The translations under genes were made by a program, and so were the position numbers. Of a stretch of 57,317 nucleotides of DNA, positions 1-57,317 are shown in pieces. This DNA is from Giesbergeria sp. (lineage in GTDB: Bacteria > Pseudomonadota > Gammaproteobacteria > Burkholderiales > Burkholderiaceae_C). How positions within the stretch are numbered: the stretch's first letter is position 1; each line of letters begins with the position of its first letter. Location: contig JAGNYI010000018.1 of assembly GCA_017985015.1 (NCBI GenBank), positions 1 through 57,317 on the forward strand. Reading direction: 5' to 3'. Below the pieces are notes generated by a model. The model was not told the origin of the DNA. It did no database searches and saw nothing but the letters and a program-made list of their open reading frames with translations.

Positions 1-904
1 ACCTCGGATTGAGCGCATCGCGCAGCCAGTCGCCCAGCAGGTTCACGGACAGCGCGATAAGCACCAGCATCACGCCAGGGAAGACGGTAATCCACCATTC
101 GCCAGAAAAAATATAGTCGTTGCCTACGCGGATCAGCGTCCCCAGAGAGGGCGAGGTCACGGGCGCACCCACCCCCAGAAACGACAGCGTGGCTTCGGTA
201 ATGATGGCGGTGGCGACCTGAATGGTGGCCAGCACCATCACCGGCCCCATTACATTGGGCAGCACATGGCGGCGCATGATGCGCAGGGGCGGCACGCCCG
301 TGACGCGGGCGGCCTGAACGTACTCCTTGCTGCGCTCGACCAGCGTAGAGCCGCGCACCGTGCGCGCGTACTGCACCCAGCCGGTCAGGGAAATCGACAG
401 AATCAGCACGCCGAAGGCCACCGATTCGTGCGCATCGGGAAACAGGGCGCGGCCCACACCGGCGATCAGCAAAGCCACCAGAATGGCGGGGAACGAGAGC
501 ATGACGTCACACAACCGCATCAGCACGCCGTCCACCCAACCGCCCAGGTAGCCCGCCACCAGGCCCAGCGCGACACCGACCAGCACCGACAACACCACTG
601 AGGCGAAGCCCACGATCAGCGAAATGCGCGCGCCGTAGATCACGGCGGAGAGAATGTCGCGCCCCTGATCGTCGGTGCCCAAAAGGTATTTGCGCGAGCC
701 CAGCTCGCTCCACGCGGGCGGCAGGCGCGCATCACCCAGTTCGAGCGTGGCGAGGTTGAACGGATCGTGTGGTGACACCCAACCCGCGAACAAGGCAGCA
801 AACACACAGACCAGCGCAACCAACATCGCCGCCATTGCGACGGGAGAGCTGCGCAGACTGTGAACCAGATCGCTGTCGAACCAGCGACGCAACGCTGCCG
901 TCAT
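1..904 (-). CDS. Peptide/nickel-type ABC transporter permease (DppC/OppC family), 3' end cut by window edge
   Basis: This is an inner-membrane permease subunit of a di/oligopeptide-type ABC importer. From the ATG at 904 the frame stays open for 301 codons to the window edge and ends in L-R-D-A-L-N-P-R, the usual C-terminus of DppC proteins, so only the stop and perhaps a few codons are missing. The N-terminus has the OppC_N layout: a short cytoplasmic start, a hydrophobic helix at about residues 22-42, then S-P-H-D-P-F. The EAA loop for the ATPase contact reads EYVQAARVTGVPPLRIMRRH. It lies 52 bp downstream of the binding protein gene and is the last operon gene visible; ATPase genes are expected beyond the edge. 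Substrate is not determinable from sequence. Confidence 0.9.
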   Translation of the reverse strand, partial: MTAALRRWFDSDLVHSLRSSPVAMAAMLVALVCVFAALFAGWVSPHDPFNLATLELGDARLPPAWSELGSRKYLLGTDDQGRDILSAVIYGARISLIVGFASVVLSVLVGVALGLVAGYLGGWVDGVLMRLCDVMLSFPAILVALLIAGVGRALFPDAHESVAFGVLILSISLTGWVQYARTVRGSTLVERSKEYVQAARVTGVPPLRIMRRHVLPNVMGPVMVLATIQVATAIITEATLSFLGVGAPVTSPSLGTLIRVGNDYIFSGEWWITVFPGVMLVLIALSVNLLGDWLRDALNPR

Positions 905-956
905 GGCCGCGCCGAGCGCCCGGCCAGGACACGCCCCGCGCTGCTTGCGGCCAGCA

Positions 957-2537
957 TCACTTTTCGATGCTCATCCATTTGAAGGGCATGAAATTGTCGG
1001 CCAGTTGCACCAGTTTGACCTTCTTGCTCACGCCCCAAGCCAGCGCTTGCTGGTGCAGCGGCAGGTGGCCAATGTCGGCGGAATGCAGCTCGAAGGCTTC
1101 CTTGATCATCGCGTTGCGCTTGGTCTTGTCGGTTTCGGCCTGGATTTTCTGCGCCAATTCATCCACCTTGGGATTGCAGTACGCGCCCAAGTTGAACTGG
1201 CCCGCACCCTTGTCGTCCACACAAACCATCAAGGCAACGAGTGCGTTGTGGGCATCGTAGGTGGTGGGCGTCCAGCCCAGCATGTAGAAACTGGTGTCCC
1301 GGCGCAGCACTTTGGGGAAATAGGTGCCCTTGGTTTCGGCCAGCAGCTTGATCTTGACGTTGATGCGCGCAAGGTTGGCCGCCACCGCCTGGCAAATGCG
1401 CCCGTCATTGACGTAGCGGTCGTTCGGGCAATTCATGGCGACTTCAAAGCCGTCGGGGTAACCAGCGTCTGCCATCAGCTTCTTGGCGGCGGCAGGGTCG
1501 TAGGGCAAGCGCTTGACGCTGGCGTCAAATCCGTTGATGCCAGGGCCCACCATGAGCGCCGACGGGTTGGAGGCGCCGCGCATCACAGTCTTCTTGATGC
1601 CGTCAATATCGATGGCCTGGTAGAAGGCCTGGCGCACGCGCTTGTCCTTGAACGGGTTCTTGCCCTTGACGCTGGAGTACAGCAACTCGTCGCGCTTCTG
1701 GTCCATGCCCAGGAAGATGGTGCGCAACTCGGGGCCAGTGACGGCGCGCGTGCCAGGGTTGCTGTTGACCCGCTCAATGTCCTGCACCGGAATCGGCTCC
1801 ATCACGTCCACTTCTTCCGACAACAGGGCCGCGACGCGCGTGGAATCGTTGCCGATGGGGGTGAAAATGACCTCGGCGGCGTTGCCTTCAATCTTGCCCC
1901 AGTAGGCGCCGTTGCGCACAAACACCGTGCGCACGCCCGGCTGGCGCTCACGCAGGCGGTACGGGCCCGTGCCGTTGGCGCGAAAGGAAGCGGCATTTTC
2001 AATGCCCTTGCGGCGATCCACCGGCGTGACCGCCTGGTTGGCCTCACACCACTTCTTGCTCATCATGTAGGAAGTAGTAATCACATCCGGCAAGATCGGC
2101 TGGGGCGCAAAAGTCTCGATTTCCACCGTGTGGTCATCAATTTTGCGCACTTCTTTGACGTCGCTGTTCGTGGCTTTCATGTCTGAGCCGTCGCCCTTCA
2201 TGCGGGCGAAGCTGAACACCACGTCGTCGGCGGTGAATGGCGTGCCGTCGTGGAACTGCACACCCTTGCGCAATTCGAAACGCCAAACGGTGGGTGCCGT
2301 CTGCTTCCAGGCCGTGGCCAGGGCCGGTGCCAGGCTCAGATCCTTGTTGCGACCCACCAGCGGCTCGTAGACGTTGCTGGTGGTGCTCAGCTGGAGCGAC
2401 TCGTTGAGGGAATGCGGGTCCATGGACAGCGCGTCTCCCTGGTTGGCAATGCGGATGGTTTGCGCATGGCCCACCAGCGCGCCTGCCGACAGAGCGGCGA
2501 ACAAAGCAGTGGCAACCAGTTGTCTCGTATTTTTCAT
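957..2537 (-). CDS. ABC transporter substrate-binding protein, family 5 (peptide/nickel type)
   Basis: A periplasmic solute-binding protein of 526 residues. I start it at the ATG at 2537, which follows a GGAG ribosome site and begins a clean Sec signal peptide (MKNTRQLVATALFAALSAGA, then cleavage near GHA-QT); a start 15 codons upstream would bury that signal. The mature chain shows SBP_bac_5 features: N-S-Y-type entry region with Y-E-P-L near residue 57, the F-H-D-G-T-P-F-T-A-D-D-V motif, and the later G-Y-P-D-G-F segment. It lies between an M20 amidohydrolase gene and a permease gene on the same strand, so it probably delivers the substrate that this operon imports and hydrolyses. Peptides or N-acyl amino acids are plausible; this is inference. 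Confidence 0.93.
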   Translation of the reverse strand: MKNTRQLVATALFAALSAGALVGHAQTIRIANQGDALSMDPHSLNESLQLSTTSNVYEPLVGRNKDLSLAPALATAWKQTAPTVWRFELRKGVQFHDGTPFTADDVVFSFARMKGDGSDMKATNSDVKEVRKIDDHTVEIETFAPQPILPDVITTSYMMSKKWCEANQAVTPVDRRKGIENAASFRANGTGPYRLRERQPGVRTVFVRNGAYWGKIEGNAAEVIFTPIGNDSTRVAALLSEEVDVMEPIPVQDIERVNSNPGTRAVTGPELRTIFLGMDQKRDELLYSSVKGKNPFKDKRVRQAFYQAIDIDGIKKTVMRGASNPSALMVGPGINGFDASVKRLPYDPAAAKKLMADAGYPDGFEVAMNCPNDRYVNDGRICQAVAANLARINVKIKLLAETKGTYFPKVLRRDTSFYMLGWTPTTYDAHNALVALMVCVDDKGAGQFNLGAYCNPKVDELAQKIQAETDKTKRNAMIKEAFELHSADIGHLPLHQQALAWGVSKKVKLVQLADNFMPFKWMSIEK

Positions 2538-2581
2538 GCAGGTCTCCAGGGGTGAAAGAAAGGCCATTTGCGCGTGCTCCA

Positions 2582-3802
2582 TCAGACCACAGGCAAAGGC
2601 ATGGCGCGCTCAATGAGGCTGGCGTGCAAGGCCGCGCCCAGTGACAGGATATCGTCGTTGAAGTCGTAGCGGCTGTTGTGCAGTGCCACTCCACTCGCTC
2701 CCATGCCTTGGCCAATGCGCAAATAGGCGCCGGGTTTGGTCTGCAGCATGAACGAGAAGTCTTCTGCGCCCATGCTGGGCTCCAGGTCGCGCACCACGTT
2801 TTCCGCGCCCAGCAGCGCCACCGCCACGTCGCCAGCAAACTGCGCTTCGGCTTCGGTGTTGATCGTTGCCGGATAAATGCGCTGGTAATCGAGCGCCACC
2901 GTCGCTCCAAAGGCCAGGCCCACGGCGCTGCACAGCTCCTGCAGGCGGCGCTCCACCAGCGCCTGGACCGCATGGTCAAAAGTGCGCACGGTGCCTACCA
3001 ACGTCGCCTCGCCCGGCAGCACGCTGAAGGCCCCCAGATCACCCGCCTGGATCGCGCACAGGCTGACCACCGCGCTGTCGATCGGCCGCACATTGCGCGC
3101 GACGATGCTTTGCACCGCTGTGATCAGGTGCGCGGCTACCAGCACCACATCCACCGTCTGGTAAGGATGCGCGCCATGGCCGCCGCGCCCGGTGATGTGA
3201 ATGGTGATGCGGTCCGCTGCGGCCATCATCGCGCCGTCGTTCAGCCCCACCGTGCCCGGCTTCATGGCCGGCCAGTTGTGCATGGCGTACACCGACTGCA
3301 CAGGAAAGCGTTCAAACAGGCCGTCTTCCATCATCACGCGGGCTCCGGCAAAGCCCTCCTCGCCTGGCTGGAAGATCAGTACGGCCGTCCCATCAAAATC
3401 GCGTGTCGCGGCCAGGTAGCGAGCCGCCCCCACCAGCATGGCCGTGTGCCCGTCGTGTCCGCAGCCGTGCATCAGGCCCTGTTTGCACGATTTCCAGGAA
3501 AAGTCGTTGTGCTCGGCCATGGGCAGGGCATCCATATCGGCGCGCAAGCCCACCATGGCGCCGCTGGCGGTGCTGCGCCCGCGAACTATGGCGACGATGC
3601 CAGTGCGGCCAATGCCATCGTGGATCTCGTCCACGCCGCAGACCTTGAGCGCTTCCTTGACGCGCGAGCCGGTATAGACCTCTTCAAAACCCAGTTCGGG
3701 ATGCGCATGCAGATCGCGGCGCAGCGCGGTCAGCTCGGGGTGAAACTGCGCAATCTGTGCGAAGGCACGGCCGCCGGCCTTGAGACGGTGGGAAGACAAC
3801 AT
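2582..3802 (-). CDS. M20 family metallo-amidohydrolase (hippurate hydrolase/aminoacylase-like)
   Basis: A 406-residue cytoplasmic dizinc hydrolase of the M20D type, which cleaves N-acyl amino acids or similar amides. Metal-site motifs visible in order are H-A-H-P-E-L-G-F-E-E, G-L-R-A-D-M-D-A-L-P-M, M-H-G-C-G-H-D-G-H-T, F-Q-P-G-E-E-G (catalytic Glu pair), M-H-N-W and, near the C-terminus, M-G-A-E-D-F-S-F. The ATG at 3802 shares one base with the stop of the upstream permease (TGATG), which implies translational coupling; a TTG three bases upstream is a less likely start. Placement inside the transporter operon suggests that it processes the imported compound. Exact substrate is unknown. Confidence 0.93.
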   Translation of the reverse strand: MLSSHRLKAGGRAFAQIAQFHPELTALRRDLHAHPELGFEEVYTGSRVKEALKVCGVDEIHDGIGRTGIVAIVRGRSTASGAMVGLRADMDALPMAEHNDFSWKSCKQGLMHGCGHDGHTAMLVGAARYLAATRDFDGTAVLIFQPGEEGFAGARVMMEDGLFERFPVQSVYAMHNWPAMKPGTVGLNDGAMMAAADRITIHITGRGGHGAHPYQTVDVVLVAAHLITAVQSIVARNVRPIDSAVVSLCAIQAGDLGAFSVLPGEATLVGTVRTFDHAVQALVERRLQELCSAVGLAFGATVALDYQRIYPATINTEAEAQFAGDVAVALLGAENVVRDLEPSMGAEDFSFMLQTKPGAYLRIGQGMGASGVALHNSRYDFNDDILSLGAALHASLIERAMPLPVV

Positions 3803-4782
3803 CAACGCGCTCCCAGGCTCCCCACACGCAGGCGGGGGTCCACAACGAAATACAGCAGATCAACCACCAGATTGATCACCACGAAAATCAGCGAGATCAA
3901 ACAAAGATAGGCCGCCATTACCGGAATGTCGGCAAACGTAACCGCCTGAATGAACAGCAGGCCCATGCCCGGCCACTGAAACACGGTTTCGGTAATGATT
4001 GCAAATGCAATGAGGCCGCCGAGCTGCAAGCCCGTAATGGTCATCACCGGCACCAGGGTGTTCTTGAGCGCATGGCCGAAATGGATGGCGCGGTCTGACA
4101 GGCCCCGTGCCCGGGCAAACTTGATGTAGTCGGTGCGCAGCACCTCCAGCATTTCGGCGCGCACCAGCCGCATGATGAGCGTGAGCTGAAAGATCGCCAA
4201 CGTGATGGCGGGCAACACGACATGGTGCCAGCCGTCCAGCGTCAGCAATCCGCTGCTCCACCAGCCCAGTTGGACCACGTTGCCACGGCCAAAGCTGGGG
4301 AACCAGCCCAGCAGCACCGAAAACACCAAAATCAGCAAAATGCCGATCAGAAAGGTCGGGAGCGACACCCCCAGCAGCGACAGCCCCATGAATACCTGAC
4401 TGAGAAAGCTGCCGCGCCGCAGCGCCGCATAGACGCCCATGGGCACCCCTACGACCAGGGCCAGGACGGCAGCCACCAACGACAGCTCCAAGGTGGCTGG
4501 AAAGCGCTCGGCAATCAGCCGTGAGACCTTGGCGCCCTGGCGCAGGCTCAAGCCAAACTCCCCTTGCGCGGCATGCACCAGAAAATGCCAGAACTGCACA
4601 AAAAAGGGTTGGTCCAGCCCCAGGGCATAGCGCAGTTCACGAATCTGGTCCGGGCGCGCATCCTGCCCGAGCAAAAACACCACCGGGTCGCCCACGTACT
4701 GGAACAACAAAAAAGAAATGAACGCAACCACTACCAGGACGAGCACGGCCTGCAGCAAGCGGCGAATCACAAAAGCAAACAT
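3802..4782 (-). CDS. Peptide/nickel-type ABC transporter permease (DppB/OppB family)
   Basis: A 326-residue inner-membrane permease and the first gene of the operon. It opens with the DppB-type helix F-V-I-R-R-L-L-Q-A-V-L-V-L and contains L-G-L-D-Q-P as well as about six hydrophobic segments. The EAA loop (DYIKFARARGLSDRAIHFGH) precedes the conserved L-K-N-T-L-V-P-V. The last residues V-D-P-R-L-R-V-G are typical of the family. The ribosome site is weak (GGATCTGACGCCCC before ATG). The 243 bases upstream, to the porin stop, contain the porin terminator; I could not pick out a convincing promoter for this operon there. Pairs with the permease at the window's left edge to form the channel. Confidence 0.93.
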   Translation of the reverse strand: MFAFVIRRLLQAVLVLVVVAFISFLLFQYVGDPVVFLLGQDARPDQIRELRYALGLDQPFFVQFWHFLVHAAQGEFGLSLRQGAKVSRLIAERFPATLELSLVAAVLALVVGVPMGVYAALRRGSFLSQVFMGLSLLGVSLPTFLIGILLILVFSVLLGWFPSFGRGNVVQLGWWSSGLLTLDGWHHVVLPAITLAIFQLTLIMRLVRAEMLEVLRTDYIKFARARGLSDRAIHFGHALKNTLVPVMTITGLQLGGLIAFAIITETVFQWPGMGLLFIQAVTFADIPVMAAYLCLISLIFVVINLVVDLLYFVVDPRLRVGSLGAR

Positions 4783-4953
4783 TGGGGCGTCAGATCCGGT
4801 CCACCATTGCAGCCTTCACACCGTGCCCGGCGGAGCTCGAAAAAATGATCTGCATCATGGCTGCAAGGATAGCCGTGTTTCATGGCCCAGTGCCGCTGAC
4901 GGCATGCGCCGTAGGCAAGGAACAACGCAGCGCGTGGCTCGACGTGCCCAAAC

Positions 4954-4986
4954 AAAAAAGCCGCAAACCCAAAGGTTTGCGGCTTT
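4954..4986 (-). terminator. Rho-independent terminator of the porin gene
   Basis: A perfect 13-bp stem (GGTTTGCGGCTTT paired with its complement, loop of four) lies 40 bases past the porin stop. On the minus strand it runs into six consecutive T residues, so it fits a strong intrinsic terminator for the porin transcript. Confidence 0.85.
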
Positions 4987-5025
4987 CAATCTTGCGATGC
5001 AAAGCTGGCTCACGCCAGCGCGTCA

Positions 5026-5955
5026 TCAGAAGTTGTGGCGAACGCCCAGGCCGAAGGAGTTCTTCGCGCCAGTGTTGTAGCCGCCAGGAGCAGCACCGTT
5101 GTTGTCGCCGTCCTTGTAGTAGACAGCGTACGCGAAGGTGCGCTTGGACAGTGCGTACTTGGCTTCCACCAGGAAGTCGGTGTTCTTCATGCCGGTGCCG
5201 TTTTCACGAGCGATGTCCAGCGTCAGAGCCACGGGGCCGACAGGAACCGTACCACCGATGGTGAAGCCCTTGGAAGCGCCAGGAGCGTCTTGCAGCGAAG
5301 CAGCCAGCTTGAACATGCCGAAGTCATACGAACCACCCAGAGCCAAGCCCTTGGGTTGCGTGTTGACCTTGAAGTACGACAGAGCGACAGCCACAGGACC
5401 GTTAGCGTAGACCAGGTTAGCGTCAACCTTGGCATTGCCAGCGTTGTCAGGCTTGGCCACATAGCCCAGCGTGCCGCTGAAACCACCCATGTTGGGGGTG
5501 GTGTACATGAACATGCTGTTGTTACGCGAAGGGCCGCCGGCAAAGCCGAACTGGTTGGCCACAGCCGAGTAGTTGGCCGTACCGGTCAATTCCCAAGCTG
5601 CTACGCCCCAGAAGCTGGGGTTCAGCGAACGGCCCATCTGGAAGCGGCCAAAGCCACCCGACAGAGCCAAAAATGCATTGCGCTGCCAAGTAGCTGCATC
5701 GGTAGCGCCGGATTCAGCGTTGATGCCTTGTTCGAAGTTGAACGAAGCCTTCAGACCGCCGCCCAGATCTTCAACACCGCGCACGCCCAGACGGCTGTTG
5801 CCGTTGTTCATCACGCCATTGCCGCTCATTTGAGCCGAAACGCCGTTGGCCTTGGCCAAAGACAGGTCAGCCACACCGTACATGGTGACGGAAGACTGAG
5901 CCATGGCAGCGCCGGAAGCAGCCAGCACGGCCAGGGCAATCAGGGATTTTTTCAT
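5026..5955 (-). CDS. Gram-negative porin (Omp32/OmpC-type trimeric beta-barrel)
   Basis: A 309-residue outer-membrane porin. It has a Sec signal peptide (MKKSLIALAVLAASGAAMA, cleaved before Q-S-S-V-T), then the standard first strand S-S-V-T-M-Y-G-V-A-D, alternating beta-strand composition throughout, and the terminal G-V-R-H-N-F with the C-terminal Phe required for assembly by the BAM machinery. A ribosome site (TTGGAG) sits 9 bases before the ATG. The gene is monocistronic, bounded by an intrinsic terminator and a 325-base upstream region. Omp32-like porins of this family favour anions; specificity here is not visible from the sequence. Base composition is less GC-rich than its neighbours, as usual for highly expressed porins. 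Confidence 0.95.
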   Translation of the reverse strand: MKKSLIALAVLAASGAAMAQSSVTMYGVADLSLAKANGVSAQMSGNGVMNNGNSRLGVRGVEDLGGGLKASFNFEQGINAESGATDAATWQRNAFLALSGGFGRFQMGRSLNPSFWGVAAWELTGTANYSAVANQFGFAGGPSRNNSMFMYTTPNMGGFSGTLGYVAKPDNAGNAKVDANLVYANGPVAVALSYFKVNTQPKGLALGGSYDFGMFKLAASLQDAPGASKGFTIGGTVPVGPVALTLDIARENGTGMKNTDFLVEAKYALSKRTFAYAVYYKDGDNNGAAPGGYNTGAKNSFGLGVRHNF

Positions 5956-6218
5956 TGCGAGTTACTCCAAGGTTAAACATAGGGCGCCGGTACGGGGGGT
6001 CTTGGGTGTTGTGGCACCTGCACAGTCCCGCCGGTTCCCCGGGCCAACCTCCTGGTGGGGAAGTTGCTGCTATTGCACCAGAGGCTGGCTGGTTTCGCAA
6101 AGGAATTCACGGTTCAACAGCCGCAAACCGGCAATTCGTTGTCCTGCTGCAACAGCCCGACCCATGCCTTCCTAACCGGCCTCTCTGTCGCAGCGTTGAC
6201 CTCAGAAGTTCCAACTAT
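5956..6218 (-). promoter_or_regulatory. Long 5' untranslated leader of the porin gene (inferred)
   Basis: If transcription starts just downstream of the promoter-like pair at 6219-6247, the porin mRNA has a leader of about 255 bases. It holds GC-rich inverted segments (for example around 5985-6060) but no ORF that I can support. Such a leader could allow control by small RNAs or structure, as for other porins. This is inference from promoter position only. Confidence 0.35.
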
Positions 6219-6247
6219 TTTGTATCTACGTGCAAGGAGTGTGCCAA
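6219..6247 (-). promoter_or_regulatory. Candidate sigma-70 promoter for the porin
   Basis: On the minus strand TTGGCA (6247-6242) and TACAAA (6224-6219) are separated by exactly 17 bases, a good sigma-70 match placed between the OsmC gene and the porin. No experimental support. Confidence 0.45.
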
Positions 6248-6280
6248 ATACACCATTCGCAGCGTCCGGTTCCTTCGCCC

Positions 6281-6730
6281 TCAGCCTTCCAGTACCTCGA
6301 AGCTCGTGGTGATCTCCGCCGTCTTGCCAAGCATGATGCTGGCCGAGCAGTATTTCTCGTGGCTCAGCGCAATGGCGCGCTCCACCGCGACGGATGGCAG
6401 ATCTTTGCCTGTCACCGTGAAATGCATGTGAATGTGGGTGAACACCTTGGGATCGGCTGCTGCTCGCTCGGTTTTGAGGTGCACGCTGCAGCCGCGCACG
6501 TCGTGGCGGCCTCGGCGCAGAATCAATACGACATCGTAGGCCGTGCAGCCACCGGTTCCTGCAAGCACGGTCTCCATGGGGCGCGGCGCGAGGTTCTGGC
6601 CTCCCATTTCCGGTTTGGCCGGATCGGGCGCGCCATCCATCGCAATCACGTGGCCGCTGCCGGTTTCGGCAACGAAGCCCATGCCCGAGCGCGTGCCCGC
6701 AGCGCCGGTCCAGCTGACTGTGCATTCCAT
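6281..6730 (-). CDS. OsmC/YhfA-family thiol peroxidase-like protein
   Basis: A 149-residue OsmC-fold protein. Members are cysteine-based peroxide-detoxifying or acyl-binding homodimers in the cytoplasm. The two conserved cysteines are visible at positions 62 (G-T-G-G-C-T-A-Y-D-V) and 128 (S-H-E-K-Y-C-S-A-S), with the typical K-T-A-E-I near the C-terminus. The sequence style (M-G-G-Q-N-L-A-P-R-P-M-E-T-V-L) matches the YhfA subgroup more than classical OsmC. An AAGGAAA ribosome site precedes the ATG. It is transcribed alone, divergent from ilvA across a 311-base gap. Its physiological substrate cannot be read from the sequence. Confidence 0.9.
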   Translation of the reverse strand: MECTVSWTGAAGTRSGMGFVAETGSGHVIAMDGAPDPAKPEMGGQNLAPRPMETVLAGTGGCTAYDVVLILRRGRHDVRGCSVHLKTERAAADPKVFTHIHMHFTVTGKDLPSVAVERAIALSHEKYCSASIMLGKTAEITTSFEVLEG

Positions 6731-6836
6731 CTGATTTCCTTGTGTGCCGCTGAGCGGCTGTGCTTTGGAGGCTACATTCTAAAAAATCCGCGCCACACGT
6801 GCTGCATTGCAACAAATAAAGCGCTACACTGCAGGC

Positions 6837-6949
6837 ATGCGAGGCGCCACTGGCTGCAATTCAGCCTTGATGCTCCGCGACGATTGTCTCCTCCATCTCC
6901 TTAAAAGGATGGATTCAGCCCCCGGCTTTGCGGCCAGGGGCTTTTTTTT
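6837..6949 (+). ncRNA. Candidate small RNA or transcribed leader upstream of ilvA
   Basis: About 110 bases ending in an intrinsic terminator lie in the 311-base gap before ilvA. They contain a C/U-rich stretch TCTCCTCCATCTCCTT (6886-6901), which is complementary to Shine-Dalgarno sequences, then a hairpin CCATC/GATGG (6893-6912), then the terminator stem. A TACACT box at 6825-6830 could be its -10, though the -35 is poor. The same bases read as C-L-L-H-L-L-K-R in the frame of an ATG at 6837, which recalls a leucine attenuator; however, that frame has no stop before the terminator. The two models (independent sRNA, or attenuator of ilvA) are both inference. Confidence 0.4.
6917..6949 (+). terminator. 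Intrinsic terminator 93 bases before ilvA
   Basis: AGCCCC (6917-6922) pairs with GGGGCT (6937-6942), followed by eight T residues on the plus strand. No protein gene upstream reads in this direction, so it ends either a small RNA or an attenuated ilvA leader. Confidence 0.75.
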
Positions 6950-7041
6950 GGCCTCTTGCAAAGCGCGTCGCGCGTGGCCCCGCCTATGATGGCGGCCCCG
7001 TGCCTGCGCCGCCGGCATCGGGCCACCTGCCGCTGCGCGCC

Positions 7042-8613
7042 ATGACCGAGCCTCTGACCCCCCACGATTACCTCACCCGAATTCTCAATGCCCGCGTCTA
7101 CGACGTAGCCATCGAGTCCGATCTGGATCTGGCGCGCACGCTCAGCCAGCGCCTGCACAACAAGGTGCTGCTCAAGCGCGAGGACCAGCAGCCGGTGTTC
7201 AGTTTCAAGCTGCGCGGCGCCTACAACAAGATGGCGCATCTGTCGCCGGCCGACTTGCAGCGCGGCGTGATTTGCGCCTCAGCCGGCAATCACGCCCAGG
7301 GCGTGGCCATGAGTGCGCACAAGCTGGGTACGCGCGCCGTGGTGGTCATGCCGACCACCACGCCGGGCGTGAAAATCGACGCCGTGCGCGCCCTGGGTGG
7401 CGAGGTGGTGCTGCACGGCGACAGCTATTCCGACGCTTACCAGCATGCGGTGCAGCTGCAGGAGCAGCAAGGTCTGACCTTTGTTCACCCCTTTGACGAC
7501 CCCGACGTGATTGCCGGCCAGGGCACGGTGGCCATGGAAATCCTGCGCCAGGTACAAAAGCTCGGTACGCAGCGGCTCGATGCGGTGTTTGTCGCCATTG
7601 GCGGCGGCGGCTTGATCAGCGGCGTGGCCAACTACATCAAGGCGGTGCGGCCCGACGTGAAAGTCATTGGTGTGCAGATGAACGACTCGGACGCCATGAT
7701 GCAGTCGGTGGCAGCGGGCAAGCGCGTCACCCTGCCCGAGGTCGGGTTGTTCTCCGACGGCACGGCGGTCAAGCTGGTCGGCGAGGAAACCTTTCGCATC
7801 GCACGCGACCTCGTCGACGAGTTCATGACTGTGGACACCGACGCCGTCTGCGCCGCCATCAAGGACGTGTTTGTCGACACCCGCAGCATCGTCGAGCCTG
7901 CGGGCGCCTTGGCCGTTGCCGCCATCAAGGAGTACGTGGCACGCAACAAGACGCGCGGCGAAACCTACGCAGCGATTCTGTGCGGCGCCAACATGAACTT
8001 CGACCGCTTGCGCTTTGTCGCCGAACGCGCCGAGGTGGGCGAGGAGCGCGAGGCCCTGCTGGCCGTCACCATCCCCGAAGCGCGCGGGAGCTTCCGGCGT
8101 TTTTGCGAGGTGATTGGCGAGCTGCCCGGCGGCCCGCGCAACGTGACCGAATTCAACTACCGTATCAGCGACGCGGCCCGCGCCCACGTGTTTGTCGGCC
8201 TGACGGCGCACGGCAAGGGCGAATCGGAAAAGCTGGTGCGCAACTTCAGCCGCCACGGCTTTGAAGCGCTGGACCTGACGCACGACGAGCTGGCGAAGGA
8301 GCACCTGCGCCATCTGGTCGGTGGGCGCTCGGCACTGGCGCGCGACGAGCGGCTGCTGCGCTTCGTCTTCCCCGAGCGGCCGGGCGCGCTGCTCAAGTTT
8401 CTGAGCCTGATGCAGCCCAGCTGGAACATCAGCCTGTTTCACTACCGCAACCAGGGCGCAGACTACGGCCGCATTCTGGTGGGCCTGCAGGTGCCGGCTC
8501 AAGATGCCGACGACTTTGACGCATTCCTGTCCACGCTGGGCTACCCCTGTGTGGAGGAGACCGACAACCCGGCCTATCGCCTGTTCCTTCAGTCGGGGGC
8601 AGACGCGGGCTGA
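7042..8613 (+). CDS. ilvA: Threonine ammonia-lyase, biosynthetic (threonine deaminase)
   Basis: A 523-residue PLP enzyme converting threonine to 2-oxobutanoate, the first committed step to isoleucine. I start at the ATG at 7042 (M-T-E-P-L-T-P-H-D-Y), because the 38 upstream codons are low-complexity intergenic sequence. Lys56 in F-S-F-K-L-R-G-A-Y is the PLP lysine, A-G-N-H-A-Q-G follows at about 81-87, and the phosphate loop G-G-G-G-L is at 187-191. The C-terminal third (about 335-515) has two ACT-like regulatory repeats (R-G-S-F-R-R-F-C-E and L-R-F-V-F-P-E-R-P-G-A-L), so feedback inhibition by isoleucine is expected. Length fits the long, regulated IlvA class. No clear ribosome site precedes the ATG. 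Confidence 0.96.
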   Translation: MTEPLTPHDYLTRILNARVYDVAIESDLDLARTLSQRLHNKVLLKREDQQPVFSFKLRGAYNKMAHLSPADLQRGVICASAGNHAQGVAMSAHKLGTRAVVVMPTTTPGVKIDAVRALGGEVVLHGDSYSDAYQHAVQLQEQQGLTFVHPFDDPDVIAGQGTVAMEILRQVQKLGTQRLDAVFVAIGGGGLISGVANYIKAVRPDVKVIGVQMNDSDAMMQSVAAGKRVTLPEVGLFSDGTAVKLVGEETFRIARDLVDEFMTVDTDAVCAAIKDVFVDTRSIVEPAGALAVAAIKEYVARNKTRGETYAAILCGANMNFDRLRFVAERAEVGEEREALLAVTIPEARGSFRRFCEVIGELPGGPRNVTEFNYRISDAARAHVFVGLTAHGKGESEKLVRNFSRHGFEALDLTHDELAKEHLRHLVGGRSALARDERLLRFVFPERPGALLKFLSLMQPSWNISLFHYRNQGADYGRILVGLQVPAQDADDFDAFLSTLGYPCVEETDNPAYRLFLQSGADAG

Positions 8614-8626
8614 ATTTCAAGAACAA

Positions 8627-8670
8627 TTGGCCTCTAGCGCTTACTTGAAAAGCATCTTTAGCTATGAATT
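8627..8670 (+). repeat. Dispersed palindromic element (copy between ilvA and cobS)
   Basis: ATTGGCCTCTAGCGCTTACT followed by a degenerate AAGCATC..TTTAGCTATGAATT. It fills almost the whole 50-base ilvA-cobS gap, and its right end supplies the ATG of cobS. The consensus seen across the window is GGCCTCTAGCGCTTA, a short spacer, then TAAGCGCTAGCAGCTAT. Confidence 0.75.
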
Positions 8671-9509
8671 TCGAAGCATCGGTGCACCAGGCGCTGCGCC
8701 ACTACCTGCTGGCGCTGCAGTTTTTCACCCGCATTCCGATCACGGGCCGTCTGGCAGAGTGGGTAGGGTTCAGTCCGTCCATGCTGCGTGCCGCCAGCAC
8801 GCACTTTCCTGGTGTCGGCTGGGTGGTAGCGGCCTGCGCCTGCAGCGTGTACGCCCTGCTGTACCTGAGCCTCGGCCCGGCACCCGCCACATCCTGGGTG
8901 GCGGCAGCATTGAGCACGGCCGCCACCGCGGTGCTCACCGGTGGTTTTCATGAGGACGGCCTGACCGACGTTGCCGACGGCCTCGGGGGCAGCCAGGAGC
9001 GCGAGCGCGCACTCGACATCATGAAGGATTCACGCATTGGCGCCTTTGGAGCCATGGCGCTCGCCCTCACGCTGCTCACCAAGCTGGGACTGCTGGCCCT
9101 GCTCGGTCAACGCGGCCTCTCGCCGGCGCTGGCGGCCTTGGTGGGTGCGCATGTGTTCTCGCGCTTTCTGCCGCTGCTGCTGGTGCGCGCCATGGTGCAT
9201 GTAGGTGACACCGCGCGCTCCAAGAGCAAACCACTGGCCGATCAGATCACGCGATCCCAGCTGGCCGGTGCAGCAGCATGGTGTTTTTTCCCGCTGGCGA
9301 TCATTGCGCTGGGCGAAGGTCTGGGCTTCGTGCTGCTTGGCGTGTTATTCAGCGCAGTGGCCGCAGCCCTCCTGGCGCGCTGGTTCTGGCAGCGTCTGCA
9401 GGGCTTTACCGGCGACTGTCTGGGTGCTGTTCAGCAGTTGAGCGAAATCGGGTTCTATCTCGGGGCGGCGCTGGCCCTGGGGCCACTGGTGCGCGGAGCC
9501 AGCGTGTGA
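8664..9509 (+). CDS. cobS: Adenosylcobinamide-GDP ribazoletransferase (cobalamin synthase)
   Basis: A 281-residue integral inner-membrane enzyme that joins adenosylcobinamide-GDP with alpha-ribazole (or its phosphate) in the last part of B12 nucleotide-loop assembly. The signature G-G-F-H-E-D-G-L-T-D-V-A-D-G (about 93-106) and the following M-K-D-S-R-I-G-A-F-G are clear, and there are several hydrophobic segments after residue 120. The ATG lies inside the right end of a dispersed repeat and has no recognisable ribosome site, so translation may depend on coupling with ilvA or on an atypical signal. The gene overlaps cobC by 4 bases (GTGA). No other corrin genes are in the window, which suggests a salvage or split pathway. 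Confidence 0.95.
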   Translation: MNFEASVHQALRHYLLALQFFTRIPITGRLAEWVGFSPSMLRAASTHFPGVGWVVAACACSVYALLYLSLGPAPATSWVAAALSTAATAVLTGGFHEDGLTDVADGLGGSQERERALDIMKDSRIGAFGAMALALTLLTKLGLLALLGQRGLSPALAALVGAHVFSRFLPLLLVRAMVHVGDTARSKSKPLADQITRSQLAGAAAWCFFPLAIIALGEGLGFVLLGVLFSAVAAALLARWFWQRLQGFTGDCLGAVQQLSEIGFYLGAALALGPLVRGASV

Positions 9510-10093
9510 CGGTGCGCCGCCTGTGGCTGGTGCGGCACGCGCCGGTGCTGGCGCCGCCCGGAACCTGCTACGGCCAGCTGGATTTGTCGGCCGATTCGCA
9601 AGCCACCGCCCAATGCGCGCAGAAGCTCGCCGCCGTATTGCCGAGCTCACTGGTGTTACAACACTCAACGCTACAAAGATGTGAGCTGCTTACACAATCA
9701 CTACAAGCGCTGCGCCCCGATTTGACCTTAAAACCGGACGCGCGCCTGCGTGAAATGGATTTTGGCCGCTGGGAAGGCCGCCTTTGGGCCGAACTGCCAC
9801 GCAACGAGATCGACGCCTGGGCGATGCAACTGGCGCATTGCGCACCCGGCGGGGGCGAGCCGCTGACGGCCATGCTGGCTCGCGTGGCGCATGCGCTGTC
9901 CGAGGCACGCGAAACTGCCCGCCAAACCGGCCAGGATGTGGTCTGGATTGCGCACGCCGGCGTGGCGCGCTGCGTGCAATGGCTGCTGGGGGAGCGCGCC
10001 AGGGCCGGCCTGGCGCCCTGCGCTCTCCACTGGCCGCGCGAAGCGCCTGCCCCCGGCCAATGGGCGCACTACGCGCTTAGAACGTGTTCATGA
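9506..10093 (+). CDS. cobC: Alpha-ribazole-5'-phosphate phosphatase-like histidine phosphatase
   Basis: A 195-residue protein of the phosphoglycerate-mutase-like histidine phosphatase family. The start is the GTG at 9506, which overlaps the cobS stop by 4 bases; longer upstream reading is the cobS shadow. Catalytic motif L-V-R-H-A-P is at residues 8-13, L-Q-R-C supplies the second Arg, L-R-E-M-D-F-G-R-W-E-G carries the acidic residue, and W-I-A-H-A-G-V the second His. Role: dephosphorylates alpha-ribazole phosphate, or the cobalamin phosphate product, in nucleotide-loop assembly, consistent with coupling to cobS. Residues around the L-Q-R-C motif are encoded by an AT-richer segment resembling the dispersed repeat. 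It ends one base before the convergent chemoreceptor gene. Confidence 0.9.
   Translation: MTVRRLWLVRHAPVLAPPGTCYGQLDLSADSQATAQCAQKLAAVLPSSLVLQHSTLQRCELLTQSLQALRPDLTLKPDARLREMDFGRWEGRLWAELPRNEIDAWAMQLAHCAPGGGEPLTAMLARVAHALSEARETARQTGQDVVWIAHAGVARCVQWLLGERARAGLAPCALHWPREAPAPGQWAHYALRTCS
9669..9715. repeat. Repeat-like segment inside cobC
   Basis: GCTACAAAGATGTGAGCTGC, then TTACACAATCACTACAAGCGCTG. It resembles the reverse orientation of the dispersed element (GCTACNAAANATAGCTGC, spacer, AAGCGCT) and is AT-richer than the rest of cobC. The match is partial, so this copy is less certain than those in murG, murD and the NUDIX-MBL gene. Confidence 0.45.
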
Positions 10094-10094
10094 T

Positions 10095-11762
10095 CTATCC
10101 AAGACGCAGCGGCTTGCGTTCGTTCGCCACTGAACGTGCTGGGGCTGCGGCCACCCCACCATAGGCCGCGCCTTGGGGCGCATGGGAATAAGCAGCCGCG
10201 TCGCCCAGTTTGAACTGGCTCACTGCGCGCGTGAGATTGGAGGCCTGCTCATGCAGCGATTGCGCGGCTGCGGCCGATTGCTCCACCAGCGCGGCATTTT
10301 GCTGCGTCATCTGGTCCAGGTGGCGCACTGCCTGGCCAATCTGCTCAATGTTGTCGCGTTCCTCGGCGGCGGAGGCGCTGATCTCGCCAATGATGCCGGA
10401 GACGCGCTGCACGCTGCCGACGATCTCCTGCATGGTCTGGCCGGCCTGGCCCACCAGACGCGCTCCGTCTTCCACGCGGCCCACCGAGGCACCGATGAGC
10501 GCCTTGATTTCCCTGGCGGCGTCGGCGCTGCGCCCGGCGAGGCTTCGCACCTCGCTGGCCACCACGGCGAAGCCCCGCCCCTGTTCACCGGCGCGCGCCG
10601 CTTCCACGGCGGCATTCAACGCCAGGATGTTGGTCTGGAAGGCAATGCCGTCAATGACGCCAGTGATGTCGGAAATCTTGCGTGAGCTGGTGCTGATCTG
10701 CTCCATGGTGTTGACCACCTGGCTGACCACCTCGCCACCGCGCCCAGCCACGGCTCCCGCTTCGGTGGCCGAGGCGCTGGCACTGCGAGAATTGTCTGCG
10801 TTGTGCTGCACCGTGCCGGTGAGCATGTCCATGGACGCTGCGACTTCCTCCAGGTTGGCTGCGGTCTGCTCGGTGCGCTGGCTCAGGTCCATGTTGCCGG
10901 TGGCGATCTCGGCACTGGCCGTCGAGATATTGCCCGCCGCCTCCTGCACCTGGCGCACCAGCGTGCGCAGGGCTTCCTGCATGCGCCCCATGGTCAGCAC
11001 CAGTTGGCCCAGCTCATCCTGGCTGCGCGGCGCCACATCCTGCGAGAGATCGCCAGCCGCAATGTGCTCGGCCAAGCCGCGCGCCTGGGCGAGCGACGCC
11101 GTGATAGAGCGCAGCGTAAAGATCGTCAGCGGCAGAACGATGGCGAGCGCAAGGAGTACCGCCACCAGCATGGCCAGAGAAAGGCTGGCGGCGCGTGCGT
11201 CGACCCCTGCACGGGCTTCGTCCATCTGCGCCCGTGCCTGTTGGAACAAACCCGCGAGCAACTCGTCGCTGGCCTCCATATGGCCCTTGAACTTGTCAGC
11301 GTAGGCGGCGCCCCCGGCGCCGTCCAGCTGCGCCGCCTCGATTTGCGCAAATACCGGCGACACCCCGTCTTCGTACTGTTTGACTTCCTGCAGCGTCTTG
11401 TCGATGGCTGTGGTGAAGCTGGCTTCATCGGCCTTCAAGGTGCGCACCGCAGCCAGTCGCGTGCGCAATGAAGCCAACGTCTTGGCCCAGATCTCGCGTT
11501 GCGAAGCCACTTCGACGGCGTTGTTGAAATTGAGAATGATGTCCTTTTCGACGCGCCGCATTTCCCCCAGCGTGGTACGCAGATCGGACATGTCGGTCAG
11601 CGTTTGCACGTGCTGCTTGAAAAGCACTGCCACGGTGTCGCGGGTCCGATCCAACCCCACATAGCCGAGCAAGCCCACGCCAACCAGCAACAACAAGGAG
11701 AAGACCGTGGCGAAATACAGCCGCGTTCGGATGGATGTGGCCTTGCCTGCCAATGCAATCAT
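10095..11762 (-). CDS. Methyl-accepting chemotaxis protein, Tar-type four-helix-bundle receptor
   Basis: A 555-residue transmembrane chemoreceptor. I start at the ATG at 11762, behind AAGGAAA, giving [10 protein letters not shown] and then TM1 (about 13-35). The periplasmic region (about 36-185) is helical and lacks PAS or Cache signatures, so a four-helix-bundle sensor is likely. TM2 is followed by a HAMP domain ([13 protein letters not shown]) and a long coiled-coil signalling domain. The highly conserved hairpin tip is present: [22 protein letters not shown]. The C-terminus has no NWETF-type CheR-docking pentapeptide. Ligand unknown. It is an isolated receptor gene without che genes nearby. 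Confidence 0.95.
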
Positions 11763-11931
11763 GAATTTCCTTGTGGGGTTCCCGGCCCGAACTTCGATGG
11801 ATGATCCAAGCTCGAACATTTGTTTACATTCATACTTGGTTCAAGCATAGCCAAGACGAAGGCCCACCGAACTCCGGAAAGACCCTCTGATCACATACGC
11901 GCCGCAGAATATTGCGAGGCATCACCATGGC

Positions 11932-14054
<2,123 letters not shown>

Positions 14055-14078
14055 GGCGCGAGTGTACGCCCACCGACT

Positions 14079-14255
14079 TCACCGAAGGCGATCGAGAAAG
14101 AGCACCGCAAAAAAGCCCAGTCCCGCGAGCACGGTCCATTTCAGGATCACGAGGCCCAAGCGCCGATAACGAAGGTCTCCGGTGGTGGCGTAGAAGGCAA
14201 ATGCAACAGCACAGGCGAGCAGCAGCACAATGGCCAGGCCGCGAACAATGCCCAT
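14079..14255 (-). CDS. Small hypothetical membrane protein co-transcribed with lpxC
   Basis: A 58-residue protein starting at the ATG at 14255, one base after the lpxC stop (TGAGATG). Two hydrophobic segments are visible: about residues 6-22 (L-A-I-V-L-L-L-A-C-A-V-A-F-A-F-Y) and 36-54 (L-V-I-L-K-W-T-V-L-A-G-L-G-F-F-A-V-L-F). They are separated by a short basic loop with R-Y-R-R, and the C-terminus is D-R-L-R. I do not recognise a named family. Its tight spacing to lpxC argues for translational coupling and a possible envelope role, which is inference only. It ends 25 bases before the thiC riboswitch. Confidence 0.75.
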   Translation of the reverse strand: MGIVRGLAIVLLLACAVAFAFYATTGDLRYRRLGLVILKWTVLAGLGFFAVLFLDRLR

Positions 14256-14256
14256 C

Positions 14257-15180
14257 TCACCAAGCCCGCACGGGCTGCGCAAAACCGCTGGGTGCCTGGC
14301 GCTGGTCGTCGAACGTTATGACTTCCCAGGCATCGCGCTGCGCCAACAGTTCGCGCAGCAGCAGGTTGTTCAGCGCGTGGCCCGAGCGAAACGCGCTGTA
14401 GGCCGCGAGCAAGGGCTTGCCCACAAGGTACAGATCTCCCATGGCGTCGAGAATCTTGTGCTTGACGAATTCGTCGTCGTAGCGCAGGCCACCCGCATTG
14501 AGAACCTTGTAGTCATCCATCACGATGGCATTGTCCAGGCCGCCGCCCAACGCCAGACCACTCGCGCGCATTGCTTCCACGTCGCGCGTGAACCCAAAAG
14601 TGCGTGCGCGTGCGATGTCGCGGCTGTAGTTGCCGCTGCCCAGATCAAACTCCACGCGCTGCCCGGTGGAATCCACTGCCGGGTGGTCAAAATCGATTTC
14701 GAAACTGAGCTTGAAGCCGTGGTAAGGCGAAAGCCGGGCCCACTTGGCCTGCGCACCCTCGCCCTCGCGCACTTCCACCGCACGCGTCACCCGGATGAAG
14801 CGCCGGGGCAGTTTTTGCAGCTCGATGCCGGCGCTTTGCAGCAAAAAGACAAAGGAGGCCGACGAGCCGTCGAGGATCGGAACCTCTTCGGCGGTAATGT
14901 CGATATAGAGGTTGTCCAGCCCCAAACCCGCGCAGGCAGACATCAGGTGCTCCACCGTGTGCACCTTGGCGGCGCCTACGCCAATGGTTGAAGCCATGCG
15001 CGTGTCGGTCACCGCTTCGGCGGACACCGGGATGTCCACCGGCTGCGCCAGATCAATCCGGCGAAAAACAATACCGGTGTCGGGCGCGGCGGGGCGAAGC
15101 GTCAGCTCGACACGCTGGCCACTGTGCAGACCGACCCCGACGGCGCGCGTCAGCGTCTTGATGGTGCGTTGCTGGAGCAT
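14257..15180 (-). CDS. lpxC: UDP-3-O-acyl-N-acetylglucosamine deacetylase
   Basis: A 307-residue cytosolic zinc amidase catalysing the committed step of lipid A synthesis. Visible signatures are the start M-L-Q-Q-R-T-I-K with V-G-V-G-L-H-S-G, the zinc His in T-V-E-H-L-M-S-A, and [14 protein letters not shown], which supplies the second zinc His and the Asp. [10 protein letters not shown] lies near the end. Length matches the family (about 305). As in many Gram-negatives, it is the last member of the dcw cluster, but here 350 bases containing a MITE-like element and a REP-like repeat separate it from ftsZ, so it may have its own promoter. LpxC level is classically set by FtsH proteolysis. Confidence 0.96.
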
Positions 15181-15235
15181 TCTGCAATTTTAATGGGCCA
15201 ACGGCGTAGCGGCGCCCATGACCTCCTAGGATCCC

Positions 15236-15402
15236 CTAGTGTCCTGAGTTGGGAGTTCGTTTCAGAAAGCTGCCGAGAATCACCGCCATGCAGCGTTGCA
15301 AATCCTCGCGATAGCACCGACTATCGCTGTGGTTTGCGCCTTGCCTGACGACGATTTCGACAGCTTTCACTTTTTCAACCTACTTCCAACTCACGACACT
15401 AG
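15236..15402. mobile_element. MITE-like palindromic element flanked by CTAG
   Basis: A 159-base core (15240-15398) begins TGTCCTGAGTTGGGAGTTCG and ends with the near-reverse complement (CCTACTTCCAACTCACGACA). The inner parts are also complementary: GAAAGCTGCCGAGAATC against GATTTCGACAGCTTTC, and GCAAATCCTCGCGATAG against CTATCGCTGTGGTTTGC. The whole can therefore fold into one long imperfect hairpin. CTAG flanks both ends (15236-15239 and 15399-15402), as expected for a 4-bp target duplication of the YTAR type used by part of the IS5 family. It has no coding capacity. Assignment to a parent IS is inference. Confidence 0.65.
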
Positions 15403-15449
15403 GACCCCGATAGAAGACACGAACGCCTGAAACTGGCGCGGCCCCATAT

Positions 15450-15522
15450 CAACAGACGCCGCGCAAGGGCCGCCCCACCGCACTGGCGTCGTCCCCTTCC
15501 CGCGAAGCGAGAGAAGGGGGAT
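15450..15522. repeat. REP-like intergenic repeat, copy 1 (after ftsZ)
   Basis: Contains GCCGCGCAAGGGCCGCCCC, CACCGCACTGGCGTCGTC and a hairpin CCCCTTC..GAAGGGG directly downstream of the ftsZ stop. Related copies lie near 35487, 40633 and 57095. The hairpin has no T-run, so it is not a standard intrinsic terminator, although it could protect the mRNA end. Confidence 0.65.
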
Positions 15523-15530
15523 GCCCTCTA

Positions 15531-16748
15531 TCAATCCGCCTGTTTGCGCAGAAAGGCCGGGATTTCCAGATCATCCATTCCGCCCGACGAGAGCGCATCC
15601 ACGCGCGCCGCTGCGGAATTGCGGTTGGTCCGCCAGACGCTGGGCACCGCCATGTTGCCGTAGTCGGTAGCCGTCGCTGCACCGGTGCCCACACTCGAGC
15701 CTGCCGCCACGGGCATGTGGTAGGCCATGCCATCCGTCCCATTGCGCAGCCCCCCTTGCACCACCGAGATCGGCTGGCGACGGGCGTTCTGGCGCGCCAG
15801 ACCCGTGGCCACCACGGTCACGCGAATCTCGTCGCCCAGGGTGTCGTCGTAGGCTGCGCCAAAGATGACGTGGGCATCGGTGGAGGCATAGGCGTTGATC
15901 GAGTTCATGGCCTGGCGCGACTCCGACAGCTTCAAGCTGCCTTTGCTCGCGGTCACCAGCACCAAGACGCCCTTGGCGCCCGAAAGATCGATGCCCTCGA
16001 GCAGCGGGCAGGCAATGGCCTGCTCGGCCGCGATGCGTGCGCGGTCCGGGCCGCTGGCCGTGGCCGTGCCCATCATGGCCTTGCCGGGCTCACCCATGAC
16101 GGTGCGAACGTCTTCAAAGTCGACGTTCACCTGACCATACTCGTTGATGATTTCTGCAATCCCTCCGACCGCGTTTTTGAGCACATCGTTGGCGTGGGCG
16201 AAGGCTTCGTCCTGGCAAATGTCGTCGCCCAGTACTTCGAGCAGCTTCTCGTTGAGCACCACGATCAGCGAATCGACATTCGCTTCCAGCTCGGCCAGGC
16301 CGTTGTCGGCATTGGTCATGCGCCGGCCACCTTCCCACTGGAAGGGCTTGGTAACCACGCCCACCGTAAGAATGCCCATTTCCTTGGCGATGCGCGCAAT
16401 CACGGGCGCCGCGCCCGTGCCAGTGCCACCGCCCATGCCGGCGGTGATGAACAGCATGTGCGCGCCCGTGATCGCATCACGGATATCGTCCACTGCGGCT
16501 TCTGCGGCGTCGCGCGCCTTCTCAGGCTTGCTGCCGGCGCCCAGACCGCTCTCACCTAGCTGAATGACGCGGTGCGCCGAGCTGCGCATCAAGGCCTGCG
16601 CGTCGGTATTGGCGCTGATGAATTCCACGCCCTGGACGGCGCGGGCGATCATGTGCTCAACGGCATTGCTGCCGCCACCGCCGACCCCGATCACCTTGAT
16701 CTGGGTGCCTTGGTTGAATTCTTCGGCTTCGATCATTTCGATGGGCAT
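15531..16748 (-). CDS. ftsZ: Cell division protein FtsZ
   Basis: The 405-residue tubulin-like GTPase that forms the division ring. It has the nucleotide-binding V-G-G-G-G-S-N-A-V start, the tubulin signature G-G-G-T-G-T-G-A-A-P-V, and the C-terminal conserved peptide D-D-L-E-I-P-A-F-L-R, which binds FtsA and other partners. A variable linker of about 60 residues precedes that peptide. The ATG at 16748 follows GGAGA. The 157-base gap to ftsA, the largest inside the cluster, contains three CGCCCCGA repeats and probably holds an ftsZ promoter, as in other bacteria, but I could not fix one. Confidence 0.98.
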   Translation of the reverse strand: MPIEMIEAEEFNQGTQIKVIGVGGGGSNAVEHMIARAVQGVEFISANTDAQALMRSSAHRVIQLGESGLGAGSKPEKARDAAEAAVDDIRDAITGAHMLFITAGMGGGTGTGAAPVIARIAKEMGILTVGVVTKPFQWEGGRRMTNADNGLAELEANVDSLIVVLNEKLLEVLGDDICQDEAFAHANDVLKNAVGGIAEIINEYGQVNVDFEDVRTVMGEPGKAMMGTATASGPDRARIAAEQAIACPLLEGIDLSGAKGVLVLVTASKGSLKLSESRQAMNSINAYASTDAHVIFGAAYDDTLGDEIRVTVVATGLARQNARRQPISVVQGGLRNGTDGMAYHMPVAAGSSVGTGAATATDYGNMAVPSVWRTNRNSAAARVDALSSGGMDDLEIPAFLRKQAD

Positions 16749-16905
16749 GTGGTATCTCCTGGTACTGCTGACGGGTTTTCAATGAATGGCAAGACGGGAA
16801 AACAGCTTCGGGGCGGACGCCATCGCCCTCGGGGCGGGCCGGCACAACCCCTGCGACTTCGGGGCGGCGGGTGCGGGCGCAAGCCAGGATTTGGATTGGG
16901 CATGC

Positions 16906-18135
16906 TCAGAAATTCCCCACGATGAAATCTTTGAAGCGGCCAAACGCGGTCTGCACCGATCCCGTTTTCTGCGACACCTTGAAGCCCCGCATGCGCGCCA
17001 GGCGGGCCTCTTCGAGCAGACCCATGACGGTCGCGGCGCGCGGTTGCGCCACCATGTCGGACAGGGCGCCGGAATACTTGGGAATGCCGCGGCGCACGGG
17101 CTTGAGGAAGATGTCTTCGCCCAGTTCCACCATGCCAGGCATGACCACGCTGCCACCGGTCAACACGATGCCCGACGAGAGCACTTCTTCGTAGCCCGAC
17201 TCGCGCACCACGTTCTGCACCAGCGTGAAAATTTCTTCCACGCGCGGCTCGATCACGCCGGCCAGGGCCTGGCGACTGATCATCCGTGGGCCGCGGTCGC
17301 CCAGGCCCGGCACTTCCACCTGCGCCTCGGGGTCGGCCAGCAACTGCTTGGCGTAGCCGCTCTCGACCTTGATGTCTTCGGCGTCCTTGGTGGGCGTGCG
17401 CAGCGCCATGGCGATGTCGCTGGTGATCAAGTCGCCGGCAATCGGGATTACCGCCGTGTGCCGGATGGCGCCACCCGTGAATATGGCCACATCCGTGGTA
17501 CCGGCGCCAATGTCGACGACCGCCACGCCCAACTCACGCTCATCGTCCGTCAGCACGGCCTGGCTGGAGGCCAGCGGATTGAGCATGAGCTGCTCAACTT
17601 CCAGCCCGCAGCGGCGCACGCACTTGATGATGTTCTCGGCCGCACTTTGCGCGCCGGTCACGATATGAATCTTGGCCTCTAACCGGATGCCGCTCATGCC
17701 GATGGGCTCGCGCACGTCCTGGCCGTCGATGACAAACTCCTGGGGCTCCACCAGCAGCAGGCGCTGGTCGCTGGAGATGTTGATGGCCTTGGCGGTTTCG
17801 ATCACGCGGGCGACGTCGGCCGCCGTGACTTCCTTGTCCTTCACCGCCACCATGCCGCTGGAATTGAGCCCGCGAATGTGGCTGCCGGTGATGCCGGTGT
17901 AGACGCGCTGGATCTTGCAGTCTGCCATCAGCTCGGCTTCTTTCAGCGCCTGCTGGATGCTTTGCACCGTGGCGTCGATGTTGACCACCACCCCGCGCTT
18001 GAGGCCGTTGCTCGGCGCCACGCCGAGACCCGCGAGCTTGAGCAGGCCACCCGCCTGCACCTCAGCCACCACCACCATGATCTTGGCGGTGCCGATGTCC
18101 AGCCCCACCACGACGTCTTTGTATTCTCTTGCCAT
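16906..18135 (-). CDS. ftsA: Cell division protein FtsA
   Basis: A 409-residue actin-like ATPase that tethers FtsZ to the membrane. The phosphate-1 motif V-V-G-L-D-I-G-T-A-K is near the start, the SHS2/1C domain follows (T-G-I-T-G-S-H-I-R-G), then the phosphate-2 motif V-V-D-I-G-A-G-T-T-D, and the adenosine motif G-I-V-L-T-G-G-S-V. The C-terminal F-G-R-F-K-D-F-I-V-G-N-F fits the conserved amphipathic membrane-targeting helix. The start lies 12 bases after the ftsQ stop. Confidence 0.97.
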   Translation of the reverse strand: MAREYKDVVVGLDIGTAKIMVVVAEVQAGGLLKLAGLGVAPSNGLKRGVVVNIDATVQSIQQALKEAELMADCKIQRVYTGITGSHIRGLNSSGMVAVKDKEVTAADVARVIETAKAINISSDQRLLLVEPQEFVIDGQDVREPIGMSGIRLEAKIHIVTGAQSAAENIIKCVRRCGLEVEQLMLNPLASSQAVLTDDERELGVAVVDIGAGTTDVAIFTGGAIRHTAVIPIAGDLITSDIAMALRTPTKDAEDIKVESGYAKQLLADPEAQVEVPGLGDRGPRMISRQALAGVIEPRVEEIFTLVQNVVRESGYEEVLSSGIVLTGGSVVMPGMVELGEDIFLKPVRRGIPKYSGALSDMVAQPRAATVMGLLEEARLARMRGFKVSQKTGSVQTAFGRFKDFIVGNF

Positions 18136-18147
18136 AGATCGGTGCCT

Positions 18148-18948
18148 TTAGTTGTGCGTGCGGGCAGCGCGGGGCGTGCCCTGCGCTGCCACCGTGCTGA
18201 CGCCGCGCAGGCGCAGTGCATACCCGCCGGTATGGCGCAGGTCGGCCGATTCCAGGGCATCTGCGCGCCGTCCGAACTGCGCCGCGACGCGTGTGAGGGT
18301 CTCTGCGAAATTGCGCGTGCGCTGCACCACCTCGGGCGGTGTTCCGCTGCCCAACTCGATGGCGGCATCGCCATCGAAGCTGGCGCGCCAGCCGCCGCGT
18401 GTCGAGAGCTCAAGCCCGCTCAGCTCCAGGCCCAGCGGCTCGAACACCGGCAAAAGCGCCTGCTCCATGGCCAATACCTGCTCGGACGTACCCACCGGCC
18501 CCATCAGGCGGGGCAGGTCGTCGAGTTCGGCGTCCACTCCGTTGGACTCGAAGACCTCGCCTTCGCTGTTGACCATGGACGAGCCCGACTCGGGCCCCCA
18601 GTGCGCGACGGCGCGGTGTTCCTGCAGTTGCACGCGCAGCGTGCGCGGGTATTCGCGCCGCACCTGGGCACTGCGTACCCAGGGCACCTGCTCGAACGCG
18701 CTGCGCACGTTGCGCAGGTTCACGGTAAAGAAATTTCCGGAAATCTGCGGCGCCACATTGGCGCGCAGCGTCACCGCGTTGTTGTGCGCCAGATCGCCTT
18801 GGACGACGATGCGAGCAATGGCAAACGCCGGATGGCGCAGCGCCCACCATGCCCCGGCCGCCACGGCAGACAGTGCGCAACCTGCAAACAGCAACGATGC
18901 CATCAGATTCATCAGCCGAACGTCGAGTGGGACCGCCAGCGTGTTCAC
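18148..18948 (-). CDS. ftsQ: Cell division protein FtsQ
   Basis: A 266-residue bitopic inner-membrane divisome protein. I choose the GTG at 18948: an AGGAGG site sits just upstream, and it overlaps the ddlB stop by 4 bases (GTGA). It gives [10 protein letters not shown] before the membrane helix (about 15-35). A POTRA domain follows ([12 protein letters not shown], then [14 protein letters not shown]), and the beta domain continues to about residue 250. FtsQ recruits FtsL and FtsB at midcell. A longer reading upstream of the GTG is in the ddlB gene and is rejected. Confidence 0.95.
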
Positions 18949-19943
18949 TGCTCGCCTCCTGGCCGCTTGGCCGCAGGCGCATCCAGCCCCGCATCTTCCA
19001 GCAGCACCAAGCACAGGTCCTCATAGGACAGGCCAGCCGCACGCGCCGACATGGGCACCAGCGAATGGCCGGTCATGCCGGGCGAGGTGTTAAGTTCCAG
19101 CAGGAAGGGCTTTCGGTCGCTGGCTCGGATCATCAGGTCGGCCCGGCCCCAGCCGCGACAGCCGAGGGCCCGGTAGCTGGCCAGCACCAGACGCTGGATT
19201 TCGCGTTCCTCGGCTGGCGGCAGGCCGCTGGGGCAGTGGTACTGCACCACGTCGGTAAAGTATTTGTTCTGGTAGTCGTAAGCACCGTTCGGCGCTTCGA
19301 TGCGGATCACGGGCAGCGCACGCGCCTCGGCGCCCGTCCCTAATACGGGGCAAGTCACCTCTTCGCCCTCGATGAATTCCTCGCACAGCACGTCGGGCTC
19401 GTACTGCACCGAAAGCGCGATGGCGGCCTGCATATCGGAATACCCGCTCACCTTGCTCACGCCAATCGACGAGCCTTCGTGCGGCGGCTTGACGATGAGG
19501 GGCAGACCGAGTGAATCGGGCACGGTGCGCAATTGCTCTAGCGTCTGCTGCTCGGGCGTCAGGCACAGGTAGCGCGGCGTCGGCAAGCCCTCGGCGATCC
19601 ACATCCGCTTCGTCATCACCTTGTCCATAGCGATCGCCGACGCAAGAACGCCGGGGCCGGTATACGGAATACCCAGCAATTCCAGCGCGCCCTGCACCGT
19701 TCCGTCTTCGCCGTGGCGGCCATGCAGGGTGATGAAGCAGCGCGCAAAACCCTCCCTCCGAAGCTCGCCCAAGTCGCGCTCGGCGGGGTCGAAGGCATGG
19801 GCATCGACGCCGCGCGAGCGCAGGGCGGCGAGCACGCCGGCCCCGGACATCAAGGAGACCTCGCGCTCGGCCGACGCGCCGCCCATGAGCACGGCCACCT
19901 TGCCCAGGCCCTTTGCGTCGATTTTCAAATCATTCTGGCTCAT
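18945..19943 (-). CDS. ddlB: D-alanine--D-alanine ligase
   Basis: A 332-residue ATP-grasp ligase making D-Ala-D-Ala for MurF. Signatures: [14 protein letters not shown] at the start, [26 protein letters not shown], and the catalytic end [15 protein letters not shown]. The start is 5 bases after the murC stop. The murC-ddlB junction resembles the dispersed palindromic element, and the AAGGAAA before the ATG is rather distant, so the exact initiation signal is weak. It overlaps ftsQ by 4 bases. Confidence 0.97.
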
Positions 19944-19992
19944 GGCGCTTATGTTTCCTTCGTAGGAAGCTCATTTTTTTGTAGCAATTCTA
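19935..19992. repeat. Repeat-like segment across the murC-ddlB junction
   Basis: CTGGCTCATGGCGCTTATGT, then GTAGGAAGCTCATTTTTTTG and TAGCAATTC. It resembles a diverged dispersed element (GGCCTC.AGCGCTTA ... AGCTATTTTTTTGTAGCA) and would encode the last MurC residues ([12 protein letters not shown]). This is a weak copy. Confidence 0.35.
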
Positions 19993-21373
19993 CGGTGCGA
20001 GCGGGTACGTTGCCAATGGAGCCAGCCCCCATACAGAGGACAACGTCGCCCGATTGCGCCAGTTCGGCAATGGCGCGTGGCAGGGACGCCACATCGTCGA
20101 TAAAAACCGGTTCGACCCGGCCCGCCACACGCAGCGCGCGCGCCAGCGAGCGCCCGTCGGCCGCCACGATCTGGGCTTCGCCAGCGGCGTACACCTCGGT
20201 CAGCAACACTGCGTCGGCGCTGCCGATCACCCGGACGAAATCCTCGAAACAATCGCGCGTGCGGGTGTAGCGGTGCGGCTGAAACGCGAGCACCAGGCGG
20301 CGCCCGACAAAGGCGCCGCGCGCCGCGGCCAGCGTGGCCGCCATCTCTACCGGGTGGTGGCCGTAGTCGTCGATCAGCGTGAAGTTCCCACCGCCCGCGG
20401 CAGGCAACTCGCCATAGCTCTGGAAACGCCGGCCAACACCCCGGAAGTTCTCTAACGCGCGCAGCACCGCCGCGTCGTCGATGGACAGCTCCACCGCCAC
20501 CGCAATGGCCGCCAGGGCGTTCTGCACGTTGTGCTCTCCCGCCAGATTCAGCCGCACTTCCAGGTCGGGCAGGATGACGCCGTTGCGCCGCTGCACGGTG
20601 AAGCACATTTGCGCGCCTTCGGCACGCACGTTGAGCGCACGCACCTGGGCTTCCTCCGAAAAGCCATAGCTCGTGACAGGGCAGGAGACCTGAGGCAGGA
20701 TGTCGCGCACCGCTGCGTTGTCGATGCACAGCACGGCCGCTCCATAGAAAGGCATGCGGTGCAGAAAATCGACGAAGGCCTTCTTCAACCGGCCAAAGTC
20801 GTGTCCGTAGGTCTCCATGTGGTCAGCATCGATGTTGGTGACCACCGCCATCACCGGCAGCAGGTTCAGGAAGGAAGCGTCGGATTCGTCCGCCTCCACC
20901 ACGATATAGTCCCCCGCGCCCAGCTTGGCGTTGGCGCCGGCGCTGTTGAGGCGCCCGCCAATAACGAAGGTGGGGTCGAGCCCAGCCTCGGCCAGCACGC
21001 TGGTGACCAGGCTGGTGGTGGTCGTCTTGCCGTGCGCGCCGGCAATTGCAATACCCTGCTTCATGCGCATCAGCTCGGCCAGCATGAGCGCGCGTGGCAC
21101 TACGGGAATTTTCTTCTCGCGCGCGGCCAGCACTTCCGGATTGTCGGATTGCACTGCGGTGGAGGTCACCACCGCATCGGCCCCTGCGACGTGCGCGGCA
21201 GCGTGGCCCAGGTGGGTGACGATGCCCATGGCCTGGAGCCGGCGCAGCGCAGGGCTGTCGGCCAGGTCCGAGCCGCTGACGGTGTAACCCTGGTTGAACA
21301 ACACTTCGGCAATGCCGCTCATGCCCGAGCCGCCGATGCCGACGAAGTGAATGTGGTGAATGGCGTGCTTCAT
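19949..21373 (-). CDS. murC: UDP-N-acetylmuramate--L-alanine ligase
   Basis: A 474-residue cytoplasmic Mur ligase adding L-Ala to UDP-MurNAc. The N-terminal Rossmann motif [14 protein letters not shown] is near the start, the ATP loop G-A-H-G-K-T-T-T-T is at about 116-124, and [10 protein letters not shown] marks the C-terminal domain. It overlaps the murG stop by 4 bases (ATGA). The last residues appear to be encoded by a repeat-like AT-rich segment. Confidence 0.97.
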
Positions 21374-22434
21374 GCTGCCAGCTCCTCGCAGGCGGCCACC
21401 ACGGCGTCCGTCGCATTCATCTTTTGCATCTTTTTGGCGTCTAGCGCTTTACTCATAAGCACAGTTCGCTCCATATTTCGTAGCATATCGGCCAGCCGCT
21501 CGGGGCTCAGTTCGCTCTGGGGCAGCAGCCAGCCCCCTCCGGCATCCACCAGGAAGCGCGCATTCGCCGTCTGGTGGTCGTCCACCGCCGAAGGAAAGGG
21601 CACGAAGATCGCTGCAGCACCGATGGCGGCAATCTCGGTCACGGTGCTGGCCCCCGCGCGGCAGACGATGAGGTCGGCCTCGGCAAAGGCACGGGCGGGG
21701 TCGTCAATGAAAGGCGTGAGCTCGGCCTCGACGCCCGCGGCAGCGTAGTTGGCGCGCAGGCGTTCGATCTGCGCCGCGCCACTTTGGTGCAGTACGCGCG
21801 GGCGCTCATGCGGCGAGAACAGCGCCAGCGCCTGGGGCACCACGTCGTTGAGTGCCTGCGCGCCGAGGCTCCCCCCCACCACCAGCAGGCGCAGCGGGCC
21901 GCTGCGCCCGGCAAAACGCTCGGCCGGGCCGGGCTGGTGCGCAAACGCCGCACGCAGCGGATTGCCGATCCATTCGGCTTTGCCCAGCACGCCGGGGAAA
22001 GCGGTGAACACGCGATCGGCCACGCCGGCCAGAACACGGTTGGCGAGGCCGGCCACGGAGTTCTGCTCGTGCAGCACGAGCGGCTTGCCGGCCAACACGG
22101 CCATCATCCCGCCCGGAAAGCTGATGTAACCGCCCAGCCCCACCACCACATGGGGCCGCACGCGCCGCACCACGGCCAAGGCCTGCCAGAAGGCGCGCAG
22201 CAGGCGCAGCGGCAGCAGGGCCAGCGTGAGCGCGCTCTTGCCGCGCACACCGCCAAAGGAAATGGTCTCGAGCGCGAAGCCCTGGGCCGGCACCAACCGC
22301 GCCTCCATGCTCGCAGGGGCGCCCAGCCAATGCACGCGCCAGCCACGTTCTCGCAAGGCGTCGGCCACGGCCAGGCCCGGGAAGATGTGACCGCCGGTGC
22401 CGCCGGCCATGATGAGTGCGCACTTGCTGCTCAT
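21370..22434 (-). CDS. murG: UDP-N-acetylglucosamine--undecaprenyl-PP-MurNAc-pentapeptide GlcNAc transferase
   Basis: The peripheral membrane GT28 enzyme making lipid II. From the ATG at 22434 it has 354 residues. The donor loop [15 protein letters not shown] and H-E-Q-N-S-V-A-G are present, as is the C-terminal [11 protein letters not shown] with [16 protein letters not shown]. The frame stays open 26 codons upstream to an ATG at 22512, but those codons are the product of a local duplication and do not resemble MurG. Near the C-terminus, residues [15 protein letters not shown] are encoded by a copy of the dispersed palindromic element. Confidence 0.96.
21431..21488. repeat. Dispersed palindromic element inside murG
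   Basis: TTTTTGGCGTCTAGCGCTTT, then ACTCATAAGC and a diverged right part with TAGCATAT. The core TAGCGCTTTACTCATAAGC is identical over 19 bases to the intergenic copy upstream of pyrC (56941-56959), so this is a true copy lying within the 3' part of murG in an open frame. Confidence 0.8.
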
Positions 22435-22535
22435 ACGCGGCCTCCGCGCATGCACTGCTGCACAGTGCGCAGCGCTGGCGCACTGCAGGGTTTGTTTTGC
22501 AGAAACAAGCATCTCATACGCGGCCTCCGCGCATG
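22430..22535. repeat. Direct 23-bp repeat from an 83-bp duplication at the ftsW/murG junction
   Basis: An identical 23-base sequence occurs at 22430-22452 and 22513-22535, exactly 83 bases apart (CTCATACGCGGCCTCCGCGC plus ATG). Each copy contains the ATGA stop/start overlap. The 60 novel bases between them include GCAGTGCGC against GCGCACTG and a 12-base inverted copy of the end of ftsW (AAACAAGCATCT). Confidence 0.9.
22431..22517 (-). CDS. 28-codon mini-ORF linking ftsW and murG
   Basis: From the ATG at 22517 (inside the ftsW ATGA overlap) the frame runs [20 protein letters not shown] and ends in M-R-G-G-R-V, the same six residues that end FtsW. Its TGA overlaps the murG ATG, again as ATGA. 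It looks like a by-product of the duplication that happens to keep termination-reinitiation coupling between ftsW and murG. A function for the peptide itself is not suggested. Translation is inferred, not shown. Confidence 0.4.
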
Positions 22536-23782
22536 AGATGCTTGTTTTCGTAATCCACCCGCAGCACCACTGCCATCGCCACCAGGTTCATCAGGATGGC
22601 CGAGCCGCCGAAGCTCATCAGGGGCAGCGTGAGGCCTTTGGTGGGCAGTGCTCCCAAGTTGACGCCCATATTGATAAAGGACTGAAAGCCCATCCAGATC
22701 GCCACGCCCTGGGCCACCAGACCAGCGAAGACGCGATCCAGGGCGATGGCCTGGCGGCCGATATGCATGATGCGGCGGGTGAGCCAGAAGAACAGAACGA
22801 TGAGCACGAGCACACCGATGAGCCCGAATTCCTCGCCGATGACGGCGAGCAGAAAGTCGGTGTGCGCTTCGGGCAGCCAGTGCAATTTTTCCACGCTGCC
22901 GCCCAGTCCGACACCAAAGATCTCGCCACGCCCGATGGCAATCAGGGAGTGCGAGAGCTGGTAGCCCTTGCCCAGCGCGTGCTTTTCGCTCCAGGGATCG
23001 AGGTAGGCAAAGATGCGCTCGCGCCGCCACTCGCTCATCATCACCATCATGGAAAACGCCGCCACCAGCACGGCGGCGATGAGGAAGAACATGCGCGCGT
23101 TGACGCCGCCCAGGAAGAGGATGCCCATGGCGATCACGGCAATCACCATGAAGGCGCCCATGTCGGGCTCGGCCAGCAGCAAGCCGCCCACCAGCGCCAC
23201 GGCCGCGCCCATCGGAAGCACGGCGCGGAAAAACCGCTCCTTCACTTCCATCTTGCGGCACATGTAGTCGGCAGCATAGATCAACACGGCGAACTTGGCG
23301 AGTTCCGAGGGCTGGAAGTTCATGATGCCCAGCGACAGCCAGCGCCGCGCGCCGTTGACCACGGTACCCACATGCGGCACCAGCACTGCGACCAAAAGCA
23401 AGAGCGAGAGCAGGAAGAGCGAACGGGCGTAGCGCTCCCACACCGCCATCGGAATCTGAAAGGTGAGCAGCGCAGCGACGAAGCCCATTACCAGCGAAAA
23501 AATGTGACGCACCAGAAAATGGGTGTGCGCAATCTTGCCAAAGCGCGGGTTGTCGGGCATGGCGATGGAGGCCGAATACACCATCACCAGACCCCAGGCG
23601 AGCAGCGCGACCACCACCCACAGCAGCGCCTGGTCAAAACCCAGCACGCTGGCTGGCGTGGTGCTGGACTGGCGGTACTCCATGCCGCCCGCGCGCACCG
23701 GAAGACCTTCGACACGGCGGCTCCTGAGCCCGCTCAGCCAAGTGCCTACGCGGCCGCTGCTGCGCGTTGCGGCGGTGCTCAT
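22514..23782 (-). CDS. ftsW: Septal peptidoglycan polymerase FtsW (SEDS family)
   Basis: A 422-residue polytopic inner-membrane glycosyltransferase that polymerises lipid II with FtsI. About 40 N-terminal cytoplasmic residues precede the first helix ([15 protein letters not shown]). SEDS hallmarks are [40 protein letters not shown], and near the end [15 protein letters not shown]. It overlaps the murD stop by 4 bases. Its C-terminus (H-L-M-R-G-G-R-V) lies in the duplicated segment at the murG junction. Confidence 0.97.
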
Positions 23783-25647
23783 CGCCCTCCCTCCAAGGTC
23801 TGGCCAGCGTCCAGGGCGCGCTCACGCACGATGGCACAGAACATCTCGCCGCGCTGTACGTAGCTGTCAAACATGTCGAAGCTGGAGCATGCGGGCGACA
23901 GCAGCACGGCGTCACCCGCTGCAGCGCGCTGGGCGGCGACTTCCACGGCTTCGTCCAGCGCGCCTGCGCCCAACAGTGGCACGCCGGCGGCCTCCAGCGC
24001 CGCTCGGATCTGCGGGGCGTCGCGCCCGATCAGCACCACCGCCCGCGCGTGGCGCGCAACCGGTGCGGCGAGCGGCGAAAAATCCTGACCCTTGCCCAGG
24101 CCACCCAAGATCACCACCACGCGGCGCTCGGCGCCCAAGCCCGAAATGGCCGCCACGGTGGCGCCCACGTTGGTGCCCTTGCTGTCGTCAAAGTATTCGA
24201 CGCCATCGATCAGCGCCACCGACTCCAACCGGTGCGGCTCGCCGCGATATTCGCGCAGGCCGTACAGCATGGGCCCGAGCGAACAGCCCGCCGCTTGCGC
24301 CAGCGCCAGTGCAGCCAGGGCGTTCACCGCGTTGTGCCGGCCGCGAATGCGCAGGGCGTCGGCGGGAATCAGGCGCTGGATGAACAATTCCTCAGGCTCA
24401 GCCTGCGCCGCGGCGCTGCGTCGAGTGCTGCGCTTGCGCGTCTCATCGGCCTCCTGGGAACGCACCAGCCAAGCCATGCCATTGACGTTTTCAATGCCAT
24501 AGTCCCCCGGGCGCTGGGGCATGTCGCCACCAAAGGTGATGCAGTCGCGGGTGATCAGCTTGGCCGGCTTGCCGCGCACGCCGGCTTCGGGCGATACCAC
24601 GGCACTGGCCGCAGCGTGCATGCGCATTACGACCTCGTCTTCGCGGTTGAGCACCATCAGGCCGGCGTTGCCAAAAATGCGCGCCTTGGCGGCGGCGTAG
24701 GCCGCCATGTCGCCGTGCCAGTCGAGGTGGTCCTGAGTGAGGTTGAGGACCGTGGCAGCGCTGGGCTCAAACGGCGCGGGCGCGTCAAGCTGGAAGCTTG
24801 AGAGTTCGAGTACCCAGACCTCGGGCAGCGTGCCGGCGTCGATGTGCTGCGCCAGCGTATCGAGCAGGGCCGGGCCAATGTTGCCGGCCACCGCCACACT
24901 GGCACCGCTGCGCTCCACCAGCACCCCGGTCAGCGCGGTGACCGTGGTCTTGCCGTTGGTCCCCGTGACGGCCAGCACGCGTGGGGCGTAGCCACAGGCG
25001 CTGCGCAGCGCGGCCAGGGCCTCGGAATACAAGCCTAATTCGCCTCCAGCGCTTACCCCATCTGCGTTAGAAGCTCCTATTACAGGAGCAATCTCAGCCG
25101 GGCTGAGGCCGGGCGAGCGCAGCACCGCGTGCAGGCCCAGGCCGCTCACCAGCGCCGCATCAAAGGCGCCGGGGACGAACCGGGCTTGCGGCAGCTCGGC
25201 ACGCAGGCGCGCCAGCAGCGGCGGCTCGGCCCGGGTGTCGGCGACGGTGACCTCGGCCCCGCAGCGCGCGCACCAGTGCGCCATCGACAGGCCGGAGATC
25301 CCCAGGCCCAGCACCAGCACCGAACGCCCGGCCAGCAGGCCACGCACCGCATCTGCAGGCAGCGCGGCGCTGGGCACAGGGGCTTCGTCGGCTACGGCCA
25401 GGGCATCGGCGGCAGCGGGCGCCGCATCGTCGGGCGCCGCCGCATCGGCACTGCGCATGTCGCTCCACATGCGCGCGACGTACACCGCCGCATCGCGTGC
25501 CGCATTCAAGGGCGCGGGCACCGCCGGCCCGGCGTCCAGCAACGCGGCAGAAGCTGGCGCGGCGTCCTGCAGGGGCAGGTCAGCCGCCCCCAGCACGGGC
25601 TCGGCGGGGTCTGCGGGGTATTGCGGAAGCGCGGGCGTGTCGTTCAT
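23779..25647 (-). CDS. murD: UDP-N-acetylmuramoylalanine--D-glutamate ligase with long N-terminal extension
   Basis: At 622 residues from the ATG at 25647 (which overlaps the mraY stop by 4 bases), this is far longer than the usual 440 to 450. Residues 1 to about 103 are rich in Ala, Pro and Asp and look disordered, with one basic patch [12 protein letters not shown]. The Rossmann start [11 protein letters not shown] is at 110-120, and the ATP loop T-G-T-N-G-K-T-T-V follows. [11 protein letters not shown] and G-G-L-G-K-G-Q-D-F complete the Mur signatures. A dispersed-repeat copy encodes [16 protein letters not shown] in a surface region before the ATP domain. A second low-complexity insert ([10 protein letters not shown]) lies in the central domain. 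Confidence 0.96.
25036..25092. repeat. Dispersed palindromic element inside murD
   Basis: AATTCGCCTCCAGCGCTTAC, then CCCATCTGCGTTAGAAGCTC and CTATTACAGGAGCAA. It follows the consensus GCCTCTAGCGCTTA, spacer, GCGCTAGCAGCTAT through its whole length, with an additional small hairpin GCTCCTATTACAGGAGC. The reading frame is uninterrupted. Confidence 0.75.
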
Positions 25648-26822
25648 CGCAGTTTCAAGGTCGACAGACCGATCAGGCACAGCAGCATGGTGATGATCCA
25701 AAAGCGCACAACGACCTGCGTTTCCTTCCAGCCGCTTTTCTCAAAATGGTGGTGCAACGGTGCCATCTTCAGAAGGCGCCGGCCTTCGCCATAGCGGCGT
25801 TTGGTGAACTTGAACCAGGCCACTTGCGCCATGACCGACAAGGCCTCGACGACAAAGATGCCGCCCATGATGGCGAGCACGATTTCCTGGCGCACGATGA
25901 CGGCGATGGTGCCCAGCGCGCCGCCCAGGGCCAGCGCGCCAACGTCGCCCATGAACACCTGGGCCGGGTGCGTGTTGAACCACAGAAAGGCCAGCCCCGC
26001 GCCAGCCATGGCCGAGCAAAAGATGAGCAGCTCGCCCACACCGGGAATGTGCGGGAACAGCAGGTATTTGGAGAAAGTCACGCTGCCGGTGACGTAGGCA
26101 AACACGCCCAGTGCCGAACCCACCATGATCACCGGCATGATGGCCAGGCCGTCCAGCCCGTCGGTGAGGTTCACCGCGTTGCTGGAGCCCACGATCACCA
26201 GGTAGGTCATGGTGACAAAACCCACCACGCCCAGCGGATAGCTGACTTCCTTGAAGAATGGCAGCAGGAGCCCCGCCTGCGGCGGCAAGTCCACCGAAAA
26301 TCCCGAACGGACCCAGGTAACAAAGAGCTGAAAAACCTTGGGGTTCGACCCCTCGGAGATGCTGAACACCAGCGCCAACGCGGCCAGCAAGCCGATGATG
26401 GACTGCCACATGTACTTCTCGCGCGAACGCATACCGTTGGGGTCTTTGTAGACCACCTTGCGCCAGTCGTCGGCCCAGCCGATGGCACCAAAACCCAGGG
26501 TGACGATCAGCACGATCCAGACAAAGCGGTTTGTCAGGTCGGCCCACAGCAGCGTGGCAATGGCGATGCAGAGCAGGATCAGCACGCCGCCCATGGTGGG
26601 CGTGCCGCTTTTGACGTGATGCGTCTCCATGCCATTGGTGCGGATGGGCTGACCGATCTTGAGCGCCGCCAAGTGGCGAATCACGCGCGGTCCGGCGATC
26701 AACCCCACCAGCAGCGCCGTCATCGCAGCCAGCACGGCACGCAGCGTAAGGTACTGGAACACACGCAAAAACCCCAGATCGGGCGAAAGCGACTGCAGCC
26801 ACTGCGCGAGTTGCATCAGCAT
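25644..26822 (-). CDS. mraY: Phospho-N-acetylmuramoyl-pentapeptide transferase
   Basis: A 392-residue polytopic inner-membrane enzyme that makes lipid I. Catalytic signatures: [37 protein letters not shown], and [11 protein letters not shown]. It is about 30 residues longer than the E. coli protein because of a loop after L-V-F-S-I-S-E-G, which I regard as usual for this bacterial group. The ATG at 26822 lies inside the murF end; a second in-frame ATG at 26816 sits in TGATG and is an alternative start. Confidence 0.97.
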
Positions 26823-28243
26823 GTGGCACCTGTGACATGGGCGGGACGATCGGACGGCGATGGCGGCGCAGCCTCGGTGGCCGCCTGCACAACGCGCTCC
26901 ATGCGCATGAAGCGCGACCCCTTGACCAGCACGCTGGCCACGTCGCTCAGCGCCGCGCGCACCGCAACCTGCAGTGCGTCCATGCTGTCGAAATGGCGGG
27001 CGCCGATGCCAAATGCAGCCGCAGCCTCTGCCGACTGCATCCCCAGAGCGAACAGTTGCTCAATGCCGCGCTCGCGCGCCTGCGCTCCGGCTTCGGCGTG
27101 GAACTGCGGACCGTTGTTTCCGATCTCACCCATGTCGCCCAGCACCAGCAGGCGCGGTCCCGGCAGATCGGCCAGCACCTCGATGGCGGCGCGTACGGAG
27201 TCGGGGTTGGCGTTGTAGCTGTCGTCCACCAGCGTGATCGCGCGGCCGGCGACTTGCAACGCCAGCGCGCGCGAGCGACCGGACACTGGCGCAAACCCGT
27301 TCAAACCCTGAGCGATCGCGCCGAGCGACGCGCCCGCTGCGAGTGCGCAGGCCGTGGCAGCGAGCGCATTGCGCAGGTTGTGCCGCCCCGCCACCGCCAG
27401 CTGGCATGCCAGCGGACCGTGCGGCGTGGAGAACGTCGCCATCCAGGCGCCGCCTTGCCAAACCGCTTGCGTGCACCGCACCTCGCCCTGCTCCAGACCA
27501 AATTCCATCGTCCTGCGCGTTCCGGCCAGTTCGCGCCATAGCGGTGCAAAAACGTCCTCGGCGGGAAAAACGGCTGTTCCCGACGCGGGCAACGCGGCCA
27601 GCACGGCGCCGTTTTCGCGCGCCACGGCTTCCACGGTATGCATGAATTCCAGATGTTCGCGCTGTGCGTTGTTGACCAGCGCCACGGTAGGCTGCGTCAG
27701 AGCGGCCAGCTCTGCAATTTCGCCAGGATGGTTCATGCCCAGCTCCACCACCGCCAGCCGGTGCGCGGCCGTCAGTCGCAGCAGCGTGAGCGGCACACCA
27801 ATGGCATTGTTGAAGTTGCCCCGCGTGGCCAGCGCAGCGTCGCCCGCCTGCGCAGCCAGAATGCTGGCAAGCATCTGCGTGACGGTGGTCTTGCCGTTGC
27901 TGCCCGCCACGGCAATGAGCGGCAGCACAAACTGCGCCCGCCAGCCTGCGGCCAGTGCGCCCAGAGCCGCCAGAGGGTCGTCCACTTCAATGCCCGGCAA
28001 ACCGGCAGCCGCCAGCCCGCCCTGCGCCAGTGCTGCAGCGGCGCCTTGCGCAGCAGCTTGCGGCAGAAAGGCCTGAGCGTCAAAGTGCTCACCGCGCAAC
28101 GCGACAAACAGATCACCCGGCAACAGGCTGCGAGTGTCGGTGTGCACACGCGCGATGGAGGTGGCGGGCGATCCCACCAGGCGTGCCTGGGGCTGCGTGA
28201 TGCGCACCCAGTCCAGCGCGTTTTGCAAAGACATCATCGTCAT
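26816..28243 (-). CDS. murF: UDP-MurNAc-tripeptide--D-alanyl-D-alanine ligase
   Basis: A 475-residue Mur ligase adding D-Ala-D-Ala. The ATP loop [11 protein letters not shown] is at about 113-123, with [12 protein letters not shown] and [12 protein letters not shown] as further family marks. The start has an unusually strong ribosome site, GGAGGAGGCGGT before ATG, and overlaps murE by 4 bases. The final residues (about 20, rich in Pro and Ser) extend beyond the usual end of the domain. Confidence 0.97.
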
Positions 28244-29730
28244 ACCGCCTCCTCCCGAAGCTGCAGCGCGGCACGGGCGTGTTCCAGATCGGAGAACGGC
28301 CGCTTGACGCCAGCGATTTCCTGCCAGGCCTCGTGGCCTTTGCCGGCAATCAGCACCACGTCGGCAGGTGCAGCCTGTGCCAGCACCTGCGCAATGGCGG
28401 CCGCACGGTCGGGCTCGGCGCGTACCGTGGCACCGGCGATGGTGCCCAGGAGGATCTGGTGCAGGATGACCACCGGGTCTTCACTGCGCGGGTTGTCGCT
28501 GGTGACCACCACGCGATCAGCGTGGTGCTGCGCTGCGGCGCCCATGAGGGGGCGTTTGCCGGCGTCGCGGTCGCCGCCGCAGCCAAACACGCACCACAGA
28601 GCGCCGCCGCGCGCCAGAGCCAGCGGACGCAGTGCCTGCAAGGCCTTTTCCAGCGCGTCGGGTGTGTGGGCGTAATCCACCGCGACCAGCGGCTGGCCGG
28701 GCAGGAGCAGGCGCTCCATGCGCCCCGGCACCGGGCCGAGGCGCTCGCAGGCACGCACAGCCGCATCCAATGGCACGCCCAGCGCGCGCATGGCGCCGAT
28801 CACACCGAGCAGGTTGGAGATGTTGTACTGGCCGATGAGCGCGGTCTGCAGAGGCAATTGCTGCTCGCCCTCTCTGATGAGACATTGCAGACCTTGCGGG
28901 CCCAGCGCGATTTCGCGTGCGCACAGGCGCGCCGGGACGGTTTGCGACACCGTCCACAGGTCCAGCCCAGCGGCCTTCGCCGGGGCCTGCAGGTCCGCGC
29001 CGGCCGCGTCGTCGATGTTGAGCACGGCGGCGCGCAGCCCCGGCCAGGCAAACAGCGCGCGCTTCGCCGTCAAGTAGGCCTCCATGCTGCCGTGGTAATC
29101 GAGGTGGTCCTGCGTGAAATTGGTAAACACCGCCACAGCGATCCGCATGCCCGCCAGCCGGTGCTCAGCCAGACCAATCGACGAGGCCTCAATGGCACAG
29201 GATTTCGCGCCCGCATCCACCAAGGCCCGCAAACCGCGCTGCAAGCGCACCGGGTCGGGTGTGGTCAGGCCGGTTTCTTGCAGTGCATCCGGGAAACCTA
29301 TACCCAAAGTACCTACCAGCGCGCATGGAGCAAGCGCAGGAAGCTCGCAATTCGATAGCGCCTGTGCGAGCCAGCAGGCGCTGCTGGTCTTGCCGTTGGT
29401 GCCGGTGAAGGCCACGACTTGCAAGGCCTCTGAGGGCGAGCCAAACCAGGCTGCGGCCAGCTCGCCGGTGGCGGCTTTGAGGTTTGCAAGCAAGGCCACA
29501 TCGGCACCCGCGACATCAAACGCCTCTGCGCCCACGGCCTCGACAAGGCAGGCGCTGGCACCGCGCGTGCGCGCATCGGACAGATGCGCACGCGCGTCGG
29601 CAGCCGCGCCCGGCCAGGCAATGAAGGCGTCGCCCGGCGCAATGCGGCGGCTGTCGATCTGCAGCATGCCGGTGCTGCGCTCGCGCAGCCAGGCCAGGGC
29701 CTCTGCGGTGGTGTGCAGTACGCGCGTCAC
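28240..29730 (-). CDS. murE: UDP-MurNAc-L-Ala-D-Glu--meso-diaminopimelate ligase
   Basis: A 496-residue Mur ligase. It begins with GTG at 29730, overlapping the ftsI stop by 4 bases. The ATP loop F-T-G-T-N-G-K-T-S is at 108-116, T-Q-D-H-L-D-Y-H marks the central domain, and the D-N-P-R-S-E-D-P motif indicates meso-DAP rather than lysine as substrate, consistent with dapF in this window. Residues around 126-140 (S-N-C-E-L-P-A-L-A-P-C-A-L-V) are unusual just after the ATP helix and are encoded by a segment that resembles the dispersed element. Confidence 0.96.
   Translation of the reverse strand: MTRVLHTTAEALAWLRERSTGMLQIDSRRIAPGDAFIAWPGAAADARAHLSDARTRGASACLVEAVGAEAFDVAGADVALLANLKAATGELAAAWFGSPSEALQVVAFTGTNGKTSSACWLAQALSNCELPALAPCALVGTLGIGFPDALQETGLTTPDPVRLQRGLRALVDAGAKSCAIEASSIGLAEHRLAGMRIAVAVFTNFTQDHLDYHGSMEAYLTAKRALFAWPGLRAAVLNIDDAAGADLQAPAKAAGLDLWTVSQTVPARLCAREIALGPQGLQCLIREGEQQLPLQTALIGQYNISNLLGVIGAMRALGVPLDAAVRACERLGPVPGRMERLLLPGQPLVAVDYAHTPDALEKALQALRPLALARGGALWCVFGCGGDRDAGKRPLMGAAAQHHADRVVVTSDNPRSEDPVVILHQILLGTIAGATVRAEPDRAAAIAQVLAQAAPADVVLIAGKGHEAWQEIAGVKRPFSDLEHARAALQLREEAV
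29301..29362. repeat. Repeat-like segment inside murE
   Basis: TACCCAAAGTACCTACCAGC, then GCGCATGGAGCAAGCGCAGG and AAGCTCGCAATTCGATAGCG. It is aligned with the dispersed element (CCTCTAGCGCTTATG, spacer, AAGCGCTAGAAGCTC, ATAGC) but more diverged than the copies in murG and murD. Confidence 0.45.
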
Positions 29731-31472
29731 AGTGGCTCCTCCACGGCGTCGGCGACGATCTGCGGCTTGACCGCCATGTCGGGCTGCACGCCCATCAGGC
29801 GCAGCGTCTGCTGAACGACTTCGCTGAATACTGGCGCAGCCACTGCACCGCCATAGATCACGCCATTGCTGGGCTCGTCCACCATCACCGCAACAATGAT
29901 GCGCGGCTTTTCGATGGGCGCCATGCCGGTGAACCAGGCGCGGTACTTGGTGGTGGAGTAACCCTTGCCCACTTGCTTGCGCGCGGTACCCGATTTGCCG
30001 CCTACGGAATACCCCAGGGTCTGCGCCTTTTGGCCGGTGCCGCCCGGGCCGGCAGCCATTTGCAGCATCTTGCGCACTTCGTCGGCGGTGCGCTGCGAAA
30101 ACACGGGCACACCGACAGCCGGCACATCGGTCTTGAGCATGGTGGCCGGAATGATCTGGCCGTTGTGCGCAAACACGGTGTACGAGCGCGCCATCTGGAA
30201 CAGGCTGGCCGAGAGGCCATAGCCATACGACATGGTGGCCTGCTCAATGGGGCGCCAAGACTTGTAGGGTCGCAGCTTGCCGCTGACCACTCCGGGGAAA
30301 CTGAGCTGGGGCTTCTGGCCAAAGCCGGCGGCAGAGAAGGTTTCCCACATCTCGCGCGCCGGCATCTGCATGGCAATCTTGGTGGTGCCAACGTTGCTCG
30401 ACTTCTGGATCACGCCCTCCACCGTCAACACGCCATAGTTGTGCGTGTCCGAGATGGTCGAGCCGGTGATCGTCAGGCGGCCAGGCGTGGTGTCCACCAG
30501 CGTGCTGGGCTTGACGCGCCCGCTGTTGAGCGCCAGTCCAATAGTGAAGGGCTTCATGGTCGAGCCCGGCTCAAAGGTGTCGGTGAGCGCGCGGTTGCGC
30601 AACTGCTCGCCGCTCAGGTTGCGCCGCTTGTCGGGCACATAGCTGGGGTAGTTGGCCAGAGCCAGCACTTCGCCGGTGATCGCATCGAGTACCACGACGC
30701 TTCCCGCCTTGGCTTTTTGCGCGATGACCTGATCGCGCAGCTTCTGGTAGGCAAAGAACTGCACCTTGCTGTCAATGGACAACTCCATGTCGCGCCCGTC
30801 CACTGGCAGCAGGTCTTCGCCCACGCCTTCGACGACGCGGCCCATGCGGTCCTTGATGACGCGGCGCGAGCCGCTCTTGCCGGCGAGGAGATCGTTGAAG
30901 GCCAGCTCCATGCCTTCCTGGCCCTTGTCTTCCACATTGGTAAATCCCACCACATGCGCTGCGGCTTCGCCTTCCGGGTATTCGCGCTTGTACTCCTTGC
31001 GCTGATAGATGCCCTTGATCTTGAGCGCGGCGATCTTCTGACCGACGTCCCATTCGAGCTGGCGCTGCAGCCAGACAAAGGTCTTGTCATCGTCGGCCAG
31101 CTTGGCCAGCAGCGTGGCGTAGGGCAGTTCGAGCAGGCGAGCCAGCTCCTTGAGTTGCGACTTGGCTTCGGGCGTTCCCTGTTCGACGTCTTCAGGGATG
31201 GCCCAGATGCTGGCGGCCGGCACGCTGGACGCCAGAATGAACCCGTTGCGGTCCAGAATGCGGCCGCGGTTGGCCGGCAGCTCCAGCGTGCGTGCAAAGC
31301 GCACCTCGCCCTGGCGCTGGAAAAAGGCGTTGTTGATGACCTGCACATAAGACGCGCGGGCGCCGAGCGCCACAAAACCCAGCGCCACCATGGCGACAAT
31401 GAACTTGCTGCGCCAGACGGGCGTTTTACTCGCCAGCAAGGGGCTCATGGTGTAGCGCACGCTGCGACTCAT
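29727..31472 (-). CDS. ftsI: Penicillin-binding protein 3, septal transpeptidase FtsI
   Basis: A 581-residue bitopic class B PBP that crosslinks septal peptidoglycan. A short cytoplasmic tail precedes the membrane helix (about 22-42, F-I-V-A-M-V-A-L-G-F-V-A-L-G). The active-site Ser is in G-S-T-M-K-P-F, the second motif is S-S-N-V-G-T, and the third is K-S-G-T-A. The dimerisation domain has the usual R-G-R-I-L-D-R-N-G. It overlaps ftsL and murE by 4 bases each. Confidence 0.97.
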   Translation of the reverse strand: MSRSVRYTMSPLLASKTPVWRSKFIVAMVALGFVALGARASYVQVINNAFFQRQGEVRFARTLELPANRGRILDRNGFILASSVPAASIWAIPEDVEQGTPEAKSQLKELARLLELPYATLLAKLADDDKTFVWLQRQLEWDVGQKIAALKIKGIYQRKEYKREYPEGEAAAHVVGFTNVEDKGQEGMELAFNDLLAGKSGSRRVIKDRMGRVVEGVGEDLLPVDGRDMELSIDSKVQFFAYQKLRDQVIAQKAKAGSVVVLDAITGEVLALANYPSYVPDKRRNLSGEQLRNRALTDTFEPGSTMKPFTIGLALNSGRVKPSTLVDTTPGRLTITGSTISDTHNYGVLTVEGVIQKSSNVGTTKIAMQMPAREMWETFSAAGFGQKPQLSFPGVVSGKLRPYKSWRPIEQATMSYGYGLSASLFQMARSYTVFAHNGQIIPATMLKTDVPAVGVPVFSQRTADEVRKMLQMAAGPGGTGQKAQTLGYSVGGKSGTARKQVGKGYSTTKYRAWFTGMAPIEKPRIIVAVMVDEPSNGVIYGGAVAAPVFSEVVQQTLRLMGVQPDMAVKPQIVADAVEEPL

Positions 31473-31813
31473 GGGCGCCCTTCGGCTGCCGAGGCAGCAG
31501 GCGCTGGCGCCACAGGGTTCTGACCGGCCGACAGACCGGCTGCAGCAACCTGCGGCTGGGAGATGTAGCGCGTAATGGCAGGCGTGGCCGAACGCATCTT
31601 GAGCTGCGCGCGCGCCAGCGCTTCGACGCGCAGCGGCGTGGCCTGGGCGCGTTTTTCTACCTGCAGGCGGTCGTGCTCGGTGTCCAGTCGCCGCATTTCA
31701 CTGTGGGCGCGATCCAGCGCGGTGTAGAGCTGGCGCGACTCGTACTGCGTGCGCACAAGGTACAGCGCGCTGCCCAGCACGAACACGATCAGCAAGAGAT
31801 TGACGCGCGCCAC
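31469..31813 (-). CDS. ftsL: Cell division protein FtsL
   Basis: A 114-residue bitopic divisome protein. It starts with GTG at 31813, 3 bases after the rsmH stop. The membrane helix is residues 4-21 (V-N-L-L-L-I-V-F-V-L-G-S-A-L-Y-L-V), then a periplasmic coiled coil (about 22-75, Y-E-S-R-Q-L-Y-T-A-L-D-R and L-D-T-E-H-D-R-L-Q-V-E), and an Ala/Pro-rich tail. It forms a complex with FtsB and FtsQ. Identification rests on position plus topology, since FtsL sequences diverge strongly. Confidence 0.92.
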   Translation of the reverse strand: MARVNLLLIVFVLGSALYLVRTQYESRQLYTALDRAHSEMRRLDTEHDRLQVEKRAQATPLRVEALARAQLKMRSATPAITRYISQPQVAAAGLSAGQNPVAPAPAASAAEGRP

Positions 31814-31816
31814 GGC

Positions 31817-32752
31817 TCAGGCCTCTGTGCGCCGGGCAACGCGCATGATCGCGCTGCGCGAGCGCGGGTTGGCGGCAACTTCGGCTGCGCTGGGACGCAC
31901 CCGTGCCAGCGCCTCGAACTGCATGGCACGCGGCGCAGCAAAGGGCGCGCGCCGGTCAAACACCTGCTTGGAGTGCAACGCGATGAACTGCTTGACGATG
32001 CGGTCTTCCAGCGAATGAAAGCTGATGACCACCAGCCGCCCGCCCGGCTCCAAAACCGCCAGGCAGGCTGCTAGCGCCTGCTGCAGCTCTTCAAGCTCGG
32101 CATTGATGAAAATCCGAAGAGCCTGAAATGTGCGCGTTGCAGGGTTCTGGCCTGCCTCGCGGGTTTTGACCGCGCCAGCCACGAGATCGGCAAGTTCGGC
32201 GGTGCGGACCAGAGGACCGCGCTCCTGCCTCCGAGCAACAATCGCCTTTGCAATGGGGCCAGCAAACCGTTCTTCACCGTATTCACGTATCACCTCCGCT
32301 ATTTTCTCGACCGGCGCGTCGGCCAACCACTCGGCCACGCTTTGGCCCCGCGTGGTGTCCATGCGCATGTCCAGTGGGCCGTCGAACCGAAAACTGAAAC
32401 CCCGTTCGGGCGAATCGATCTGGGGGGAACTGATGCCCAGATCCAGAAGCACGCCAGCGGCGCTCTGCGGGGGCAGATCCGCCAGATCGCGAAAACCCGC
32501 GTGGCGAATGGAAAAACGCGCATCCTGGATGCGCGCTGCTTCTTGTATCGCTTCGGGGTCCTTGTCGAACGCCAGAAGCCTTGCCCCGGGTGGCAGCCGT
32601 GAGAGCAGGCGCCGCGAATGCCCTCCCCGGCCAAAGGTGGCGTCGATCCACAGCCCATCGCCGCGGCCGGTGGCATCGGCCAGCAATGCGTCCACCGCCT
32701 CTTCAAGCAGCACGGTGGTGTGTTGCAGCGCGGGGGCCGTCAGGGCGGTCAA
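31817..32752 (-). CDS. rsmH: 16S rRNA m4C1402 methyltransferase
   Basis: A 311-residue SAM-dependent methyltransferase (formerly MraW) modifying C1402 of 16S rRNA. It begins [13 protein letters not shown] after a few residues, with the SAM motif [10 protein letters not shown], then [20 protein letters not shown] and [10 protein letters not shown] near the end. The start is TTG at 32752, overlapping the mraZ stop by 4 bases (TTGA) behind AAGGA. No ATG fits better. Confidence 0.96.
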
Positions 32753-33180
32753 AATGAAAAATCCTTGAGTACGTCAGGCATTTCGCCCTGCACGGCCTGG
32801 GCTTCCTGGGCGTCGTAAGTGGCCTTGTCCCAGAGCTCGAAGTGCTTGCCCATACCCAGCAGCAGCACGTCGCGCGTGAGGCCTGCGGACTGGCGCAGCT
32901 CGGGCGAAACCAGCACCCGGCCCGTGCCATCCATGTCCACATCCATGGCATTGCCCAGAAACATGCGCTTCCACCACTGGGCGGACATGGGCAATTGGGC
33001 AATGCGATCGCGAAACTGTTCCCACTCCGGGCGGGGAAACACCATCAGGCAGCCGTGCGGATGCTTGGTGATGGTGAGCTGGCCGGCGGCGTCGGCGCTC
33101 AGCACGTCACGGTACCGGGTCGGCACGGAGAGCCGCCCCTTGGCATCGAGACTGAGCGACGAAGCGCCTTGAAAGACCAA
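32749..33180 (-). CDS. mraZ: Transcriptional regulator MraZ
   Basis: A 143-residue DNA-binding protein with two AbrB-like halves that represses its own dcw operon in other bacteria. The start I choose is TTG at 33180 (then [15 protein letters not shown]), because MraZ proteins begin at this point and AGGGGA lies just upstream. The open frame extends 22 codons further but with no family similarity. First half: [13 protein letters not shown]; second half: [15 protein letters not shown]. It is first in the cluster and sits behind an array of MraZ-type boxes. Confidence 0.95.
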
Positions 33181-33233
33181 TCCATTCCCCTGCTGTTCCT
33201 GGGCTGAGTGGTCGCCTCCAAAACAGGAAACGG

Positions 33234-33267
33234 CACTTTTCACCACTTAATTGCACTTTTTTGCACT
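33234..33267 (-). promoter_or_regulatory. Four MraZ-type boxes with 10-bp period
   Basis: On the minus strand AGTG occurs at 33267, 33257, 33247 and 33237, exactly 10 bases apart, each but the first preceded by A-A (AAGTG-N5). This is one repeat per helical turn, the geometry known for MraZ operators. The first box abuts the -10 element, and the array lies 54 bases upstream of the mraZ start, as expected for autorepression. Confidence 0.8.
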
Positions 33268-33292
33268 GTAGCAGGAAACGCCTGGGGAACAA
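33265..33292 (-). promoter_or_regulatory. Probable dcw cluster promoter
   Basis: TTGTTC (33292-33287) and TACAGT (33270-33265) on the minus strand, with a 16-base spacer. The -10 box overlaps the first MraZ box. The rest of the 273-base hslU-mraZ gap (33301-33453) holds no gene that I can support. Confidence 0.5.
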
Positions 33293-33453
33293 GGGGGTTT
33301 GCAACATCTTCTTGCAATGAAATCAAGGACTTAGACGTGACCTCACCCTCTGAATTTCAGAAAACCTTTGTGTATGAAGCAGTTAGCGGATTCACTGAAA
33401 GTAAAATCTGAGCGCTGCGCCGAGTGGCCTGGTGCCACTTTTCTCTCCGTGTC

Positions 33454-34770
33454 TCAAAGAATGAAGCGCGAGAGGTCTTCGTCCTGGCTCAAGGCCTGCA
33501 GTCGCTCGTCCACGTACGCGGCATCGATGTGCACGGTTTGCCCGGTGCGGTGCGCGGCATCGAAGCTCACTTCGTCAAGCAGGCGCTCCATGACCGTGGA
33601 GAGGCGCCGCGCGCCGATGTTCTCGGTGCGCTCGTTGACCTCGAAGGCGATGTGCGCGAGCCGCGTGATGCCCTCGGGGGTGAACTCCAGCGCGACGCCT
33701 TCGGTGGCCAGCAAGGCCTGGTACTGGCGCACCAGCGAGGCATCCGTCGCCATCAGGATGGCTTCAAAATCCTGCACCGACAGCGATTCGAGCTCGACGC
33801 GGATCGGAAACCGCCCCTGCAACTCGGGGATCAGGTCACTGGGTTTGGCCAGATGAAACGCGCCCGAGGCGATGAACAGGATGTGATCCGTCTTGACCAT
33901 GCCGTACTTGGTGGACACCGTAGTGCCCTCCACCAGAGGCAACAGGTCGCGCTGCACGCCCTGGCGCGACACATCGGCGCCGCTGGTTTCCTGTCGCGTG
34001 GCCACCTTGTCGATCTCGTCGATGAAGACGATCCCATTCTGTTCGGCATTGGCGATGGCCTGGGTCTTGATCTCTTCCTCGTTGACCAGCTTGCCGGCCT
34101 CCTCGTCGATCAGCAGGCGCCGGGCTTCGGCAATGGCAAGGCGCCGCTTGTGGCGCCGCTCCTGACCCATCTGGCTGAACATGCCGCGCAACTGCTCGGC
34201 CATGTCTTCCATGCCCTGTGGGCCCATGATTTCAAGCTGCGGGCGCGCGTCCTGCACCTCAATTTCAATTTCGCGCGCGTCCAGTTCGCCCTCGCGCAGC
34301 TTCTTGCGAAACACCTGGCGCGCCGTACCGCCTTCACTCGGCTCACCAGTGCGGGCGGGCGGCAGCAGGGCGTCCAGCAGGCGCTCTTCCGCCGCGTCTT
34401 CTGCTCGGGCGCGCACCTTGCGGGTGTGAATCTCCCGCTGCTGCTTGACGGAAATTTCCGCGAGATCGCGGATGATGGCGTCGACATCCTTGCCGACATA
34501 ACCCACTTCGGTAAATTTCGTCGCCTCCACCTTCACAAAGGGCGCATCGGCCAGCCGCGCCAGGCGCCGCGCGATTTCCGTCTTGCCGACGCCCGTCGGG
34601 CCGATCATCAGAATATTTTTAGGCGTGATTTCGTGGCGCAGATCGGCCGCCACCTGCTGGCGGCGCCAGCGGTTGCGCAGCGCAATGGCGACCGCGCGCT
34701 TGGCGTTGGCCTGGCCGACGATGTGGCGATCGAGTTCGGAGACGATCTCCTGGGGGGTCATTGAAGACAT
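33454..34770 (-). CDS. hslU: ATP-dependent protease ATPase subunit HslU
   Basis: A 438-residue AAA+ unfoldase that feeds proteins to HslV in the cytoplasm. It starts [14 protein letters not shown], as HslU does, and has the P-loop G-P-T-G-V-G-K-T-E, the pore motif G-Y-V-G-K-D, Walker [10 protein letters not shown], and the C-terminal E-D-L-S-R-F-I-L that inserts into HslV. An I-domain (about 105-235) is present. The hslV-hslU gap is mostly a dispersed repeat. Confidence 0.97.
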
Positions 34771-34784
34771 GAAAATATTAGTGT

Positions 34785-34838
34785 TTTTGGCCTCTAGCGC
34801 TTGATGAGTATGCGCTAGCAGCTATCTATTTAATAGTA
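34785..34838 (-). repeat. Dispersed palindromic element between hslV and hslU
   Basis: TTTTTGGCCTCTAGCGCTTG, then ATGAGTATGCGCTAGCAGCT and ATCTATTTAATAGTACTT. A full-length copy with both half-palindromes and the AT-rich AGCTATC..ATAG tail. It occupies most of the 84-base gap in an otherwise tight two-gene operon. Confidence 0.85.
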
Positions 34839-34854
34839 CTTGTCACACACCCGC

Positions 34855-35418
34855 TCAAAGCGTTTCGATGGTGTGCTGCATGTTGGTATAGATGCACAGC
34901 TCGCCGGCGATCTCCAGCGATTTCTTGACGATCTCGGCGGCGCTGAGCTCGGTGTTCTGCAGCAAGGCCTTGGCGGCCGAGTGGGCGTAAGCCCCTCCAG
35001 AGCCAATGGCCACGATGCCCTGCTCGGGTTCGAGCACGTCGCCGTTGCCCGTAATGATGAGCGAAGCCTCCAGGTCGGCCACGGCCAGCATGGCTTCCAG
35101 CCGGCGTAGCACGCGGTCGGTGCGCCAGTCCTTGGTCAGCTCGATCGCGGCCCGCACCAGTTGGCCCTGGTGCTTCTCCAGCTTGGCCTCAAAGCGCTCG
35201 AACAGCGTGAACGCGTCGGCCGTGGCTCCGGCAAAACCCGCCAGCACCTTGCCATGGTGAAGCCTGCGCACCTTGCGGGCAGTCCCCTTGACGATGATGT
35301 TGCCCAGCGTGACCTGGCCGTCGCCGCCAATGGCAACCTGGATGCCAGCAGGCGTCTGGCGCCGTACGCTAAGGATGGTGGTGCCATGAAACACCGGCGC
35401 ATTGTTTGAAGAATCCAT
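34855..35418 (-). CDS. hslV: ATP-dependent protease peptidase subunit HslV
   Basis: A 187-residue Ntn-hydrolase forming the proteolytic double hexamer. The catalytic Thr is the first of [10 protein letters not shown], at residue 13. Here a 12-residue leader ([12 protein letters not shown]) precedes it, so maturation would need cleavage after Gly rather than simple Met removal as in E. coli. [14 protein letters not shown] and [11 protein letters not shown] are further family marks. It is followed by hslU. Confidence 0.96.
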
Positions 35419-35486
35419 AGGGCCGGCAGATGGGGGCAGCCGTTCGTTTTACAAGCGCACGACGATGCGAGCGCTGCCGACTATCA

Positions 35487-35660
35487 GCAACCGCCGCGCA
35501 AGGGCCTAGGCCGGCCGCGCCGCCCCGCCGCGCTGGCGGTGTCCCCCTTCCCGCATCGCGAAGCGAGAGAAGGGGCTGAGGGCCGCAGCTCCAAGCCTGC
35601 CTGCGCAGGCTTGGACGGCTCCGAAGGGCTTGCGCCTCTGGCGCTTGCTCGGAGTGGCAC
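35487..35660. repeat. REP-like intergenic repeat, copy 2, with adjoining hairpins
   Basis: GCCGCGCAAGGGCC, GCCGCCCCGCCGCGCTGGCG and GCATCGCGAAGCGAGAGAAG match the other copies. Beyond it lie a perfect hairpin CCAAGCCTGC/GCAGGCTTGG (35591-35614) and CTCCGA..TCGGAG with GCGCC/GGCGC (35620-35655). This fills the 261-base gap between hslV and the STAS gene; no ORF is supportable here. Confidence 0.65.
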
Positions 35661-35679
35661 AGCCGCTCAGGGGGTTGCC

Positions 35680-37416
35680 TCAATCTTTGCGGGCCACCAC
35701 CCAGGCATGCTCATTGATGCCCACCACGTTGAAGAACACCGCCACCAGGCGGTGCAGATTCAGAAACTGCACCACACGGCCATGGGCCTGCTGCTCCGCC
35801 GTCCAGTTGAGCACCGAGCCGGCTGCCAGAAAGTCCATGCGGATCAGCCGGTCGCAACGCACCTGCAGCGGCTGTTTGGGGTCGGCGGGGACAGTCAGCG
35901 CCTCCAGCGCCGCCGTGGCGTCGCCCTCCACCTGGCCTGTCAGGCCTGGCGCTTCCGGAACCAAAGGTGCAGGGGCGCTGGGCTCACCGTTGGGGCCCGG
36001 CGCATTCCATTGGGCGCGGGCCATCAGCTCGACGCCGCCTGCGCCCGCGGCTTCTGCGGCAGGTGAGGCGCCTGCGTCGTCCCGGTAGCCGCAGCGCGGT
36101 GCCTGCCATGACGGCGGCGAAACCTCGTAGGTGACGCAGTAATCCAGCGCCACCATCTCGAATTCGTCCGGCCGGCCCATGAAGCGCAGCGCCGCCATCC
36201 GCAGGCGCCACCATTCCGGGTCCTGGGCCCGATCGCCCGATTGGGTGCGTGCTTCGAGCACCGCCAGGAGGCGGTCGACGCCCACAAACACGATTTGTAC
36301 GTTCTCCTCTGCCCACCGAGTGAATTCGGTGGCCAGCGCCGATACCGCCGCCGGGTCGACCGCGGTCAACCGAGACCAGGTCAGCGTCCAGGGCGAGGCT
36401 GCCCGGCCGAGCGCGGCCTGCAGCGCCGCCACCGTCTGCAGTGTGAGGGTGGGCGGCGCGTTCCAGGCAAAGTCGCGCCGTGCGGGCGCGGCGGCCTCGA
36501 CCGGCTCTGCCTCCAGACCCAATTGCGCGGGCATGGAAAACCACAGCGGCGCCGAGCGGTCAAAGCGCGCCGCGTAGCTGATGGCAAGCGTGTCAAAACG
36601 CTCCTGCTGACCAGTGGCGCGGTACAGGTCAAACAGCGTCATCCATATTTCAAGCAGTTGCTCGGGCTCATCGTCGACGTGCTGCGCCAACACTTCCTGC
36701 AAGCCAGCTTCGGCGCCTTCCTGATCGCCGTTGGCAAACCGGATGGCTGCCTCCTCAAGATCGGGTTCGTGCACGAATTTCTCCAGTTCGGGGACTGCAG
36801 GCGCTTGCGCAGTCCGGGGTTGGCGAGGGTCCTGCGGTTGCGCGAGCGCGGCGCTGCCAAAAGCGGCGATGGACATGCTGTTATCGGCAAACAGCGGCGC
36901 GGCCGGCGCTCCAGGCTCCAAACCGCCCGGCAAGGACATCGGCGCTGTCGGTGCAAAGGCCATGCCACCGGCCAGACTGTCCGCGCGCTGGGCATCGCCT
37001 GCCCGGGACGGTTGCAAGCCCATGGGTTCGGTGGGAGCATCGGAGTTTTGCTTGCTCTTCCACCACTGCATCGACATCTGCGCCTCGATCTCATCGATCT
37101 TCTTGATCGTTACCGCACGATCGTCGGGCGAGGTCAGGCTGCTCTGAAAGAAAGAGGGCCGCGCAGCCGGGTCTTCCACCCGCTGACCAGTGAGGGCGTC
37201 GCGCTGGCGGAGCTTGCGCAATTGATCGAACTCGCGCCGACGCACGAAATCGTTGCGGCGCTTGCGCTCGATCATCTCCTTGAGCATTTGCTTGCTGTAC
37301 TGGCTCTCCCGATCGGCTTCAATCGAGTCCAGATCGGTCCAGTTGACCGTGGGGTTGCGAACAAAGCGCACAACCTTGGACAACAGACCGGTGGGTTGCG
37401 TTTCTTCCTTGCTCAT
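35680..37416 (-). CDS. Conserved hypothetical protein with two STAS-like domains
   Basis: A 578-residue, soluble-looking protein. The N-terminus (M-S-K-E-E-T-Q-P-T-G-L-L-S-K-V-V-R-F) is followed by a charged helix region to about residue 130. A Pro/Ala-rich linker (about 130-215) leads to an acidic helical, TPR-like segment (about 220-290). Two stretches look like STAS folds: W-T-L-T-W-S-R-L-T-A-V-D-P-A-A-V-S-A-L (about 345-430) and the C-terminal L-I-R-M-D-F-L-A-A-G-S-V-L-N-W (about 495-575). The second resembles MlaB-type STAS modules. The function is unknown; position next to hslVU gives no clear clue. The domain assignment is by eye. Confidence 0.8.
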   Translation of the reverse strand: MSKEETQPTGLLSKVVRFVRNPTVNWTDLDSIEADRESQYSKQMLKEMIERKRRNDFVRRREFDQLRKLRQRDALTGQRVEDPAARPSFFQSSLTSPDDRAVTIKKIDEIEAQMSMQWWKSKQNSDAPTEPMGLQPSRAGDAQRADSLAGGMAFAPTAPMSLPGGLEPGAPAAPLFADNSMSIAAFGSAALAQPQDPRQPRTAQAPAVPELEKFVHEPDLEEAAIRFANGDQEGAEAGLQEVLAQHVDDEPEQLLEIWMTLFDLYRATGQQERFDTLAISYAARFDRSAPLWFSMPAQLGLEAEPVEAAAPARRDFAWNAPPTLTLQTVAALQAALGRAASPWTLTWSRLTAVDPAAVSALATEFTRWAEENVQIVFVGVDRLLAVLEARTQSGDRAQDPEWWRLRMAALRFMGRPDEFEMVALDYCVTYEVSPPSWQAPRCGYRDDAGASPAAEAAGAGGVELMARAQWNAPGPNGEPSAPAPLVPEAPGLTGQVEGDATAALEALTVPADPKQPLQVRCDRLIRMDFLAAGSVLNWTAEQQAHGRVVQFLNLHRLVAVFFNVVGINEHAWVVARKD

Positions 37417-37445
37417 GAGACACAGTTTACGAGCGCAGCTGCCCC

Positions 37446-38240
37446 TTAGTCACCAAACATTTTTTGCTTGAGTTCGCGGCGTTGCTGGGCTTCGAGCGAA
37501 AGCGTTGCCGTGGGGCGCGCCAACAGGCGGCCTACGCCAATGGGTTCACCGGTTTCATCGCAATAGCCGTAGTCGCCGGCATCGATGCGGCCAATGGATT
37601 GCTCGATCTTCTTGAGGAGTTTGCGCTCGCGGTCGCGCGTGCGCAGCTCCAGAGCGTGCTCTTCCTCAATCGTCGCGCGGTCGGCCGGGTCGGGCACCAC
37701 CACGGTGTCCTCGCGCAGATGCTCGGTGGTTTCCCCCGCGTTGTTGTGCATGTCCTGCTTGAGCAGCACCAGCTTGTGGCGGAAGAACGCCACTTGCTTT
37801 TCGTTCATGTATTCGGAATCGGGCATCGCGAGGATTTCGGCATCGCTCAATTCCTCGGCCGACTTGGCTTTCCAGTTGTTGGCCAGCTTGCTGTCCTTCT
37901 TCGGCGCAGCCAAGGGAACTGCCATCTGCACTTGCGAGGGCGCAGGGGTGGAATAGCTGGACTTGGCGGCTGTAGAAGCCACCGACTGCGCCATGGAGGG
38001 CACGGTCAACTGAGTCAGCCGCGACGAGGGGCGCGGACTGCGCAACACGCCGCTCGAGGACACCGGGGCGGGGGCGAGGGCAGGGGCAGCCGGGGCGGCG
38101 GCAGGGGGCGCTTCTTTTTTTACGGTCGTTTTCACAGAGGATTTCACAGGGGCCTTGGCCGTCGTCTTGGGAGCGGCGGTTTTTGCTGCCGTAGTTGCTG
38201 CCTTGGCAGCCGGCTTGGGTTTGCTGGTGTGAGCGTTCAA
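37446..38240 (-). CDS. dksA: RNA polymerase-binding transcription factor DksA, single-Cys type with long N-terminal extension
   Basis: A 264-residue protein that acts with ppGpp on RNA polymerase. I start at TTG 38240 (N-A-H-T-S-K-P-K-P), preceded by AGGAGACAGGAA; upstream codons look intergenic. The first 115 or so residues are Ala/Lys/Pro-rich, like a histone H1 tail. The DksA core begins near D-S-E-Y-M-N-E-K-Q-V-A-F-F. The coiled-coil tip motif D-P-A-D-R-A is intact. The zinc finger is degenerate: C-D-E-T replaces C-x2-C, and the distal pair is absent (S-L-E-A), leaving one Cys, as in DksA2-type proteins that work without zinc. A COG0523 GTPase gene lies just upstream. Confidence 0.93.
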   Translation of the reverse strand: MNAHTSKPKPAAKAATTAAKTAAPKTTAKAPVKSSVKTTVKKEAPPAAAPAAPALAPAPVSSSGVLRSPRPSSRLTQLTVPSMAQSVASTAAKSSYSTPAPSQVQMAVPLAAPKKDSKLANNWKAKSAEELSDAEILAMPDSEYMNEKQVAFFRHKLVLLKQDMHNNAGETTEHLREDTVVVPDPADRATIEEEHALELRTRDRERKLLKKIEQSIGRIDAGDYGYCDETGEPIGVGRLLARPTATLSLEAQQRRELKQKMFGD

Positions 38241-38419
38241 TTCCTGTCTCCTCGCAGTGCTGGGGGGTGTCGCGCCTTGCGCGGGCCAGGGGCAGGAAGC
38301 CCCCGGGTGTTCACCGGGCCGCGATTGTAGCGATACGGGCTTGCAGCCGAGCCTGCGTTGCCAAATACCCACAAATGCGTGGCCGCAGGGCTCTGGCAAG
38401 AATCCGAGGCCCTTCGCTC

Positions 38420-39487
38420 TCAAGGTGCCAGGCACTGCTCCAGGCCTTGTTCCAGGATGTCGCGCGGTAGCTCAATGCCGATGAACACCATGCGGCTCTC
38501 ACGCACCTCGCCTTCCGCCCAGGCAGGGCCCAAGTCGCTTCCCATGAGCTGGTGCACGCCCTGGAAGATCACCTTGCGGTCCGTTCCGGTCATGCTCAGA
38601 ACACCTTTGTAACGCAGCATGCGCGGGCCATAGATATTGACAATGGCGCCCAGAAAATCCTCCAGCTTGGCCGGTTCGAACGGCCGCGCGCTTCGGTAGA
38701 CGAAACTTTTGACATCGTCGTCGTGGCGATGATCGTGGCCGCCGCTGTGCTGGTGCGAGGGGTGACTGCAATGCTCGCCGTGTTCTTGGTCATGGTCATG
38801 GTCATGGTCATGGTCATGGTGGTCATCGTCCGGTTTCAGAAAATCGGGATCAATGTCGAGCTTGGCGTTCAAGTTGAAGCCGCGCAGGTCAAGCACCTCG
38901 TTGATCGGCACTTCGCCGAAATGCACGGCCTTGATTGGCGCGCGCGGATTCATGTGCTTGAGGCGATGCGTCAAATCAGCCACGTCCTGCGCGCTGACCA
39001 GATCGGTCTTGGAGAGGAATATCTGGTCGGCAAACCCCACCTGGCGGCGCGCTTCCTGGCGCTGATCGAGTTGCTGCGGTGCGTGCACCGCATCCACCAG
39101 GGTAACGATGGAGTCGAGCAAATAGGTTTCTGCGATTTCCTCGTCCATGAAAAACGTCTGTGCCACCGGCCCCGGGTCGGCCAGGCCCGTGGTTTCAATC
39201 ACGATGCGGTCAAAGGCGAGCAGCCCTTTGCGGCGCTTGGCGGCCAGCAGCTGCAAGGTTTCGCGCAGGTCTTCGCGGATGGTGCAGCAGATGCAGCCAT
39301 TGCTCATCTGCACAATCTGCTCTTTGGATTCGGTCACCAGAATATCGGTGTCGATGTTTTCTTCGCCAAATTCGTTCTCTATGACGGCGATCTTCTGGCC
39401 GTGGGCCTCGCTGAGCAGGCGTTTGAGCAAGGTCGTTTTGCCTGAGCCGAGAAAGCCGGTGAGGATGGTGGCGGGGATGAGGGCCAT
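38420..39487 (-). CDS. COG0523/CobW-family metallochaperone GTPase with His-rich loop
   Basis: A 355-residue G3E-family GTPase. Walker A is G-F-L-G-S-G-K-T-T at 11-19, the metal motif G-C-I-C-C is at about 64-68, with E-T-T-G-L-A-D-P and S-K-T-D as switch and base motifs. A His/Asp-rich stretch (about 222-262, D-H-H-D-H-D-H-D-H-D and H-S-G-G-H-D-H-R-H) is encoded partly by five tandem 6-base units and should bind Zn or another divalent metal. The CobW C-terminal domain follows. Members deliver zinc or other metals to client enzymes. It lies 179 bases upstream of the zinc-independent-type dksA; no Zur box was identified. Confidence 0.92.
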   Translation of the reverse strand: MALIPATILTGFLGSGKTTLLKRLLSEAHGQKIAVIENEFGEENIDTDILVTESKEQIVQMSNGCICCTIREDLRETLQLLAAKRRKGLLAFDRIVIETTGLADPGPVAQTFFMDEEIAETYLLDSIVTLVDAVHAPQQLDQRQEARRQVGFADQIFLSKTDLVSAQDVADLTHRLKHMNPRAPIKAVHFGEVPINEVLDLRGFNLNAKLDIDPDFLKPDDDHHDHDHDHDHDQEHGEHCSHPSHQHSGGHDHRHDDDVKSFVYRSARPFEPAKLEDFLGAIVNIYGPRMLRYKGVLSMTGTDRKVIFQGVHQLMGSDLGPAWAEGEVRESRMVFIGIELPRDILEQGLEQCLAP

Positions 39488-39612
39488 AGGTGCGTTCCGA
39501 ACAGAGAGGCAAGCAGTTTAGCGAGCGGGCTTTGCCCACGTTGGCTACAACACCGCATCACGCCGCCTCAGGCCGCCTCCAGCTGACTTGCCTGGCTTTG
39601 CGCCCTTGGGCT

Positions 39613-40554
39613 TCAGCCCGGCTTCTTGCGCGCGCGCGGATGGGCGGCGTCGTACACCTTGGCCAGGTGCTGGTAGTCGAGCCGGGTATAGACCTGTGTC
39701 GTGGTGATATTGGCGTGGCCCAGCAGCTCCTGCACCGCGCGCAGGTCGCCACTCGATTGCAACAGATGGCTGGCAAACGAATGGCGCAGCATGTGCGGGT
39801 GCACCGGTGTGCTCAGACCCGCCTGCCCGCTGCGCTGGCGCAGGCGCTTCCAGACCGACTGGGCGGAGAGGCGCGTGCCGCGCTGACCGACAAACAGCGC
39901 CGGCCCGCCCGCGCTGCCGCGCAGCGGCAGCCACACAGCCAGCGCCTGCCGCGCAGCCGTTCCCAAGGGCAGGCTGCGGCGCTTGCCGCCTTTGCCCAGT
40001 ACGTGTGCCTCGCCGGCCTGAAGGTCGATCCAGCCCCGGCCTTCGCGCGCCGCATCGCTGCCGGCCGTTCGGTCCAGGCCGACGAGTTCGCCGACGCGCA
40101 GGCCGCAGCCATAGAGCAGTTCCACCATGGCGGCGTCGCGCGCCTCCAGCCAGGGGTCGGCGCCGGCGGCGTGGAAATCCGCCAGCCGCACCGCATCGTC
40201 TACGCCCAATGCCTTGGGAAGAGGCTTGGCCGCCTTGGGGCCGCGCACGCCCTGCACCGGGTTGCTGGTCACCAACCCTTGGCGCGCAGCCCAGGTAAAA
40301 AACCCGCGCCAGCCCGAAAGGATAAGTGCGATGCCCCGGCTGCTGCGCCCGGCGCCGTGCATTTGCGCCACGAAGCGGCGAATGTGCGCCGGCTGCAATT
40401 GCAATAGCGGCACATTCACCCCGCTCGCAAACTGCGCGAGCTTTTCGAGATCGAGGGTGTAGAGGGTGAGCGTGCGCGAGGCGAGGCGCTTTTCTACCCG
40501 CACATACTCCAGATAGCGCAGGACTTCAGAGGGCAGGGGCGAAGCTGCGGTCAT
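39613..40554 (-). CDS. xerC: Tyrosine recombinase XerC
   Basis: A 313-residue site-specific recombinase that resolves chromosome dimers at dif with XerD. I start at ATG 40554 because AAGGTGG lies 7 bases before it; another ATG 6 bases upstream is too close to that site. The N-terminal SAM-like domain has the usual L-Y-T-L-D-L-E-K-L. Catalytic residues are visible: Arg in Y-G-C-G-L-R-V-G-E-L, Lys in L-G-K-G-G-K, H-x2-R in H-M-L-R-H-S-F, His in L-L-G-H-A-N-I, and Tyr in Q-V-Y-T-R-L-D. XerC rather than XerD is inferred from the dapF-DUF484-xerC context. Confidence 0.93.
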   Translation of the reverse strand: MTAASPLPSEVLRYLEYVRVEKRLASRTLTLYTLDLEKLAQFASGVNVPLLQLQPAHIRRFVAQMHGAGRSSRGIALILSGWRGFFTWAARQGLVTSNPVQGVRGPKAAKPLPKALGVDDAVRLADFHAAGADPWLEARDAAMVELLYGCGLRVGELVGLDRTAGSDAAREGRGWIDLQAGEAHVLGKGGKRRSLPLGTAARQALAVWLPLRGSAGGPALFVGQRGTRLSAQSVWKRLRQRSGQAGLSTPVHPHMLRHSFASHLLQSSGDLRAVQELLGHANITTTQVYTRLDYQHLAKVYDAAHPRARKKPG

Positions 40555-40632
40555 GGACATGCCACCTTGTTTTTCAGCGCTATGCGCACTATGCACCGCC
40601 CACAAGCCCACGCAAAGGGCGCAGTCCAGACC

Positions 40633-40713
40633 AGCGGCCACCGTGCAAGGGCCGCCCCGCCGCACCGGTGGCGTCCCCTGAGGGGGAAGGCGCCGAAGGC
40701 GACTCAGGGGGCA
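40633..40713. repeat. REP-like intergenic repeat, copy 3
   Basis: GACCAGCGGCCACCGTGCAA, GGGCCGCCCCGCCGCACCGG and a terminal hairpin CCCCTGAG..CTCAGGGG. It lies between the DUF484 stop and xerC. The first part matches copy 4 near 57095. Confidence 0.65.
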
Positions 40714-40714
40714 T

Positions 40715-41422
40715 CTACCTCAACCGCTGCAGCGCGGCACTGGCAAGCTCGGCCATGCGCGAGAGAAATTCCGTGCCCATGGTGGCATCGAAGCGCTGGG
40801 CGTCGGGCGAGCCCAGCACCAGCAGGCCGAAGGCTGGTGTGGCGCTGTCGATCGAGCCACCCCGCAGCGGCAGCAGGGCGAGCGACTGTGCTGCCATGCT
40901 GTCGCCCTCTTCCACCGCGACGCGGGGCAGCCAGCTGGCCGGCTCGAACCCCAGGTTGGGCCCGCAAAACGGCATGGTCAGCGAGCTGGCAAAAGCGCGT
41001 ACGTCGTCGCTCGCGTCCTGCGCAAAATCGTGGTCGGCGTGTTCGACGGCGACGCCCCAGACACGGATAGCGGTCTGCGGCACGTCGAAATGCCGCTCGA
41101 TGCCCTGCACCACGGCCTGCGGCAGCTCCGATGGGTGCTGCACGCGCTGCAGCTCGCAGCCCCAGGCGTGCACCTTGGCGGCAATGGCTTCGTTGTCATG
41201 GCTGTTTCGCACCATTTCCATCACGCGCTGCTCCAGCGCCTTGATCTTCTCGCGCAGCATTTCGGCCTGGCGCTCCTGCAGGCTCACGGCGCGCTGGCCG
41301 TGGGCGCTGGCGATCTGTACGCTGGCGAGCACTTCGGCGTGGCGCTCGAAGAACTCTGGCGTGTTGGCCAGAAATTGGGCGATGTCGTCTTCGGTAATGG
41401 GGGACTGGGCGCTGTTGCTCAT
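40715..41422 (-). CDS. DUF484 family protein
   Basis: A 235-residue GAF-like protein of unknown function that commonly lies between dapF and xerC. The N-terminus [20 protein letters not shown] is the family signature, followed by a helix rich in charged residues ([14 protein letters not shown]). A GAF-type domain (about 90-230) ends with [13 protein letters not shown]. It overlaps the dapF stop by 4 bases (ATGA). Confidence 0.93.
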
Positions 41423-42294
41423 GGGGTCTTGGGCAGTTGAATGTGGCCTTCGAACACCGTAGTGGCCGGGCCGGTCATGAAAACGGAGTCGGCCGCCTGG
41501 CCGCTCCAGGCAATGGAGAGTTCACCGCCGAGCGTCTGCACCTGCACGGGCGATGCCAGATACCCCATGCGAATACCCGCCACCACCGCCGCGCAGGCGC
41601 CAGTACCGCAGGCCAGCGTCTCGCCCGCGCCGCGCTCGTACACGCGCAGGCGCACATGGTGCGAATCCACCACCTGCAAGAAGCCGGCGTTGGCGCGCTC
41701 GGGAAAGCGCTGGTGGTTGCCGATCAAAGGGCCAATTTCGGCGACCGGCGCCGTATCCACATCGTCCACCAGCAGCACCGCGTGTGGGTTGCCCATGGAC
41801 AGCACTGCCACATACAGCAGGGTTTCCTGGCCCTGGTCTTCGCGCGTCAGCGGCCAGGTCTGCCAGGCACCTTCGGGTTTTGGCTGCAGGCCGGTCGCAC
41901 TGAATGGCGCCTGGAGCGGATCGAACACAGGTCGGCCCATGTCCACCGTGACGCCGTCGCCAGCGATCTGCAGCACGATGGTGCCCGAGAGCGTCTGCAC
42001 GCGCAGGCTGTCCTTGCTGGAGAGTCCCTTGTCGCGCACAAAGCGGGCAAAGCAGCGTGCGCCGTTGCCGCACTGCTGCACCTCGCCGCCGTCGGCGTTG
42101 TAGATGGCATAGGCAAAATCGACGTCCGGGCCAGGCGCGGGGCGCACGCACAGCACCTGATCGGCGCCCACGCCAAAATGGCGATCGGCCAAAAAACGAA
42201 TCTGCTCAGGCGAGGGCCGATAGGCGTCCGCCGTCTGATCGAGCACGACAAAATCGTTGCCCGCACCCTGCATCTTGGTGAATGCGATTTCCAT
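41419..42294 (-). CDS. dapF: Diaminopimelate epimerase
   Basis: A 291-residue cofactor-independent epimerase interconverting LL- and meso-DAP. The start at 42294 gives [15 protein letters not shown], as for family members; the 26 codons before it are non-homologous. The catalytic cysteines are in Q-Q-C-G-N-G-A-R-C and L-A-C-G-T-G-A-C-A. Product meso-DAP is the substrate of MurE in the same window and a lysine precursor. No ribosome site is obvious. It is divergent from the GST gene. Confidence 0.96.
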
Positions 42295-42392
42295 GGCCGC
42301 AATTATGGGTGCAGCCGCCCTGCCGGGCACGGCTGCCGCGTTCGGGTTAGGCTGATTGCCATTGCATCGCAACGGACAGCAAAGGACAGAAC

Positions 42393-43097
42393 ATGAAGCA
42401 ACTCAGCGATTTCCCCATCACCAAAAAATGGCCGGCGCGCTTCCCGGACCGCATTCAGCTGTATTCGCTGCCCACGCCCAATGGCGTCAAAGCGTCCATC
42501 ATGCTGGAGGAAACCGGCCTGGCCTACGAGCCGCACCTGGTGAACTTCGAAACCAATGACCAGAATTCGCCCGAATTTCTCTCGCTCAACCCGAACAACA
42601 AGATTCCCGCTCTGATTGACCCCAATGGCCCCGGCGGCGAGCCCATGGCGCTGTTTGAATCGGGCGCCATCCTCTGGTACCTGGCAGAACGAACCGGTCG
42701 TTTTGTCCCCCAGGATGCGGCAGCACGCTACGAAACCATGCAATGGCTGATGTGGCAAGTGGGCGGGCTCGGGCCGATGGTGGGCCAGCTCGGCTTCTTC
42801 CACAAGTTTGCTGGCAAGGACTACGAGGACAAGCGTCCGCGGGATCGCTACGTGGCCGAAACGCGCCGCCTGCTGGGTGTGCTCGACAAGCACCTTGAAG
42901 GCCGCGACTGGATGATGGGCCCGGACTACACCGTCGCCGACATCGCCACCTTCCCGTGGGTGCGCAACCTGATTGGTTTTTACGAGGCCGGCGAGTTGGT
43001 TCAATTCGAGCAGTTCCAGCAAGTCAAGCGCGTGCTTGAGGCCTTTGTCGCCCGGCCCGCCGTGGCGCGCGGCCTCACGATTCCCGCACGCGACTGA
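42393..43097 (+). CDS. Glutathione S-transferase, Nu-class (YghU/YfcG-like)
   Basis: A 234-residue thioredoxin-fold plus helical-domain GST. After a short lead, [20 protein letters not shown] resembles the YfcG-type active site, where Thr and Asn replace Tyr. N-N-K-I-P-A-L-I-D and [10 protein letters not shown] bind glutathione, and the C-domain has [12 protein letters not shown]. Nu-class enzymes have disulfide-bond oxidoreductase activity toward glutathione disulfide, so redox repair is more likely than classical conjugation. AAAGGA precedes the ATG. Confidence 0.92.
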
Positions 43098-43128
43098 TTT
43101 CTTGGCAGCCGGGTTCGATAATGGCTCC

Positions 43129-44805
43129 ATGACCCGCCCTACCCAGTGGCTGCACCCGCAGCGCGAACCCGTCCCCCCGCTTTCGGCCGCCACCGTCTTG
43201 CTGGTGCGCGACGCGCCGGATGCCCCAGGCGGGCTGCAGGTGCTGATGACGCGGCGTTCGGCCAAGGCGAGTTTTGCGCCAGGTGCCTACGTTTTCCCCG
43301 GCGGCGGCATTGACGCGCTGGACTCTGCCCCAGCCACGCACGCCGCGTGCGCGCGCCGCCCCGGCCAGTCGGAGGAGCAGCTCACGCAAGCCGTTGCCGC
43401 CATCCGAGAAAGTTTTGAAGAGCTTGGCATCCTGCTGGCACGCCACGCCGATGGCCGACCGGCCGGCGCTGCCGACATCGCTGCGCTCGATCGCCACGCA
43501 CCGTTTGCCGCGCAATGCGCCGCGCGGGGCCTGCGCTTGGCGGCCGACGAGGTCTTTGTGCTGGCGCGCTGGACGGGCGACCGCGACCTGCCGCGGCGCT
43601 TCGACGTGCCCTTCCTCATCGCCCGCATGCCCGAAGGCCAGACACCCGTGGCCGACGAAGCCGAGCAGTTCGAGCCCGTGTGGGTGCGCCCGCAAGAGGC
43701 GCTGGAACGCCACGCGGCGGGCAGCTTCTTCATGATCTTCCCGACCATCCGCACCTTGGAGCGCCTGGCGAAGTTTGGCGGCGCCGATGCCGTACTGGCA
43801 GCCTGCGCCAGCGGCACGCCCTTGTGGACCAGCTGCCCGCGCGCCGGTCTGCTGACGGGCAAGGAAGCGCGCTACATGGAAGACGAAATGCCCTACGGCG
43901 AGCTGGCCCTGGTCTGCCCAGATGGCCAGATCGTGCACCCGCTCGACTGGCAGAGCGAACGTGCCGTGCCGCTATTGAAGAACCTGCAGCGCCTGACCGC
44001 CCCCAACCCCGGCGTGATGACCGGCCCAGGCACCAACAGCTACCTGGTGGGCGAGCCGGCCACGGGCTACATCGCCATCGACCCCGGCCCGGCCGATTCG
44101 CAGCACCTGGAAAAACTCTGGCGCGCAGCCGGCGGCGACATCCGCATGATCGTCTGCACCCATTCGCACCCCGACCATTCGCCAGGCAGCCAGCCGCTGC
44201 AGGCACTGTGCGTGCAATCGGGTCGCGGCGCCCCGCCTATCCTGGGCCTGGCCTCAGCGCCCACAGCACGCGCACACAGCCAGTTCACGCCTGAGCGAAC
44301 GCTACAGAATGAAGAGCTGCTAACGCTTACTGGACAAGCGCTAGAGGGAGAAATTACCCATACTTTGCAAGTGGTGCACACCCCCGGCCACGCGGCCAAC
44401 CACCTGTGCCTGCTGCTGGTGGAAGACGCTCTGCTGTTTTCTGGCGACCACATCCTGAACGGCAGCACGACGGTAATTGACCCGCCCGACGGCAACATGG
44501 CCGATTACCTCGATTCGCTCGACCGGCTGGACGCGCTGTGCGCCGAGCAAGGCGTGGAGTTCATCCTGCCCGCACACGGCTACGTGCTGGGCGATGCGCG
44601 CGGCGCGATTGCCCGACTCAAGGCCCACCGGCTGGCGCGCGAAGCGAAAGTGATTGCCGCGCTGGAGGCCCTGCCCGGCGGCAGCATGGAAGACTGGGTG
44701 GCGCATGCCTACGCCGACGTGCCCCCGCGCATCTGGCCGGTGGCGCAGCGCTCGCTGCTGGCGCACATTGAGCGCATTCGCGCACTCGGGCCCGGGAATG
44801 ATTGA
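43129..44805 (+). CDS. NUDIX hydrolase fused to metallo-beta-lactamase-fold hydrolase
   Basis: A 558-residue fusion starting at ATG 43129, 31 bases after the GST stop. The N-terminal half (about 18-265) is NUDIX-like: Y-V-F-P-G-G-G-I-D and then R-E-S-F-E-E-L-G-I, the catalytic helix of the Nudix box, with a long insertion between. The C-terminal half (about 285-550) is an MBL fold: M-T-G-P-G-T-N-S-Y-L-V-G, the metal site T-H-S-H-P-D-H-S-P-G, V-H-T-P-G-H-A-A-N-H, F-S-G-D-H-I-L-N-G and P-A-H-G-Y-V. The MBL part resembles the LACTB2-type group. Substrates are unknown. A dispersed-element copy encodes L-Q-N-E-E-L-L-T-L-T-G-Q-A-L-E-G in the MBL half. Confidence 0.9.
   Translation: MTRPTQWLHPQREPVPPLSAATVLLVRDAPDAPGGLQVLMTRRSAKASFAPGAYVFPGGGIDALDSAPATHAACARRPGQSEEQLTQAVAAIRESFEELGILLARHADGRPAGAADIAALDRHAPFAAQCAARGLRLAADEVFVLARWTGDRDLPRRFDVPFLIARMPEGQTPVADEAEQFEPVWVRPQEALERHAAGSFFMIFPTIRTLERLAKFGGADAVLAACASGTPLWTSCPRAGLLTGKEARYMEDEMPYGELALVCPDGQIVHPLDWQSERAVPLLKNLQRLTAPNPGVMTGPGTNSYLVGEPATGYIAIDPGPADSQHLEKLWRAAGGDIRMIVCTHSHPDHSPGSQPLQALCVQSGRGAPPILGLASAPTARAHSQFTPERTLQNEELLTLTGQALEGEITHTLQVVHTPGHAANHLCLLLVEDALLFSGDHILNGSTTVIDPPDGNMADYLDSLDRLDALCAEQGVEFILPAHGYVLGDARGAIARLKAHRLAREAKVIAALEALPGGSMEDWVAHAYADVPPRIWPVAQRSLLAHIERIRALGPGND
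44299..44356. repeat. Dispersed palindromic element inside the NUDIX-MBL gene
   Basis: ACGCTACAGAATGAAGAGCT, then GCTAACGCTTACTGGACAAG and CGCTAGAGGGAGAAATTA. Reverse orientation of the element (TAGCTGCTAGCGCTT, spacer, AAGCGCTAGAGGCCAATTT). It is AT-richer than the surrounding gene and lies between two conserved MBL motifs in an open frame. Confidence 0.75.
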
Positions 44806-44917
44806 TACCCCCCTGAGCCGCTATGCAGCCGGCGCGGCCCTTGCACGGCGGCCGCTGGCTTAAGCCGCGCCAGTTTTATACGCAGCGAGTGATGCATAGC
44901 GCACTGAATCATTGAAC

Positions 44918-45706
44918 ATGCCAAGTCTCCCCACCCCTCCAAACAACACCGAGCGCCTCGCCAAGCGCGTGGCGGCCGAGCATGGCCTCTCGCGCAGCGC
45001 AGCGGAGCAGTACATCGAAGGCGGCTATGTCAGCGTCGATGGGGCACTGGTCGAAGTCCCTGGCGCCCGCGTGGCGCCGCAGCAGCAAGTGGTGCTGGCC
45101 AAGGATGCCAGCCTCGATGCACTCGAACCCGTGACGCTGCTGCTGCACAAGCCGCCGGGCTATGAAGCGGGCCTGGGGCTTGACGCCGCTGCGGCCTCGC
45201 ACGGCAGCCGCAGCCAGGGCGCGCCTGCAGCGCTGAGCCTGATCGGAATGTCCACCCACATGGAAGGCGACGCTGCCGACACCCGCGTGCTGCTGCGCCA
45301 CTTTCGCGCCTTGGAATGCTTCACGCCGCTGCCCACACCGGCCAGCGGGCTGGTGGTCTACACCCAGGACAAGCGCATCGCGCGCAAGCTGGCCGAGGAC
45401 ATCGAGTCGCTGGAGCAGGAATGCATCGTCGAGGTGGCGGGCCAGATTGCCGACAACGGGCTCAAAAAGCTCTGCCACGGGCTCTCGTTCAACGGCCGGC
45501 CGCTGCCGCCCATCAAGGTGAGCTGGCAGAACGAAACCCGGCTGCGCTTTGCCTTGAAGGGCATCCGCCCCGGGCAGATTCCTTCGATGTGCGAGGCCGT
45601 GGGCCTGCGCGTGGTAGCGATCAAGCGCATCCGCATCGGGCGCGTGCCGCTGGCCAAGGTGCCGGAGGGCCAGTGGCGCTATCTGCAGGCGTGGGAAAAA
45701 TTCTGA
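44918..45706 (+). CDS. RNA pseudouridine synthase-like protein (RluF/RsuA type) lacking the catalytic Asp
   Basis: A 262-residue protein from ATG 44918. An S4 RNA-binding domain comes first (about 11-60, L-A-K-R-V-A-A-E-H-G-L-S-R-S-A-A-E-Q-Y-I), then a pseudouridine synthase fold starting at L-L-L-H-K-P-P-G-Y. In active enzymes the motif is G-R-L-D-x-x-S-x-G-L. Here it reads T-P-L-P-T-P-A-S-G-L, so Pro139 stands where the catalytic Asp should be, and the later K-E-Y-R-V motif is E-Q-E-C-I-V. The rest of the fold is intact (G-I-R-P-G-Q-I-P-S-M-C, R-I-R-I-G-R-V-P-L). Probably an RNA-binding protein without synthase activity; no clear ribosome site. Confidence 0.85.
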   Translation: MPSLPTPPNNTERLAKRVAAEHGLSRSAAEQYIEGGYVSVDGALVEVPGARVAPQQQVVLAKDASLDALEPVTLLLHKPPGYEAGLGLDAAAASHGSRSQGAPAALSLIGMSTHMEGDAADTRVLLRHFRALECFTPLPTPASGLVVYTQDKRIARKLAEDIESLEQECIVEVAGQIADNGLKKLCHGLSFNGRPLPPIKVSWQNETRLRFALKGIRPGQIPSMCEAVGLRVVAIKRIRIGRVPLAKVPEGQWRYLQAWEKF

Positions 45707-45765
45707 CGCTATTGAAAAAATAGCTGCTAGCGCAATGCGTATAAGCGCTGGAGGCCGATTTCCCC
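45707..45765. repeat. Dispersed palindromic element after the pseudouridine-synthase-like gene
   Basis: ACGCTATTGAAAAAATAGCT, then GCTAGCGCAATGCGTATAAG and CGCTGGAGGCCGATTTCCCC. Full copy in reverse orientation, starting immediately at the stop codon of the upstream gene. Confidence 0.85.
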
Positions 45766-45797
45766 TGAAATTTCTGCCTGCACCGCGATAAAAGTGT

Positions 45798-46168
45798 GAA
45801 GCGCGCCGATAAGCCGGATTCTGTGCACCCGAACCTCCTTGCGAAGGCCGGGCGTGACCGCCATTACTCTGGGCCGGGTGTCGCCACCACGGCTCGGTGC
45901 TACCTACCCGCCAACTCTGCGGAACCACATCAACGTTGGCCTACTTGGTATTGCTGCGCGTAGAGATTGCCCGTTTCACCCGAAGCGGGCGCCGCCCGCT
46001 TCGGGTGAAACACCCTCCGTGGCTTGCAGCCTGCTTCGACTCGTCTCTGTTGCTCTGATCCTCACCTCACGGTGGGCAGCCGTTAGCTGCTACGCTGTCC
46101 TGTGCAGTCCGGACGTTCCTCCAGTGCCTGGTTTCCCAGATTGCACCAGCGGCGGTCTGGCGCGCTTC
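45798..46168 (-). ncRNA. rnpB: RNase P RNA (M1 RNA), bacterial type A
   Basis: The catalytic RNA of RNase P, which matures tRNA 5' ends. The P1 helix is exact: GAAGCGCGCC at the 5' end (46168-46159) pairs with GGCGCGCTTC at the 3' end (45807-45798). Core conserved segments are present: GAGGAACGTCCGGACT near 46124, CCACGGAGGGTG, AGTAATGGCGGTCACGC and CCGGCTTATCGG near the 3' end. A very stable hairpin (GTTTCACCCGAAGCGGGC with its complement, 45962-46010) fits P12. About 371 bases, as expected. Plus-strand reading through this region is not coding. Confidence 0.97.
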
Positions 46169-46177
46169 ACGGGAGCG

Positions 46178-46206
46178 ATTATCCCCGACCCACGCACCCC
46201 GTTCAT
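46178..46206 (-). promoter_or_regulatory. Probable rnpB promoter
   Basis: GATAAT (46183-46178) lies about 10 bases before the mature 5' end, with ATGAAC (46206-46201) 17 bases upstream as a weaker -35. It occupies the space just ahead of the divergent methyltransferase gene. Confidence 0.6.
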
Positions 46207-46228
46207 CTCTTTTCGAGGCCCAGCAACC

Positions 46229-46846
46229 ATGACCACGCCCTCCACTACCCATTTCGACACGGCCGCCCGCGATTGGGACCAGCGCCCCACGTCGCTGCAA
46301 CTGGCCGCCATACCCGAGCGCCTGCTGGCGCAGCTGCCCTTGCAGGCCAGCGACCATGTGCTTGATTTCGGCGCCGGCACCGGGCTGCTGTCCACCGCCA
46401 TTGCGCCGCGGGTGGCGCAGGTCACGGCGCTGGATATGTCGGCCGCCATGCTGCAGGTGCTGGATGAAAAGGGCTTTGCCAACATCACCACGCGCCAGCA
46501 AGACATCTCGGCGGGCCTGCCCGAGCAGTACCACGCCATCGTGAGCTGCATGGCGATGCACCACGTTGCGGACACCGCCGCGCTCCTGCACACCTTTGCC
46601 GCTGCGCTGCACAGCAGCGGGCGCATTGCCCTGGTGGACCTGTACCAGGAGGACGGCAGCTTTCACGGCGACGACGCCGCCAACGCCGCGAAGGGCGTGC
46701 AGCACTTCGGCTTTGCGCCCGACCGCTTGCGTGTGCTGGCCGAGCAAGCCGGTTTGGTGGACATCGCGTTCAGCGACATCCTCAGCTTGCAGCAGCACAA
46801 CGGGCGGGCCTATCCACTGTTTCTGATGACCGGGCGCAAGCCCTGA
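46229..46846 (+). CDS. Class I SAM-dependent methyltransferase
   Basis: A 205-residue soluble protein starting at ATG 46229, since the frame upstream crosses rnpB. SAM-binding motif I is V-L-D-F-G-A-G-T-G-L-L at about 47-57, then V-T-A-L-D-M-S-A-A-M-L, C-M-A-M-H-H-V-A-D, and L-V-D-L-Y-Q-E-D-G-S-F-H. The last two resemble small-molecule methyltransferases of the Methyltransf_11/25 type. Substrate unknown. It is divergent from rnpB and 147 bases upstream of cysK. Confidence 0.9.
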   Translation: MTTPSTTHFDTAARDWDQRPTSLQLAAIPERLLAQLPLQASDHVLDFGAGTGLLSTAIAPRVAQVTALDMSAAMLQVLDEKGFANITTRQQDISAGLPEQYHAIVSCMAMHHVADTAALLHTFAAALHSSGRIALVDLYQEDGSFHGDDAANAAKGVQHFGFAPDRLRVLAEQAGLVDIAFSDILSLQQHNGRAYPLFLMTGRKP

Positions 46847-46993
46847 GATCGTGAACACGTTCTTAGCGCCCTGGGACAGCAAGCGCTGCAGCAGGAAGGC
46901 CGCCAATCCGGCATATCCATATGGCTGAACCGGCAGAACAATGGGTTCAGAATAAACGGCACTGCTTTTCCACCCAACCTTTCAGGAGACGCC

Positions 46994-47911
<918 letters not shown>

Positions 47912-48065
47912 AGTGGGCAGGCCGCAAGCAAGGTATTGGCTGCGCTTCACAAAGCGTCGGCCAAGCGTCCTACAGCAGGCGCAGGGAGCGCCCGGAACAA
48001 TGGCTTAAACGCCCAAGCGCTGCGCATTCAGCGCGATCGCGCGGCGGTTTGGACCGATTGCCCGC

Positions 48066-48830
48066 ATGCCTGCCACCTCTGACTCCCCCCTGGCCTTCAA
48101 GGCGCTCACCGTCAACGTCCACAAGGGCTTCAGCACTTTCAACCGGCGCTTTGTGCTGCATGAGTTGCGCGACGCGGTGCGGGCCGTGGGAACCGATCTG
48201 GTGTTTCTGCAGGAAGTGCACGGCACGCACCGCGCCCACGCGCAGCGCATTGCCAACTTCCCGCAGGTGCCGCAATACGAATTTTTGGCCGACGAAATCT
48301 GGCACCAGCACGCCTATGGGCGCAACGCTGTGTACGACAACGGAGACCACGGCAACGCCCTGCTCTCCAAATTTCCCATCGTTCACTACGAAAACCACGA
48401 TATTTCGATTCGCGGCCCCGAACGCCGGGGCATGCTGCATTGCATCGTCCAGCCGCCCGGGCGTACGGAGCCTTTGCATGCGATCTGCGTGCACCTGGGT
48501 CTGCAGGAATCGCACCGCCAGCAGCAACTGCGGCTGGCGTGCGACCTCATCAATTCGCTGCCGGCGCACGAGCCGGTGGTGATGGCCGGTGACTTCAACG
48601 ACTGGCGTGGTCGCGCCCACCGCGTGCTGCGCGACGGCGCGGGTCTGAGCGAGGTTTTTCTGCAGTCGCAAGGGCATGCCCAGCGAACCTTTCCCGCTTC
48701 CATGCCGGTGCTGGCACTGGACCGCATCTATGTGCGCGATGCGACGGTGAATTCACCGCTGATACTCCCAAAAAAGCCCTGGGACCGGCTGTCTGACCAT
48801 GCGCCGCTGGCAGCGGAGATCAGCATATGA
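48066..48830 (+). CDS. Endonuclease/exonuclease/phosphatase family protein (YbhP-like)
   Basis: A 254-residue EEP-fold phosphohydrolase. Metal/catalytic motifs: L-T-V-N-V-H-K-G-F near the start, F-L-Q-E-V-H-G-T-H with the key Glu, H-G-N-A-L-L-S-K-F-P, C-V-H-L-G-L, V-V-M-A-G-D-F-N-D-W and the final S-D-H-A-P-L. It heads a three-gene set with clsB and ybhN homologues, the order of E. coli ybhP-clsB-ybhN, so a role in phospholipid metabolism is likely, but its substrate is not known. Confidence 0.9.
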   Translation: MPATSDSPLAFKALTVNVHKGFSTFNRRFVLHELRDAVRAVGTDLVFLQEVHGTHRAHAQRIANFPQVPQYEFLADEIWHQHAYGRNAVYDNGDHGNALLSKFPIVHYENHDISIRGPERRGMLHCIVQPPGRTEPLHAICVHLGLQESHRQQQLRLACDLINSLPAHEPVVMAGDFNDWRGRAHRVLRDGAGLSEVFLQSQGHAQRTFPASMPVLALDRIYVRDATVNSPLILPKKPWDRLSDHAPLAAEISI

Positions 48831-48876
48831 CGGCAGCCGGCCGCCGACGGCCCGCGCAAGGCATGGAGGTTTTTGC

Positions 48877-50139
48877 ATGACCCATCGCGCCCGCGCCCCC
48901 CGCTCCACCCGCTGGGTGGAGGGCAACGACTTCGAGCTGCTGGAAAACGGAGAAGACTTCTTTCCCCGCGTGTTCGCCGCCATCGAGGCCGCCGAACGTC
49001 AGGTGTGGCTGGAAACCTTCATCCTGTTCGACGACAAGATCGGTCGTGCGCTGCATGCCGCCCTGCTTGGCGCGGCGCAGCGGGGCGTATGCGTGCATGT
49101 GCTGGTCGACGGTTTTGGCTCGCCTGACCTGCCCGAGCGCTATGTCGGCGATCTGGTCGAGGCGGGCGTGCAGTTCCGCACTTTCGATCCGGGCCAGCGT
49201 ATTTTTGGCCAGCGCCTCAATGTGCTGCGGCGCATGCACCGCAAGATCGTGGTGGTCGACGGCGCGCTGGGCTTCATCGGTGGCATCAATTATTCGGCCG
49301 ACCATGTGGCCGATTTCGGACCCGAGGCCAAGCAGGACTACGCCGTGCAGGTGCGTGGCCCCATCGTCGCGCAAATGCACCGCTTCGTGCAGAGCGCGGT
49401 GCACACCGACCGGCGCCAGAAGGTTCCCGAGTCGCCAGAGTCGCCCGACCCCCAGACCTTGCCGCAAGCTGGCGCAGCAGGCGCCATCTTCGTCACGCGC
49501 GACAACCACCGCCACAGGAGCGATATCGAACGCCATTACCGAATCGCGCTGCGCAGCGCGCGCCAGCGGGTCGTGATCGCCAACGCCTACTTCTTCCCCG
49601 GCTACCGCTTCATCCGCGAGATGCGCCGCGCCGCGCGGCGCGGGGTGGACGTGCGCCTGATTTTGCAGGGCCAGCCCGACATGGCCATCGTCAAGACCGC
49701 CGCCAGCCTGCTCTACGAGCACTTGTCGGGCGCGGGAGTGCGCATCTTCGAGTACTGCGACCGGCCGCTGCACGGCAAGGTGGCCCTGGTGGACGACGAG
49801 TGGTCCACCGTGGGTTCAAGCAACCTCGATCCGCTGAGCTTGGCGCTGAATCTGGAAGCCAACGTCATCATCCGCGACCGCCCCTTCAACGCCCACCTGC
49901 ACGAGCGGCTCACCGATCTCATGGACAACAGCTGCCGCAGCATCGAGTTGCCCGCGAAGAGCCGGTGGGCGCGGCTGCGCCTGCTGCGCAGCTATTTGGT
50001 GTTTCACCTGATGCGCTGGTTCCCCACCTGGGTGGGCTGGCTGCCACGCCACGAACCCACCATTGCGCTGGCACAGGCGGCCAAGGAGACGGGGCAGGCC
50101 GAAGCCGGCGAGACCGAGCGCTCGCACGCCGCAGTCTGA
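48877..50139 (+). CDS. clsB: Cardiolipin synthase B-like phospholipase D family protein
   Basis: A 420-residue PLD-superfamily enzyme. The start is ATG 48877 behind GGAGG; an earlier start would overlap the EEP gene. Two HKD motifs are complete: H-R-K-I-V-V-V-D-G (about 124) and H-G-K-V-A-L-V-D-D (about 298), each followed by G-G-I-N or G-S-S-N-L-D. W-V-E-G-N-D-F-E-L-L-E-N-G at the start fits the ClsB group, which transfers phosphatidyl groups to make cardiolipin or phosphatidylglycerol at the inner membrane. Gene order with the neighbours supports ClsB rather than ClsA or ClsC. Confidence 0.93.
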   Translation: MTHRARAPRSTRWVEGNDFELLENGEDFFPRVFAAIEAAERQVWLETFILFDDKIGRALHAALLGAAQRGVCVHVLVDGFGSPDLPERYVGDLVEAGVQFRTFDPGQRIFGQRLNVLRRMHRKIVVVDGALGFIGGINYSADHVADFGPEAKQDYAVQVRGPIVAQMHRFVQSAVHTDRRQKVPESPESPDPQTLPQAGAAGAIFVTRDNHRHRSDIERHYRIALRSARQRVVIANAYFFPGYRFIREMRRAARRGVDVRLILQGQPDMAIVKTAASLLYEHLSGAGVRIFEYCDRPLHGKVALVDDEWSTVGSSNLDPLSLALNLEANVIIRDRPFNAHLHERLTDLMDNSCRSIELPAKSRWARLRLLRSYLVFHLMRWFPTWVGWLPRHEPTIALAQAAKETGQAEAGETERSHAAV

Positions 50140-50152
50140 AGGAAAGCCGCGC

Positions 50153-51226
50153 ATGGCGCATCCAAGGCCCACCACGCCACAGGCGCCGACCGCATCCACT
50201 GCGCCGTCGCGCTTGCGCCCCGGGCGCGGTGCCGCGCGCACCGGCGCACCTCGGCGCGCTTCTCAGGGGGCGGGGCTGACTTCATTGCAACAAAAACCCT
50301 GGTGGCCCTGGCTGACGCGCGGCCTGGCAGGCGCATTCTTCGTGCTGGTGGCCTCGCTCATCGCCCACCAGGCGCGCAGCGTGCACTGGCCCGCCGTCTG
50401 GCAGGCGGTGCTGGCGCTTCCGGCACGTGTGCTTTGGGCGGGCGCGGCGCTGGCCTTGCTGAGCCACTTCACCTACGGCAGTTTTGAATGGATCGGCCGG
50501 CACGTCACCGGCCACACCCTGGGTCGCGCCACCACGCTGGGCATCGCCATGACCAGCTATGGCTTCACCCTCAATCTCGGCTCGGTGATTGGTGGCGTGG
50601 GCGTACGCTACCGGCTCTACAGCCGACGCGGCGTGGAACCCGGAACGATTGCCCAGGTGGTGGCCACCAGCATCCTGACCAACTGGATCGGCTACCTGCT
50701 GCTGGCAGCCGCCATCCCCTGGCTCTGGGTGCCACCGGCCGTGTTTGGCTGGAGCGCCAGCGCCGCGCAGTGGCGCATGGGCGGCGCCCTGCTGGCCCTG
50801 GCTCCGCTGGCCTACCTGGCGCTGTGCCTGGTGCGAGAGGGGCGGCCGCTGGCGCTGCGCGGACACCGCTTTGCCCTGCCGCGCTGGCCGCTGGCGCTGT
50901 GGCAGGTGGTGGTGTCGTGCGCCAACTGGATGCTGATGGGCGCGGCGCTGTGGGTGGTGCTGCAGGGCCAGGTGGCCTACCCGGCGGCCATCGCCACCGT
51001 AATGCTGGGCGCGGTGGCCGGGCTGGTGCTGCGCGTGCCCGCCGGTCTGGGCGTGCTGGAATCGGTGGGCGTGGCGCTGCTGACCATGGACACGCTCTCG
51101 AAGACCGACGTACTGGCCGCGCTGCTCGCCTACCGGGCGCTGTACTACTTTGTGCCGCTGGTGCTGGCGGCACTGGCGCTTGCGACAGCCGAGTTGTTGT
51201 TGCACGGAAAAAAACCAACGAAATAG
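50153..51226 (+). CDS. ybhN: YbhN/UPF0104 family integral membrane protein
   Basis: A 357-residue polytopic membrane protein with an N-terminal basic, Pro-rich tail of about 50 residues (from ATG 50153). It is of the type related to the flippase half of MprF. The family mark S-Y-G-F-T-L-N-L-G-S-V-I-G-G-V-G-V-R-Y-R-L-Y is present, and R-V-P-A-G-L-G-V-L-E-S-V-G follows. It has about eight hydrophobic segments. It is the third gene of the ybhP-clsB-ybhN-like operon, so lipid movement across the membrane is plausible. The C-terminus ends at a dispersed repeat. Confidence 0.9.
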   Translation: MAHPRPTTPQAPTASTAPSRLRPGRGAARTGAPRRASQGAGLTSLQQKPWWPWLTRGLAGAFFVLVASLIAHQARSVHWPAVWQAVLALPARVLWAGAALALLSHFTYGSFEWIGRHVTGHTLGRATTLGIAMTSYGFTLNLGSVIGGVGVRYRLYSRRGVEPGTIAQVVATSILTNWIGYLLLAAAIPWLWVPPAVFGWSASAAQWRMGGALLALAPLAYLALCLVREGRPLALRGHRFALPRWPLALWQVVVSCANWMLMGAALWVVLQGQVAYPAAIATVMLGAVAGLVLRVPAGLGVLESVGVALLTMDTLSKTDVLAALLAYRALYYFVPLVLAALALATAELLLHGKKPTK

Positions 51227-51270
51227 GCCTCTAGCGCTTATTGGTAAAGCGCTGATAGCTATCAAATTTG
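51223..51270. repeat. Dispersed palindromic element after ybhN
   Basis: AATAGGCCTCTAGCGCTTAT, then TGGTAAAGCGCTGATAGCTA and TCAAATTTGG. It begins at the ybhN stop codon (the TAG of the repeat supplies the stop) and has both half-palindromes. Confidence 0.85.
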
Positions 51271-51361
51271 GTAATTCTTCGCTATCCACTGGCGGGACAG
51301 CCGGCGCCGCCGTATCATGCGGCCCCCTGCTGCACCTGCCCGATCGCTACGGGCCGCGCCC

Positions 51362-53098
51362 ATGATTCGCCTTTCCGAAATCCGCCTGCCGCTGTCCGCT
51401 GCAGAAAACCCCGAGCCCGCGCTGATCCAGTCCGCAGCCACGGTTCTGGGCATCCAACCGGCCGACATGGCACGGCTCACCGTCTTCAAGCGCAGTTTCG
51501 ACGCCCGCAAACGGGAGCTGCTGGCCGTCTACATCGTGGATCTGGAACTGGCCGACCGTGCTCAGGAGCGCGCGCTGCTGGCGCGCCATGCCGGCCACCC
51601 GCACATCCAGCCCACGCCCGACATGGCCTGGCGGCCCGTGGGCCGGGCGCCGGCCACGCTGACGGACCGTCCTGTGGTGGTGGGCTTTGGCCCCTGCGGC
51701 ATCTTTGCTGCGCTGGTTCTGGCGCAAATGGGGTTCAAGCCCGTCGTACTGGAGCGCGGCAAAGCGGTACGCGAGCGCACGCAGGACACCTGGGCGCTGT
51801 GGCGCAAACGCGAACTGAATCCCGAGAGCAATGTGCAATTTGGCGAGGGCGGCGCCGGCACGTTCTCGGACGGCAAGCTCTACAGCCAGATCAAGGATCC
51901 ACGCCACCTGGGGCGCAAGGTGATGCAGGAGTTTGTGCAGGCCGGCGCGCCCGAGGAAATTCTGACCGCAGCCCACCCACACATCGGCACCTTCAAACTG
52001 GTGAAGGTGGTGGAGAGCCTGCGCGCGCAGATCATCGCCCTGGGCGGCGAGGTACGCTTTGGCCAGCGCGTGACGGATCTGTTGCTGGACGACTGCGCAG
52101 GCGCGCGGACGCTGCGCGGTGTGCAGGTGCTCGATCAGGAAAGCGGCGAAACGCATGAACTGCTGAGCTCGCAGGTGGTGCTGGCCCTGGGCCACAGTGC
52201 GCGCGACACCTTCGCCATGCTGTACGAGCGCGGCGTCTCCATGGAGGCCAAACCCTTCTCCATCGGCTTTCGCATCGAACACCCGCAGGGGCTGATCGAC
52301 CGCGCGCGTTGGGGCCGGCACGCCGGGCATCCCCTCCTGGGCGCGGCCGACTACAAGCTGGTGCACCACGCTGCCAACGGGCGCGACGCCTACAGCTTCT
52401 GCATGTGCCCCGGCGGCACCGTGGTGGCCGCCACCAGCGAGAGGGGCCGCGTGGTGACCAACGGCATGAGCCAGTATTCGCGCAATGAGCGCAACGCCAA
52501 CGCCGGCATGGTGGTGGGCATCACGCCGGCCGACTATCCAAGCGACGCGGCTGCGTTTGAAGCGCAGCTGGGCGCGAGCCACGGCGTGCAGCAGCTGCGC
52601 CCGGGCGCAGCGCACCCACTCGCGGGCATCGTGCTGCAGCGCCAGCTCGAAGCCCAGGCCTATGTGCTGGGCGGCAGCGACTACAGCGCGCCCGCACAGC
52701 GGGTGGGCGATTTTCTGGCCGGCCGCGCGTCCACCGCCCTGGGCAGCGTCGAACCCTCGTACCAGCCCGGCGTACGGCCGGTGGATTTGGCGCTCGCCCT
52801 GCCCGGCTACGCCATCGCTGCGTTGCGGGAAGCGCTGCCGGTGTTTGGCCAGAAAATCAAAGGCTTCGATCTGCCCGATGCGGTGCTGACGGGGGTGGAG
52901 ACGCGAACCTCATCACCGCTGCGCATCGACCGCAATGCCGATCTGCAAAGCCCCAACACCGCGGGTCTGTACCCGGCGGGTGAAGGTGCAGGGTATGCAG
53001 GCGGTATTCTTTCGGCGGGGGTGGACGGCATCAAGGTGGGCGAAGCCGTGGCGCGTGCGCTGCTGGGCCAGCCCGCACCGGTCCGGCTGGTCGCCTGA
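51362..53098 (+). CDS. FAD-dependent oxidoreductase (COG2509-type dehydrogenase)
   Basis: A 578-residue flavoprotein starting at ATG 51362. An N-terminal domain of about 95 residues (M-I-R-L-S-E-I-R-L-P-L and V-F-K-R-S-F-D-A-R-K) precedes the dinucleotide-binding V-V-V-G-F-G-P-C-G-I-F-A-A. F-G-E-G-G-A-G-T-F-S-D-G-K-L is the second FAD motif, and Y-P-A-G-E-G-A-G-Y-A-G-G is near the C-terminus. This layout is that of the uncharacterised COG2509 family. Its stop overlaps the start of the next gene by one base, so the two products are probably made together. Confidence 0.92.
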   Translation: MIRLSEIRLPLSAAENPEPALIQSAATVLGIQPADMARLTVFKRSFDARKRELLAVYIVDLELADRAQERALLARHAGHPHIQPTPDMAWRPVGRAPATLTDRPVVVGFGPCGIFAALVLAQMGFKPVVLERGKAVRERTQDTWALWRKRELNPESNVQFGEGGAGTFSDGKLYSQIKDPRHLGRKVMQEFVQAGAPEEILTAAHPHIGTFKLVKVVESLRAQIIALGGEVRFGQRVTDLLLDDCAGARTLRGVQVLDQESGETHELLSSQVVLALGHSARDTFAMLYERGVSMEAKPFSIGFRIEHPQGLIDRARWGRHAGHPLLGAADYKLVHHAANGRDAYSFCMCPGGTVVAATSERGRVVTNGMSQYSRNERNANAGMVVGITPADYPSDAAAFEAQLGASHGVQQLRPGAAHPLAGIVLQRQLEAQAYVLGGSDYSAPAQRVGDFLAGRASTALGSVEPSYQPGVRPVDLALALPGYAIAALREALPVFGQKIKGFDLPDAVLTGVETRTSSPLRIDRNADLQSPNTAGLYPAGEGAGYAGGILSAGVDGIKVGEAVARALLGQPAPVRLVA

Positions 53099-54117
53099 TG
53101 GCTCGGTACCAGGCGATGCGCCGACGCCTCTGGCCCGCCCTGCTGTGTGCTGCGGCGCTTTCAGCCTGTGCGCTGCCGCACGCCGACGCGCCCGGGCAGG
53201 CCATTGAAAACAGTCTGGGCATGAGACTGGTGCGTATTCCGGCCGGCGAATTTTTGATGGGCAGCGACGAGCCCATCGAGGTGCTGGCCCAGGCCTTTCC
53301 GCGCTACGAACGCCGCCGTCTGGCCGAGCTGCGTGACGAGGCGCCGGTGCACCGGGTTCGGATCGCGCGGGCGTTTTACCTGGGGCAGCATGAGGTGACG
53401 GTGGGCCAATTTCGCCAGTTTGTCCAAGCTTCTGGGTATGTGCCCGAATCCGTGGCCGATGGCACCGGAGGCTACGGCTACAACGCCACCTACGACCCGG
53501 CCACCACGCGGCGCGGTGATGCGTTCGAGGGGCGCGATCCCCGCTACTCCTGGCAGAACCCGGGTTTCGTCCAAAACGATACACACCCGGTCCTCAATGT
53601 CACCTGGAACGACGCCATGGCCCTGGCCGCCTGGCTGAGCAAGCAGGAAGGCGTGCGCTACCGCCTGCCCACAGAAGCCGAGTGGGAATACGCCTGCCGG
53701 GCCGGCTCCAACACCCGCTATGCCGGCAGCGACGATCCCCAGAGCCTGCTGGCTGCCGCCAACACGTTCGACGCCGACGCCGCTGTGTTCTGGCCGCGCT
53801 GGCAGGACCGGGCCCTGCGCGGCCACGACGGCCATGCCTTCACCGCGCCCGTGGGAAGTTTTCGGCCCAATGCCTTTGGCCTGTACGACATGCTGGGCAA
53901 TGTCTGGGAATGGACTGCCGACTGGTACGGCGAAGACTCCTACGCGCAATCGTCCCCGCAAGACCCGCAAGGCCCCTCCGACGGGAACGTGCGCGTGCGC
54001 CGCGGCGGCTCCTGGCACACCTGGGCGATGTATGCGCGCTGCGCCTACCGCAACTGGAACACGCCGCAAACGCGCTACACGCTGGTGGGCATCCGCCTGT
54101 TGCGGGAAGTGAAGTAA
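53098..54117 (+). CDS. SUMF1/FGE-domain lipoprotein, without the formylglycine-enzyme Cys pair
   Basis: A 339-residue protein. The N-terminus has a lipoprotein signal with lipobox L-S-A-C (Cys at about residue 24), so it is probably membrane-anchored in the periplasm. The FGE-sulfatase domain is complete in outline: M-R-L-V-R-I-P-A-G-E-F-L-M-G, H-E-V-T-V-G-Q-F, L-P-T-E-A-E-W-E-Y-A, G-L-Y-D-M-L-G-N-V-W-E-W and R-R-G-G-S-W. The active-site cysteines of true formylglycine enzymes after R-G-G-S are missing (H-T-W-A-M-Y-A-R-C), so catalysis of that reaction is unlikely. Translation is coupled to the oxidoreductase gene. Confidence 0.9.
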   Translation: MARYQAMRRRLWPALLCAAALSACALPHADAPGQAIENSLGMRLVRIPAGEFLMGSDEPIEVLAQAFPRYERRRLAELRDEAPVHRVRIARAFYLGQHEVTVGQFRQFVQASGYVPESVADGTGGYGYNATYDPATTRRGDAFEGRDPRYSWQNPGFVQNDTHPVLNVTWNDAMALAAWLSKQEGVRYRLPTEAEWEYACRAGSNTRYAGSDDPQSLLAAANTFDADAAVFWPRWQDRALRGHDGHAFTAPVGSFRPNAFGLYDMLGNVWEWTADWYGEDSYAQSSPQDPQGPSDGNVRVRRGGSWHTWAMYARCAYRNWNTPQTRYTLVGIRLLREVK

Positions 54118-54121
54118 CTTT

Positions 54122-55000
54122 TTAAGTCTTGCCCGCGTTCTGCAGCGCCGCAATGCGCTCTTCAATCGGCGGGTGGGTGGAAAACAGCTTGCCGATGCCC
54201 CCGGCAATACCCATGGCCTGCATGCTCTTGGGCAGTTCGGCGGGGTGCACGCCGCCCAGCCGGGCCAGCGCGTTGATCATGGGCTGGCGCTTGCCCATGA
54301 GTTGGGTGGAGCCGGCGTCGGCGCGGAATTCGCGCTGGCGCGAGAACCAGGCCACGACGATGGCGGCAAGGAAGCCGAGCACGATGTCGAGCACGATGGT
54401 GGTCACGTAGTAGCCGATGCCGGGACCTGAGCGATTTTCATTGTTCTTGTTCAGGAAGCTGTCCACCGCGTAGCCGATGACGCGCGAGAGGAAGACCACG
54501 AAGGTATTCATCACCCCCTGGATCAGCGTCATGGTGACCATGTCGCCATTGGCGATGTGGGCGATTTCATGACCAATCACCGCTTCCACCTCTTCACGTG
54601 TCATGCTCCGCAACAGGCCGGTAGAGACCGCCACCAGCGCCGAGTTCTTGAACGCGCCCGTGGCAAAGGCATTCGGGTCGCCCTCGAAGATGCCGACTTC
54701 GGGCATGCCGATGCCGGCCTTTTCAGCGAAACCGCGCACCGTCTCCACGATCCAGGCCTCGTCGCCATTGCGCGGCGCATCGATCACCTGCACGCCCGCG
54801 CTCCACTTGGCCATGGGCTTGCTGATGAGCAGCGAGATGATGGCACCGCCAAAACCCATAATGAAGGCGAACCCCAGCAGCGCCCCCAGATTCAGGCCAT
54901 TCGCCGTGAGGTAGCGGTTGACACCCAGCAGGCTGGCCACAATGCCCAGCACCACCACCACGGCCAGGTTGGTCATCAAAAACAGGGCGATACGTTTCAT
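54122..55000 (-). CDS. htpX: Membrane metalloprotease HtpX
   Basis: A 292-residue inner-membrane M48 protease in membrane protein quality control. Two N-terminal helices (about 5-22 and 37-57) precede the zinc motif G-H-E-I-A-H at about 143, and the third ligand Glu is in S-R-Q-R-E-F-R-A-D. Two more hydrophobic segments follow the zinc site, and the C-terminus has [10 protein letters not shown]. It is convergent with the SUMF1 gene, 4 bases apart. Confidence 0.96.
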
Positions 55001-55060
55001 TCGGGCTCCACAAAAGAGTCGTGCAAAGGTCTGTGAAAGGTGCGGCGCCGGGCGCCGTTT

Positions 55061-55816
55061 TCAAGGGCGAGGCGGGCGAAACACCGTGGCGTCATCATAA
55101 AAGCCGGGCGCTTCGTTGCCGGCCCACCACCCTGGGATACCCAGCAGCGGCAGTGGGACAAATGGTTTGGTGGCGAGCCACGCGGGATCGAGTTGCTGCG
55201 CCAGTCTGGAATCCTGATTTGCTTCTGAATTGATAGCATCGTACGTAATCAGTACGTGCGCAGTGATCCCTTTTCTTGGTTGAACCAGTTGTTCCATCAG
55301 CGCATGGCCAAGCAGCGTGACCCGGGCGCTGCGCCAGAGGGTCCGGTGCTGAACGAACAGCGCCTGCCAGTCGCGCGCGAGCAGCGCCTGCCACAGAGCG
55401 GACGGCGCTTGCAGCAGCGCGCCGCTCTCGTCCAGGAGTGTGCAGGCATCGCGCAGCGGCCCCCGCACCGGGCGCACGCCCTGCAACGCCATCGCACCAG
55501 CCTGTAGCTGGTTCAAGCGCTGCTTGGCTTGGCCAAAGCGCTGCCACACCAGGCCGCTAAAGAAGTCGTGCAGGTTGCTGCGCGTGGGCACGCAGCCGGT
55601 GTCGAAAATGAACTGCTCATAGGCCACACCTGCCGGCAGCTCCGCCTGGGGCACGAAACCCACCGGCGCGCCTTGGGCCGCGTTCAACGCCTCGTGCACC
55701 GGTGTTCCACTGGCGACGGCACCCGCCAGCGGCACGCCGAGCTCGCGCCAGGGCGCGAGCCAGGGGGCTTGCCAATCCACATCGGAAAACGCTGCAGGCC
55801 GCGTTCGGCTGGCCAT
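55061..55816 (-). CDS. DUF3025 domain-containing protein
   Basis: A 251-residue soluble protein of unknown function. Recognisable DUF3025 marks are Y-E-Q-F-I-F-D-T-G-C-V-P-T-R-S-N-L-H-D-F-F-S-G-L-V-W (about 66-91, split here by position), and A-H-V-L-I-T-Y-D-A-I-N-S. The P-L-L-G-I-P-G-W-W segment is near the C-terminus. It lies 18 bases after the pyrC stop and 60 bases before htpX on the same strand, so the three may form one transcript. Confidence 0.88.
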   Translation of the reverse strand: MASRTRPAAFSDVDWQAPWLAPWRELGVPLAGAVASGTPVHEALNAAQGAPVGFVPQAELPAGVAYEQFIFDTGCVPTRSNLHDFFSGLVWQRFGQAKQRLNQLQAGAMALQGVRPVRGPLRDACTLLDESGALLQAPSALWQALLARDWQALFVQHRTLWRSARVTLLGHALMEQLVQPRKGITAHVLITYDAINSEANQDSRLAQQLDPAWLATKPFVPLPLLGIPGWWAGNEAPGFYDDATVFRPPRP

Positions 55817-55834
55817 CGGCAGGGCGGGCAGATA

Positions 55835-56902
55835 TCAGCCTTGCACTCGCCAGGCCAGCGCCTCTCCGGCGCGCAAGGGCTTGAGCTCGGCCTCACCAAA
55901 GGCAAAACTGTCCGGTGGTGTCCAGCTCTCTCGCACCAGGCTGAGGGTGCCGCTGTTGCGCGGCAGGCCGTAGAAGGCCGGGCCGTGAAAGCTGGCAAAG
56001 CCCTCCAGCTTGTCGAGCGCGCCGGCGGCATCGAACGCCTCGGCGTACAGCTCCATCGCCGCGTGCGCCGTGTAGCAGCCGGCGCAACCGCTGGCATGCT
56101 CTTTCAGATGCGCAGGGTGCGGCGCACTGTCGGTACCGAGGAAGTAGCGGTCGCTCCCGCTGGTAGCGGCCTGCACCAGCGCAAGGCGGTGCTCCTCGCG
56201 CTTGAGCACCGGCAGGCAGTAATAGTGCGGGCGGATGCCGCCCGTAAAGATGGCATTGCGGTTGTAGAGCAGGTGGTGCGCGGTGATGGTGGCGGCGGTA
56301 AAGCGCCCGGCCCCCTGCACGTACTGCGCGGCCTCGCGGGTGGTGATGTGCTCGAAAACGATTTTCAGCTCGGGGAAATCGCGCCGCAGCGGCATGAGCT
56401 GCTGCTCGATGAACACAGCTTCGCGGTCGAACAGGTCGATGTCGGGGCTGGTGACCTCGCCGTGCACCAGCAGCGGCACGTCGGCGCGCTGCATCGCTTC
56501 GAGCGTACGGTAGGTCTTGCGCGGGTCGGTCACTCCCGCATCGCTGTTGGTAGTGGCGCCCGCCGGATACAGCTTGACCGCGACGACGCCGGCCGCCTTG
56601 GCGCGGGCAATCTCCTTCGGCGGCAGGTTGTCGGTGAGGTAGAGCGTCATCAGCGGCTGGAAATTCCTGCCTTCGGGGACTGCGGCAAGGATGCGCTGGC
56701 GGTACTCCAGCGCCTGCTGCGCCGTGGTCACCGGCGGGCGCAGGTTGGGCATGATGATGGCCCGGCCAAACTGGGCTGCCGTGTGCGGCACCACCGTCAG
56801 CAGCGCCTCGCCGTCGCGCACATGCAGGTGCCAGTCGTCGGGGCGCGTGATGGTGAGGGTTTGCGGAGCGGTGGAAGGGTTTGGCGCGGTCATGCGAGGC
56901 AT
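55835..56902 (-). CDS. pyrC: Dihydroorotase, class II
   Basis: A 355-residue zinc amidohydrolase forming dihydroorotate in pyrimidine synthesis. Motifs: [10 protein letters not shown] (metal His pair), [21 protein letters not shown] (carboxylated Lys), [15 protein letters not shown], and G-T-D-S-A-P-H (catalytic Asp). Length and motifs fit E. coli-type PyrC. The start may be ATG 56902 or ATG 56893; GGGACA lies close before the first. A dispersed repeat lies just upstream and may hold or disturb the promoter. Confidence 0.96.
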
Positions 56903-56919
56903 TGTCCCATCGTCCAGAA

Positions 56920-56976
56920 TACTATTTAAACGATAGCTGCTAGCGCTTTACTCATAAGCGCTAGAGGCCAATTTCA
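56920..56976. repeat. Dispersed palindromic element upstream of pyrC
   Basis: ACTATTTAAACGATAGCTGC, then TAGCGCTTTACTCATAAGCG and CTAGAGGCCAATTTCATT. The best-preserved copy; its core is identical to the one inside murG. It lies in the 284-base non-coding stretch 56903-57186, whose remainder (to about 57094) shows no gene. Confidence 0.9.
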
Positions 56977-57094
56977 TTGGAATTTTAGCTTTAAGCGCGC
57001 TAGGGTGACTTACTGGCGCCTGGGGGTGTATGTCCTGCCAACGCCGCGTCCGGGCATTCCAATGCCTGCGCACTGCACGCAGAATCTGGCGCGG

Positions 57095-57186
57095 TCCAAG
57101 ACCAGCGGCCACCGCGCAAGGGCCTCAGCCGGCCGCGCCGCCCCGCCGCGCTGGTGGCATCCCCCTTTCGCATCGCGAAGCGATGC
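57095..57186. repeat. REP-like intergenic repeat, copy 4
   Basis: GTCCAAGACCAGCGGCCACC, GCGCAAGGGCC, GCCGCCCCGCCGCGCTGG, and the hairpin GCATCGCGAAGCGATGC directly at the transposase stop. Closest to copies 2 and 3. Confidence 0.65.
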
Positions 57187-57317
57187 TTAGGTGTCGCATC
57201 CCGGACGATCATAAGGACGCTTGTTAAACAAATGCGGGTGCGATTGGTGCCATTCTTTCATGGCTTGCATCGGCGTCTTGCTCTTCAAGGCTGACTGCGG
57301 CAACTGGTGGTTGTACA
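57187..57317 (-). CDS. IS481-type transposase, C-terminal part only (runs off the window)
   Basis: On the minus strand the last 42 complete codons read Y-N-H-Q-L-P-Q-S-A-L-K-S-K-T-P-M-Q-A and, further on, H-P-H-L-F-N-K-R-P-Y-D-R-P-G-C-D-T before TAA. This is the typical end of IS481-family (DDE) transposases. No terminal inverted repeat is recognisable between the stop and the REP-like hairpin, so the left end of the element may be eroded. Whether the full gene is intact lies outside the window. Confidence 0.8.
   Translation of the reverse strand, partial: YNHQLPQSALKSKTPMQAMKEWHQSHPHLFNKRPYDRPGCDT

Follow-up and report, generated by a model that had tools for sequence, protein, structure and literature searches.

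A composite DNA site found in gaps and in frame inside essential genes of Comamonadaceae: a candidate uptake-type signal

Results

Within the window, by which we mean the whole 57,317-nt stretch of Giesbergeria sp. DNA analyzed, a single sequence family is found far more often than chance would allow, both in intergenic gaps and, in frame, within core genes. Five copies are intergenic: at 8613..8680 (+ strand, 58.2 bits), at the stop of an ilvA-like gene (ORF ending at 8613) and overlapping the start of a cobS-like ORF (8664-9509; names read from sequence); at 34772..34841 (+, 63 bits), between hslV and hslU; at 45705..45773 (-, 62 bits), between a pseudouridine-synthase-like gene (ORF ending at 45706) and the convergent rnpB (RNase P RNA); at 51210..51278 (+, 59.9 bits), across the final bases of ORF 50063-51226; and at 56918..56986 (-, 70.4 bits), on the upstream side of the minus-strand pyrC (ORF 55835-56902). 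In-frame copies lie in the C-terminal codons of murG (21429..21486, +, coding strand -; 17.9 bits, E 1.1e-4) and in murD (25026..25089, +, coding -; 27.5 bits, E 1.1e-7), neither of which gains length, and in a NUDIX-MBL gene (44298..44364, -, coding +; 34.9 bits, E 5.5e-10 over 44298-44347, nhmmer 44301-44364). Weak in-frame copies lie in a cobC-like gene (9667..9712, -, coding +; 11 bits, E 0.015) and in murE (29316..29362, +, coding -; 10.4 bits, E 0.024).

These scores come from a sequence-only model of seven intergenic copies, searched with filters off. Five of the seven are from the window and therefore match by construction (58-70 bits), while none of the in-gene matches (NUDIX-MBL, murD, murG, cobC, murE) was used to build it; the profile scan returned both the gap copies that an initial annotation had placed at 8627, 34785, 45707, 51223 and 56920 and the in-frame copies that it had proposed in murG, murD and the NUDIX-MBL gene. 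A second scoring used a position matrix with the in-gene copies left out, and here the weaker cobC and murE matches, also proposed initially, scored +21 (the best place in cobC) and +27 (the next different place in murE scored about -49), so both are better than their bits imply. No match at E ≤ 1 was listed for a further copy suggested at murC/ddlB. The exact core said to be shared by the murG and pyrC copies is present and spans 20 bases; the two copies are oppositely oriented, and the palindromic core accounts for much of what they share.

Profile search of 819 kb of the same genome, which is Simplicispira-like, recovered 103 copies at E ≤ 1e-3, all of one family, and the whole genome holds several hundred. 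The element has the layout of a composite site, about 66 bp long, in which two boxes, CTAGCGC and AGCTAT, are strongly conserved: an A/T-rich flank leads into the GGCCTCTAGCGCTTAT box, after which come roughly 6 variable bases, AAGCG, the AGCTAT box and an A/T-rich tail running to a terminal TAGC. It usually lies just 3' of stop codons, and 87 copies have a G+C content of 29-58%. The initial description of the element as palindromic holds in part, since the palindrome is real but imperfect and its right arm varies. Its reality is confirmed by over-representation well above the shuffled background: GGCCTCTAGCGCTTA with up to 3 mismatches occurs 10 times in the window against 1.26 expected (maximum of 100 shuffles, 6), TAAGCGCTAGCAGCTAT occurs 4 times against 0.04 expected, matrix sites number 124 against a mean of 0.45 in column-shuffled controls, and k-mer counts place the element's k-mers at the top of the 9-12-mers of the sampled genome.

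Inside genes, the element keeps the same register across genera. The MurD stretch is 30 residues long in 73 of 74 motif-matching sequences and 31 in the other, whether DNA resemblance is strong or weak (80 loci; seven without a residue-motif match were left out, among them L078, which has extra residues). In TrpF the stretch is 28 residues in 28/28 loci, from this genome through other families of the order, and no printed MurG orthologue row contains a gap. By matrix score, the murD place comes first in 25/44 genomes, the murG place does so in 43/71 orthologues scored, and in murE no other window of the gene scores better in 18/75 orthologues. The proposal that internal copies add codons is therefore refuted for murD and murG, where orthologue lengths are equal, and constant stretch length rules out in-frame insertion for MurD, MurG and TrpF. 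Judging from these alignments, the motif in the three proteins is written over pre-existing codons. We also considered murD as the source of the element and dropped the idea, given that TrpF, MetG and others bear no relation to that protein. An insertion may fit an FAD-oxidoreductase loop (52 aa in 13/14 genus rows but 32 aa in two distant ones), though relatives without the motif also have the long loop.

Third codon positions carry the motif as well. In five genes, bearing species match the strong columns at 379/469 third positions (0.26 expected), whereas three relatives lacking the motif do so at 19/77 (0.25 expected) and other families at 44/200 (0.24 expected). Weak columns also surpass expectation (164/352, 0.26 expected), which weakens the case somewhat, and none of these counts is corrected for the tree. 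Third-position G+C in bearing genes falls to 0.35-0.55 within the stretch versus 0.72-0.90 elsewhere in those genes; the three non-bearing relatives show 0.53-0.78 versus 0.61-0.69. Constraint thus acts at the nucleotide level at third codon positions, and likewise in the hslV-hslU gap, where 15/17 genus genomes with both genes found (this one included) carry the element, the AGCTAT box is invariant (15/15) and conservation tracks the family profile (Spearman 0.68). It is highly improbable that only the intergenic repeat is real and that the in-gene matches reflect chance or local codon bias. The MurG and MurD places do score well in some genomes with 0 or 1 detected copy, and in the three non-bearing relatives the TrpF place still comes 1-4 among the windows of its gene and that of NUDIX-MBL 4-6 (scores -37 to -49), but these relatives lack the third-position signal, nearly every bearing species has its in-gene sites at rank 1 with zero offset, and column-shuffled matrices average 0.05 in-gene matches against the 15 observed, which already contradicts this explanation.

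The element occupies 23/62 convergent gaps, 58/315 co-directional gaps and 5/86 divergent gaps. It is indifferent to orientation: in co-directional gaps 32 copies lie on the same strand and 26 on the opposite one, and inside genes 4 are on the coding strand and 7 opposite. A transcript-level role, as a bidirectional terminator or a hairpin stabilizing 3' ends, could draw on the occupancy of convergent gaps, on the short distance past the upstream stop in co-directional gaps (median 4.5 nt) and on one-sided stem changes that are G-U compatible. However, the main stem is 80.0% paired versus 79.2% in shuffles, neither it nor two other hand-named helices shows clear covariation beyond shuffles, and RNAalifold predicted no pair among element copies, which led us to reject an RNA-structure reading. 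The variable right arm and the in-gene copies in both orientations further argue against such a role, which we regard as improbable. At gathering score, the Rfam covariance models that matched the window were those for RNase P, TPP and Betaproteobacteria_toxic_sRNA, and none matched the element.

Sites follow one another at an average interval of 6-7 kb. Without tree correction, intergenic copies in this genome are more evenly spaced than random gaps (CV 0.66 vs ~0.90, 0/2000 runs), as they are in relative G152 (0.714 vs 0.901, 49/2000 runs); in relative G160 the intergenic copies alone are not evenly spaced (0.945 vs a null of 0.926), and its listed copies are evenly dense along the chromosome. 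In-gene sites lie farther than expected from intergenic ones in this genome (median 3977 vs 2192, p 0.023) and in G160 (6834 vs 2820, p 0.0055), with no such excess for the 6 in-gene copies of G152 (p 0.41); these counts, too, are not tree-corrected.

Discussion

The usual position just after genes, together with the presence in essential genes without lengthening, suggests a signal recognized by the cell instead of a jumping insert. A putative binding site for a nucleoid-associated or chromosome-organizing protein, or for gyrase (as has been proposed for BIMEs), selected for regular coverage, would account for boxes conserved without pair covariation, for orientation indifference and 3'-end placement, and for regular spacing in two of three genomes with even density of listed copies in G160. 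Against this, no candidate protein is known or was found, selection would need the strength to maintain hundreds of sites and to change essential proteins, and no replication-strand pattern was seen among the listed copies of G160 (99/150 scored) and G152 (51/150 scored). We consider this explanation somewhat unlikely. The codon and spacing evidence suits any sequence-specific DNA-binding protein as well as it suits the uptake machinery.

A selfish, REP- or MITE-like mobile repeat inserting near stops, with in-gene copies as rare tolerated insertions, is decidedly unlikely. Hundreds of copies and a bias toward 3' ends and convergent gaps, as in REPs, would fit, as would the possible FAD-oxidoreductase insertion and the turnover among orthologous loci of the site before rnpB. 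The hslV-hslU copy also looks like an insertion: the gap measures 87 nt with the element and 15 and 27 nt without, a length that point mutation alone would not give and that counts against an origin by point mutation alone. Yet the hslV-hslU boxes are kept, third positions are constrained with no decay, the MurD, MurG and TrpF copies add no length, and spacing in this genome is regular. A motif look covering 24% of the genome did turn up one Y1-transposase (Y1_Tnp) gene, but no copy lies beside it (nearest listed, ~4.35 kb) and no inverted repeats surround it. Gene conversion, initially suggested as a route of spread, is not needed to explain the data.

Rickettsia palindromic elements lie in and between genes and are open in frame, each in-gene copy being an in-frame insert that orthologues lack. 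The element resembles them, as initially suggested, in being a palindromic repeat of genes and gaps that is open in frame; the likeness fails in MurD, MurG and TrpF, where it is no insert and where lengths and register are equal with or without the motif. REP/GTAG and CGTC palindromes are likewise small and found near, at times inside, ORFs (PMC3733652), but our consensus carries neither tag and no transposase stood beside copies in the 24% of the genome examined, so REP/REPIN with RAYT linkage was rejected. The betaproteobacterial BRE is dispersed, has some copies in coding sequence and counts Comamonadaceae among its hosts; in Bordetella it averages 69% G+C and 75-91 bp (PMC3110155). Membership in BRE (about 90 bp and ~69% G+C; Hot et al. 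2011) was rejected on the G+C of our copies, and the ~66-bp length also differs, a separation made by description, not sequence.

Part of the element has been reported before. A 2017 list of potentially novel motifs gives GCTTAT(N)5AAGCG in Acidovorax ebreus, with 114 copies (gaps: 44 convergent, 4 divergent, 59 co-oriented) generally ≤50 bp from genes (PMC5217627, Table 7). Its core, spacing and placement are those of the element here, and all 49 occurrences of this pattern in 819 kb fall inside profile matches. The section around that table judged the motif unlikely to act in transcription initiation and did not work out in-gene origin, constraint, spacing or function (PMC5217627). The same table lists ATAGCT(N)22CAAAAG in Polaromonas naphthalenivorans (PMC5217627), which shares ATAGCT with the element and, from this resemblance, may be a dialect of it; the pair did not occur in 80 mur loci. 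Our literature search found no paper describing the element's in-gene behavior, which is not proof of absence.

We favor reading the element as a recognition site in double-stranded DNA that selection or biased uptake maintains, with a long uptake-type signal as the lead candidate for its predicted function; we put this at roughly 0.4. A site of ~66 bp would be maintained at the nucleotide level every 6-7 kb in chromosomes of Simplicispira, Acidovorax and allied Comamonadaceae. Within genes it would arise by base substitutions on existing codons, favored where an intergenic site is distant. The type IV pilus DNA-uptake machinery would presumably read the site, so that site-bearing fragments would enter and recombine more readily than others and this bias would spread alleles with a better match, as has been proposed for DUS and USS.

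DUS and USS copies within genes are not known to change gene length. The element is like them in being an over-represented, dispersed motif of genes and gaps that is accommodated through codon choice without length change. DUS of Neisseriaceae and USS of Pasteurellaceae are dispersed in genes and gaps, associate with terminators and form lineage-specific dialects (PMC3630211, PMC2346458), and known uptake motifs have 9-12 bp cores (PMC4212676). In contrast, the bipartite element is far longer and has no free short core: by k-mer counts in the sampled genome, TAAGCGCTA lies within whole elements in 47/48 occurrences and AGCGCTTA in 68/72, and a short free uptake core was rejected on these counts, although looser 8-mers do occur outside elements (TAGCGCTT, 24/89).

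Natural competence has been shown for Acidovorax temperans, A. facilis and Verminephrobacter eiseniae, whereas two other Acidovorax tested gave no transformation; in V. eiseniae, competition experiments with foreign DNA pointed to selective uptake (PMC4212676). The tested Acidovorax showed no cross-species transformation (PMC4212676), which may instead reflect recombination barriers. No competence gene or receptor was identified, a crude motif look covering 24% of the genome yielding only a PilB/GspE-type and a RadC match.

The element also reaches into protein databases. The first third of Pfam family DUF1010 (PF06231) resembles its translation (..LASSA..SASSY..), while the remaining two thirds of the profile are not part of it. 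Two of seven open frames over copies in this genome match PF06231 positions 1-22 (E 0.015 and 0.027, below the Pfam cut-off) and the other five have no match. The integron-cassette protein gcuF matches PF06231 at 3.3e-28, and its ORF contains the element (matrix score 54.8). A search with the pyrC copy matched 1758 plasmid records, the 20 listed being 2 Comamonadaceae plasmids, 17 DUF1010 rows and 1 hypothetical protein, as well as 798 E. coli records (five listed, all DUF1010) and 1 record in a phage collection. Caution is needed with DUF1010, a family that would in part be a translated DNA repeat, and the element may help to trace where gcuF, a widespread integron cassette, came from.

More tentatively, this could be the first long bipartite uptake signal in Comamonadaceae: type IV pilus bias would have written the 66-bp site every 6-7 kb, into core genes such as murD, murG, murE, trpF and metG where a gap was lacking, lineage-specific variants (Acidovorax/Simplicispira versus Polaromonas) would isolate species genetically, and DUF1010 and gcuF would be fossils of it. 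If the favored reading is true, essential enzymes across a bacterial group have had codons and residues remodeled by a signal acting at the nucleotide level, a clear example of DNA-level demands overriding codon preference, and the element may provide the sequence determinant so far lacking for the selective uptake of DNA described in Acidovorax relatives.

Results

The repeat lies both between genes and inside core genes, as the initial annotation proposed: the analysis confirmed five copies in gaps of the window (65% G+C) and five matches within its genes. The source genome, whose MraY is closest, among named relatives, to that of Simplicispira hankyongi (95% identity), carries at least 150 copies (E 2.8e-19 to 8.1e-9; 150 scored of 1222 candidates, using a model from 7 copies). 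In 818,917 bases of this genome, sampled as contigs picked for carrying many listed copies, an iterated profile (E<=1e-3) found 103 copies that do not overlap one another; 60 are intergenic, 32 overlap a gene and 11 lie inside one, with genes predicted by a codon-usage script. By simple proportion, a genome would hold about 500. As a background check, the position matrix was run with its columns shuffled, yielding a mean of 0.45 sites versus 124 above zero (15 within genes) for the intact matrix. On one contig (C64, 24-33 kb; locus L135), four in-gene copies fall within about 8 kb: an oxidoreductase holds two, a DNA methylase gene (PF01555) holds the third, and the fourth lies in a neighbouring gene that lacks a Pfam match and was interpreted as a type III restriction partner. 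Of the four, three rank among the highest-scoring in-gene copies. Names for this partner, ilvA, cobS, cobC, hslVU, pyrC, murE and the NUDIX part of the NUDIX-MBL gene come from sequence reading, without a family match.

The consensus is AAATTTTAAGTAAAATTGGCCTCTAGCGCTTATCCAGTAAGCGCTAGCAGCTATCAATTTAATAGCA. Across 87 own copies, the CTAGCGC box was conserved at 0.77-1.0 per base (its GCGC at 0.94-1.0) and the AGCTAT box at 0.92-1.0. In the supposed palindrome's right arm, GCGCTAG, conservation drops to 0.57-0.79 beyond the second base. RNAalifold predicted no pair in the element. The main stem was paired in 80.0% of cells versus 79.2% with shuffled partners (16/500 shuffles reached 80.0%); its covariation score was reached in 30/500 shuffles, and two other candidate helices did no better than shuffles. 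With stem pairing so close to shuffles and no pair predicted, it seems to be sequence, not pairing, that is kept.

Orthologues of the copy-bearing genes, taken within the genus and across further families of its order, did not bear out in-frame insertion for TrpF, MurD and MurG. The stretch spans 28 residues in 28/28 TrpF loci and 30 in 73/74 MurD sequences (31 in one; seven of 80 loci lacked a match to the motif used and were left out, including L078, which has extra residues in the alignment), and no gap appeared among the MurG orthologue rows displayed. The AACS-like protein has 52 residues in every genus row and 51-54 outside; NUDIX-MBL has 39 in 17/18 genus rows (six more in the other), with five outside rows varying in length; the FAD-oxidoreductase has 52 in 13/14 complete genus rows, two of these 13 without the motif, and 32 in two distant rows, two partial rows being excluded. 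The MetG linker measures 50-56 residues in bearing species and 46-79 outside; two relatives that lack the motif have 45 and 47. Since these lengths are largely constant, the motif in most cases overlies pre-existing codons.

In bearing species, the orthologous place was the gene's best window, at zero offset, for TrpF (13/13), NUDIX-MBL (14/15), FAD (10/11), AACS (10/10) and MetG (12/12); in other families it ranked 3 to 1802. The non-bearing set was G151, G153 and G156 for every gene; it was chosen after seeing TrpF, and is thus post hoc there, and held fixed for the others. None of these genomes contained the element at E<=1e-14, nor did G154 and G162, which carry the hslV-hslU copy. Ranks in the non-bearing set (TrpF 1-4, NUDIX-MBL 4-6, FAD 13-350, MetG 45-141, with clearly negative scores) reflect either prior resemblance or relics. 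The place ranked first in 43/71 MurG, 25/44 MurD and 18/75 murE sequences, and across 44 genomes MurD resemblance rose with the number of copies that a genome carries (Spearman 0.54). Some genomes with zero or one copy (L046, L070, L076) nevertheless score well in MurD, as either relics or variant families. Among three Paracidovorax without detected copies (L061, L086, L099), two retain element-like MurD residues (VAASA, VAAAA) in G+C-rich codons and all three rank first at MurG, possibly ghosts of a lost signal.

Third codon positions point to constraint on the DNA itself. In bearing species (five genes), they matched strong columns of the profile at 379/469 positions and weak columns at 164/352 (0.26 expected for each), versus 19/77 in non-bearing relatives (0.25) and 44/200 in other families (0.24); expectations follow each gene's own codon use, and counts are pooled across related species, ignoring kinship. 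Third-position G+C was 0.35-0.55 within the stretch versus 0.72-0.90 in the remainder of the genes; the corresponding values in non-bearing relatives, which AACS lacks, were 0.53-0.78 and 0.61-0.69.

Of the 17 genus genomes in which hslV and hslU could both be located, 15 have the site between them occupied. When each is placed at its best matrix position, these copies have an invariant AGCTAT (15/15) and mean identities of 0.92 at strong and 0.53 at weak columns. The gap is 15 and 27 nt in the two empty genomes versus 87 nt with the element, so this looks like insertion, or loss in those two. By eye, the gap before rnpB holds element-like sequence in 8/11 genomes and none in G162, G158 and G154, leaving out five without rnpB in the stretch examined, which shows turnover there.

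A strict pattern occurred in 6/150 family genomes, own genome counted, and the model (E<=1e-7, strict filters) matched 27/45 genomes reached through named loci. Copies numbered 87 to at least 111 in Simplicispira, Acidovorax and Alicycliphilus. Two MAGs had 47 and 109 copies, two Curvibacter and two other genomes had 20-46, and of six Polaromonas four had 13-20 and the remaining two 0 and 2; under the same settings, three Paracidovorax, Delftia tsuruhatensis and Diaphorobacter caeni had none.

Among gaps of at least 40 nt, 23/62 convergent, 58/315 co-directional and 5/86 divergent ones were occupied. Copies in co-directional gaps begin a median 4.5 nt past the stop codon of the upstream gene; 32 share the strand of the genes and 26 are on the opposite one. 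Copies listed for two relatives showed no chromosome-wide strand pattern, and 99/99 listed for G160 lie on its main contig (3,917,216 bases; genome about 4.2 Mb, three contigs). Intergenic spacing in the own genome was regular (CV 0.657 versus 0.89-0.92 for random gap choices), a regularity that none of 2000 runs reached, whichever of four gap thresholds was applied, and in-gene sites lay a median 3977 from the closest intergenic site versus 2192 for random gene positions (p 0.023). With the matrix unchanged, 400 kb of each of two relatives replicated one property apiece: G160 (55 sites, 13 in genes) had distant in-gene sites (6834 versus 2820, p 0.0055) and no regular spacing (CV 0.945 versus null 0.926), whereas G152 (62 sites, six in genes) had regular spacing (49/2000) and unremarkable in-gene distances (p 0.41). 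Each property is therefore supported in two of three genomes.

The element also occurs in an integron cassette. At L323:1399-1689, between dfrA12 and aadA2 of a class 1 integron, lies an element-containing DUF1010 ORF, a cassette we take to be gcuF. An element query matched 1758 plasmid and 798 E. coli records, and 22/23 non-comamonad rows among the matches listed are annotated DUF1010. The element in gcuF and these annotations suggest that the cassette derived from an element-bearing comamonad; Pfam DUF1010 is partly the element's translation.

Other features were noted. A second dispersed, G+C-rich repeat (core CGCAAGGGCC..CCGCCCCGCCGC, about 40-93 bp, parts also among frequent 11-mers) lies at 15444-15497, 35457-35549, 40626-40679, 44830-44871 (inverted) and 57075-57167 of the window; it resembles the betaproteobacterial BRE described in PMC3110155 in size and G+C, the only features compared. 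The window also contains a Betaproteobacteria_toxic_sRNA (RF02278; 6885-6948, plus strand, above gathering score) directly before an ilvA-like gene, a TPP riboswitch (13935-14059) and rnpB (45794-46168). An IS200-like Y1 transposase gene (234 aa, PF01797; L147:4937-5641, minus strand) has neither a copy of the element nor an inverted repeat next to it.

Discussion

The core of the element is already listed, with no function attached in that listing (PMC5217627). The results argue for a site on which selection or drive acts at the DNA level and which, within genes, was written in place. Its main rival explanation is the binding of a chromosome-organising protein. We prefer an uptake-type drive as the candidate mechanism, at a probability of roughly 40%, since such a drive would account jointly for in-place change, coverage, lineage turnover and reports of competence.
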